Shown in pieces: positions 1 to 64,000 of a stretch of 64,000 nucleotides of DNA. The translations under genes and the position numbers were made by a program. The stretch spans positions 930,001 through 994,000 of the forward strand of contig JACKQL020000012.1 of assembly GCA_018296165.2 (NCBI GenBank). The letters are read 5' to 3'. The notes under the pieces are model-generated. The model saw only the letters and a program-made list of their open reading frames with translations, was not told where the DNA came from and searched no databases. Numbering within the stretch: the stretch's first letter is position 1; every line of letters begins with the position of its first letter. The stretch comes from Termitomyces sp. T153 (Eukaryota; Basidiomycota; Agaricomycetes; Agaricales; Lyophyllaceae).

Positions 1-2430
1 AAGTAGCAAAGGTGTAATCAGGAATCTTTTGACAGTGGTGGTCACATGGATGTGCCACAGCAATGATGCCACAGTGGGGAGTGAAGCTGTGGAGAAACTG
101 TGAAGTAATTGTCTGTGAAATATGTCATAAGCTGTTCCACAGGGTTACATATCTCAGCATCAACAGATGAGGGTTTCATATCCAACCATTCCCTGCATGG
201 AATGGATATCAACTGGCAATTGTCCCTGGTATAAATAGATAAAATGACCTGCAATTATGCATTTAAACTTTTAAATAAAATCTATTGCCACTGCAATGTT
301 ATAGAATAAATCAAAATTAAACCACACTAGATTGTACTACCTATCCCATCCCAACTGTGTTGTAGCTCTTCAATCTGACAGCAGATGATATACCAACAAA
401 GTAACATGTTTGAGATTCCCTGGAGAAAGCTAGACAAGGTAGAAAACCAGTGATTTGGTGGATTTATATAAATTTATCTGTTATTGTGACCTTTTGTGCT
501 TTGTCATCAACACTGATGTGGTTAGTCAAAAATAAGAAGTTGATCTGGACATTGATAGAGACAAAGAAACAAATCAAGGGACAACAAACACTTTGGCTGG
601 TCACCTCGCTTCCACACACATTACCTCTTACAGTATTGTGACCAAAATGTTACTCATAACTCCAATGTAAATGTCCACCCAGATTTCAGAGATTTAGATT
701 TTAGTCCGCTAGGAGCATTTTCTAACAACCTACCTTGTCCTTTACAACCTTCCACTTTATCTGACATGAATGAAGCACTGAAAATCAATGATCAAGGTTC
801 ACTCTCAGACTTTAGTGATTATTCATCAGACAAAAAGACCCATGCAAGTGGCATGTCTTGACACAATCAAAGAAGGAAAAATTACACCAACATTGACAAT
901 GGCCCTCATCAATCTTGGACTCCCTTGACAAAACAAGTCACAGGAAATGATCCTTTTGCAGACCCATTTGCTCATGATGTGACAGTAGGACCATCCAAGA
1001 TATGGTAAGTCATCAGAACAAAAGACAATGTAATTACTATTCCAGATGGCCCAGAATAATTAGATGAGCACTTGATGCTAGCTGTCAAATGATTTAAGAT
1101 AAGATAAGATAATGACAATAAACAGGACTGATCATGATGATACAATCCATTTGAAAATATCAATACACTTGCATTTTCCTCTGAAAAAAGTGGGAGGATC
1201 AATGATACATTAATTCAATACATTAATGTATTAATGATTAAGAAATGCTGCTTTGAAATCCTCCCCCAGATACTTTCTTTGCTGTTGCACTATGTACATA
1301 CAAAATATTACTTCACTAAGTAAACCCTTTATTATGTGTGCAACTACTCTACTGTTTAGAGGAGATTCTTGTGATTTTTGAATTGTTTGATATTTTGATG
1401 AAGCCATGTAATTACACTTTGATAAATTCTCTGTGTAAAACTGCTTCCAAATACTTCCCTAGATACTTTCTTTGCCATTATGCATGTACAAAGTAAAACT
1501 TCACTATTTGAACTTCTACATCACCTTCAACACTTTGACTGTTTTGTGTAAAATACATTGTTGTAACAAACAAGAAAAACAAAGTGAGAAAATAGATGAA
1601 GAAAACATTTAATTATGTGTGCATTTACTCTTTAAAGAAGATTCTCGTGATTTTCAAATCATTTGATATTTTAATGAAACCGCACTGATGCGCTGTAAGA
1701 AATTCTCTGTGAAAATAATGTAAAATGCGTACCCATTCCTCATGTTTGAAAACAAATTTGTGGTCATTAAAGCTGTGAACTTCTACTGTTGTGTGCTGAA
1801 CAATTGTACGCATAGCCATCCATTGAAAACTTGTGCCACCTGTTCCATAGCTCCAAACACACTCATTCTTCTTCAACGTGTGAAATGTTGTGACCATCGT
1901 GTTACTGGTGCTATAGCTGCGTAGAGTATGATATTTTGACACCATGTGTGAATGATTGCAGGTCCTGCACGGTGCAATGGCATTTTGTTGCATCAATGAT
2001 GGAGATTACTTACTGCCAAGATAAGAAAAGTACATTGAGATTAATCAGAACATCAGGATACTTCTCAATGATGGATATAAGTCCTTTTTTTGCTTGTTGT
2101 GATGAGGCTACATTATAGATACGAGGGCAAAACAAATGAACAATTCTGAACATTGTAGAGATGTAAGAAATTTGGACAGTTGTCGTCCAGCACAATGGAA
2201 GTTTGTAAATGATAGATAAATCGTCATAAACGAGTGCCGTGGACATGTGGGTAACCATATAATAATGGACACGAAAGCTACAATATAGAAAGAGCACACT
2301 TGCCTTGTGAAAGCTACAATACACGTAGATCACATGTCCAAATGACAATGTCACCTGATGTTGTGCCATTGCTACTTTTTTTCCAACCATCATTTATTTT
2401 ACCTTGGTACTTTAGATTTATAATTAATAT
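1..2430. other. AT-rich degenerate region, probable decayed repeats
   Basis: This stretch is clearly more AT-rich than the rest of the window and has no frame that can be followed with plausible introns. A weakly coding-like piece on the + strand at about 640-870 can be read as an acidic, serine-rich peptide, but it runs into stops and I recognise no family. Diverged repeated blocks are visible between 1260 and 1720. Composition changes abruptly near 2435-2470, where a GC-rich block begins. I interpret the region as old transposon debris. No transposase, reverse transcriptase or terminal repeat is identifiable. Confidence 0.5.
1260..1725. repeat. Diverged tandem duplication in the AT-rich region
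   Basis: The phrase agatactttctttgc occurs near 1267 and again near 1463. A longer block beginning attatgtgtgca, followed by gattct(t/c)gtgattttt and tttgatattttgatgaa, occurs at about 1331-1410 and again at about 1612-1680. The spacing is about 195 bp in one case and about 280 bp in the other. The copies are therefore neither exact nor evenly spaced, which suggests an old tandem duplication followed by indels. Confidence 0.5.
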
Positions 2431-3988
2431 GCAAAGAGTAGCGGGCATTGCGGCCGCAGAGGGCGCCCTTGACGGTTGAAATTCTATGTAGATATAAATA
2501 GTCCATTGATCAGATCAAATGACAGCTTTCGGACCGTCTAGACCGGATACCTTCAGAAATTGATCTCTACTTTTAGATTTCCTGCAGAACCCATTCTCAC
2601 AGGGCCTCAGGTCTCATGCTGTGAAGCTTGCTGACTCTCAGCTTCTCCAGTCACCACCACGCTCTGAATTGACACGATTTCTTTGGCAGGCTCTTGTTTG
2701 ATCAGTCTTTTTTTTCCTTTTCATCTCTGCTTCAGCCAATCTACACAGACGAACATTATATGTGTGCTGTGCGCGCCGCTCAATGACTCAGAAGAGAGAT
2801 CGAGAATGCGTCCAACTTGTTCCCCACGCACATATGTCAATACGATTCACCCGCATCAACCCATTCTTCCATCAACGAGCGCAATTTTTCGATTTCGCGA
2901 TGAAGTATTTCGAAGGGGCAGCAACGGCTCAATCTATCGCTTCTCGTCATTGCTCTTTTTGCTATTGGTGCCTCCCGAAATCTGCCCTCTATATCTACTA
3001 ATGATATCCGTATCACCGTGTTGCGTCCGTACGAGAAAAGAGTAGCTTAGCGCGAACATTTGAATGTCGCCTGTGCTATCATACTCCTTGGTGATAGCTA
3101 CATATTATCAAGCACTTGCGATAAATGTCGTCCGTCCTCTGCTCCGGTTCAAGATATACGCTGCAGTTGCTCCATACCTTGGATTTGCATACACAACCCA
3201 AGGGCAATTAATGTGTGCACTCTGCTGGCCAAGGTGGCAATCGCACGACCTTCACGCTCGCTCAAAATCCCCGATCACATCCCCATTACATGTAGCGAGC
3301 GACATTGCAAGCTCAGCCGACGTACCCGGGTTCTAGGAAAAGCTGTTTCTTCTTCGACCTGGTACATCACTTTTTCTGCCACATTGATCAACAAAATCTA
3401 CAGCGACAAAGATGTCGTTCTTGCAACGATCTGCAGAGCCCGCCGATGGTGACCTGCCTTTATCCGGTCACGGCCTTCTGTAAGAGTAGCTTCTTTTCAC
3501 GCCTCCGTTCTTTCGAAGAAAAGTGGCTTATGGTCGCTCGCCGATACCTGTCATCGCTCTTAGGAAAGCTTTCTTTTCGAAGTGCCTTCTCTCATTGAAT
3601 TTGAATCGGCTGAAGCGGAAATGTAGACACAATCAGTGAGTTTCAAAAGATAGTAGTCCAATATTAATCAGTGTTCCTCGAATTTGACTTACAGTCTTTC
3701 TTATTTGTCACCATCCTGCTGGTGTTCTCACGTAGTTTTTGTCACGTCCGAGTCAAAATCCCAGAATTTCGAGTGGAGGGAGGGAGGCTACGATCGCTAT
3801 GCCATGTCTACTATTGCAAGGAAAAATAGCTTCGATACTGCCAGAATTGGAACGGTATATGACTAGAAGGAAGTTTGATTAGATTATATAGGACACGACG
3901 GGGATAACCGATCAATTTATGTAGGCGCGGGTTCTTTCTCTGATGTATAAATATTGCGCTAGAGAAATGAGCGTTTTCAAAGTCCCTC
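2431..3988. other. Intergenic region without a recognisable gene
   Basis: Base composition returns to normal after 2435, but no open frame here shows a recognisable domain or a convincing exon chain. Several frames of 60-130 codons occur on the + strand at 2683-3600. They overlap each other, lack family signatures and have no good splice pattern. The last 100-200 bp presumably contain the promoter of the Arb1-like gene that starts at 3989. Confidence 0.4.
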
Positions 3989-6217
3989 ATGGCCACCCTT
4001 TCCCTATCTAGTGCTGTTGATGATCGTCTGACCTTTCCGCCTTTCCCTATGGCGCCGCCAGGCGTGACGATCATCCCGTTCAAGGACTTCAAGGAACGTG
4101 GAATCCAGATGTTTCCAGAGAACGATGACATCGAGCGGGACGGACTTGGAATTCCGACCATCGAGCTAAACAAACGACATGATACAGATCAATGTAAAAC
4201 TGAGACGAAGAAGAAGAAGAAAGCTGAGCTCCTGCCGATTCAGAAGACACTCTCAGCCCCTGGGGCACGCAAAGAATGGTGGGATATCTGGATGGAGACC
4301 GAAGATTCCAAGCTCAAGATGACCGGACCATATGACCCGTGAGTCTCGTTTCCTCATACAATGATGGCAGGATAATCTACAAATGCTGCTCTTCAACTGT
4401 CACGATCGACCCTGTCTCATGCGAAGTACTGAATGACTTCTTCAACAGACACACCTCTCCCCTTGATAGGCTCTACGAAGCTGCAGCTGATTTTCGCAAG
4501 ACTAGGACTTGGCCACAAGGACCAACAGGCATTGCTACGTCTTGGGATCAAGTTTGTAACGCCTGCATATCTCATGAAAACTCGATCCAGCTGACATCTG
4601 ACCAAGTTTCGCCTCTTCATTGGTCTTTTGTCGAATACCCCTGTGTGGACTCGAACAGACAAACCCCAACTCGAAGATGAGCCCGAGTCCTCCGATGATG
4701 AGGCTGAGTTTGCGAAAGAACAGACGATCGAAGCGCAAACCAGCCGCAGTGGATCCAGGAGGCCTCCGCCTCCCCGTGTACGCGCCCGTCCTCCTTATGC
4801 ATTGTATGGCATGGAGCCCATCCCCGTTAGTAACGACCAGGAAGTTAAGACTCTTTTGAACAATGAAAACGTTCGCCGCGAAGAACAGATGATCGAATTT
4901 CTTAACGATCCAGAGTTAAAGATGAGGATCTTTCTGTCATCATACATGCGCAAACAGGGGCTTATTTGGTAAGAAAATGATCGCCTTAACATGAGGTTCA
5001 TTGGTCGAATTAACTTTCTACAAAGGACTGACAAAAACCTAATCAACATCCCGCGCCTTGTCGAGTTCTTCGTCCGTTTCCTAATTCGCAACCGTGTTTT
5101 TCCTGAACCCGATTTCGACCGTGAGCTTAGACGCTCTTTGACCGTCATTGAACTTGCGGAAAAGGAACTCATTTTGACGTCCAAGATAGCCAAGCAAATC
5201 CCAGATGATTTCAGCAAAGCTTGCTTCGAATGCTTTGGACGCAAGTCTGAAGGGTACAAGCAAATTGATCCTATCACCGAAGCCGATAAACCTTGGCCCA
5301 CAAAGATGGAAACCGTAGAAACCTCATCGATGAAGGATGAGTCTTCCGAGTGTGCAGAGCCTGACGTTAAGCGGCCTAAATTGGATGACGAGACGACTCA
5401 TGCCAAGACGGCAGTGGACAAATTCGAAGACGAGTTAAAGGCAGCAAACGTCGAGGTGATCAAGGTCGACGATAGCGCACTTATGAAAGAATCCGAGCAG
5501 TTGCAGATTATCAGAGATAATATCAACCCAGATATCGAAGCTGTACCTACGTGGGCCAAAAGCGAGGGCTGGGGACTGAATTCCGACGACCCTGATCCCT
5601 GGGCGATACCTATCGTAGACTGGGATCCCATAGTCAAACCATCGCTCTTGCCATTCCTGGGCCCTACTGCTTTACCGATCACACACACCTCTGGTATTGT
5701 CGAGTGTTCCGTACGACGCGTGAAGTCGTACTCAGAATCACCTCCTCCCGCAACCTTACCAAAATCAGCTCTGACAAAGGAGGAGGACCCAGATGCAGTA
5801 GAGATCGAGCTCGAGCGACACTTTGCGAAAGTGGTGCTCTCACCGTGGGCTGGATGGGATGATTACAGTGATGAGATGCCTCATATGGCCAAACCGCGTA
5901 TTCTTGAAACATCTTCGGGCCCGATTCATGGTGTCGTAGGTGCCGACGGTCAAGTGGAGCCTACTGCGGGAGCAGCGGCAACACCAGCAGAGAATCCCCG
6001 AGCACATGACCCTTTGAACGATGATATTACGCTTCTGGTTGAACCTGCGCTGTTACCCTTACTTAGCCCTGGCATAGGACTCGGCGGAACGTGGGTACAA
6101 TTGGCTAGAATTCAAGACCTTGGATGCGACAAGAAGAAACAGAAATTGAAGAAGATCACTACGAGATATTGGTACATTGACGAGCTCGTCTTGACCTTGC
6201 CAAGCTACCATACTTGA
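3989..6217 (+). CDS. arb1: Argonaute siRNA chaperone complex subunit Arb1-like protein
   Basis: Predicted exons are 3989-4338, 4449-4551, 4607-4968 and 5026-6217, giving 668 aa; the introns are 110, 55 and 57 bp with GT-AG ends. The order of motifs matches basidiomycete Arb1 proteins: GLGIPTIEL followed by an acidic/Lys-rich linker, then EWWDIWME, SPLDRLYEAAADF, WDQFRLFIGLL, and the core block RIFLSSYMRKQGLIW...VEFFVRFLIRNRVFPE. Arb1 belongs to the ARC complex, which in fission yeast holds duplex siRNA with Argonaute and supports heterochromatin formation. The C-terminal part (about residues 350-668) is acidic, low in complexity and poorly conserved, with no domain I can name. The start is the first ATG of a frame continuous with the conserved N-terminal motif. 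Family assignment is from remembered motifs, so function is inferred. Confidence 0.72.
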
Positions 6218-6812
6218 ACTAGGAGTTCGTATTATGCTCTGAAATGTAGCATCGGGTTGCAAATACTTGGGGAAATTCAGTATAGGACCACCAGTGCTCT
6301 CCGAAGAAATATAATTTATGCTGTGGATGGCACAAGCCATATACAGTCGTGACGGCGGGAAGCTTGAATAAAATTATACCTGCGTCCTTACTGCGTAATA
6401 GGGCGCCTTGATTTTATGAACGTACTTGTCTTCATACACCTCGATATTGTACACGTGGAATAAGTAATGTAGTGTTTCTTGATATGATAACTTCAAATTG
6501 TCAATATACGAGAAAAGTTTTCATTTGTTGCGGCGAACGTTGTATGTATAAGTCCTGCGGGAGACCGCGCAACAATTAGTTAAAGTATCTGTCTAACTTG
6601 GGTGTGTTACTCTTCTGTCAACAGCTGGGGGTATTGAATTATATATGACATAAATACTAGTAAGTGATTGACAAGGTACGAACTGAGCACAATTTCTACA
6701 TGTAAAGGGAGGAACATTTGCAAAAATGAAAGCGAAATCCAAACATTGGAGAGTTCAATAGCGAAGCGGTGACGACAGACAGAGTCACAGGGAAATCAAT
6801 GTAAATTTGATG
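6218..6812. other. Convergent intergenic region; 3' flank of module A1
   Basis: No gene is seen between the convergent ends of the Arb1-like gene and A1. The part from about 6812 down to about 6490 is still recognisably similar, in inverted orientation, to the sequence after the A2 stop (62290 to about 62610). The duplicated module therefore includes roughly 300 bp of 3' flank. Shared stretches include tcaaattt just past the stop and a ccccagc...acagaa...acacacc(c/t)aagttagac run. Confidence 0.5.
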
Positions 6813-9800
6813 TTAGTAGTCCCGTCGGCGCTCGCGTATAGATTCCTCGATTGTTTTATGACGTCTAATGGCTTCTCTTAAAGCTGACAATCGATCTGCT
6901 TTCTTCAAACCTTTCGGATGCGGAGTTGAATATGTGACTGGGCCACTGCATCGATGTCGAATGGCTTCCAATTGTCGGTGCAAGAGCAACTGGTAGGCCA
7001 AATCTTTCGATTTGAGCTTCTTCAAGTTCAGCTCAGATTCGCCTTTCAGTCGTGGAACAATGTCAGCCTTTTGAAGGCCAGGAATACTCACACCCCAGTC
7101 ATTAGACAATTCCTCTTCTTCCTTCAATCGAGACTGCTGTATCGCTTTCTTCCAGGCAAAATGGAGTCCACGTTCGATCGGCCCTCCGAGTTTTGATAGA
7201 TTGTGGACCGGAATGATGCAGATGTCGTGGGGATCCTTCGGATCGTAATTGGGATCGTTGTGAAGTGTTATGGCGACATCCTTGATTCTTTCGCAGGTTG
7301 TACTGTAACATTCGGCCGGAAAGACAAAAAGTCCACGAAGAACACTGTTGTATCGAGCTTCTTGTTGATTGAATCGTTGAGGAAAGTGGCGAAGTGCATA
7401 AATAGTGCGTTCTAAAAGATTATTGGGACCTTTGACATTTCCATTCGACTGCATTTGGCATTGAGCCATAGATAGGATGAATAGTAGAAAGAGATTCTCG
7501 TACATCTGTCCAGAAATACTGTGGAGTAACGGTACGGATCGCTTGCTTGATATCCGCTTCTGCTGAGAAATCCAGGGACCTGGCTCTATGCTTGATTTGT
7601 AATGCTACAGTGATGATCGCTCCCGTGTGTTCAAGCTGCAGACGGAACATTATACCCGGACCAAATTGCTCCATAGGAAATAAAAATGGCGCCTTATGCC
7701 ATCCAGCAAGCCATTGGAGGTTCCCCTCATATTCCTGATAATCCCCCTTACCTTTTGACGCTTTATATCCAAGCAAATGGCTGGGTGAACTTGGCCCCAA
7801 CTCCAAGCGTCCAGAATATTGGGAAAACTTGGTCTCGATGGGATATCGAGAAGGCGCAACTCTGAAGGCCCTAGAAGAATCATGCCAACATGACACTAAT
7901 CGAGCTCTTTGTCCTGCTAAGCCTCGGTCGATTCCTGTGTCGGCAAAATCAAAAATGCGCGAGAGCTGAGTGAAATTTCGGAAAGCCTCGGCAAGGATCA
8001 GTGCTGTATAACGCTCCACCACATTTCCAACAGGGCTATGCTTTCCTAATTGTTCAAAAAAGTAATTGTATCGCTTTTTGCTTAGATCCTCTTGTGAATT
8101 GAGCCAGATATCTGCTGCAAGATATGCCAATGGCTCATCCAACAGAGGCATTCCATCCTCTATCTTAGACCCTGGGAATCGAGCGAAGCCACATTCTACT
8201 AAGTCGTAGTTGGTCACTTTTATGGTTGCTGAAAAGTCCAAGTTTCCAGTCATAAGTCGCTCGTAAGTCATACTCTGTACGCTGTCCATGAGGGCATATT
8301 TTATTCTCGAGACTATAGAACATGGAATTATTCAGTTTGCTGAGTTAAGATCTCAACCTAACTGACCTCGTTCATAGTCAAAGGGACACAGCCGAGGAAG
8401 ATTCATTGTGATGATGGGCTCTTGCTCCTCCCAATACTCTCCGTCCAATGGAACAAAGTTACTAATGGCTTGAACGCAATGCGAAAGAAGTCGATGAAAA
8501 CTTTGAAAATTATTTTGAATAGTCAATTGAACATAAGCTGAAATGAAGCGCGGCCTGATGTGAGAGGGACTTGATAAGGACCGTATATGGATTTTGTATA
8601 TCAATGCACTTACCGTCCCCAAAACCAATAACGTGCACGTTCGATTAGTTCAACCCCGCTGGGCGTCACTAAATAGGATCCAGGAAGATATTTAGCTAGG
8701 AAGATTTGGATCGTTTGATGATCCGCCCATGACCCGGTACTCGTTACTCCATCATTGATATCCGCTTGCTTTCCGACGGTCGAGTCCAGGGCGTCCACAA
8801 GAAGTTTACGATTGATTGATGTGCCGGTGATTATAGTTCTGAGTCTGTACTTCTCAAGCCATGGTCGTATCATGGCGCGTAGCACCGGGCGGTTCATACA
8901 CCCTGTGTCAGCATCACGAAAAGCTTGGGGCCATGCCCCTACAGCAGCTTGAGCTTCATCGACAACGCAGTACAGAAGGGCTTTGGGGTCTAGCTCCAGG
9001 ACTGCCTGGCTGCAGGCCATTAGTAGACGGCCGCCGATTTCTGCAAGCTCTAGAGCATCTACTATGGTGCATAAAACACAGGTGAGCTCTTGTAATAGGT
9101 CCAGGCTATCTTGGTCGTCTCCGAGAAGACGCGTGTCGAGTTGGACAAAGAGCCAAGATTTCATGAGAGTTTTGAGCCACTCTTTCCTGAGATGTAGAGG
9201 CTGATTGCTCAAGCTTTCTCGGCGCCTAGCAGTCATGAGGAAGCAAGAGAAGACCAGTAGGCGAGCAACCATGACAGCGTGAAAGCATCGTGTTGCAATT
9301 CTGTCATTCTTCCGGAGCTTTCCAGAAAGTTCATTGACTTCTGGGCAATCGTTTAGGATAAATATGTCATCAGGGAGGGTTGGGAGGTGACTCTGGAGTC
9401 CTTGTTTAGCCATACACCCCGATTCGGAAATGACAGTCATAATGTCGGACGATCCGATCTCGTCCATTCTTCTTTTACAGGTAAAGTAAAATCCCCACTC
9501 CGAGCATAAACCTTCGAGTACTAGCCGTGTTTTTCCAGAACCAGATGTATTTAGAAAAACCCTGATGTAAAATCATCAGATCAATCGTTATAATCTAGGT
9601 TTTGAAAGCCTACGAGTGTAAATTCACGTCTTTGGGACCAAGAAAAATAGATTGAATCCTTTCTTCACGATCTGGCCACTTTTCCATTTCAGCGCTTTTA
9701 TGTCGGTTCAATGGCGTTCCTTGATCTTTACCGAGTTCGTGAAGAAGTAGACATGGTTTGCCATGCAGAATCGGAATGTTGAGAGCGTTGCAGTGATCGA

Positions 9801-10098
9801 GGAGCACATTATCTGCAATATTGGGTATCCACGGATCGATTATTGCGATTTCGTTATTGAAAATTCTTTCAAGACGGCCAATAGCGTGTTTCACGAGGTC
9901 GTCAAACTGACTGGCACGCCGCATAGGGTCAGTCTCAACGATGCTCAAGCACATTGACGATGTCTTAGGGGCTGATAGATACAAATATGAGACAATTCAC
10001 GCAAAATGAAGGATTGACTGACCAGAACTAGTGATTGTGTTGTACAGATTATTCCTCTCTTCATAAAAGACGTCTTCTAATGGTCTTCTAGTGCGCAT
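6813..10098 (-). CDS. A1: Crinkler-like P-loop NTPase/REase-fold protein, catalytic Asp lost
   Basis: Exons in order of translation are 10098-10023, 9971-9614, 9561-8614, 8554-8367, 8312-7504 and 7448-6813, giving about 1004 aa. It has an N-terminal domain, a Walker A motif (NTSGSGKTR), a Walker B motif (LLYCVVDEAQAA), a sensor-like ITGTSI, and TPSGVELIER followed by an Arg-containing GRPRF. The C-terminal region has a PD-(D/E)XK-like layout: an ERYTALILAEAF helix, GP-x-IMFRLQL, and TVALQIKHR. This is the domain order of CR (Crinkler-RHS-type) NTPase-nuclease proteins. In the GPD position the Asp is replaced by Gly (GGT here, GAT in A2), which should abolish nuclease activity. The start is uncertain: the two upstream ATGs available to A2 are not usable here, leaving 10098 as the first in-frame ATG. 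It lies head-to-head with B1. Confidence 0.72.
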
Positions 10099-10826
10099 GT
10101 TCAGATTGAGAAGGCAAAGTGTTATGAAGTTCTGGAGTAGAAATTTCTGGCGAGCAAACGTTATCCATCGCCCAGAATATGAAGTACTTTGATCATCTAC
10201 ACCCACAGTTGATACTGATCCACAAGTCTGCTTGGAGAGCTTGTTCTTTAACAATGGCAAGGCAGGATAAGACACTACAAATGACGGCTGTCGTTTAGAA
10301 CAAAAAGGTCCGCATACACTTGTTATTGTGTACGCCTACAGATACAGAGATTATTTTGCCCATGACACCTCCGTTCTTTTCCACACTGCAACTTATCACG
10401 GAGGAACAGCTGATGGCAAGAAACGAGAACAAATGTAGTGTAAGTAAGCGCATCCCGCCGGCTCCTGCATGTATGTATTACTTATCTGGATGCGCTCTGT
10501 AGAAATACAGTACTATGTAGATATATAAGTCTACCTACAATGTTCTAGATCAAAAGTTTGATTTCATTGCACAGATGAATGCTTACAGTTGGCAAAGATA
10601 GAAGGCGTCAGAGGTAATAAGGAAGGCAAATTGACAGGTATAGAGTGGATTGTGAACTCAAAATGCCTCGTGAGGGGTGAAAACACGTCGTGGGGACGGC
10701 GGTGTCACAGGAACCTTCATCACGCTTGTCGGAGTTCGGACACGGGACTGCGTTTGTTTCTTCAACCCTCAGCATCGCCACAAATCTACTCGTCCTCTGA
10801 GAACGCCTCCAGCATTCAAGCTTCTT
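10099..10826. promoter_or_regulatory. Divergent promoter region between A1 and B1
   Basis: About 730 bp separate the proposed starts of A1 and B1. The part next to A1 is recognisably similar to the region upstream of A2; shared phrases include atgatcaaagta and gggcgatgg. The divergent control region was therefore duplicated along with the genes. Relative to B2, the upstream ATG of B1 has become ACG at about 10803, leaving 10827 as the first aligned ATG. I see no clear TATA box. Confidence 0.5.
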
Positions 10827-13800
10827 ATGTCGGCAGAACAAGATCTAGACTCATTGTCAGAGCCCACATCATACGACGATGCGGCGCGACTTCTCTCGCT
10901 TTTATGTCCCGACTTCATCAAGAACAATGTCGAATACGGTCTCAGCTCTCCGGAGTCATTTGCTTGTTTGTTGTATCGAAATGAATCACTTTTCGAAGAG
11001 GCCAAAGACTCATTCGTCGCGAAAGATTTTCATGGCTTTTGAAGTCGTTGTGTCCAGATTCGTAAGTTATATTTATATCTTATAAGCATTCCATGATCCT
11101 GCATAAACTACATTTAGATTCAACGAAATCTCTGAGACGATCCAACTACACCGATACAGCTAATGATCTACAAAGTATATCATCAAATCTGACAAACTTG
11201 GCGAACCAAAGGATTGATACGCCACTTTGGACAATCTCTGATGTTGCTGCTGAGGATACACACACAATCGTGAAGAGCTTTACTTTGCGTTCTCTCATGA
11301 ATGAAAAAACGATGCCTTCCATGCTTTTTTATGATTCAGGTAGCTTCAGGAATGATTCTATCCTCGATGAACGTGTTCAAACGCTTTTTATCAAGGACCA
11401 AAATATGTTTGTGATCGTCTATTCTTGCTGGAGCACATGTTGAATTTTAAAAATAGATTTCTCGTCAACGCTTCGGCAACCGGAAAGACACGTCTGTTGT
11501 ACGAGGGGCTCTATCGGCATTGGGGTATATACATCACAGCTCGTGCGGACGATCAAGAGGCTCGGGCACTCGAGACAGCGATGGGCAGTTACTTTGGTGA
11601 CGAAAAAGGGCTGGTATCATTTCTTCCAGACGCATCTGCACTAGGTTACCGTGAACTCCTGCATGATAACTTAGGAATTCTCAATCGACGGTTTTCCATC
11701 GTGCTTCTCGTCCACTTGCTCGTATTTAGAGAGTTCCTCAAGACAGCACGTGCTGAGAGCGTCATAGACAATAAAAATCTTCGTCGACTTTGGCTTCTTG
11801 CTCAATTGTGGCAACCGTGTCTTGGTGGATGGAATAACGATGTTCACAGACAACTTCTCGAATCGCTTGAGTGGAATCCATTGACGATGATCAACAATGA
11901 ACTCACCAAAGTCTTGAAAGAGATCAATCCCCTTCTACCCGAGGTCATACGGAAGGAGGGGCTATTTGTCGCTATTGACGAAGCCAATGTAGCAGCTAAG
12001 TCATTATGGCGCGATACTGCCAAAAAATATCCTTTCATAAAAAGTATCATACGTGTATGGAGAGATCAGCTCGCTTCACTGGAGTGTCCCGTAACATTCG
12101 TGGTCGCAGGCACGGAAATATCTCCTGAAGCTTTTCCATCATGGTCGCCTGAATGGTCCTCCTGGAAGTGGACTTCTGACACAGGGTCATTTGATGATCG
12201 TGAAGTTCAAAGAAACTATATTCTACCCTTTTTGCCTCCATCTCTTCCACAAACACCTTCTGGTGTAGCACTATTTAAGCGAATATGGAAGTGGTGCAGG
12301 CCAAGGTCAAGTTCTTTCTAACCCTGCACTCGTGTTGTATTTATGTATCTCACTACTAGACACCGCCTAACAACTGTCATCATACGGATGTTGGTTGAAG
12401 ATAAGGGAGTCCATCCGCATGGCGTGCTCAATCGTTATATTAAGGGCCTCATGTCGTACGAGGCAACTGATGCAGCTGAATACATTACCAATGAAGGTCC
12501 ATGCAATATAGTACCATTTTTCTATGAGATCGGCACAATTATTGAAAGTGGGTCTTCACTGCATTTTCAACGGTTTTCCGAAGCTGATGACATCTACCAG
12601 AACACTTCCTTGCTCGATCTGCCACGCATGAGGTGGTCTTCCACTATATTATCACAGGGAATCACCCTCCTTTTTACGATATCAGTAGACTGGCGCTAGT
12701 CACTTCGGGTGTCGGACAATTCAAGGACAAAGACATGCAAGTGATAGCAATGGACCAGCCTGGACCAACGATCGCTGCTGCTATCTGGCTTGGCAACGAT
12801 CAGGAGCGAACTGAATACCAGGATCCGGATAGGTTTCGATCCTTGAGGCTATTCAAGCCATTTTCCTTCTTTTTTAACTTGGCTTGGCCCAACGGCGACA
12901 ACTACTCGTCCGCAAGTTATATTACCTGGTATCTTGCTCACGCATTTGTAGGCGGCCGGGTTATGTCTGATGTATTTGCTATCTCGGACCTTTTGTGGTT
13001 AGAAGATATATCGAGAATGGCGCACCTTGTTGTCTTGCGTAAGGATAAGGGCGTTGTTCAAGAACTGTTTGTCGGACCATCTGAACTCCTCCCAACTTCT
13101 CCTCCTCTAGGGTATAGAGCATCGACTGTTGACGACGTCATTGCATGGTTTAAGCAAGATCGAGTCGGTGCATTCTGTTTGTGTCCTCCAGACTGCTGGG
13201 CAGACCTAATATTCGTCCTGTACCTACAAGGAAAGTATGTGTGGGTTGTGCTTCGCGCTGCTGGACAGGGTATACAACTAGACACGAAAGATTTATATAT
13301 TGAATTTGAACGTCTTACAGAAGAAAATTTGTTCTCTCGTGCGGTCTGTCATTTCATCTTTCCATCCCACCTTATTCTCAAATTCTTTGGGTGCAGATAA
13401 ATACATCCGATATAACTGCACATCAAAATGATTTCTCAGAGGTTCTCAAATTGCTTCCAAACACCCTCGCACCTCATGGGTCATTCCCCATCTTACGCGT
13501 CTTGGCTACTTTCCCTAACGAGCCTTTATTGCCCCGTCGCAATCCAATGCGGAAAATCCCAGGAGGACCGGTGTCCGTTCTGAAACTCGATACCTTCAAG
13601 AGCGTCACCGAAGCCTTTTCACCCAAGGACCTTGTCGAAGGACTCATATCTAGTATGCATGGCAATAGATCTTCTTACTCCGACGATTCATTTGCTCCAA
13701 TCAATCTCGTCTCGAGCTCACCAACGAGTAAACAGGAGGAAGACACGAAAGCAGCAGGGCAGCCCACGACGGGAAGCTCGTCTCATACGAAAACGGCGTT

Positions 13801-14029
13801 GAGGGTTGATAGACCCATACGTCCCATTCCTCGCCACAAGACACCACCTCCAAAGCTTCCAGCAGAGCCACGGCTTCTAGCTAGTCAGATCGCCAAAGAA
13901 GTGGCACCAGCACGCGAGTCCAAACGTGCACGGAGACAAGCTACAGACAAATCGCTGGAATCGTCATCCGCACCTCTTCCTCACCGGACTCGAAGGGAGC
14001 ACCACTCAAAAGGCACCGCTGGCAAATAG
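10827..14029 (+). pseudogene. B1: paralogous P-loop NTPase/degenerate-REase protein, interrupted by TGA
   Basis: Exons are 10827-11061, 11118-11406, 11457-12305, 12360-12547, 12601-13343 and 13397-14029. Exons 3, 4 and 5 have exactly the lengths of those in B2 (849, 188, 743 nt). Walker A is NASATGKTR and Walker B is LFVAIDEANVAA; a sensor-like VVAGTEI and TPSGVALFKR follow. The REase-like region contains WADLIFVL and then VVLRAAG, so the usual Q-x-K is R-x-A. The C-terminus (about the last 110 residues) is basic and low in complexity. In exon 1, TGA at 11040-11042 stands where B2 has TGG (Trp), only 19 nt before the donor site. No alternative donor upstream avoids it. All other exons are open, so this is a recent pseudogene or a translated N-terminally truncated product. 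Confidence 0.7.
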
Positions 14030-14261
14030 CACAATGATTCAGACAACGTTGATTTTTACCCATGTCTTCATTGTGTGATAGGGTTATTTTCATGATAATC
14101 TCTTTTTCTATGTTACATGGATCTATATATATGTTTCAATTGTACAATCTAACGTGGAAGAGAAATGGAAGAGGCAAATTTGAAACTGGAAAGATTTATT
14201 TGAGAGACCCTTATTATTGCATTTGTAGTTGTTATATTTACACGTCCTCTGTTCAACCACC

Positions 14262-15631
14262 ATGTCGAAACGCGGTCCTTCCCCGCCACCCGCTGAGGGC
14301 GTCCTCATCAAGAGAGCTAGGTCAGATGGACCTCCCTCGAACCAGATTGTGATATCCTCCTCGAATGACCCGAGAAACAGGGGCCTTATTCGCTCAGTTC
14401 AAAGGACGAGTAGTCTCGAAGCGCCGATAGTTAGTCTTGCCGGGGCTCATTCTGTACGTGTTGGAAATATCATAACAATATATTGTGGACTCAAACAGTT
14501 GCACAGGCTGAGATTTTAAGCTGCAGGTTTGATCCAACTGGTCAAAATATCGCTGCCTGTTCAGCAGATCGAAGTGTCTGTGAGTCCAGTCAATGAAACA
14601 GTCGAATATACGCGTTCTCACATCCCTAAAGCTCTCTGGCGGACATATCCTCCAAATACTAATTATGGACTGCTTTCTAACCTCACAAAAGCCCCCATTC
14701 TCGACCTACAATGGTCCTTATCCTCGTCAATTCTCTACACCGTTTCTGCCGACCATCTTCTTACCACTGTTGATCTCACGACGGGTCAGCGGGTACGAAA
14801 GATACGGGCACACCATGAAATTATCAATACAATTGATCGGACAATGGCTGCAGGAACAGAACTTCTTGCAACAGGGTCAGATGATGGCACGGTAAAAATT
14901 TGGGAAGGAGGCGAGGAGGCAACGAAGCAGGCTGTAGCGACGTTGGAAGTCAAGTGCCCTGTCACATCGGTGTGCTGGAGTGCGGACGGTGCGAACGTGT
15001 ATGTCGGCGCACTGGACAATGAAATTCACGTACGTACCATCATTCAAATTTCATATTTCGCATTCTGATACGCTGGATCAGGTATTTGACATACGTAAAA
15101 ACGAACAAGTATACTCACTCAAGGGGCATACCGATACCCCAACTTCGCTATCACTCTCACCGAACGGCTCCTACCTCCTCTCCCCTTCTCTTTCGTCCCA
15201 AACTATTATCCATGATATCCGTCCTTTCTCGCCATCACCAACTCGGATATACCGTATTCTTCAGGGCGCACCTGCTGGCTTTGAGAATACGCTTCTGAGA
15301 GGGGCATGGAGTAAAGACGACGGCGGACGGCGCGTGGCTGTTGGAGGTGCCGATAGGACGGTGACAATATGGGAGGTGGAGAGTGGTAAGATCTTATACA
15401 AGGTCGGTTTCGCTTTGTTTCATGTTCAAGTCTCTTAATGTTTTTTGGTCATAGCTTCCTGGTCATAAAGGCACAGTCACAGCCGTTGATTTTCACCCGA
15501 AGGAACCTATCAGTACGCTGATACACTTCTCCCATTCTTCTCTTTCCTTACGCCTCTTCTGTGCAGTCCTTACTGGTAGCAAGGATGGAACCATGCTATT
15601 GGGTGAAATAGAAGCTGGGATCGCGATATAA
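14262..15631 (+). CDS. SNRNP40: U5 snRNP-specific WD40 protein (SNRNP40/Spf38-like)
   Basis: Exons are 14262-14453, 14507-14579, 14632-15029, 15082-15402, 15455-15512 and 15567-15631, giving 368 aa, close to the human protein. After a short basic N-terminus (RGPSPPPAEGVLIKRAR) the SLEAPIVSLAGAH block opens a seven-blade WD40 propeller. Diagnostic stretches are LATGSDDGTVKIWE, HVFDIRKNEQVYSLKGH, GSYLLSPSL...HDIRPFSP, FENTLLRGAWS, VAVGGADRTVTIWEVESGKILYKLPGH and the terminal GSKDGTMLLGEIE. These follow the order in vertebrate SNRNP40. The protein is a structural component of the U5 snRNP and tri-snRNP in the nucleus. Human SNRNP40 has LKGHT-type repeats where this protein has slightly degenerate ones. 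Gene order has no functional meaning here; it starts 232 bp after B1. Confidence 0.93.
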
Positions 15632-15904
15632 CTGGGTCCTGTGTTCTGACCTTTTCTTGATACATTAATCTGCTATTGTGAACAAGAGTATCCCCCTTGA
15701 AAGACTGAGGAAAATTTGCAACATCCAGTGTTCATGCAGATTTATTTAACGCGAGGAATTTTCTAAGGTATACAGTGCGATGTATGGTAGATGGATGATT
15801 GGGATGGAGGGCGCGATGGTTATGACTAGGAGTGAGAAGAGAGATGCAGCAAAGCAATGCGTACAGTAGAGAAGAAAAAACGGCAACTCGAGCAGACGAG
15901 CAGC

Positions 15905-18612
<2,708 letters not shown>

Positions 18613-18988
18613 GATGTTAGTAGTGATGGGTAATGGTTACGAGAAAGCAAACGGTCCAAGGATGATGGATAATGGACGCGTTGAAACACCGCCGCCCTGT
18701 TTCTACTTGATAGGGCACGTGAACGGCCGGCCCGCCAGACGGCGCATGAATTTTCGAAATTCAAATGCTGCAAAAGCTATTTACGAGAAGGTTATCAAGC
18801 ATGTTCCAGCTACTGAGGCATTCGATAGACCTATTTTGCCTGCGGAATGGTGTCTCTTCGTATTATGTCCACGCCATGTCGTAACAACTTGTCAGGGATC
18901 TTACGTTCAATGCCTCCATGAGGCTTATATCAAGTATCTAGCGCCGGGTACTTTAGAACCTCCACTTCGAATTGTGCCTTCGTAAACC
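18613..18988. promoter_or_regulatory. Divergent promoter region of cullin-1 and the MYND-finger gene
   Basis: These 376 bp separate two outward-reading start codons and must carry both promoters and 5' UTRs. An open + strand frame covers most of it, but it has no recognisable family and I treat it as fortuitous. There is no clear TATA box. Confidence 0.4.
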
Positions 18989-21900
18989 ATGGCTCACCCT
19001 GTTACCTGGGCAAAGAAGAAGTTTTTTTACCCTATCGGAAACACCCCACCAGCCTCTTTCACCTCTGACTTGGACGCCGAAACTTCAGCTGCCATTCTTC
19101 TTCTAGGATGTGGTGACCCTCGCAGTATCTTGTATACCGTCTATTCTGAGCCCAGTGCTAGTAAGATTTTGCCACTTTCTATCGTCTCCACCTTCATCAT
19201 GACTCTTGCACACCAAGGTCGTAGCCTGGACTTTACATGTTGCGATGCCGAGCCAGCGATTTTGGGTGAATATTCCTGATCTTTTTGATCAAGAAAGTTG
19301 TCTGCTCATAAGGAACATCTCTCAGCTCGCAATGTTCTTCTCCTGACCATGATCCTCGATAAAGACTGCAACGCTAATCAGATCAAAGGCACTGTTTGGA
19401 ATATGTTTTTCCATTTATTCTTGGACAAAAGGTCGCTCGACCGTGTACGACAGCAGTGTCAAAAGCTTGTTGATCTCTCGGTCTCCATCGAATCTTGGGA
19501 GAAGGGAAAATACTCGGGTTTATTGCGATTCTGTTCAGCACACACGTTGAAGGAACTTCATCGTCAATGGTGTTTATACATCATGTTGGATGATAATGCA
19601 AAAAAATCACACCTAAGCAAAGCTTTTCGATTGGGAATGCAAACAGTGAGAGACATGTTTCCCGACTCTTGCATCTACACAGCCGGAAGGTCTGCAGGTC
19701 CGGTATGGCTTTCCGTCCTCCAACCGGGGGAAGAGCAGTATCGACGATATTGGAGAACTGGTGTCACTTTTGACGATGCCGCTCAGGTATCTGCAGCGAC
19801 ATTTGTCAATCCAACGTTTGCCTACGACTCCTCGGGTGAAGATTTCAACGTGCATTATGGCACAGACCCCATTCTTGCCTTCCATCTTGGAATGGCTGCG
19901 AAACTCCCCTGTTCTACGAAGCGTAATCCATCAGTATCCGAACTTGTTGGAATTGCGAAGGAACAGTTCAAGGAGTGGTGCCTGGCATTCAGAGAGAGGT
20001 TTAAGGGTGGACAGGCCAACCTTGTTATTCGCTTGTGGGTCGGCGATGCGCTTGCATTCTCCAAAGCTCTTCGTATCTTTTCTGAGACTGACTCCACGAA
20101 CACTGGAGTGTATCCATCTGCATGGGAGGTGACGCCGATCATTCTTGATGGCCAGGACTATAGCAAGACTACACAGAACGAAGCACCACTCAGATTTGAC
20201 ATTATCGACACATCCAACTTGATGGATCATTTAGGCCTCCTTAATATCCTTGTCGCCACTGTCCCGCTTCTACAGGATCATCCAGCGGCCACTTTGTATA
20301 CAAATTCTCTTTTGAACTTTGAAGAAGCCGGTGGGAGGTTCGCGAATCGTGCATGCACAGACATCGCCACTCTTTCGCTCCTTCTTGGCATAATACCTGC
20401 GTCATACGTCTCGGGCTTTGCCACTCGGACTAATATTCATGAAGTCTGCATGTCTGTTGGTATCACTTCGGGCATTGTCAGATCATATCAAGAACTTGTT
20501 TTGTGGAAGAGAGCTCCAACTGACAATATCCCAGGGCCCTTACAAATAGCTGCAAAACCCCTTGCGAATATCCTGTTTAATATCTACCTCCAAATGTTTA
20601 AAGACGATGACATCTCGCGTCTTTCTAGCGTCACGGCTACATTTCAAGGTTTTATTCACTACCACCGCTCAAGCTTCGCTGCATTCCTCGCCCTTGTCAA
20701 GTAAAGAGTAAACAGTGACTGGACGCATGTTATGGACTACGTGATGTCCTTAATCGAGAGAGACAAAACCTTGTTGACGGGTTTGAACAATGTGCAGGAC
20801 TTATACTGTCAATTCCATATTCATGAAGTCTGTACAGCGAGTGCCATGTTGGTTCCAAGTTTGGGAAATCACCCAAGCCGTGTGTTCGATGGCTGGGATG
20901 ACATTCCTCCCGCCGTCTGCATTGTTCTCCAAGTCCCTCGGAAATACCTCGAAGGATTGGAAAGTCTTCGTGCGAATGATATCGGCACTCCTATCCTCCA
21001 ATGTGAGATCGAAAGCCAATTACACCAGAACATCTTCTCAGCAATCCATTTCTTTTTTGGCACGACAACACCTTCCACCTCGGATCCTCGTCACCTAATC
21101 CCAAACGAGGACACTGCTCGATGGCGCGGAAGCTCTCCTTTGATAGTCTCATTCTACGTTCCCTCCTGGCTTCTGACCGTACAGACTCCTCGAACAAAGG
21201 TACGACTGAGAATCCATCCCAGATCAATTGCAAGTCCTATGATCTACTCTGTTCTTGGCCCTCTGCTCTGTATATTCTCGGCAGACCTACTGGATAAGAC
21301 TCACGTCCAGGTCGTACGCAGACGCCCTGGCGATCCTCGAGAGCCTGTCAAGCTCCAAGGATCCAACAACGCCCCCGAATCACATCCACAACTTGTGTCA
21401 ATGCTCACCGATAAAGACTCTAAGAAGGTCGATGGGCTAACGGGAAAACTGAATATAAAACACCCGACTCTACAGGCTACTTTTCGCGCGTGCCCCTTGT
21501 CCGACATCAAGGTCGAGCAGTCTTCTCCATTTTCAATGCTTGTATCGATTGGGCAAGCTCATCAAGAGATCGTATCTTTTCCCTATCCTATAGACGGAAG
21601 CAACCCAAAAACCAGGATTGCTCGAAAATCATTGTACATCGAAGTAAGCGTCCTCAATCTGCAGGTGTGGAATAAAATCTCAAAGAATTCAATTACCAGG
21701 TCGACGTGGGACTTTATCAGCCAAACTCACATCAAGAGGGCCTCACGGCCAACCCTTTTCCTGTGGTCCAACGCAACTCGAATCTCATTCCTTGGAATAT
21801 TCACCGTGTTAATCTTGAAAAACTGCCAGAAGTGGACATCACTCACCCCAAATGCCAATGGTTGGCACATCACCTCCTTGTTACTCTGTCTGACGACGAG

Positions 21901-22701
21901 CCATCTGGGGGCGCTCCACCAGCAGGACGGAGAGATTTGATCCAAGACATCTCACGTACGATTAGAGATATATTCATTTCCGCTGGAAAATACGGAAACC
22001 CGCGTCAAGCAATCATTATGCGTGATCCCAAAGGTAACGGCGTTCCTGGAGAAATTCTGATTTTCCTCAATTGTGTACGGCTTGACCTCCCTTCGCACAC
22101 GATTATTGCCGATGCATGTGCTGTCTCCTTGGATTTATTGTCGGACCTTAGCTCGAAAACGTTCTCAAAATGTTTACATAAGACGCAAAACGGTATGGTG
22201 GAGATCCAGATGTCATCTCGTGAAATCCGAGCCTGGTGGCAACTCCTTCCCATCCTGGCTGAGCGATGCAGAACCTGGTCTCATGCCAACAATTGCAAAT
22301 TCCGTAGTGCTGGCATGTCGAATAATGACCCAGACCTGAACATCAGTCCTCTTTGTCAATGTGGTCGCGGAAAATCTCTCCCTCCATCGTTCTTGAAAGG
22401 CGAGTACAAGAATTTAGCGCCTTTCGCGACTCGAGTAGCGTTCGGGCCACTCTTTCCCGTGACTTGTCTAGAATCGGTTGCGAACAACTTGCTAACTCGG
22501 CTGGACGCGATCATGAGGGGTGAATCGAAGGCTTCTGAGGTCTGTGATTTGTGCGGAAAAGCAGGCCAGCCCCGCTTGATGCGATGCAGCGCATGTGGGC
22601 GGGCGAAGTACTGCTCCAAAGAATGCCAGAAGGAGGATTGGAAGATTCATCGGGTTGGATGCAAAACGTCCAACAAGGCTCAGATCCATAGTTCCAAGTA
22701 G
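18989..22701 (+). CDS. DUF4470/MYND zinc-finger protein with an in-frame TAA
   Basis: Exons are 18989-19265, 19326-21643 and 21700-22701, 1199 codons in all. The N-terminus (FYPIGNTPPASF...AAILLLGCGDPRSILYTV...LDFTCCDAEPAILARN) is the DUF4470-type block of the large agaricomycete MYND family. The C-terminus is a complete MYND finger (CDLCGKAG...CSACGRAKYCSKECQKEDWKIHRVGCK) with all the expected Cys/His ligands. The middle is helical and of unknown function. At 20702-20704 a TAA interrupts the frame between LALVK and RVNSDWTHVMDY. The frame resumes identically afterwards, and no plausible intron removes the stop. It is either a recent nonsense mutation, a sequencing error or a truncated product of about 560 aa. 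Family function is unknown; MYND fingers usually bind proline-rich partners. Its 3' end is duplicated at 33754-34238. Confidence 0.75.
20702..20704 (+). other. Premature TAA in the MYND-finger gene
   Basis: The codon lies inside a conserved segment: the residues on both sides read as continuous family sequence in the same frame. The surrounding bases offer no GT-AG intron of normal size that would skip it. Confidence 0.7.
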
Positions 22702-23097
22702 TCTACCGGAAGTCTTACGACGTGTTTTACGTGTTTCAATACGCGTATGTATTCACCAAGTACATTTTTACATTGCTTGCTACTATTACAAAAATTGTAC
22801 ATCCATGATCTTGATTTTTTCTGCAAAATTTTTTCATACTTCTCATCGAACCAAGTTGATAGGGTATCCAAATTCTTCGAGACCAACTTCGAAATCCTCT
22901 TCGATGCTCCGCGCACTGACGAAGGGGTAGAAAATGGCAATGCTACCGGCCTTGTCATTCGTGCCACTTGCATGGGCACCACCAAGGGGTTGCTGACTAC
23001 CGACTGTGCGCACTTTTCGTTATAGTTACCAGTTGAATTGCGAAGATGGTTGGTGGCAGTAAGGAGTGCCTTGCGTTCGGAGGCGAAAGCCATTTTA
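22209..23097. repeat. Left copy of the ~0.9 kb MYND/P5CDH junction duplication
   Basis: The block begins at gatgtcatctcgtgaaat and ends at gccatttta. It is a diverged direct repeat of 33754-34635. It contains the 3' end of the MYND gene (here intact and in frame) and the 3' end of a P5C dehydrogenase gene (here broken). Matching sequence stops abruptly at both edges. Confidence 0.85.
22845..23097 (-). pseudogene. P5C dehydrogenase 3'-end fragment
   Basis: Read on the minus strand, this matches the last exon of the intact P5CDH at 34366-34615 ([14 protein letters not shown]...LRNS, then fragments equivalent to [11 protein letters not shown] and FYRF). It carries several small indels that break the frame. 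In addition, 11 bp are missing between two short ttcgcc repeats at the 5' edge, which removes the splice acceptor present in the intact gene. No other P5CDH exon lies upstream on this strand, so the copy is a dead 3' fragment. Confidence 0.85.
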
Positions 23098-24712
23098 CAG
23101 TTATATGCCAGTCAAGCGCCTAGACAGAGGGGCCTACTGGCTTTCTTGTCAAGAAATTTGAAGATAGTACGTACCTTGCATTCCACCACGCGTACCATAC
23201 GAAATAGATCTTCGAATCATGGAGGGAAACAGTAGTTATGCCGTGTCATCGCTCTGAGATACGTCGTAGCCATAAGGCAACACATATCTACCCTCAATCG
23301 CGGCAGCTCACTGCGTTTCAGATCCTCTCTGCAGGCTTTACAGCCACAACAACTATTGAAGGGTACAAAATCAGCCTCTTACCCAGGCATAGTCAATAAC
23401 GGGCTGAAATGAAACAAGGTTCTCGGTGTATTCTCGGATCATCACCTATTTAGGAATAGCTACTCAGAAATTCCACCTCGCGCTTTCAACCATCGAAGTA
23501 CGTCTGGGTATACTTCCCACAAACGACGGAGTTGGCCTTCGGATCATTCACTCCGCCACGACGCCGGTGTGGAGGAAGAAATCCGCCCAAGTGAGGCTGA
23601 ACGCGTAATCTGGTTAGAAAGAAGTGTGTGGTGCGCGTAAATTATGTTGATTGTTCGGTGTACGCTGAGCCGAGACTCAAGAATCCTATGCAGAAAAATG
23701 AGTTACTGGTAAAAGACGTATGGAATCTGATTGCCACGTGCGTTCGTTGATCGATCAATAAATGATATAATCGAGTGTCTATAAGAGAGCTGAGGTGACT
23801 TTTTGTTTGGAAGTACAACTTACCGCTGTGAGATTCTTGGAATGTCTCCTGGTACTGCGATAGGACGTTCTGCCTGCACAAGACGGTATCAACGAGACGA
23901 TGAGTTAAACAATCGAGACTTCAAGCTTTAAGAAGCAACGATTTCGCGATCGCCGATCCCACCCCGATTGTCAAAGCGCCCACTGGTCCGTTCCAAAATT
24001 TAAACCTTATCTTTGCAACATTCGCCCGCGACCAATCGTATTTCCCGATTCATCCCCGTCCTCGACTCGACATCGATCTAGTCTTTATCCTCCTTTGTCG
24101 TCCCATTCCTTCCTCTACTCCTATTCGTCCGGATCCTCTCATTTTGGTTCCTCCCTTACTTCTATTACTTCTATTCATATCTTTGATCCTCAACAATAAA
24201 ACTCTATCCGCGCGATTGTGGCGCCGTTCGTTACTTTACTCTTGCGTGACGCTTTCCATAGCGTTCCCTAGCGTTCCCTCTACACTCCATTCTCCTCCAC
24301 TACAGCGGTACACCACACTACTGACGTCCTGTACTTATGGGAAACCCAAGTGGTATTATTCCCAGTCACTGCAGCTTGAGTGTTGGACAACGAACACGAC
24401 TCGGTTCGTAAATTAATTTTTCTACACTACATAAATCATCAATGGCTTGTGTTGGGTTGGTTGATCAGCGACACATTTGATCCATATCTGGCAAACTTCA
24501 TTCTATCCTGTCACCACTGTCCATGTTTTTCGTTGCGATCCTAGAGTTACTCTACCATTTTTGACCTGTTTTCAGTTGTCCAAACATCTCTTGTTGTCAG
24601 TATGATCATTATAAAGACCTATCAACTATTGATTTTGACTTCGTTTTCATTAGGTGAGTACCTTTTTATGTTATCGTTAGAGTCTTGTCCCCTTCTTTAA
24701 ATTCTCTTTTCA
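23098..24712. other. Unassigned sequence inside the disturbed segment
   Basis: No gene can be supported. On the minus strand at about 23560-23890 there are short coding-like pieces (for example QNVLSQYQETFQESHSG, followed by a possible GT-AG intron). The chain ends quickly in stops and I recognise no family. A pyrimidine-rich tract at about 24030-24310 has long but repetitive, shadow-like frames. Confidence 0.35.
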
Positions 24713-25370
24713 GGCGGGCTTGGGACTGCAGGAAATATCATTGCAAACAGGTTGACGGAAGATTCTAATGTCGGTGTCCTGGTTCTTGAAAGCGGACCAT
24801 TGTTGACTTACCAACGTCATTTGCCTTATTGTGTTGTTTGACAAGTAATCTGCACGTTCTCCGTTCTATCATGCCCTTCTTCGCATGCTCGTTGGGACAT
24901 ACTATCCACAATTGGATTTTACCGCCACGCTGCAAAGATAGCCGTATTTGTCACTTCCCTAAAGGGCATGTTCTCAGTGGATGCGGCTCAATAGGTGAGT
25001 GACCTTCAAGACTTTTTTCTGCGACGATGCCTTTTTCATCGAGACATTTACTTTCAAGTTTACGCTAGATGTTCATGCTCAGATTTCGACAGGGTCACCG
25101 TACAAAGGTAACAGGCGACGAAAGGTGGTCTTGGAATGATATACAAAAGTACATTTGCAAAGTATGAATTCGATTGATCAGTGCTGTGACGGAGCTTTTT
25201 GGGAGCTTCTGCTTACTTTTCAGAACGAGAGGGACTGCGCTAGCCTACACAACACTACGGGTCAATGGTGGTTTTTCTCACTCAACTGATTCACGCATTA
25301 TACAAGCTACCTTCCGAATTACCCGAAGAATTTCCTTATAACCTTGACACTCAGGAAACTCAACTAAAGT
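24713..25370 (+). pseudogene. GMC oxidoreductase N-terminal relic
   Basis: Three short pieces in order match the FAD-binding half of GMC oxidoreductases of the aryl-alcohol oxidase/choline dehydrogenase type. They are GGLGTAGNIIANRLTED...VLVLESG (Rossmann/ADP-binding continuation) at about 24713-24796, a degraded PKGHVLSGCGSI corresponding to the PRG-x-xLGGSS signature at about 24960-24993, and VTGDERWSWNDIQKY at about 25108-25150. A faint FSHSTDSRII and LPEEFPYN follow. The pieces lie in different frames and are separated by stops. There is no usable start, so this is a decayed gene. Confidence 0.7.
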
Positions 25371-26390
25371 CGAAAAGTCTCTGATCAGCACAGTAGAATT
25401 CGCAGATGAGAGCAGGCATGGTAAATTGACTTCCTCCTTGCCTATATACTTATGCCAATAATATCAGATGCGTGGATTACTCTGGACACTACAGGCAAGG
25501 GGAGTAATCCTCTTTGCAGGAATAGTCAAATCCTATTGAACTCTGACATGGAAGATCCTACAGATCTGAGGGAGCTGGATAATTGTCAGCCTTCCGGATG
25601 TTCGTCAACTGAAATAATACGTTGGACAAATCCGTCTCGTCCATTTTATCCCCTGTCTTGTTCAGATCCTATTGATAGTATAAGTATTCACCAACGCAAC
25701 TCTAAGGTCGGAGTTTCTGGAAGATTGGAAGAGACACCTACCATCTATCACATCAACCCATGTCGCCTGGTCGCGTCTGCAATCTAATCTAATCAATCCA
25801 TATTTCCATATCTGATGTGAACGGATGATCAGGCAAGAATTCTCCCCATTACGAGCTGCCCTGAGCGGAAGTATTCAAATCGTCAAATCCTATTTATTTA
25901 CGATCAAGATAAGATGGCACACGCTGCTCATGAACTTTGCATGTAGTGCTGAACATGATCTTGTTAGACAAATGCCATATATAATAATGTGATACTACTG
26001 TCTCTTTGGAGAGTCTAGTAATCATAGGTCTTGACCACTACTAACGCCACAGAGAATTGGTAACTGTTATTATAGTCTTCGGTGGATTTTCAGAGTCACC
26101 GGTGGATTTCAAATCAATAGCATCCACGGTCGCCCGCCACTTTTTGGATGTCCCAGCTCTGGCAGTTGGTGAATGAAGTAAGAATATCATGAACGTTTAG
26201 GCAGTATACCATTGCATTCCGGCGTTGTACATATTCGTAAGAGCAATTAGATAACAATCATACCTAGAAGTAGAACCCGACACAGTGTAGGAGACAATCA
26301 AATCAAAAAACATATTCATAAGGACCCAAATTCGAGGGTTAGTGGTATCGGGCGGTGCATCATTGATGTCGGTGCGCCATCGAAGTTGCC
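25371..26390. other. Unassigned sequence between opposed GMC relics
   Basis: One open + strand frame of 111 codons (25452-25787) exists but has no family signature I recognise. The rest has no coding appearance. If the two flanking relics derive from one gene, the inversion breakpoint should lie in this stretch or close to it. Confidence 0.3.
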
Positions 26391-26800
26391 AGTTCTCCGA
26401 TCGGCGATAATACACAGGTACGTGTGTGTGCCCAGCGGTGATGAAGCTCTGATGATAAAACAGTTCAAAGTATCATAGTGATTGAAGGATGAATTACCGA
26501 TCATGCCTGAGCGTCAACAACACACAGATCCGAGAGCGCAAAACAGGATGTACGACCTGAAAGCTAGCATTCTTGGCCGACACGGCAGCCATCCCGACTG
26601 GATGAGTTGGAGAATCAACGTTCTGGCGAATATGCCTGTCGAGAAGATCATATGTCGTCGCATTCGCTAGACCTCCCGCTGGTCCAATGACATAATCCAG
26701 ATGGGAACTGACGAGCACCTTGAACTGCTTCACGTTCACGCATCGCAAAAATATCGGATCAGAAGTCAGATATATACCTCGGATCAATAAGTACTAAGTC
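26390..26800 (-). pseudogene. GMC oxidoreductase C-terminal relic (opposite strand)
   Basis: On the minus strand the sequence reads IYLTSDPIFL..., VIGPAGGLANATT and HPVGMAAVSAKNASFQVV, then in another frame FITAGHTHVPVYY. These correspond to the C-terminal GMC domain of fungal aryl-alcohol oxidases. They include the HPVGT-type segment with the first active-site His and the GHTQ-x-PVY segment at the end. Frames shift between blocks and there is no intact N-terminal half on this strand, so it is a relic. Confidence 0.7.
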
Positions 26801-26860
26801 AAAGGGGTTAGATGAATGTAATTTTATGTCTCCTGTTGCATAGGTTAAATTTTTAAGTGC

Positions 26861-29800
26861 TGAAGAGATAAATCAACGCACGAGAGGCCGGAGAGATGAT
26901 CATAGGTGGTAATACCAATGTAGTTTTCGGCGCCCGGTCACATCAACATTAGCATAAACGGAGAAGCAAAAGCTTGAACGACACCACTTCAGACAATCTT
27001 TGCAAGACAATGACGCCACGAAGGCGAGAAGATTGGAAAAAATTAGCTGGCATGAGTCATCGGACCTAGTCCTCGTCAATACAGTCGACCGATGACTATC
27101 ATCCACACCACTTCGAACACCCGACAAAAGATCGCAACCAAGGTTGTCCTCCATACGTGCCTACCATACTCTCGAGGCCTCAAAGGTCTCCCCCGCCACA
27201 AATTAATACACAAGTCTTCGCCCAGCCTCTGCTCCGGTGGTAATCGCGTCCAGCCATTACAACCGGCCGCTTTTCCTTCCACCTTGTACATTCGAGTCCG
27301 TTGTTGACAGATACAGGCTCATCTCAGTCTCTCCCTCGACGCACACAAGAGTTTCCTTCCTCTCGCATATGGCGTACAGGAATAGCTCGCCTTCCCTGAA
27401 CGATTTCTGTGACTCAATAGTCATCTCCCCGTACGTGTCAATGGCTGCGAATAAACTCCATGATCAAAGAGTGTCCGATGACCTCACCCTGTCCGAGTCA
27501 GGCCCGACCAAGTTTCGGCACCACGCACAGAAATGCCCGTCCAGAGCTGAATCCACAGTCGGTCATGTGCACCAGTCCCGCAATGAACTCGAGAACAAAT
27601 CTCTGTTGTGCCTCCCGAGGAAAACACAACTTCAAAACGGGTGGGTAAACTAACATGCGGACAAAGCCCCAGAAAAACAAACTATGCGTGGAAGCGAAAG
27701 CATGGAAGCGAAAGCAAGGAAGCGAACCCGACGAGAGCATGGATCATCAGTCAAGCAGGCCCCTGATACTATAAGAGTTTACCGAAAGTACAAGCCATCA
27801 AATAGGAGAGGGAATAAAGAGCACTTCGACGCTCAAAGACGGGTCTTTGCCATTCGTTCTGAATAACGAGGTCGGGCAACAAAAGGTGTTCGGCGGGATG
27901 ACACGGAAACCAAGATTAACCCACGTCGTATCGTAACGGAGTGTACAAAGTGAAGGCCGAGTTACTAACACGTGAACAACATTGTAGTTGGCCTTCCAGT
28001 ACCGAAGGGCGCAAAGTTGGGGGCAGGTAGTACGTCTGAGCCTCGGGAACGACTCTATCGAAGAGAGGAAATGGTGCTACATGATGATTGAACATCAGCC
28101 AACACCAGTTAGCTGGACGTGGGCTGTGCCAAAAGCCTCCCCAAGAGCTAAAACCACGAATCTTCGACTTCCACTTGCTGCTTTCCTGTTCGTCCCCTTT
28201 AATGTTCGTCGATACCTATGCCTCCCTGGGTCCTCGGTATATGTCCACCGCGAAGCCATGAATATCTTGATGCGTTCGCCGACGCTTTTGAACTTCACCT
28301 AAGGCCTTCCATGAACATCACTCAAAGAGTGCATCAAGGAGAGCCATAGTAGCCCACGGCACTCAAAAGTATGCAGAAAAGGCACCGGGATTTGAGGCTT
28401 CCACCTGCGGAAGATACTCAGGGAAGGGCCATGCGGCTCAAGCTATCAGCTTCCTGTACGAAGGCTCGATATTGCTCGTGAAGAGCAACAAGGAGTGACA
28501 ATCGATCCCATAGCAACATGTTGACAGTCACCATTGGGGAATTCATACACAAGTAGCTCTGAGTAAAAACAGCCTCGTGAAAAAGGCTTGTGCGGAACTC
28601 TGAGGGACTAGTCTGTTGACATAGCCAATTCAAACTGAGCGTGACCTCTCTACGCCGAAGAAAAAACCCCCTAATTCCGCGACGCTTCTCTGGCGACCCA
28701 ATCTGGAGTCGTTCATGGTATATGGGTTCGCGTGTTTCCGGCGTCACCTATCCCTTTCCATAATTCTCAAATGTCATCATCCATTTCAAGACGTGAGAAG
28801 ATGCACTCGAAGCACCTAGCGAGGGCGACAGGGAGCAAAACACCTTTCGCGCTTTTGTGCGGAAGCGATGAGAGGACAATGAAAAAGAGGACAGGGATCC
28901 CGAGGTGATACAGACGGGACCCTGTACGCGTTAGAACGACTTGTGAGCTAGATTGGGGCACTTTTCCGGAGATGCGATGTGGGTCAAACGTCGGCATTCA
29001 TCGTAGGCAAGGTAGTTTGAGATTGGCCAGCAGCACAACAGAACTAAATGTCCACGTATGCATGAACCCGGCCCAGTACTGAACACGTCCACAAAGCTCG
29101 CTACTTCATTACGGCCCATGGATCAATCGCTCAATTCCTCCAAGCATGTTTCGGAAGCACGATAACCTATAATGACTTAGTGTTAGATGTCACTTCTGGG
29201 TCCAAAAGTGAATCAAGTTGGCTGGAAACAGCGGTTGACCGAGGAGGTAGACAAAAGTAGCCGTTGAACGGGAACCTGGAGCGATGAAGGCAATGGAAAG
29301 GCAGAAGATAGAAAAGGAGGGTTGGAGTGGCTTGACGGCACATGGGCGTCCGAAGGATGAAGCTTAAAAATCGTACTTTGAAAAAAATAAGGCGTTATAT
29401 GTGCGCAAGTATGCACATACAGCTGACATAATCTCGTTTTTTTTTAAATCTCCCGCGGTCGGTTTACTTCCTTTTACTTCCCACCTTAGCTGGGCATTGA
29501 AAGAAGAAAAACAAAGGAGGGAAGAATTTGGAGAAAATTCATTAGAGTCTTTGACTTGGTTTGTGGCCCCACTTCTGCTCATAGTTTCAGACATTTCCCA
29601 GAAGGCTATCCCTATCCCCTTCACCGCTTTCACAGTTGCTTGTACAATATAGATCCAGAGAGTAACTCGATGTGCATGTTTAGTAGAAAACAAGTCCAAC
29701 CGGCAGATAACATATTCTGACCTTACCTATTAGTTATATAGCGTTGGTAGGTATCACAATAGTAACATAGTAACATTTTGTAGCAGATAATTAATTCTGA

Positions 29801-30749
29801 GTATTTCAGCTCACATAAGTCTGCTTCATACAGAAAGAAACACGAGTTTTTGAACAACAAGCCTTCATAATTTGCTCACAAAGTTATCTCAAGCTTCAGC
29901 TCTTATGTAGAGCTTTCAACACATGTCTAGGATGAAGGTAACGACATTTCATTCCAGCAATTGTTGGGCAGATAACTGGCAGACAACTATCCAGCGAAGT
30001 AATCCGGCAAACCATTCAAAACCACATCAGAATCAAGAAATTCCTGAATGGTGCCGGCTATACATACATCCATCTCATGCTCATCCATCTAAGTTCGAAT
30101 CTTCTCCATGTCAGATTTTTAATTGTTCTTCTCTTGCTTTACAAGCATGTTTACAATACAATGTGTTAACTATTTACACATCACTTTGTTACATGAATTG
30201 AATTACTAATTTTCCAGTGATGGCTTCACTATGAGTGAGCGAGTCGTTGGCTGGTGTCCATCTTTTCGGCAATTTTCTGATGTAGGTTAAACAAGGTCAG
30301 GAGAGTCAAAGTAGTAGGACGTCGCCGACGGCCGAAAGCACTCCTCTCGCTCCACCAGCCGGCAGCATTCCTCAGAGGCTTTCGAGGGACAGTCTAAACA
30401 GTGCTGGGACGCGGAGACCCACTCATTCTCCGCATATGTGGGGGTATGTGGAGGATCTACGACCACCATCCCAACCATTTTGAAACGGTCGTCGCATCAA
30501 CCTTGAAAACCCTTACTGATTAACTGCCTGAGATATGTAGATCCTGCTACATTATCACGGCTCGAGTACAAACTGATATTCATTTTAGAAGTAACTTTAC
30601 CTTCAGAGTGTCAATTACGCTGTATCTTTATGCCTTTACAACTGCATGTAACTGAAACTATTGAGGTTGGAACGAGATGATGAAGGGGACATCATATGTC
30701 ATCGTATAAGCAGTACAGAATACATTGGGAACACAGCCAGGACCACCGC
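26861..30749. other. Long gene-poor region
   Basis: I see no supportable gene in these 3.9 kb. Minus-strand frames at 28095-28298 and 28418-28747 have a somewhat protein-like composition. They are short, bounded by stops and without known motifs. The AT content rises from about 29400 to 30300. The position between two relics and a junction repeat suggests decayed mobile or duplicated DNA, but no reverse transcriptase, transposase or terminal repeats could be identified. Confidence 0.35.
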
Positions 30750-31818
30750 TCAGTTGATGACAGCAGAGTAAGCCGACCTAAAATGACAGGATGTCAGCAA
30801 TCAAGATGAGGTTTGAATAGAAGTTTCACCAACACTGTCAAGGTAGCAGATCCTGAAGTGGCTTCTGTACCGGCCTCGAAAGTCGTCAAAAATTGCAAAG
30901 CGCTCAATCCCTGGTTTGAGGTCAAGTACTAATCCAAACATTTACCACATTCATCGGTCTGTGTTGATGATGGATACATACCTTGAGGAAAACATTAACA
31001 TCTGCGCTGAAACTTGTGACAATGGCGCTCCCAGTAGGAAGGAACGAATAAACATCATTTACGCCATTTGACCCAAAGTAAAGGTCCCTTTGCAAAAATG
31101 ACCGCACATTATCAGTGAACATCCCACTACAGGTTCTTCAGGTTAGCGCTGACCATGTTCTTCCGCCAAGACTGATGTTGCTTGCTTTGGGCTGGGGAGT
31201 CCCATCGGAGTTGTACACAGCAGAGATCGGGCCGGCATTGTAGTTCGCGAGCCAGATCATGATTTCGTTCTGGGCTGAGCCGCCTGAGCTAGACGACGTG
31301 AAGAGATCGTACGCAACATTAGCGACAACTGTGCCCGAGTTACTTTGAGACCACTTCCAGGTTGACTAGTAGAGGATTTTGTGTATTCATAGTCAAGTAG
31401 GTTCAAAAAAGAATGGTCCACATACGGGTATGCTTGAGATAGCTGATAATTGTTTATTCAATCCGCTGTTGAGAGCGACATTGGTGTAGCTCTTGACGCC
31501 AGTACCACCGACCCAAGTCCACGTATTCTTCCATGCGATAGTGGTTCCGCTCAAGCTAGTGATAGAGGCACAATCGGACCCAGAGCTCGCGCCCGAGAGA
31601 CCCCACTGATCTAAGAACAGCGTATATTGTCCAGCAGTGATGCTGTCCCATTGACCTAATAACAGTCAGACTGGTATAGCGACGGAAAAATGTAGGAACA
31701 TACCGCAGTGGGTTGAAGTGTCAATTTGCCGTTTGACAAGTTCCAGCTCTTTAGTAGGGGCTGCAAAGGCTAGAGGAGCCAGAAGAACGATGGCGGCAAG
31801 CTTGGAAAAAGACCGCAT
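30750..31818 (-). CDS. GH12 family endoglucanase/xyloglucanase, secreted
   Basis: Exons in order of translation are 31818-31704, 31655-31426, 31365-31154, 31087-30982, 30910-30834 and 30777-30750, giving 255 aa, a normal GH12 length. Residues 1-19 form a signal peptide ([14 protein letters not shown]), with a Kex2-like KR at 29-30. Then follow [20 protein letters not shown], the [10 protein letters not shown] strand, [22 protein letters not shown], and [10 protein letters not shown] with the catalytic nucleophile Glu about residue 149. The second catalytic Glu (about 237) lies in FEAGTEAT, which lacks the usual PF after TE. The enzyme should hydrolyse beta-1,4-glucan or xyloglucan outside the cell. 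A minus-strand TATAAATA lies about 55 bp upstream. Confidence 0.9.
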
Positions 31819-31870
31819 AACTAACTCTGGAGTCTTGAATACGTTCCAGTGAGGATGGAAAGCCGTCTAC

Positions 31871-31879
31871 TTATTTATA
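31871..31879 (-). promoter_or_regulatory. TATA box of the GH12 gene
   Basis: The minus strand reads TATAAATAA about 55 bp before the GH12 ATG. This is a plausible core promoter element for an inducible secreted-enzyme gene. The assignment rests on position and sequence only. Confidence 0.5.
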
Positions 31880-33753
31880 TTCTGAGTCGTTGAACTCTTG
31901 CGAGATACATCCGATGTTTTGGATTATAACGTTCACATCCTTATAAGACAGGTGAAAACGCGCACGATACTATACTCGCGCTTCCATTTCTTGATGCCAC
32001 GTTGTGCGAGGACACGGCCCGCTCCAAGAAGGGGTTGATTCATCGGGTTGCATCATGTGTCCGGGTCAGGAGCAAACGGTAGGCTTTGAATATCCCCAAG
32101 TTTACGTCAAAAAGTGAGTAGGCACATAACAGTCGTGTTTTTGGCTGGTTTGAGATGATACATGTGAAACGCTGATTGATCACTGGAGCTGCAAATAGCT
32201 ACAGTCGATTCCGAGGTTTCATGGTATCTCCGTCGATCTAAGAAAAGACATGATATACATTCCGGACTGCAACTCAATTCCACAGGCCACGGAATGTCAC
32301 CAAAATATATACAACTTACCAAGGATGAGAGATCACGGTGTGATACATACGTCAAGAGACGTACATTATGTTACATTATGTTACATTAGGCGTCGCATTA
32401 GAGATTTCGAAGAACTACTGCAGATAGCTTTCGTAAGCTCAGCAGTTTCAGATTCTTTTTCCTTTTTGTACCGACCATAAAACTGCTTGTGGGGAGGCCA
32501 TGCCTCTTTCCGATAAGCCCTCAAGTCAGCTATCATTGATAGGGAAAATGGATTATAACTCACTTTGAACAGTACACGCCCGTAGCACAAGAGCTAAGCC
32601 GGACGAAGTACATGTCCGTCTCGACGCTGTCTCAATCGGAGATGAGGATGACGACGAATTAGAGAAGACGAAGAGAAAGGCCCCAACAAGATAATAGGGA
32701 GGAGGAGGAGGAAGAGGAAGAGGAGGAAGAGGAAGAGGCCAGAGACTAAAATAAATGTTGCCGCGCCAACTTGAAATTCAGTCAAGTATGATCTTTCTCT
32801 GACCCCCAATCATATCTTTCTCTGGGATTTGGACCTCCAGTGTACGGGATACTTACATACTCTTGGATCGGCATTCATTTTTTGAATGGAAGGATTATTC
32901 CGGCATGTCATACAAGATTAAGTCACCACATACCTATCGTCATCAACACACAGCCCATCCAACACCCTTGTACATGTCTTTCGATGGACTGTTTTCCCAA
33001 TTACTCCCTTCTTCCTACCACCTCTTCTTGGTCGGTTGGCTTAGTCTTATCCAGAATCCTCATCCAATTATCCAGGATGTACCGCGATCTGCCTCAGCCT
33101 TTTTCTGTTGCTCGAGTCTCTCTAGTTTATTCTGCTTCCTCATCTGACGATAACTATCCTTGCTTGTGATGTGATAATACGAACTCGCAAAATAGTGTAT
33201 GGATTTGAGAAGGTCCTAGAGAACAGATGAATGTGAAGTTTGACGTTATATGACAAGATTATAAACAGAAGAAGGAAGTGCATCTGTAGCGGTAAGGACC
33301 CACTCGAAGTCGTGGGCGCGGCATTTTGCGCGTCGCAGGTCATTGCAAAACGCGTGTCTTCATCCTGTCGTCACTTTCTCTTTCCCCTTTCTTTTGCGCT
33401 TAAATCGCTCCTCCTCCTCTCCTTCATCAATATCGTTCCATTCCTCCTCAGTTCTTTCTTCTCCTTCACCGTTCGATATCTCCCAACAGTCCCCGATCCA
33501 GCGGCGTCATACACAAACCAATTGCCTCGGAAACCGTGTACTACCCCCGCTGCATATCGCAACTTCTGATTCTTCGAGGTGCTCTGTTGAACACGAGAAC
33601 CGTCAAGGAGGAGGCGAAAACTCGAGAAGTCGTAAACTGTCGAAAGGCGAGCCATGTCCAGAAAGGTGACCTGGTAGTGCCACCGTGGCCGTTTTGGAAA
33701 AAGGCCCAATATGTACAGGACCTGGCTCGGAGACGGTCTCAAAGCGGCATGAC
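31880..33753. other. Intergenic region with low-complexity tracts
   Basis: No gene is supported. The stretch contains a near-perfect purine tract of gga/aga units at about 32699-32739 and a short repeat of ttacattatg units at about 32365-32388. A pyrimidine-rich block at about 33360-33480 gives long, serine-rich shadow frames. The right edge meets the truncated MYND copy. Confidence 0.4.
32699..32739. repeat. Purine (GGA/AGA) microsatellite
   Basis: About 40 bp consist almost only of gag, gga and aga triplets on the + strand. Confidence 0.8.
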
Positions 33754-36572
<2,819 letters not shown>

Positions 36573-38303
36573 CGGGGGTAGATGGTGGAAAAGGTAAAAA
36601 ATAAAAAAGGTTAGTAATGAGCTATTTACATACTAGTAGTGATAAGATAAAGTAATTGTGCCTATTTTATCAGTATCGAGTTATCCGCATAAGTACTCTT
36701 CCTCTCCGCACTAACAGAATCTAGAAGCCCTCAGCATCCACAACACTTTCATAACGTTAGACTCCTTTGGACCTTGTTTAGTGATTGGTTGATCGCCGTG
36801 CTGCCGGGACATGCTCACAGCTGTGACACAAACAAATCAACATTTTACCTGGTACTCCTCGATCTCGGTCACAGTATTTACGCAACGACCCATAGTATAA
36901 TCATGGCTACACGAGAACATGAACATGTTAAGGAGGCCTAGCCCCGTCTCCTGTTCTCCCGTGATGAGACGGCATTTGTCGACAGGCCCGGCAAGCGCGC
37001 CATCAAGAAATCAAACAAGGGCAACTTCAAAAGGTGCTGCAAAATAGTGTCGTATGGTAATCATATCTGTTCGGCCACACACTGCTGTCTTGCTATAAGT
37101 TTCCTTAGATGTTGGAGCGGTTGCCTTGTCGCGCTTCAAGGTTACTGCCATCTCAAATCCAAACTAGCATAGGATCTATCATCGCCGCAGTGAGACAAGC
37201 CGAAGAGCGCTGATGGTAGTAGCGCTATCCACAAGAAGTTCCCATGCATAAACCATGATGCCATGATGCGTGATGCTCCAATTCTCAGAAGATAACAGTG
37301 TCTCGTGAGATTAAAATTGTGCATATGTTTCAAAAGTTGATCGCCTCATCGGCAGAGTGGTCTCCAACGAACCTTATTTTGTTTATTTCGGATCAGGTGT
37401 CCTGTTGGTGTCTTGTCAAACACGAAGTCTCAAACACGAAGTGTAAACAACCACTTGGAAAGACAAACCAACATGAGCAACATTACGTGCTGTATTAACA
37501 TCAAGGTTATGGTTGGGCTCGGTGCGTCCTAGTCTTAGAGGTTTGGGATTTCAATCAGAAGGTGACCCGTCTGTCAAGTTTCAGGAAAACAAACAAGCCG
37601 TCCGCGCTGACAGCAAGTGTCAAAAATGACTGTTGATCTGATCAATGATGAGATCATGTTGGACAAATCGACTCTTGACTCTCATCGGTGCTTTAGTAGA
37701 AGCCATCGCCGTCAGAAATACAACTCAAAAATTGTAGGAAGCCATTGCCGTCAGACATCTTGAAAGCTATTCCTAGAAAGAATTTCCCACTACATCAACA
37801 TATGTCATGTGTCATGATGTGAAATTGGTAGAGAGTCGATCGAAAAAGGAAAAAGGGCATATATAAGTGGATAGATTTCTCATGACCGTTATCACTATAT
37901 CGTGGATCTCAGCGTGTCTGCGAAACTCTGCGAGGAGAGTTCTAAAAACAGACACTACATGGAGAACGATACACTATATTTACTACCAGTACTTACTATC
38001 GGAGTAAAGTCATTACTTTAACCCCGCCTCTCAGCCCTGTATTGTGGCTTGCCGGCCGGTATAAACGTAGTTCATTCATTCATTCATTCTCAGTGTGTCT
38101 GTCAATCTGTCCAATGAATGGAGAGAGAAGAAAAGGAATAAATATACCAACTGGGAGATCCCTCCTGTAAAAAGCCACTAGGCCAAAATAAGATGTATTA
38201 TGCAATATTCTATATAAGGTACTGCGTAGTAGATGCTGGGACACAGTAAATCGCGAGCTAACCAATTATATGCCGCGACCTGCCCTGATAAAGCAAAAAT
38301 TAT
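36573..38303. other. Intergenic region, no gene seen
   Basis: These 1.7 kb hold the upstream region of P5CDH and the downstream region of the BTB gene. They contain a short attc repeat near 38070-38090. Repeated phrases such as gaagccat(c/t)gccgtcag at about 37698 and 37738 point to small local duplications. Nothing in it looks coding. Confidence 0.45.
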
Positions 38304-39131
38304 CTATATCGTCGAAGGAAGATTATCAATCGCCTTCTTCAAACCTTGAAGGAACTTCCACGAGTCCAGAATGCTGCCTGCGCAGCGTTGACACTCCGAT
38401 GCCATCGCCGCCTTTGCCAAGAACCCAATGCCAAAAATTACGTCACTCGTCGGACGCACACTCAGCTCCTCCTTCGCCATCCTCTCAAACTGGTACCACC
38501 ACTTCGGTATTGTATAAACAGAAAACGTCGACCCATTACATTGCATACATTTGACATCCGATGGGACTTTGAGCAACGCAACAGCGGCGTCGGCACGACG
38601 CCGATGGAGATCGAGGAGTTGGCGGTATGAATATGCTGTTATGTATTTGAGATCTTCAGAAAGGGGTGCATCGAGAACCTGAACGCTAAGCGTGTACTTC
38701 GACGCAATACGAGCCTCCTCTTCGAGCTCGAAACGGGATGCAATAGCGTAAACGCGGGTGGGATCTGACTCAAGAAAATGCGACGCCACCAGAAGCTTTC
38801 GCAGCGTGGTGATGACGCCTGCGAAATCATACTTGGTAGCGGCGCCGAGAACGGAGACGAGCTCATTTAGTGACTGGATATGGGGATCTTCTAGTGGATA
38901 GACGAACTCGAGCAGAGCGCCAAGAATATACTTTGTCTCGGACATGGGTATGATTGGGACTTTGTGGGTGACGGCGGGATCTTGGGGTAAAGAGAACATA
39001 TCATGGAAGAATGGGGATGCAGCGGCAAGAATGCACCGATGTGCGTGGAACTGGGCATGTTCTTCTTGCTCACAGGACTGAAGAACGACATCAGCGTCAG
39101 GAAAATCAAAGCGATGGCGTTGAGCGTTCAT
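38304..39131 (-). CDS. BTB/POZ domain protein
   Basis: This is a single-exon frame of 275 aa from the ATG at 39131; an in-frame ATG at 39173 would add 14 residues. Residues about 8-110 form a BTB/POZ fold: DFPDADVVLQSC, FHAHRCILAAASPFFHDMFSLPQ, VPIIPMSETKYILGALLEFVYPL, and the helix ATKYDFAGVITTLRKLLVA. The rest is an alpha-helical BACK-like extension with two CxxC-like pairs (CMQC, CQRC). Agaricomycetes have many such stand-alone BTB proteins. Some may serve as Cul3 adaptors, but there is no substrate-binding domain here to suggest a target. Confidence 0.85.
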   Translation of the reverse strand: MNAQRHRFDFPDADVVLQSCEQEEHAQFHAHRCILAAASPFFHDMFSLPQDPAVTHKVPIIPMSETKYILGALLEFVYPLEDPHIQSLNELVSVLGAATKYDFAGVITTLRKLLVASHFLESDPTRVYAIASRFELEEEARIASKYTLSVQVLDAPLSEDLKYITAYSYRQLLDLHRRRADAAVALLKVPSDVKCMQCNGSTFSVYTIPKWWYQFERMAKEELSVRPTSDVIFGIGFLAKAAMASECQRCAGSILDSWKFLQGLKKAIDNLPSTI

Positions 39132-39295
39132 GAGAGCACAAGATAAGACAAAATTGATCGAGATGGCGCACATTTATATAATAGCGGCACAAAGGCATCC
39201 GAGCACGCTAAGATACGGAGCTATTGCCCCGATCACCCAGCAATCCCGTTATGTGATACGTAATGCTGTGGCGCGCAAACACAAACAAACACAAC

Positions 39296-40760
39296 TTAAT
39301 TGTCGCGAGAACGCCTTTTGCGACCGTCTCGGGCGTCATAGTGGTCACGACTCCGGCTGCGCTTTCTCCTGTGCCCATGTGATCCACTGACATCGAAGAC
39401 CATATCGTAATGACCCCCATGTCTTCGTGAAGTATCGTCTTCATTTCGATACAGACGAGTCTTCTCCAGATCATCGCGTCCCCCAAACCCGGTGGATTGC
39501 TTAGGAGGCTTGGCCCCGCGTCTGATGTCATTTGACCACTGCGTATTGAGCTTTGCCACCGATTGCGAGCTATAAGAATTTTAAGTCAGGCTTCCAAAGG
39601 AAAGTAAAACACGACGCACAAATCCACCCATATTCTGCGATCGTCAACCAACACATTTTGCATCTTGAAATATGCCTACAAGAGGATCATCGAAGTTAAA
39701 AAGACGGCGCCAAGCAAGACAAATTCTTGATGCTCTACCTGTTCGGCATCCTCACGCTTATCGAATTCAATGAACGCATATTGTAACGAGTCACCTGTCC
39801 TTTTGTCTCGTATAACTTGGCAGCTCATTATGACTCCGAACCGCGAAAATATAAGTTCCAAATCCTCATCGCGGGTGACAGGATTCAATTTGCAGACAAA
39901 TAAAACATTCTCGGGTGGCCGTACGTTTGCGAATGGTAAATCTCCGACCATTTCCAGAGTAAGTGCAGACGCTGCAGCGGCTTTTTCACGCCGGATCCTT
40001 TCTTCTTCTTCTTCTGGTAAAGTCGCCAGGGGGTCTTCATCTTCTGCGATCCGCGTGGAATTGTCTGGTGGGCGCGTGGGTGACGACGGTGGCTGAATCA
40101 GGCCATCAGGGTCTGGGAATGGATCATCTGTAGCGCAAATGTCAAGAGAGGTTTCAGATGCGGGTAAAAACAAGTCCGGACCTAAGATCACTACATGTCG
40201 TATTCGGATGTCTTTAAACGGCCGGCCGTCCTGGTCTGTGTATACCTCGTTGATCTTGTCCAGAGTATCAAGACCCTCAACGACATGCCCGAATACTGTG
40301 TGCTTGCCATCCAAATAATCAATATTGTCAGCCAAAGTGACGAAGAATTGGCTGCCACATCCGCCCTTGTGACCCTCGAGCGCCGGCGCAACGGCCATCG
40401 AAACCGTTCCTTTTGTCGCATGCTTTAATTTTGGGCGTATTTCCGGTTCGAAATATCGAGATACAGAGGATTCCGAGTTGGATGGAGATCCTGATGCGAT
40501 GTATGACCATATTGATTCTCCACCGGTGCCTGTTGCTGTGGGGTCTCCTGTCTGGGCCAGGAAATCTTTTGATACTGTGATCAAAAAACTGTCAGCTAGT
40601 GTTGGGCAGCATTCTATCAGAACACACCATTGAAGAAGGCATTGAGATTAAAGTAGTATATTTTGCATAGCTTAAGGAAATTTTCACAAGTCTTGGGGCA
40701 TGCATCGACCTCCAAGTCAATCACTAAATCACCAAGAGACGTTTCTAGAAGAACAGACAT
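39296..40760 (-). CDS. PPIL4: Peptidyl-prolyl cis-trans isomerase-like 4 (cyclophilin + RRM)
   Basis: Exons in order are 40760-40628, 40574-40182, 40127-39739, 39675-39620 and 39569-39296, giving 414 aa. The N-terminal cyclophilin domain starts [23 protein letters not shown] and contains [43 protein letters not shown] and the PPIL4-specific [15 protein letters not shown]. An acidic linker leads to an RRM ([15 protein letters not shown]...LELIFSRFG...[14 protein letters not shown], then [17 protein letters not shown]). The tail is basic with RS/RD-like segments (RRKRSRSRD...). It is a nuclear protein associated with spliceosomal complexes. The catalytic Arg of typical cyclophilins is altered in this subfamily, so isomerase activity is uncertain. 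Start chosen at the conserved M(S/A)VLLETSLGD. Confidence 0.93.
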
Positions 40761-41333
40761 GTAATCATGCGTTCCCAAGCTCCAGTTCTTCAAGTGCGTT
40801 GAGTTGTTGGAATGGTCGGGGTGTAACGTATACCCTTCACAAATTATGATAAACAATGCGTCCGGGGGACTGCTCGGTTGACGGCCCGACGCACCTGAAT
40901 AACTACTACATCGTCCTAATCCGCAAAATTGGCGAACTAGTCAAGCTCTTAGACATTCGAGTGGAACCAGGTGAGATACGATGCTTTCTTTCAATGATTT
41001 ATTGGCCATTCACTATGATACTTTGTGACCGCAGGATCAATTAGAAGAACCATCCTACGAGGCTAGCGCTGTTCTTCAATACTTAGCCTAATGCGTTGTC
41101 TTGGTCTCTCCATTATGAAATTAGGTAGCTCCAAATGACGTGTACGCCGGCTTCCTTGCGTAGGAAATTCTCATGACCCGGTTGAGGCTGATGATTACGA
41201 AGCACCTGGTGCGTCAGTCTATTTTTCGCCACAATGTCTTAGAAATCATACGCTTCTCTTTCCCTAAGATAACAGGCGGTTCACAATATCAGAATTTCCA
41301 GATTTTGGCTCCCTTTACTTACATCTTACAGTC
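40761..41333. promoter_or_regulatory. Divergent promoter region of PPIL4 and the MDR reductase
   Basis: 573 bp lie between the two outward start codons. A 62-codon open frame at 40856-41044 lacks any family signature and is probably fortuitous. No clear TATA element is seen next to either start. Confidence 0.4.
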
Positions 41334-42586
41334 ATGTCTACACACATTGCCGTTGTCATCACTAAACCTGGAACCATTGACGTGATACAGGTGCCAACTC
41401 CAGCTCCTGGGATCGGCGAGGTCCTTATCAAGGTCGAATACACCTCCTTGATTGCATTCGACACGTATATGACTGATTTGGGCTACTTCGTCCAAGGATA
41501 TCCTGTTATCCCTGGTTTCAACGCTTCGGGTACAGTTTCGAAACTCGGAGAGGGCGTCACTGACCTTGTTGTTGGAGATCGAGTACGTCGCGATACACTA
41601 ACCTTAGCATTATCAATTCAACATGTGTATTTCGTCCTGTCTATATAGATCGTCGCAGCATGTTTTGGTTCATTCAATTCTAAGGGGGCACAGGAGTACA
41701 CTGTTCAACCACGTTTTTCCATTTCCAAAGTAAGTCAATTGGGTTGGAAGCATAGAAGAAGGACCATCTCAAGGTGGAAGTAGCTCCCAGACTCAATTTC
41801 TCTTGAAGAGGCAGTAACAATCCCGGATAATCTGATTACGGCCTTCTTCACCTTGTTCAATCAGCTCAAGCTACCTGTCCCTCCCTCTTTCCCTGCAAAA
41901 GAGGCACCTCCGCTTGCATCGACTCCTTTCCTTGTCTATGGATCTGGTTCAACTTCAGGACAGTACACAATCCAGCTTCTGAGAGCAGCAGGATATACCA
42001 AGATCCTTGCCACAGCCTCTCCCAAACATCACGACTATCTCAAGTCGATTGGCGCAACGGACACTTTTGATTACAACAGCCCTAATCTAGTAAACGACGT
42101 AGCGAAAGCCGTCGGGGGTGACGGAAAGGTCCCAGTTGTCGTAGACTGCATTGCTGCGGAACCGTCTATGAAAGCTCTCGCGAACATCGTTAGCCCAACT
42201 GGCAAAGTTGCAATCCTGTTGCCTGTTAAGAATTCGAATACACTCACTGTCAAGCAAGTTAGTGAATTTACTGACTTGCCGGAAGATAATGTGCCCTTTG
42301 CTCGTTCTGTTAGGCTGTATGGTGTAAGGACTTTTACGGTCTTCCAGGTAAGAGGATATTTTGTCTTGTGCTTTACAGGCCCGTCAATCTACGCTAGGAC
42401 CCCTATCTGAGAGATAACTTGGCGCCGAAGATTATACCTTCCTTGCTTGAGACTGGGATCATCAAGCCAAACCGGTTGCGATTGATTGATCATGGATCTT
42501 TCAAGGAACGTGTACTTGAGGGTTTGGATCTCTTGAGGAACAACAAAGTAAGCGGGGAAAAGGTGGTCATCAAGGTTGGGGCATAA
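41334..42586 (+). CDS. Zinc-independent MDR alcohol dehydrogenase/enoyl reductase-like protein
   Basis: Exons are 41334-41582, 41649-41729, 41784-42347 and 42398-42586, giving 360 aa. The N-terminal GroES-like domain reads MSTHIAVVITKPGTIDVIQVP, GEVLIKVEYTSLIAFDTY, GYPVIPGFNASGTVSKLGEGVTDLVVGDR. The nucleotide-binding domain has FLVYGSGSTSGQYTIQLLRAAGY, close to the AxxGxxG pattern with Ser substitutions, and then ILATASPKHHDYLKSIGATDTFDY and VVVDCIA. The Cys/His ligands of catalytic zinc are missing, as in ToxD-like trans-enoyl reductases. It probably reduces small alpha,beta-unsaturated or quinone-like substrates with NADPH. There is no polyketide synthase nearby, so a specific secondary-metabolism role is not supported. 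Confidence 0.87.
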
Positions 42587-43461
42587 ACGGTTGTATCATG
42601 GATTGTCTATTTCAGTTTCAATCTCTGTAATTTGCCAAATCGTTGAAGGATCACAATGCGATGATCGAATTGAGTTTTTTCCACAACGTGTCCATAAGAC
42701 CAGGTGACCCAGCTGGCAACCGGCGACCGGTGACGCGCGAAATTCGGAGTTGTATCTAGTCTATTCGTTTCTCGATCATTTCTAAACGCGCCAGTTGTCC
42801 TGACTCTTCCAAAAACCTTTTTTTAGTCTTTGACCACGAGTCTGCACCACCACCTAAGCAATTACCGAAAAGCTTGATGTCAGAAAAAAAAGCACGTCGG
42901 TTCAATGTTCGATCCAACGCCGGGCGCCTTCAAGGATTTACAATTCGATCGTCATTCAATGTTGCACCACTTGTGATGATTGACATATTCCTAGCAACGT
43001 GCAAGACACTGATGCACTCTTGATATGTTTATAACGATACTTTTCCGGAACTGCTTCTAAACTTTTTTTTGGAACCCTGGTGCTGCATGATGTAGATTTC
43101 CGAAGTTCTTCAGAATCTTTGCTTGGCACCAGATCTCTCTCGAAACGAGACGTAGTGACGCCATGCCTTTTGATCGTTTCCCGAAATATAACCCCCTCGC
43201 CTTAATCTCGGACAACAGTGCTTGACACAATGCCCATCGTGACCCCGATTTGTCACTGAAATGCGTGTCTATGATAATCCGGACGGCGACCCTCGTGGTT
43301 TATTGATTTGCTGAGGAATAAATGATTGTGTTTGCTAATCGTCTGTGCCATCACTTTTGGGAAGGCCTTGGAACAGGAGCTCCCATGCTTGTTCAGAATG
43401 GAAGTAATGTGACGGTATAAAAGAGCTTTCCACCGCAAGCAATTTTACCAATACGCCTATC
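42587..43461. other. Upstream region of the AA9 gene
   Basis: 875 bp with no coding signal. It presumably carries the control region of the LPMO gene, ending in a TATA element at 43416. Confidence 0.45.
43416..43423 (+). promoter_or_regulatory. TATA box of the AA9 gene
   Basis: TATAAAAG sits 46 bp before the AA9 ATG, inside ggtataaaagagc. Such a consensus TATA is uncommon in this window and fits a strongly inducible secreted-enzyme gene. Confidence 0.6.
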
Positions 43462-44549
43462 ATGAAGTTAGCTCTTTCTCTGCTCGCAACGGCGGCTTTC
43501 GCCAATGCACATTGTACGTGCTCTGATTCTCAAACTTTCTATTCCCTGTGTAATAATTATGCATACAGTCACTATGCAATACATTTGGGACAACGGGGTG
43601 AGTATTTTAATTTGGAGAGATGTCCAGAATTTTCATGCAACCTTTAGGTGGATGAGGGGCAGAACAACTATATTCGTGTCCCACCCAATAACAACCCTGT
43701 AACAGATGTTACTTCAACTGACCTTACCTGCAACGTGAATGGATTGAGTGGTGCGGGCGTCTCCACGCTATCTATCGCTGCCGGTACAAACATCACGTAT
43801 GTCATGCTCCTTCAACGTCTCACATCACCCAACTGATTAATCCTTCAGGTTCGAATGGCACCAACACGACCAACGCACTGGCGAGGATCCCATTTCAGGG
43901 GGACACAAGGGCCCAGTGCAAGTCTACATTGCAAAGGCTCCTGGAGACGCGTCGTCATTCAATGGCCAGGGTGCAGTCTGGACCAAGATTTATTCCTCTG
44001 GTCTTTTGACCGCTAATCCTCAATTATGGGCGACCGATGTTGTCAATTCCAACGGTGGTGAGCCATCCCGAATCACATTCCCTCCGATACTTCATCGGAT
44101 CTCATTTCTCCGTGTAGGAAAGCACAGTGTCGTCATTCCTTCTTCTCTCCCTGCTGGCCAGTACTTGCTTCGTGCTGAAATAGTCAGATTTTTCCAACGT
44201 TATCGTCACAAGTGAAAAATATTGACACCTCTATAGATCGCATTGCATGTGGCAATGTCCTACCCCGGAGCTCAATTCTACATCGGTTCGTCCTGTTCCC
44301 AATCTTATTCGATTGCTGGCTGAATTAATCATGCCAAAAGGTTGTGCCCAAGTTGCTATCACGAGTGGTGGAAGTGCAAATCCCCCTAAGGTTGCTCTGC
44401 CTGGTGCCTATTCACCAAGCGACCCTGGTATCACAGTATGTCAATCTCCAGGACCGTTGTAGTCATCTGACACAATTTCTTTTTAGATCAACATTTACAA
44501 CAATCTCCAAAGCTACACTGCTCCGGGCCCCGCTGTCTGGTCTGGGTGA
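43462..44549 (+). CDS. AA9 lytic polysaccharide monooxygenase, secreted
   Basis: Exons are 43462-43513, 43569-43597, 43648-43796, 43849-44057, 44118-44182, 44237-44285, 44341-44435 and 44487-44549, giving 236 aa. The signal peptide [16 protein letters not shown] ends exactly before His17, the N-terminal copper ligand. The second copper His is about 96 ([15 protein letters not shown]), and the axial Tyr lies in AQFYIGCAQ (about 183). [15 protein letters not shown] and the ending [10 protein letters not shown] are typical of AA9. The enzyme oxidatively cleaves cellulose or other beta-glucans outside the cell. It is single-domain, with no CBM1. Eight small exons are normal for this family in agaricomycetes. 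The copper brace is complete, so it should be active. Confidence 0.93.
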
Positions 44550-46206
44550 ACGAAGTGTGGTACAGTTAATCCATATCATAGATCGTACTATCAAAGCTAT
44601 GTACGAATTGATTTTCTTTTACACCTCGCCAATAAGCAGGAAGATCCCTTGGAATTGGAACTGTTGTCAGCGATGTGTTGTCATGATCATTTCCGTGACC
44701 TATGCCAAGACTCGAAGAGCACTGAAAACTACATATTGAAAAGATATCCGTAGTCGTCGTCTCCATTATTCTTTGGGGAACATCCTTCAGATGGTAAGCA
44801 TGTTACCGGCGCTCATCTCATTTCCGTGCCACATTTTCCCGATGATTATCCCTTTTCCTGCCGCATCATCCATGGCAATGGTGAAGCAAGCGTCTTCAGT
44901 GCTTCTATATCCTTGTTCAACCCGTGGAAACGGCATTCTTTCTGTCGGCCTGAATCCAGCTGCTTGCCACGGAAGTTCTCCCCGAAGTTCATAGTATTCA
45001 ATGATGCGTACTAGTATCATCATAGCCATTCCATGATTGCTTCCAACCTCGGGTGAATATGGTGATTGAATATCTGAAATCGAATCAACTGACGCCACAA
45101 CCGCGTTCACCCCTTCCAATTATGATGTTGATACCCATCTTTTAACCTATATTACTTCCTCAGCTTCTATCGGTACCAACGCTCGGACCAGTGCACCGGC
45201 AAAGCTTTTATCTTATGGAATTAATATCACCAGAGCTCCTAAGGCTGCGACCATCATAAATGTATTAATTTTCTCTTCTCATGATCATATTCGTCTGATG
45301 AGCAAGTCGTTTTCTCATTTATCGCCATCCGCTACCTCTTCGATTTACCGACCAACCGCATAAGGAGAATGACTGAGGGGATGGCTGATTACGTGGATCA
45401 TCTTTTACGCTCTCTGACTTAAGTCCATTGAATTCGATAGGTCTTCCATTCCAACTTTTACTTGAATCCTTGCACAAGTCATTGGCCATACAGGATGGCT
45501 CACTGCCAGCCAATATCCTTCAGAAATTGAACACTTGCAGTGTGCATATTTTTAGCTACAGATTCTTGTGGACGGACAATGCTGCATGTCAGTTGCGGAA
45601 CATGTCACCACAGCCTCCCCCTTGACGTCTCGTTCCTTTGACGCCCCCTCTGTACCCTTGTTACCCAGCTACTCCCAGATATCCCTATTACTATGGCTCA
45701 GTTCTTCGACGCTAAAAAAAATAGATGTGTGATATATATCCTACACCGAAGAGTAATTGATATTCAACGCATTCACCTCACGAGGAACAAGATTACAGAA
45801 ACCCTCCAAATAACGAGACTCCATCCATTTCTCATGAAGCTGTGCAATAGAGACACACGAAACGACGAAACCCACATTAGCCTGAGACTGTTCACGACGA
45901 GTGAAGTGTATGTATGAACTACCGGCTCTACTTCTTCAAGGGCAGACCATGACGAAGCGGTGACGCAAAAGGTCGAGCACTTAGACGTCCAGAAGGTCGA
46001 TATACGCGCTACTTTGGCACAAACTAGCCGTAGGAAAGATAGGCTGGAGCTTGCAATTTGACTTGAGCGCAAGAGAAAAGAAAAAATTGGTGGAAAAAAC
46101 TTTATAAGGATGGTTCAGTCGAGCACGTGATCGGGCCGCCGGTCCGGATGATAAAGTCTTTGCAAGTTGTCGAAACTCTCTGGATTCTTGCAGTTGTAAG
46201 TTTTGC
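44550..46206. other. Gene-poor region downstream of AA9
   Basis: No gene can be supported across 1.65 kb. Short frames on both strands around 44770-45120 and a possible peptide at about 45140-45360 have no recognisable motif and no acceptable starts or splice sites. This could be a decayed gene, but I cannot name it. Confidence 0.35.
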
Positions 46207-47707
46207 ATGGGATTGCGATCTCCGTTATCTACAATTCGACATTTTTCTGGTATTCCCCTGCTACATCTACATCGCTCAGAGCTATGCAGCTGTCGGCGCC
46301 GTAGTCTGCACAACTCAGCAAGCGATAAGCTTTTCGCTGATGCAGCTCGTGAGGAGACCGAAGAACAAGGACAAGAACAAGCTCAAGCTAAACCGACCTC
46401 TCGCCTCAGCGCACTTGAGAACGAGCACGAGAACTGGGATGGGGATGAGCGTATCCAAGACACCGTTCTTCGCATGCTCGTCGACAAGTACAAGCCTTTG
46501 CGCACTGGGACCATCCGATCTGCAGACCAGAAACTCAAGCTTTCACCACCAGGGGTACGTCCGCGAAGCCAGGTGATAGTAATGCCGATAACACCGGCGA
46601 CGGGCTCGTGGGCTACTGAGCCGCTGCTCCCTTCGAAAGAGGGCCACCAGCCGTGGCATACTACTTTCAAGGTACCAGATCATGCGACTTCGTCGATCAA
46701 GTATGCATCGTTACCTGCGCTTCCCGCTCAGTCCGCAGTACAAAGATCTATGCCTGTTGATGAGAAGGCTAAGAGGAAGGAGAGAGAGGAGAGGAAGAGG
46801 ATGGAACAAGGTATCAGGCTTGGTAGGGCGAAGGAGGCGACTCTGGATTATCGTCTAGGAGTTCGAGAATCTGGAGGGGGACCTGGAGGACAGGCGAATC
46901 CTGTGAGCTTGAAGGGGTGGACGAGCCTTGTGGAGGATAGAATTAAGGTGCGTATTCTCCGTAGTGCTCCTTGAACTAGATCGATTCACTCTCATCAGAA
47001 AGCTCGCAAGGCTGGTTTATTTCAGAATATCAAGGGTAGAGGGCGGCCTTTAGTCACATCAATGGATGAATCGAACCCATTCATTGCTCGAGAAGAGTTT
47101 CTCATGAATCGTATCGTGCAACGAAACGGAGCTGTACCTCCATGGGTAGAAGTACAAGGCGGTAAGCCAGCGATTTTCCGTGTTCTTTCTCAATCTTATG
47201 ACTACCCATGAAGAGCTTGACAATGCAGTTGCCACCTTTCGTGAAATCCTGCGTCAGTCCTGGGTCCGTCGCGTCGTCAATATGATAACCTCAACCACGC
47301 CTCCCGCGTTTCTCCATACCTTTACTTTGGGTGATATCAAAAAAATCCGTGACTCAGAATGGGAGCAGCGTGAACGTTCATATCACCAAGTCGCTGTGGA
47401 AGAACTCAATACCCTCGTACGCAAGTACAACGGAATGGCTCCTTATGCAGTCCGACGGCCGTATTATATCCATAACGTTGAGATGGATAGGCTCTTTGAG
47501 AGTTGCGCAGAGAGCATACTTTCTGCGTTGAAAGAGAGAACGCAGACGCAAGAGACCAAGAAGATGGCGAATGCGGTTGGAGAGCGTGGCGAATCCTCTG
47601 TCGTCGGTACCAAAGGTGATGAGAACCTTCAGTTATGGAGCTTACGGGATGTTTTCCATTCCTGGCTGGAGTTTATTCTGTCGAAGTTTCGGAGACCCCG
47701 GTCCTGA
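46207..47707 (+). CDS. DUF1992 (DNAJC28-type) protein, probably mitochondrial
   Basis: Exons are 46207-46947, 46999-47161 and 47214-47707, giving 465 aa. The N-terminus (GLRSPLSTIRHFSGIPLLHLHR...CRRRSLHNSA) is Arg/Ser/Leu-rich without acids, like a mitochondrial presequence. A basic, charged middle part (about 190-240, ERKRMEQGIRLGRAKEA) precedes the conserved domain. That domain begins WTSLVEDRIKKARKAGLFQNIKGRGRPL and continues NPFIAREEFLMNRIVQRNGAVPPWVEVQGELDNAV, the DUF1992/DnaJ-homologue-C28 signature. No J domain is present. Animal relatives have been linked to Golgi or mitochondria; the molecular role is unknown. Confidence 0.85.
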
Positions 47708-48654
47708 ACTGCATGCAGTTTTAAGTTGACGTTGAGGAGGAGCATTTCGTGACTTATCATCGCCCGGATCTGCGTTTCTCCCTTCGGGCAATTTGACGGA
47801 ATCTTGGCTCGGATTTCGATTTCGCGCACAGGCGAGTAGTAACTCCCAAGCCTCGCATTCAATCGACGGGGAATTCATTGAATGGTCTGATGGACAGTCC
47901 AGACAAGAAACCTTAATTTACGGACTCGGTTCTTGCATTCCAATGCGACAGGTAGACATGTACCCTTGCGTCCAGTCAAGCCGAAAGAGGGTAGGTATTC
48001 ACTGTCGTGCTGCCTTTCGTCCATACGGCAACAACGTGGTCACTATACGCTTGATTATCAACGTCATCTTTCTGAGCACTGCAATATGGGTGTCCTCTGA
48101 TGACGAAGAGGTTTGCAGAACCTTGGATGAGACTTGATTGCCGGTAATGCAAGGCGCTCCTCCATTGATGCCTGGAGTTTGACGTTTCAGACTATTAGTA
48201 CACAACACCTCGAGGTTCACACGAGGACTCTCTTGTCAGAACTTTATTTCTACGTATGTACGAAGTATATTGAACATTCTTTATTCTATGTAAGTACTTA
48301 TCCTTGGTAGGTAGACTAAAAACAAAAAAACCATGTCGGCTGTTGAGATAAGCCGAGTACGCTGAACATTGTAAGCATGTACAGCCATCAAAGAAAATCA
48401 GAGCATGTTCAAGTGTCATGCGCGAACAATTGGCCGAGGGACGGATGAATGCCACACACGCCGAGCCGCCTCGAGGCGTGCCTCGCGTTGTCCAGACGTC
48501 CTCTAGCGCCCCTAGCGGCAATCTTATCCTTAAAAGCCGTTCAAATCCCTTTCCGTAATATCGAACCAGAGTTTCTTCGCTTCCCTTCACACACATCATC
48601 AACTAATACTTACCCACGTCCTCTCACGACTGACGCTGAGCAGTGGAGTATACC
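47708..48654. other. Intergenic region
   Basis: About 950 bp without a supportable gene. A 114-codon + strand frame at 47793-48137 has no known motif, overlaps minus-strand frames of similar quality, and is not accepted. Confidence 0.4.
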
Positions 48655-49031
48655 ATGTCCTACGTATCCGACGATGAAATTGTCGTACGTATATCCTCTG
48701 CTGTCCTGACGGACAACCCGCTGAGTGCTAGTGCTAGCCCGGCGACATCGTCGCTGTTCGCCATGGACTGAAAGGCAGACAAGAAGGTCTTGTCATCGGC
48801 GCACACGTCGACTACATGGTACGTACGCCCCTCCGTCTGCACATTGTGTACCTCAAACACTCATTCTCCCTCAAGGGCCGACAAGTCATCGAAGTACAGC
48901 TGGACAGCACTGAGGTGTACCAGGTCTACCACCCATACGTCACGCGGCTCAGGAGGACAATCTCGTACTCACGCCCCAGCCTCTCTGCGCCCCACAAAGT
49001 CCGAACCGTCGAACGTCGCGTGCTCTGGTGA
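48655..49031 (+). CDS. Small hypothetical protein with a KOW-like segment
   Basis: Three exons, 48655-48684, 48738-48818 and 48876-49031, join in frame to give 88 aa: MSYVSDDEIV, then PGDIVAVRHGLKGRQEGLVIGAHVDYM, then GRQVIEVQLDSTEVYQVYHPYVTRLRR.... The middle resembles a KOW/SH3-like turn (GD-x-V-x-VR-x-G-x-x-GR-x-G-x-VIG). All four splice sites are GT-AG and the two introns are 53 and 57 bp, like its neighbours. A promoter-proximal exon of only 10 codons is unusual but acceptable. I do not recognise a named family. The alternative is that the middle exon belongs to a different gene model. Confidence 0.5.
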
Positions 49032-49541
49032 TCCAGCAGGCAGGCCCTTCTCAAATTCCCCCCGCCTCGGACCTCCTCGGACTCGGACTTGGGGGACAAA
49101 CATCATTATTCTTGCATCTACACTCGATTATCTGACATTTGTGTATATTCATTATTTTTCAACGATATCCCTGTTGGCTTGGGGTCGGTGCTGGGAGAAG
49201 GGGACGGGATGGAATGTGATGTGATGAAGGAAAATTCAGCCTATAGTCGGAGGAACCACTTTTCTTCTTGAGTACTAAATACTGAGCACTGATGACGTAT
49301 AGATGTGCCTCCTATCTACGTACATACCTAACCATGCGGGGTCATATATATGTATCACTCCTATATGACTCGTTCTCGAGGAAAAGAAAAAAAACAACCA
49401 AGAATGCATGATGAGAAAAACGTCTCTGGGTGTGGTGTGCAAGAAAGAATAAACACTACAGGTCAAATATGGTTATAAAAATGATAAAAGGACATGATGA
49501 ATTGAATGAACCAAGATTAGCTAGTGATACACGAGTTTCTT
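49032..49541. other. Convergent intergenic region
   Basis: 510 bp between the ends of the small KOW-like gene and the ubiquitin protease. It is likely 3' UTRs only; no coding signal or RNA gene is visible. Confidence 0.45.
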
Positions 49542-52027
49542 CTATGCTTTAAGACCGACGACTGGGGCGGGGCCGGGGAGTGGGCTATGCGATGCTGGTG
49601 AGAGTGTCCGAGATTTTATGTGTTTTGGTGAAGGAGTTGCTTGCGGCGGGACGATGAGTGATGGCAGAGTTTTCTTGGGCGACGGCGCTGTCGTATCCTC
49701 TGTTGCAGCAGTCTTGCCATTCGGCAACGCACTCAACTCCCGATCCGAAGACACAACACTCGAGCTCCTCTTCCTGCCCGCCGCAACGCTCCTCACAATC
49801 CTCGGCTCAGGCACCGCCGCACTCCCATTGGCCGCCACCGCCGCCACCGCCGTCCTCCCCTCCCTCACTCCAATTCCCACCTCTGTAACCAGCGACCCAG
49901 CGCTCCCATTCAGATCCACAGTCCTCAGCTCAGGCCTCAACGTCTCCTCCGACACATTCCCCTCCCCCCCGCTCGCGTACATCACCCCCCCAGCAGGCTG
50001 CACAAGCACCACCCTCTCGTAATAAAGCATAAACGCCCCCGCGCCCTCCGCCAACACCGACTCAACCCCGCATTCTTCGACACTGTTGTCGCTGATCCGC
50101 AGCCAGCCGTGCCCGCGTCGAGCAGGCGGCTCACGGTGCCCGTCTTCAGTTTCCCAGATGTATGGTTGTGACGCTTCTGCTTCTGCGGCATCGGTGTCGG
50201 CAGAGTGCAGCGGGTCGACGAGGCGTGGGGGCGCCCAGCGTTTATGAGGTGGGAGATTAGAATTCCGTGGCCGCCGCCGGTAGCAGATGTAGTGCCCGTA
50301 TGAGTGTTGTCCGTAGTGGCACACTACTGCGGAAAGGCGGTAGAGCGTGCGTGGGTGGGCAAAGTTCGCGGGCGTGGGTGTCGTGGAGCGGCGGATGGGC
50401 GGTGGTGGTGTTGAGATGGCGGAGGTGGGGATGGTGGAGAGGCTTCCGGAGGTGGTGTAGGGCGTTAGGTCGAGGACTTCTGGGAAGATTACTCGGGCGG
50501 CGTTTTTGGCGACGTATTGGCCGTAGTGTACGGAACGGTTTATGTGTAGCGCGAGGACCTGCGGTGGCTGGATGGTGGAGGTCAGAGAAGAAGAAGATCA
50601 GGGACACGATACGCACTCGAGCTATCATGGCCTGTTTGGTCGAGGCTTTGCTCATGACTCTTTCTATACGGACATCAGGTAGATTGTCCTCTATTCGACC
50701 TTCCTCCAACGCTGCGTGGACACGCCTCTGCATCTTCCGAACATCCCTTAGTCGCTTCTTCTTCGATGCGGACGGGTTCGCTTCAGGACGAGTGGCTTCC
50801 TCCAAAATCTGTACCTCGTCAATGAGTCGCTTGTGGGTGGCGACGAGGGAGCATTTTCGACAAATGCAATCCCTAAGGATCTCAAGCGTCGTGTAGTCTT
50901 CTAGACAGTCCTCAAGACGGACACTAGCCTGTGAATGATTGTGAGTCAATAGACTCTAGAGAGAAGCAGGCTAGACTCACTGATAGCTTCGGAAGCGCCA
51001 GTTGCCAATTGTCCAAGGCAAAGTGCATTACAGCCTCGGTGTATCCACAAACCACACAACTCCGCCGATTGGCGTTTAGCCCATCGAAGACGCTCTTCCC
51101 GATCTCCTTGGTCGTCTCTGATGCCTGCGAGAGACCTCCCAACCCTCTGTCTCGGTAGCCTTCCTTATCGACTGCAGCAATCTCGTTCTTGATACATTCG
51201 GAGAGCAACTGAAAGAACTCTTGTGCGTCTTGATGTTCGCGGGAGTTGAGCAATGAACTTGGACCACCCTCGGCTTGTCTTCCGAGGACCTCGATAAGCT
51301 CAATCGGCCTGATAGAATGATATGTTCCTTTTGGTGTGTTTAAGCCTATATAGTATATCGTGAGTAAGCTTGCCAAGAAAGACGCCCGGGTGACTTACGT
51401 CGGAAAAGTTCTTGGAGAGCATCGATCACTGGTGTGGGTACATCCAAGGCTTCTGCCTTGACATGTATCGTGTTGATATGGGGTTGGAGGTAGGACAGAG
51501 AGGCCAGTGCCTAAAATGTGATTGTTGAATAGTGACGTATATGACAATGTGGCCAAAACCGACCTGTAGAGTGGAATTCATGAAGCAATATGTGCCAGAA
51601 ATATTGACAAGACCGGGATAGTAGCCGTCGTCTGTGTTGTTCTGAGAAGCTGCGGCACCAAAGACAACGAGTTGGACACAGGCGCGGTGTGTATATGAAA
51701 GCCAGACGTACAATGGCTGGAAACGCCATTCAAGGCTATCTGTTCTGTCCTAGTACGCACGGATTTCCGTGATTTTGATTTCTTCCTGTCCGAGCTACTC
51801 GTAGATTCATTAGAGGGTAGAGTGCCGCCCGCGGCCCAATTCCACGGCAAGTACAAGTAGAGGCCCATGCTGAGATCGTTGAAGGAGGAGGCGACGAGGG
51901 GGTTTGTAATCAAGAGGTAGACGATAGTTGGGATGAGAATGAGGACGAGGAGGGGCACGGTCTGCTGGAATGCGTCAGTAAATGCGAAATCTATAAACCA
52001 GCCTCGCAGTCTGTCGGGAAGGCGCAT
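49542..52027 (-). CDS. Membrane-anchored ubiquitin-specific protease (C19)
   Basis: Exons in order are 52027-51712, 51649-51564, 51510-51399, 51345-50981, 50928-50617 and 50567-49542, giving 738 aa. Residues about 20-44 form one transmembrane helix (TVPLLVLILIPTIVYLLI). The USP domain starts GYYPGLVNISGTYCFMNSTLQALASL, with the catalytic Cys about residue 127. It contains REHQDAQEFFQLLSE and a CVVCGY/CICRKC zinc-like pair. It ends with the His box HYGQHSYGHYICYRR (His about 489) and a late GWLRISDNSV. The tail of about 170 residues is low in complexity and Ser/Ala-rich. An N-terminal membrane anchor on a USP recalls yeast Ubp1 and animal USP30, acting at the ER or mitochondria. The Cys box has GTYC instead of the usual GNTC. 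Confidence 0.88.
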
Positions 52028-52115
52028 GTGGGTGGTGGCGAGAACAAAAGATGGAATTCGCAGAGTACAAGGCCAGGCGTGCGGGCAAGTAAAACACAAC
52101 TTACTACATGAGCAT

Positions 52116-52199
52116 GGCTACCTGGCGCAATGGTAGCGCGTTTGGCTTCGATTGCTAAGCGGCACCAAAAGGTTGCAGGTTCGAGTCCTGCGGTGGTCA
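52116..52199 (+). tRNA. tRNA-Arg(TCG) with a 12-nt intron
   Basis: The acceptor stem is GGCTACC/GGTGGTC, the D arm is GCGC-AATGGTA-GCGC, and the anticodon stem is TTTGG/CCAAA. The T arm is GCAGG-TTCGAGT-CCTGC and the discriminator is A. The anticodon loop reads CT-TCG-A, followed by a 12-nt intron (ttgctaagcggc) and then A, so the mature loop is CTTCGAA with anticodon TCG. It lies only about 90 bp upstream of the USP start on the other strand and 117 bp before the Cdc7 start. Confidence 0.9.
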
Positions 52200-52315
52200 T
52201 AAAATGATCGTCGATTTCTTTTATAGTTACTTTTTTACTCATAATTTATTCACGTGACTTAGTTTTGCGACGCGTCAAACTCCAGCCCAAGTTGGTTCTT
52301 CGCGATCGTCGCAGA

Positions 52316-54698
52316 ATGGCTGCCGCTCTTCTCTCCCAACACTCATCTAATCCCCTCGAGGTCGGCTCCTCCGACGTCAGGAACAGGGAATACCGCAGGG
52401 CAGTCCAGCAAGCGCGTCGTCGAGGCCACTTCTCTAGCAGCCTCAGTCCCATTTCCTCTTCTGACGACCCAATCAATGGGTACGACATGAAGGAGTACCA
52501 TCAGCACCTCGCTGAAATAGTACCCGCATTGTCCGCGCAGAAGAACCCTGAGCCTGTGTCTGTTGATGTCGATGCCGACGTCGAGATGGGCGACAGCGAT
52601 GACCTGATCATATTGCCTCCGAATGCACAACCTCCACCACCGGCACCTCCGACGCGTCGCATCGAAGAGGCAGAAGAAGACGAGGGTGAAGACCCCGAGG
52701 ACGAGGACAACGCCCTCGACGAAGAGGACGTCGACGAAGAGAATACTATCTCGTTAAAGTCTCTAGAGGAGCGTTATGATATTTTGGAGGAGATTGCAGA
52801 CTTGGAGGAGAAGATGCCCCAGTTGAGTAAAGACTACAAGATCGTGGACCGTCTAGGGACCGGCACGTTTTCGTCCGTTTATAAAGCGCTTGACTTGGGA
52901 TACCATACGAAATGGGACAACGATCCGTGGCATGGACATCACCCACCTTCCTCCTCAGCATACTACCAGTCCGTGCCTCGGCCCAGTGGCTCAAAAGTTT
53001 TTGTTGCTGTCAAACGAATATACGTGACGAGCAGCCCGGAACGTATCAGAAACGAAATATCCATCATGGAGGACTGCAGAGGGTGTCGACATATATCCCA
53101 GCTCATCACAGCCTTTCGCGAGAACGACCAGGTCGTCGCGATAATGCCGTATCACCGCAACGAGGATTTCCGGGTCAGCTTCGAGCTTCACTCATCCGAT
53201 TTCGAAACGACACTGAGGCATTTCACAGGACTACTATCGCGTGCTCCCAATCCATGGCATCAAAGCCTACTTTCGCTGTATGTTTCGTGCGCTACGAGAT
53301 GTTCATCATCGGGGCATCATTCATCGCGACGTGAAACCTGCAAATTTCCTTTTTGACCCGCGTACTGGCATCGGCACACTATGTGACTTTGGTCTTGCAT
53401 CAGTAAGCACTCGAAAACCATGTCAGTCAACTTCTTTTCGAACTCGACACTGTTCATTATAGCGCATGGACATAAGCACGCCATCGCTTGGAGCTTGCTT
53501 TCATACTGGTCCCTCAGCGGATCACCCTCATGGGCAAATACATCGTAACATGGCGGGGAGCATTATAAGAAACAAGCAGCAAACCGCGAAGGAGCGGTGT
53601 AAACTATCGGCAGACAAGGTTGGATACCCTTTACAAGATACCAGGTAGGCTCCTGAACCAATACTTGTTCTCGTGTTGACCGCATACACTCAAGGCCGGT
53701 CAACAAGGCCAATCGAGCGGGTACGCGAGGTTTCCGTGCCCCAGAGGTCCTGTTTAAATGTATGCAGCAGACTGGTGGTATGTTGTCTCTTTACGCCGCC
53801 AGATCCATATTCACATATCGAATCAGCCATTGATGTGTGGGCTGCCGGCGTCATACTTCTCTTCTTCCTCACGGGAAAGTTTCCACTGTTCCAGTCAAAC
53901 GACGATATAGAAGCTCTCATGGAAATCGCCGCTATCATTGGATACAGAGAAATGGCAGACGTCGCCACTCTCCACAGTCAGTCCCGCACATCTCACCACG
54001 ACATCCTCATAGCTGACTCTGTCCTCCCAGGCCGTACATTCTGCACAAACGTGCCTAGCGTGGCGAAGCCCATGCCATGGCGCGAATTCATCGAGAGCCA
54101 AAACCCAACGCTCTACGACCCCCCAGAACCCGACCTCCGCTACTACCCATACAACCAACCCTCCTACCAAGCACACATCGCGCGCGAGCTCGAACAAGCC
54201 CGACACTCCCTCCCTCCATCCTCATCAACAGTCTCCTCCCCACCATCCCTCTACTTCCCCCGCTCCTCCTCTCCCCCGCCAATACCAAGCGGCGACCCCA
54301 CCATCCAAGACATCACACGCCCGCCGTCGGCCGCGGCGCACAGGCACGAGGTAGAGCTCGCCATCGATCTCGCGGAGCAGCTCATGAACCCCTTCTCCAC
54401 GCGTCGTATAACGCCCCGACAGGCGCTCGCGCATGCGTTTTTGCGCGGGGAGGAGGGAGACTTTGACGAGGCGGCTGATGACGATGAGTTTGTGCCGCAT
54501 TTGTTTGGCGAGGGCGTGTGTGGGCAGTGGCATTTTTATGATGAGACGGAGAGTCCGGCTGTTAAGGTGCAGGTGAGGTGTGAGTGTACAGAGGGGTGTG
54601 GGGATTTGGTGGAGGAGATTGTGCTTGTTGAGGCGGGGCAGGGGCTCGCGATTGGTAGGCAGCCTTGTGAGTTTCATCAGGATATGGAGGTTTATTAG
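52316..54698 (+). CDS. CDC7: Cdc7/Hsk1-type cell-cycle kinase
   Basis: Exons are 52316-53173, 53229-53402, 53463-53644, 53695-53759, 53803-53976 and 54031-54698, giving about 706 aa. About 190 N-terminal residues are acidic and low in complexity (runs of E and D at about 115-150). The kinase domain has DRLGTGTFSSVYKAL, VAVKRI, IMEDCRGCRHISQL, VAIMPYHRNEDFRDYY, IIHRDVKPANFLF (Asp about 320), LCDFGLAS (Asp about 339), an insert, then GTRGFRAPEVLF and AIDVWAAGVILLFFLTGKFPLFQSNDDIEAL. The split kinase with inserts and the EDFRD and GKFPLF motifs are those of Cdc7, the DBF4-dependent kinase that activates Mcm2-7 at replication origins. The boundary near 53760 is uncertain, since a much shorter intron would keep CMQQTG. 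All catalytic residues are present. Confidence 0.88.
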
Positions 54699-54833
54699 AT
54701 TAGATTTTTGTATTATTATTATAAGTCGTTGTAATTGCTATAATAAAGTATTGCTGCAGAGGAGTTAGAAGTGGGTAACTTGGGGCAAATCGGTTGGTTT
54801 GCAGAGCAAAAAATGTGGGGGCTTAACCAATAA

Positions 54834-54917
54834 TGACCACCGCAGGACTCGAACCTGCAACCTTTTGGTGCCGCTTAGCAATCGAAGCCAAACGCGCTAC
54901 CATTGCGCCAGGTAGTC
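54834..54917 (-). tRNA. tRNA-Arg(TCG), second copy
   Basis: On the minus strand this is almost identical to 52116-52199, with the same 12-nt intron. The acceptor 5' strand is GACTACC, which pairs better with GGTGGTC. It is inverted relative to the first copy, and the two bracket the Cdc7 gene. It ends about 170 bp before the conserved edge of module 2. Confidence 0.9.
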
Positions 54918-55182
54918 ATACATACTTGCGCCTAACGATACCTCTCCAGAACAAAGAAACTGAGGATTTTTTATTGCCAAAGCTGTTCGATTTTACAAAC
55001 ATCTCTCTTAACCTGTATATAACATGTTCTCGACAATATGTAGTTTTTTGCGAGGATGATACATACATACTGTTCCGCCAGAGAAATTGGTACATACATA
55101 TAGATACATGAAACATGAAAACGTGTCACACAACATGATAAAGACACGGGTATAAAAGATCAACGTCCGGATGATGGTGGTG

Positions 55183-58100
55183 CTATTTGCCAGTGGTGCC
55201 TCTCGAGTTATGCTCCCTTCGACTCCGGTGAGGAAGAGGTGTAGACAATGATTCCAGCGATCTGTGGCTGTCTCTCGCTTCCCTCCGCACACGTTTGGCT
55301 TCGCGTGTTGGTGCTACTTCCTCGGCAATCTGACCAGAGAGAGACCGATGCTCTGTCGGAAGTTTCGGAGATGGTATCTTGTGGCGAGGAATGGGACGTA
55401 TGGGTCTATCAGCCCTCAGCGCCGTTTTCGTATGAGACGAGTTGCCCGTCGTGGGCTGTCCTGCTGCTTCCGTGTCTTCCTCCTGTTTACTCGTTGGTGA
55501 GCTCGAGACGAGATTGATTGGAGCAAATGAATCGTCGGAGTAAGAAGATCTATTGCTATGCATACTAGATATGAGTCCTTCGACAAGGTCCTCGGGTGAA
55601 AATGCTTCAGTGACGCTCTTGAAGGTATCAAGTTTCAGAACAGACACTGGTCCTCCTGGAATTTTCCGAGTTGGATTGCGACGAGGCAATAAAGGCTCAT
55701 TAGGGAAAGTAGCCAAGACGCGTAAGATGGGGAATGATCCATGAGGCGCGAGGGTGTTTGGAAGTGACTTGAGGGCCTCTGAGAAATCATTTTGATGTAT
55801 AGTTATATCCGATGTATTTATCTGCACCCAAAGAATTTGAGAATAAGCTGGGATGGAACGATGAAATGACACACCGCACGAGAGAACAGATTTTCTTCTG
55901 TAAGACGCTCGAATTCAAGATATAAATCTTTCGTTTCTAGTTGTATGCCCTGTCCAGCAGCGCGAAGCACAACCCACACATACTTTCCTTGTAGATACAG
56001 GACAAAGATCAAGTCTGCCCAGCAGTCCGGAGGACATAGACAGAATGCGCCAACTCGTTCTTGCTTGAACCATGCAATGACGTCGTCAACAGTTGACGCT
56101 CTATAACCTAGAGGAGCGGAAGTGGGGAGGAGTTCCGATGGTCCAACAAATAGCTCCTGGATAACATCCTTATCCTTACGCAAGACAACAAGGTGCGCAA
56201 TCCTTGATTTATCTTCCAGCCACAAAGGGTCCGAAATAGCGAATACGTCAGACATAGCTCGACCGCCTACAAATGCGTGAGCAATATACCAGGCAATATA
56301 ACTTGCAGACGAGTATTTGTCGCCATCGGGCCAAGACAAGTTGAAAAAGTAGGAAAACGGTTCGAACAGCCTCAAAGATCGAAGCTCATCCGGACGTTGG
56401 TATCTGATCCGCTCCCGGTCGTCCCCAAGCCAGATAGCAGCGGCGATTGTTGGTCCAGGCTGGTCCATGGCTATCACTTGCATGTCTTTGTCTTGAAATT
56501 GTCCAACACCCGAAGTGACTAGCGCCAATCTACTGATATCATAGAAAGGGGGGTGCATCCCTGTGATAATATAGTGGAATACCACTTCATGCGTAGCAGA
56601 CCGAGCAAGAAAATTACCTGAAAAACGTCATCAGATTTCGGGAAGGCAGTACAGTCAAGACTCACCTTGAATGATCGTACCGATACCATCGAAAAACGGC
56701 GATATATTGCATGGCCCTTCCTTGGCAACGAGTTCAGCTGCATCAGTTGCATCGTACGACATGAGACGCTTGATATAACGGTCAAGTACGCCATGCGGAT
56801 GGAGTCCTTTATCTTCTACCAGCATCCGTATGATGACTGTTGTCAGACGGTGTCTAAAAGTAATTTACATGAATGATACAACATGAGTATGAAGGCAGAA
56901 AGAACTTGACCTTGGCCTGCACCATTTCCATATTCGTTTCAGTAATGCTACACCAGAGGGTGTCTGCGGAAGAGACGGAGGCAGAAAGGGTAGAATGTAG
57001 TTCTTTTGCATTTCACGGTCATCAAACGATCCCGTGTCAGAAGTCCACTTCCAAGAGGACCATTCAGGCGACGACGACGGAAAAGCTTCAGGAGATATTT
57101 CAGTGCCTGCGACCACGAATGTTACGGGGCACTCCAGTGAAGCAAGCTGATCCCTCCATACACGTATGATACTTTTGATGAAAGGGTATTCTCTGGCGGT
57201 ATCGTACCATAATGACTGAGCTGCTACATTCGCTTCGTCAATAGCAACAAAAAGCCCTTCCTTTCGTATGGTATCTGGCAGCAGAAAATTGATCTCTTTC
57301 AAAACTTTGGTGAGTTCATCGTTGATCATCGTCAATGAGTTCCACTCAAGCGATTTGAGAAGTCGTACGTGAACATCGTCATTCCATCCACCAAGGAATG
57401 GTCGCCACAATTGAGCAAGGAGCCAAAGTTGTCGAAGGTTTTCATTGTTTATGACGCTCTCGGCACGTGCTGTCTTGAGGAACTCTCTAAATACGAGTAA
57501 ATGAACGAGAAGCACAATAGAGAACCGTCGAACGAGAAATTCTAGATTGTCATGCAGGAGTTCCTGGTAGCCTAGCGCAGACGTGTCTGGAAGGAACTCT
57601 ACCATTCCATCTTCACCACCAAAACTATTGTCCATCGCTGCCTCGAGGGCCCCAGCCTCTCGATGATCCGCGTGAGCTGTGATATAGATTCCCCAATGTC
57701 GGAAAAGCCCCTCGTACAACAAGCGGGTCTTTCCCGCTGCCGAAGCGTTGACGAGAAATCTGTTTAAAAAAGGTCAACCATGAGGCCCTCTAAAGATAAA
57801 CAATTACAAACGTATTCCGATCCTTGCTGAAAAGCTTCTGAACACGTTCATCGAGGATAGGATTACTCTTGAAACTGCCTAAATCATAGAAAAGCATGGA
57901 GGGCATCCATTTCTCGTCCATCAAAGAACGCAAAGTAAAACTCTTCACAATTCCGTGTGTGTCTTCAACAGCAACATCAGAAATTGTCCAAAGTGGGGTC
58001 TCGATCCTCCCGTTCACCAAGTGTGTGAGACTTGATGACATAGCGGCCAGAACAGCCGAAGTATTAATGTAGCCTTTCATAGGTTTAGCTGAACCTGAAA

Positions 58101-58406
58101 AAAGTACCATGTAGAACATGAAATTACGAGATACAAATGTGACGCACAAATCTGCACACAACGATCCCAAAAGCCATGGAAATTCCTCACGGCGAATGAA
58201 ACCTTTACCTCTTCAAAAAGTGATTCATTCCGATACAACAAACAAGCAAATGACTCCGGAGAGTCGAGTCCGTACTCGACTTTGTTCCTGATAAAGTCGG
58301 GACATAAGAGCGAGAGAAGTCGCGCCGCATCGTCGTATGATGTAGGCTCCGACAAGGAGTCTAGGATTTGTTCTGCCGACATAAGGAGCTCGGATGCTGA
58401 AGACAT
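55183..58406 (-). CDS. B2: paralogous P-loop NTPase with degenerate REase domain, intact
   Basis: Exons in order are 58406-58148, 58094-57812, 57759-56911, 56853-56666, 56617-55875 and 55821-55183, giving 986 aa. The N-terminal region (about 1-165) has no known domain. Walker A is NASAAGKTR (Lys about 191), Walker B is LFVAIDEANVAA (Asp about 355), then VVAGTEI and TPSGVALLKR...CRPRHR, a likely arginine-containing sensor. The C-terminal REase-like region contains WADLIFVLYL with an Asp (about 728). It has VVLRAAG where active enzymes have Q-x-K: Arg about 745, Ala about 747. The last 120 residues are basic and disordered (KRVRRE..., SRREH), possibly a nuclear localisation signal. The frame is open throughout. 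The same substitutions occur in B1, so catalytic loss predates the duplication. Confidence 0.75.
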
Positions 58407-58899
58407 TTGTTTATACAAAGGACGTGGTTCATGTGGCAACGTTGATTAGTTCTGGAGTTCTGGAGTTCTGGACTCCGACGTGCCCTTACATAACCAACAT
58501 CATGTCCGATTTAGGCCCTTTTCTTCGGGTAGGCGCCTCCCTGTCTGCTCTCCATAACACCCGCTTCACTCAGCTCTCGGCAACGCGCATTCCTGCACGC
58601 TTTTCCAGTCACCTCCGGAATAGTTTATGTTGGTTGTGTTGAAGACCACTAGTCTCAGTTCGGAGTTCAACAAACACACGTGACACTGGCATATACTATT
58701 ATGGTGCATCAGAACAGAAAACAATTGTGGATCCGTATCAATTGTGGGCGTATGTGATCTAACAAGTACCATACATAGGCTTGCCATCCTAGATGATGGT
58801 TCCATTCGTTGTTATGGCAGCATCAAGCCATTATTCTGGATTGTCATTGTTAAAAACAAGCTATGCAAATATGCATGTGGATCGAGTCTGTGGGCGTAA
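58407..58899. promoter_or_regulatory. Divergent promoter region between B2 and A2
   Basis: About 490 bp separate the B2 and A2 start codons. The A-proximal part resembles the region upstream of A1 in inverted orientation. A short direct repeat of ctggagtt units lies at about 58450-58475. No clear TATA box is seen, and shared regulation of the pair is inferred from geometry only. Confidence 0.5.
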
Positions 58900-61800
58900 A
58901 TGATCAAAGTATTTCATGTCGTGGGCGATGGCAACGTTCGTTCACCAGAGATCTCCCCATACCTTGTAACACCTTCAAATCGCCCGCAATTCATGTTTAA
59001 TCAATCCGACGTGTTCAGTGACCAACCATTGGAAGATGTCTTTCGTGAAGTGAGGAGCAGCCTGTACACTGTAATTGCTCAGTCTAGTCAGTCAACCTTT
59101 CATTCGAGTAAAGTGTCTCTGACATGTGCATTCCTATTAGCCCCTGACACATCGTCAATGTGCTTGGATAATATCAAAACTGCTCCTACTCAGCGGGCCT
59201 ACCAGTTTGAGTTCCTCGTTAACCATGCTATTGGCCGCCTTGAGAGTATCTTCAACAAAGAAATCCCAGTTATCGAGCCGTGGATACCTAATATCGTAAA
59301 CAATGTGCTCCTTGATCACTACAACACTCTCAAGATTCCGGCTTTGCATGGTAAACCATGTCTACTTCTCCACGAACTTGGTGATGATCAAGGAACCCCA
59401 TTGAACCGACATAAAAGCGCTGAAATGGAAAAGTGGCCAGATCGTGAAGAAAGGATTCAGTCCATTTTTCTTGGTCCCAACGACACAAAGTTTCACTCGT
59501 AGGCTTTCAATTCCTGGATTTATAATGATTCAGCTGACATTTTTACATCAGAATTTTTCTCAACACGTCTGGTTCTGGCAAAACACGGCTAGTACTCGAA
59601 GGTTTATGTTCGGAATGGGGATTTTACTTTACTTGCGCAAGAAAGTCAGACGAGATTGGTTCCTCCGATATTATGACTGTGATCTCCGACGAAGGGTGTA
59701 TGGCCTCGCAAGGACTCAAGCATGACCTCAAGACTCTACCTAAAGAAACAACCATCCTGCATGATTGTCCAGAGGCTAAAGAACTTTCCAGAGAGCTCCG
59801 CCACAACGTTGCGATTGCAAAACGATGCTTTCATGCTGTCATGGTTGCCCGCCTGCTGGTCTTCTCTTACTTCCTTATGACTGTTAGGCGCCGGAGGAAC
59901 GTAAGCAGCCAACCTCTAGATTCTGGTTGTCTCCAGACTCTCAGGAAAACTTGGCTCTTTATCCAACTTGACACGCGTCTTCTCAGATACAGCAAAAATG
60001 ATGACCTGTTGGAAGAGCTTACACGTCTTTTATGCACCATAAAAAATGGTCAGGAGCTCTCGCAATGTGGCTGGCGTCTATTAGATGCCTGCGAACGAGC
60101 ACTCCTCGAGCTAGACCCTAAATCCCTTTTATACTGCGTTGTTGATGAAGCCCAAGCTGCCGTGGAGGCATGGCCCAGAGCTTTTCGTGATTATCCGGGT
60201 ACAGGATGTCTTGACCGTCCAGCATTGCGTGCTATGATATATTCATGGCTTAGACGCTACAAACTCAGGACTATAGTCACTGGTACATCAATAAATCGTC
60301 GGCTCATGATGGATGCTCTGGGTTCAACCATCGGAAAGCAGCAGGATATTAATGACGGAGTAACCAGCACCGGGTCATGGGCAGATCATCAAACAATCGG
60401 AAACTTTCTAAACAAGTACCTTCCCAAATCTTATTTAACAACACCTAGTGGAGTTGAACTGATTGAACGTGCGCGTTATTGGCTCTGGGGACGGTAAGTC
60501 CATTCGTACATAAAATCTATATATGGTTCTCACTAGCTCCCTTTCACGTTAGGCCGCGCTTCATTTCAGCTTACGTCCAATTGGTTATTGAAAATGGTTT
60601 TCAGAGCTATCATCGACTTCTTTCGCGGTGCATTCAAGCCATCAGTGATTTTGTTCCATTGGATGGAGAGTATTGGGAGGAGCAAGAGCCTATTATCACA
60701 ATGAATCTTCCCCGATTGTGCCCCTTTGACTATGAACGAGGTCAGCTAGTTAAAATCTCAATTTGGCAAGCGGATTGATTCCTTGGGACTTTATAGTCTC
60801 GACAATTAAATATGCCCTCATGGACAGCGTGCAGAGTATGACATACGAGCGGCTTATGAGCGGAAACCTGGATTTCTCAGCAACTATCAAGGTGACTAAC
60901 TACGGTTTAGTAGAGTGTGGTTTTGCTCGATTTCCAGGGTCTAAGATAGAGGATGGAAAGCCTCTTTTAGACGAGCCATTGGCATATCTTGCAGCAGATA
61001 TCTGGCTCAATTCACAAGAGGACTTGTGTAAAAAGCGATACGATTACTTTTCTGAACAAATAGGAAGGCACAGCCCGGTCGGAAACGGGTTGGAGCGTTA
61101 TACAGCACTGATCCTTGCCGAAGCTTTCCGAGACTTCACGCAACTCTCGCACATTTTTGATTTTGCCGACACAGGAATTGACCGAGGCTTAGCAGGACAA
61201 AGAGCTCGATTAGTGTCATGTTGGCATGATTCCTCCGGGTATTTCAGGGTTGCACCTTCTCAATATCCTATCGAGACCAAGTTCTCTGAATATTCCGGAT
61301 ACTTGGAGTTGGGGCCAAGTTCTCCCAGCCACTTACTTGGATATAAAGCACCCAAAGGTAAAGGGGATTATCGGGAGTATGAGGGGAACCTTCAATGGCT
61401 CGCAGGATGGCATAAGGCACCATTTTTATTTCCTATGGAACAACTTGGTCCGGATATAATGTTCCGTCTGCAACTCGAAAACACAGGAGAGATTATCACT
61501 GTAGCATTACAAGTCAAGCACAGAGCCACGTCTCTGGATTTCTCAGCAGAAACGGATATCAAGCAAGCTATCCGTACCGTTACCCCGCAGTATTTCTGGA
61601 TAGATGTACGTGAATTTCTTTTTGTTGTTAATCCTATCCATGCTCAATGTCAATTTCAGTCAAATGGAAATGCCAAAGGTCCCAATAACCTTTTGAAACG
61701 CACTGTTTATGCACTGCGCCACTTTCCTCGACGATTTAATCAACAAGAAGCTCGATATGATAGTGTTCTTCGTGGGCTTTTTGTCTTTCCGGCCCAACAT

Positions 61801-62289
61801 AACAGTACAACCTGCGAAAGAGTCAAGGATGTTGCAGTGACACTCTACCAGGATTCCAATCAACAACCGAAGGATCCTCACGATATCTGCGTTATTCCGA
61901 TTTACAAACTCTTGAAACTCGGAGGGCCGATTGAACGTGGACTTGAATTTGCCTTAAGGAAAGCAATACAGCAATCTCGACTGAAAGAAGAGGAGCAATT
62001 GTATGATGACTGGGGCGTGATCATTCCTGGCCTCCAGAAGGCTGACATTCTTCCACTACTGAAAAACGAGTCTGAACTAGAGAAGCTTAAATCGAAAGAT
62101 GTGACCTACCAGTTGCTCTTGCACCGACAATTGGAAACCATTAGGCATCGATGCAGTGGCCCAGTCGCATATTTGACTCCGCATCCGAAAGGTCTGAAGA
62201 AAGCAGATCGATTTTTAGCTTTAAGAGAAGCACTTGGACGTCATAAAAAAATTGAGGAATCTATACGTGAGCGCCGACGAGACTACTAA
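58900..62289 (+). CDS. A2: Crinkler-like P-loop NTPase/REase protein, active site complete
   Basis: Exons are 58900-59086, 59141-59498, 59552-60493, 60553-60740, 60797-61605 and 61660-62289, giving 1037 aa; an ATG about 90 bp downstream is an alternative start. The N-terminal domain contains IPALHGKPCLLLHELG and then EERIQSIFLG. Walker A is NTSGSGKTR (Lys about 192), Walker B LLYCVVDEAQAA (Asp about 380), sensor VTGTSI, and TPSGVELIER...GRPRF. The C-terminal PD-(D/E)XK-like domain has an ERYTALILAEAF helix, GPDIMFRLQL (Asp about 778) and TVALQVKHR (Gln about 797, Lys about 799). This order is that of CR (Crinkler-RHS-type) proteins, thought to descend from transposon NTPase-nucleases. Introns 1 and 5 are 54 bp without stops, so their retention would keep the frame. 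No signal peptide is seen. Confidence 0.78.
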
Positions 62290-62814
62290 CGCATCAAATT
62301 TGCACTTATTCCTTGCGACGCTGGTCATATCCTATTGGACTCTCAAATATAGCTTCATTTGGGCGCTTATATTCTTGTACTGCTAATGCAGATGCGCTCA
62401 GATCGCACCCTTGTCAATTACTTCATATTCTTGCTATCTAGAATTATATACCCCCCAGCCATTAACAGAATAGAACACACCTAAGTTAGACTGATAGTCC
62501 AACTGGTTGCACTGGCACAACTCCCGCGGGTTACAATAACGGTTACCAATGAATGCAAGTTTTTCTGGTACATTGAGAGTTAGAGCTTGTAAAACATTCG
62601 TTGTAATAAGAGCGAGCGTCGCCTTGTCTCTGTAGAGTTATCACTGAACGATCTCTGAGAGTACTCGCAGTTATTGAACAAAAGACTAAGGAGGTTCAAA
62701 GCTGGCGCATAACCCGCAAAGGGAGTTGGTGGTGCAGGGCAGAACCGTAGTAACTTGTCTCCGAACTAAATCATAAATAAAATAGTCAAAAAATATTACG
62801 CCGAAATTCAGATA
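62290..62814. other. 3' flank of module A2
   Basis: The first 300 bp match the flank of A1. The remainder, to the tRNA, has no gene. Confidence 0.45.
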
Positions 62815-62898
62815 TGACCACCGCAGGACTCGAACCTGCAACCTTTTGGTGGCATTTAGCAATCGAAGCCAAACGCGCTACCATTGCGCCAGGTAGCC
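62815..62898 (-). tRNA. tRNA-Arg(TCG), third copy with variant intron
   Basis: On the minus strand the mature part is the same as 52116-52199 (acceptor GGCTACC). The 12-nt intron differs, reading ttgctaaatgcc instead of ttgctaagcggc. It has the same orientation as the copy at 54834 and closes the tRNA-flanked interval that contains module 2. Confidence 0.9.
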
Positions 62899-63054
62899 AT
62901 ATTTCTTCGTTTTCAGCAGAACATGATGTATAGTACTGAGGCTTGACACCAGGCTATGCGCTAGGACCCATCAGATTCCTGATCATGTCATGACGGCCAA
63001 GACGGGCCAGCCTTTACATACTTGCCTTACTACCACCAACGCTCACCACCTAAT

Positions 63055-63753
63055 ATGGCGCTAAACTGGACAATGCTAAATCCAAATGGTTCACCAGTTC
63101 CACTCCCAAACGAAATGACTATAACCACTGTGGATTCAGGAGTAGATCTCTCACTGATGATTCCGGATTCAGAGCCTACGGGCAATGATAATGCAGGGGG
63201 ATCTGGAGGAAGCAGGAAGCTGAAGGCTCTAGGAAAGATATGGCTCACTGACCAACGAGTATGTGGTCCATTTCCTATTAATTACTTTAACTTGATCTTC
63301 TGTACTCCGCCCTCCTGTAACACGTATCACAGTTCATATTTACAAGCGATTCAAACAGCTCCTTCGAATCACTCTCCGTCCCATTATACTCTATCCTCTC
63401 CACCAAGTTCGAGCAACCCACATTCAGCTCGAACTACCTCTCGTTCGAAATTAAACCCTCCGCGCAAGGCGGACTAAACCCCGGCACGAGCGCAGAGATG
63501 CGCTTCAAAGATCGGGCTATGTTTGAGTTCGTCAGTCTCCTTCAGAAGACGCGTGAACGCGCTATATATATGAAGAGGAGGTCTGCTGAAGAGGAGGAAG
63601 GATTGCGTAAGTGCAGATGACGCTGTTTTAGGGTGGATATCGGGCTAACCGATCTCGATCACTGCAGCGACGTATAGTTCACCTGCAGAATCGTCTTCTG
63701 TGTCACTATCTTTGGGAACACCTATTGACAATCCTCCGGGATATAATGCTTAA
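63055..63753 (+). CDS. WBP2-like GRAM-domain protein with a PPxY motif
   Basis: Exons are 63055-63258, 63333-63606 and 63668-63753, giving 187 aa. The sequence opens MALNWTMLNPNGSPVPLPNE and has a GRAM/PH-like domain: GSRKLKALGKIWLTDQR, FIFTSDSNSSFESLSVPLYSILSTKFEQPTFSSNYL, and the last helix MFEFVSLLQKTRERAIYMKRR. It ends IDNPPGYNA, where PPGY is a PPxY motif for WW domains, as in WBP2 relatives. The role is probably that of an adaptor for Nedd4/Rsp5-type WW proteins; this is inferred. The first intron (74 bp) is longer than usual here. An upstream in-frame ATG at 63022 would add 11 residues, but the M-A-L-N start matches the family better. Confidence 0.85.
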
Positions 63754-64000
63754 GACAGGTCAATATGTAATTCCAGTTTCCTTCAGTTGTACTTATAAGA
63801 TATGGACGTTGGGATGGATGTACCTAAGCTTGTAACATAGAAGACGCAGTTGGTCGTTATCCATATGCATCTGATTTCAAGTAAAGTTTGCCTGGCTCTT
63901 TCCCGAGAAAAATCCTACAAGGCGAAAAACGAGTACTCCGCCAGCTCTAAGGCCACCTAGATAATGACCGGAGCATCCAAAACACAATCATCACTAGTCT
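63754..64000. other. 3' flank at the window end
   Basis: Presumed 3' UTR and the start of an intergenic region. No coding signal is visible before the window ends. Confidence 0.4.

Follow-up and report, generated by a model that had tools for sequence, protein, structure and literature searches.

A duplicated divergent gene pair of Termitomyces encoding a Crinkler-related NTPase with a nuclease-like site and a paralog with a degenerate one

Crinkler-type proteins and the A/B genes

Crinkler-type proteins are known mostly as effectors of pathogens. XPF-ERCC1 and MUS81-EME1 each consist of an active nuclease partnered by a nuclease-dead paralog. Termitomyces is the mushroom farmed by termites, and the window analyzed here (64,000 nucleotides of Termitomyces sp. 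T153, contig JACKQL020000012.1) carries two copies of a pair of divergent genes, A and B (A1/B1 and B2/A2). The logic proposed below for A and B would be the same as in XPF-ERCC1 and MUS81-EME1, by analogy, but in different protein families.

CR proteins with NTPase, HTH, and REase domains (Zhang et al. 2016, as presented in PMC5289972) resemble A and B in having an NTPase followed by a putative REase-like domain; A and B differ from them in being without the Crinkler header and linked as a divergent, presumably active/dead pair. The phytopathogen members are effectors, and in prokaryotes the NTPase-REase relatives are, according to that review, associated with transposable elements (PMC5289972). 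Nothing in the A/B data favors an effector role, and no signal peptide is apparent by eye at the N-termini of A or B. Among the best literature matches listed, we found neither paired nor dead CR nucleases (Zhang et al. 2016 may discuss inactive members), and we found no literature joining Termitomyces, genome, and Crinkler.

With Pfam, the Crinkler header (PF20147) is absent from A2 and B2. It occurs on the same body in 15 of 103 matches (query included), and homologous bodies bearing it are found in Serendipita, Sanghuangporus, Amanita, Hebeloma, and Heterobasidion. The Serendipita protein P0026, which matches A2 at E=2.8e-51 and carries PF20147 at 5.2e-12, is the one header-bearing member of the 38 in the A alignment; there is none among the 38 of the B alignment. 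The kinship to CR NTPase-REase proteins proposed in a preliminary description of this DNA is supported, the bodies of A and B being homologous to those of header-bearing Crinkler relatives. The two genes are also, as described there, paralogous (BLASTP E=2e-27 over 578 aa; profile–profile E=2e-137 over 773 columns).

The two copies in the window

The gene models of A1, A2, B1, and B2 were built by hand from the sequence only, and all their introns are GT-AG. The features are the following:

6493..14141, no strand, first copy of the divergent unit, as far as homology to copy 2 is detectable
6813..10098, minus strand, A1 gene with 6 exons, coding for 1004 aa; NTPase + nuclease-type, Gly in place of the putative active-site Asp
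7654..7656, minus strand, A1 codon GGT (Gly), where P0002, the ortholog of A1, and A2 have Asp (GPD)
8367..8554, minus strand, A1 exon 4, 188 nt
10099..10826, no strand, A1-B1 intergenic region, 728 bp between start codons, presumed bidirectional promoter
10827..14029, plus strand, B1 gene with 6 exons; 978 codons, one of them a stop in frame (exon 1); NTPase + pseudo-nuclease
11040..11042, plus strand, B1 in-frame TGA in exon 1; Trp in B2
12360..12547, plus strand, B1 exon 4, 188 nt
55085..62584, no strand, second copy of the divergent unit, in the opposite orientation to copy 1
55183..58382, minus strand, B2 gene with 6 exons and an open frame of 978 aa; NTPase + pseudo-nuclease
56666..56853, minus strand, B2 exon 4, 188 nt
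58383..58992, no strand, B2-A2 intergenic region, 610 bp between start codons
58993..62289, plus strand, A2 gene with 6 exons and an open frame of 1006 aa; NTPase + nuclease-type, GPD...QVK
60553..60740, plus strand, A2 exon 4, 188 nt
61453..61455, plus strand, A2 codon GAT for the Asp of GPD, putatively catalytic

Copy 1, A1(−)/B1(+), and copy 2, B2(−)/A2(+), are one head-to-head pair in inverted orientation, with 82–84% nucleotide identity. In a self-BLAST of the window, 55141–58402 matches 14068–10807 at 84.4% and 59025–62323 matches 10084–6780 at 82.3%, both inverted and with E=0. This agrees with the preliminary description, as do the six exons and the 188-nt exon 4, seen in all four hand-built models. 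The "several hundred bp of flanks" that it assigned to the unit hold on the A side only: by local alignment, which gave the extents listed above, homology runs ~320 bp beyond the A stop and ~110 bp beyond the B stop, and the flanks score above simple base shuffles to ~300 bp and ~100 bp, respectively. Similarly, the two copies have only a portion of the divergent promoter in common. About 130 bp of the intergenic region are common to both copies at 76%, and the entire region of copy 1 against that of copy 2 scores 70 (shuffle maximum 19). No intergenic words of 9–12 bases common to both window copies plus the pair at locus L040 or L042 were found.

Pair 1 is damaged, with the in-frame stop in B1 and the change of Asp to Gly in A1, and pair 2 looks intact. 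The earlier reading overlooked both the TGA of B1 (11040–11042) and the Gly for Asp of A1 (7656–7654). Concordant damage within pairs was scored post hoc over 7 pairs and may reflect regional decay; the A1 side of the concordance in pair 1 rests on one residue, and the L040A model is short (702 aa).

NTPase and nuclease-like domains

The lysine of Walker A is kept in 83/83 scorable rows and the DE of Walker B in 87/87. The NTPase parts of A and B are predicted to adopt an AAA+/STAND-like fold, with moderate Z. In the models of both proteins, the top structural match to this part is the archaeal ATPase PABY2304 (2qen), which is a match without a nuclease domain and for which we know of no pair organization; 2fna (also archaeal), Avs3, NLR, CED-4, and TnsC, among others, come within 1 Z of it for at least one of the two models. 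With Foldseek at E≤0.001, 2qen is the one match to the A model and there is no match to the B model. Pfam gives no match to A2 or B2 up to E=10. Sequence profiles against the PDB give four weak RsbU matches for A (E 0.58–0.98) and none for B at E≤1. The earlier reading was to be refuted by the lack of a significant NTPase/REase match in a profile search, and for A2 and B2 in Pfam this lack is literally the case; the link passes instead via the Crinkler-headed relatives, the motifs, and, for the NTPase part, the moderate fold matches. The PADLOC/NCBIfam models gave weak scattered matches on the A alignment (best 0.0026, mads_8 model, 6 of 38 members), which were set aside.

In A and its solo relatives, the NTPase is followed by a PD-(D/E)XK-like E...D...QxK site that is kept. 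The order of the site in A, E(helix)-D(strand)-QxK(strand), fits the predicted secondary structure; the list of structural matches covered mainly the NTPase part. In B, the lysine of QxK occurs in none of 29 scorable rows, nor in any of 14 rows of the B-like outgroup, although Walker A and B are intact, and Q replaces E in 25 of the 29. Two A rows, P0012 and P0014, are also without the lysine and are perhaps poor models. Of the NTPase and REase fold ascribed earlier to both proteins, the Walker motifs are present in both and the nuclease residues are kept by A only. The nuclease-like domain of B has lost its catalytic residues, yet it is constrained as strongly as that of A (dN/dS 0.12 in each). 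With one partner that looks active and the other without cutting residues but with its ATP motor kept, a two-part molecular machine is suggested. That a catalytically dead gene under constraint lies head-to-head with an active-looking one leads to the prediction of a heteromeric complex, for which testable residues and genes are named above.

The same body with QxK is present in solo-type homologs of agarics (Termitomyces P0016, Coprinopsis CC1G_02623, and locus L046 on contig C40). In the 9.9-kb stretch examined at L046, no second A/B-type gene was found. The tree places P0016 and its kin in the A + solo half but not within the A clade; the Coprinopsis protein is absent from the tree.

Linkage, spread, and possible function

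Among the loci identified in this genome, 7 of 9 of the A type and 7 of 10 of the B type belong to a head-to-head pair, and the arrangement spans pair types only ~41–47% identical in protein. The divergent A/B arrangement is old. Most loci being paired, the view of a fixed divergent paralog pair copied as a unit, as opposed to homologs usually occurring alone, stands for this genome. Two B-type loci, L041 and a fragment on C7, have no A in the stretches examined; additional stretches near these two and near the L043/L044 cluster gave no A or B match. One cluster is ordered A(−) A(+) B(+). In Tephrocybe and Arthromyces, the locus tags suggest that A and B are linked as well. B-like proteins occur in Mycena, Hymenopellis, and Armillaria (proteins only). 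In Tricholoma, A (P0011) and B (P0050) belong to different types; the co-phylogeny of A and B was judged by eye.

An ancient inverted tandem duplication might have left A and B with jobs now unrelated, their linkage being maintained via segmental duplications. A single ancestral arrangement could account for all A/B pairs, and QxK-bearing A-like proteins are widespread in agarics beyond the A/B clades. We nevertheless hold such passive paralogs to be unlikely: the nuclease-like domain of B is constrained like that of A despite the lost catalytic lysine, and the linkage persists in two pair types and, via the locus tags, in two other genera. That the linkage could have been inherited passively from one inverted duplication is one point against a two-subunit reading.

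We lean toward A/B as a conserved module derived from agaricomycete CR NTPase-nucleases, in which an active nuclease and a degenerate partner probably form an intracellular two-subunit system. In this system, A would be an AAA+/STAND-like NTPase plus a PD-(D/E)XK-like nuclease with catalytic residues, and B a paralog of ancient origin whose NTPase looks functional and whose nuclease-like domain is catalytically degenerate yet strongly conserved. The two would be expressed together from the shared divergent promoter and assemble via their NTPase domains; B would control or target A, and A would cut nucleic acid, probably nuclear DNA. Such a system may serve in intracellular conflict, either in defense against invading or selfish DNA or in self/non-self control. 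If so, active/dead nuclease pairs evolved in fungi from CR proteins. More tentatively, one may see here a mushroom two-component nuclease, made of a Crinkler-type NTPase-nuclease and a dedicated pseudo-nuclease, that acts as an inducible intracellular DNA-cutting complex and whose divergent cassettes expand and die as units. The supposed purpose of the inducible complex is genome defense or self/non-self killing.

The two subunits could also be antagonists, as in poison-antidote or incompatibility systems, with B serving as a decoy, its nuclease dead, and keeping A inactive when the two assemble together. Loss of B, or a foreign A, would free the nuclease, and the linked pair would be selfish or self-marking. 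The tight divergent linkage, the dead paralog retained under constraint, and the expansion and decay of whole pairs would all fit. The core is, however, under purifying selection and not diversification, and in pair 1 A1 is damaged along with B1; we consider antagonism rather improbable.

In the two-subunit system, the pair would spread via ordinary segmental duplication and not by transposition. The preliminary description had entertained a module that is still mobile, and A/B copies do occur on four contigs (C12, C92, C54, and C13); the ties of CR-related NTPase-REase proteins to prokaryotic transposable elements, as given in the review (PMC5289972), point the same way. Against a transposon that has the pair as its cargo or as its own machinery, no terminal inverted repeats or target-site duplication are seen at the copy ends, which are eroded (dS between the window copies 0.45–0.55) and near which the longest shared words are 8 bases. 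No young copies were seen: for a 1.5-kb B segment, the best non-self match among the best candidates scored is B2 itself, at 86%. In Termitomyces sp. Mn162, the locus tags of the A1 and B2 orthologs are spaced as expected if the two copies are laid out there as they are here, and 9 of 10 neighboring ORFs scanned match ordinary cellular families. Present mobility is not supported, and a mobile element appears very improbable.

An 88-bp repeat lies outside both ends of copy 2 (54833–54920 and 62814–62901). It was rejected as a flanking direct repeat; it occurs a third time in the window as well as on C59 and, more weakly, on C26, which points to a small dispersed repeat.

Inverted copies of the A/B pair in the window

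The window (G000:C12:930001-994000 of a 72-Mb genome) contains the A/B pair twice, as A1(-)/B1(+) and B2(-)/A2(+). This inverted duplication, proposed in the preliminary description, was confirmed by self-comparison of the window, and in the alignment homology between the copies is traceable over 6493-14141 and 55085-62584. The six exons and the 188-nt exon 4 claimed for all four genes also hold in the hand-built models, where introns (GT-AG, 48-59 nt) were set from pairwise alignments of A1/A2 and B1/B2. A gene finder gave non-identical models, with four exons and 987 aa for A2, and with an N-terminus four residues longer for B2. In its crude models of paralogs, the exon-4 equivalent is 191 nt in L040A, 188 nt in L040B and 191 nt in L042A; exon 4 is not separate in L042B and L043A. 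The L044, L046 and second L043 models are incomplete, and L040A is short (702 aa).

Between copies, dN/dS is 0.22 (dS 0.55) for A1 and A2 and 0.20 (dS 0.45) for B1 and B2, with divergence patchy along the genes. In exon 6, B1 and B2 share an identical run of 86 bp (near 13700) in copies otherwise differing by ~16% overall, which may reflect gene conversion. As read in the assembly, exon 1 of B1 is interrupted by an in-frame TGA at a codon for Trp in B2, and A1 has Gly at the GPD Asp position (Asp in A2 and in P0002, the A1 ortholog from Termitomyces sp. Mn162). In pair 2, neither the stop in B nor the Asp-to-Gly change in A occurs.

The inter-copy genes lie outside the duplicated unit. In a scan of 10 window ORFs (9/10 with a match), the inter-copy ORFs match the WD40, cullin, MYND, BTB, cyclophilin-RRM and UCH families and, below its curated cut-off, a kinase family. 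Tail-to-tail with A1, the ORF at 4973-6214 (+) matches Arb1 (Argonaute siRNA chaperone subunit, PF09692, E=2.9e-7). A direct duplication of ~0.9 kb (85%) links 22209-23087, which overlaps a MYND-finger ORF, and 33754-34614. An 88-bp repeat (95-99% identical; only five matches found genome-wide) occurs at 52114-52201, 54833-54920 and 62814-62901, two of these flanking pair copy 2 in direct orientation.

Pairs elsewhere in the genome

Whole-genome searches with B2 and A2, followed by tblastn on the fetched loci, gave at least nine A-type loci (not counting the solo-type C40 gene) and at least 10 B-type loci, counting a short fragment on C7; these are lower bounds, since the genome search scores the best candidates only. 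At least seven are head-to-head A/B pairs, two of them in the window.

A/B loci outside the window
C92 (L009): head-to-head pair, degraded; 5' parts of A and B around the common promoter missing
C12:739-745k (L040): head-to-head pair
C12:1070-1076k (L042): head-to-head pair
C54 (L045): head-to-head pair, degraded
C13 (L048): head-to-head pair, fragments
G000:C12:634185-646229 (L043, L044): cluster A(-) A(+) B(+)

Within the stretches examined, neither the B piece at C12:764-768k (L041) nor that on C7 had an A gene beside it. In Termitomyces sp. Mi166, P0005 (1340 aa) has A then B within one model, and perhaps corresponds to the A(-) A(+) B(+) cluster.

Both genes look intact in 3/7 pairs (window pair 2, L040, L042) and both look damaged in 4/7 (window pair 1, C92, C54, C13). 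This concordance was scored post hoc and is weakest for A1, where it hangs on a single Gly, and for L040A, whose model is short. Such all-or-none damage fits a mutual dependence of A and B; regional decay could also damage both genes together.

Active sites and the proposed roles of A and B

The active-site alignment has 94 rows, 87 of them grouped (seven short or ambiguous rows were not counted). The QxK lysine is present in 14/16 scorable A rows (it is missing from P0012 and P0014) and in 23/23 solo rows (A-like relatives outside the A clade), and in none of 29 B or 14 B-outgroup rows. The Glu of DEPL is Gln in 25/29 B rows and retained in 14/14 B-outgroup rows; at the GPD Asp position, B has D in 18, E in nine and H in three of 30 scorable rows. 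Every scorable row retains the lysine of Walker A and the DE of Walker B. Among 86 further relatives of P0026, a Serendipita homolog, 64/76 scorable have QxK; 9/12 exceptions are from Mycena or Armillaria, B-like by eye and outside the tree.

The nuclease-like domain of B is homologous to that of A (profile-profile over 773 columns), and most of its blocks are modelled with pLDDT >70. Of B's four segments it is under the strongest constraint (dN/dS 0.117 vs. 0.118 in A). Constraint on a dead domain points to a structural, regulatory or DNA-binding function. On the best reading, A and B would be co-expressed and would build a mixed NTPase assembly, with cutting by A alone. The main rival is an antagonism where B restrains A, hard to tell apart from the mixed assembly by sequence.

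Descent, linkage and the Crinkler relation

A quick maximum-likelihood tree covering 84 proteins (SH-aLRT support only; a program warning concerned long branches in other parts of the tree) separates A plus solo (39 rows) from B (45 rows, among them Mycena, Favolaschia and Hymenopellis). The fused-looking P0005 and P0048 were left out beforehand, as were ten proteins that are short or ambiguous and the incomplete L043/L044/L046 models. Within Lyophyllaceae, A and B split alike, the window type with Tephrocybe and Arthromyces vs. L040 with L042, so an early duplication apparently affected the pair as a whole, beyond each gene singly. Tricholoma departs from this pattern, its A grouping with the L040/L042 type and its B with the window type, a mismatch that would count if the two are partners.

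By its homologs the window belongs in Termitomyces or close to it: A2 shares 88% identity with a protein of Termitomyces sp. T112, and B2 92% with proteins of Mn162 and T. 'cryptogamus'; the L042 B model and an Mn162 protein are at zero branch length. Linkage in other species is suggested by locus tags and contig sizes. On these, contigs are of equal size for A and B in Tephrocybe sp. (H0H87_003132 and H0H87_003131; 45,097) and Arthromyces (H0H93_010881 and H0H93_010879; 14,242). In Mn162, C0989_003070 (closest to B2) and C0989_003087 (closest to A1) are both on a contig of size 55,728, as expected if the two-copy layout is older than that split. Two Mycena genomes each have one homolog with QxK and one without it on contigs of equal size (P0033/P0145, P0027/P0141), so these may be linked.

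P0026 has the Crinkler header PF20147 and matches A2. PF20147 is found in 16/103 matches of the P0026 search, itself counted; one carrier, P0163, matches over a header-sized piece only. The component parts of the pair are already known as CR (Crinkler-type) NTPase-nucleases. A review (PMC5289972) gives the architecture according to Zhang et al., PMC11064341 gives it again, and PMC9815663 includes the Crinkler domain among fungal NLR N-termini. Among the literature matches listed, with Zhang et al. (2016) outside their scope, a conserved divergent active/dead CR pairing was not found. In Sanghuangporus, CR-type genes occur in apparent tandem arrays, judging from locus tags (e.g., ACEPAF_2526-2528).
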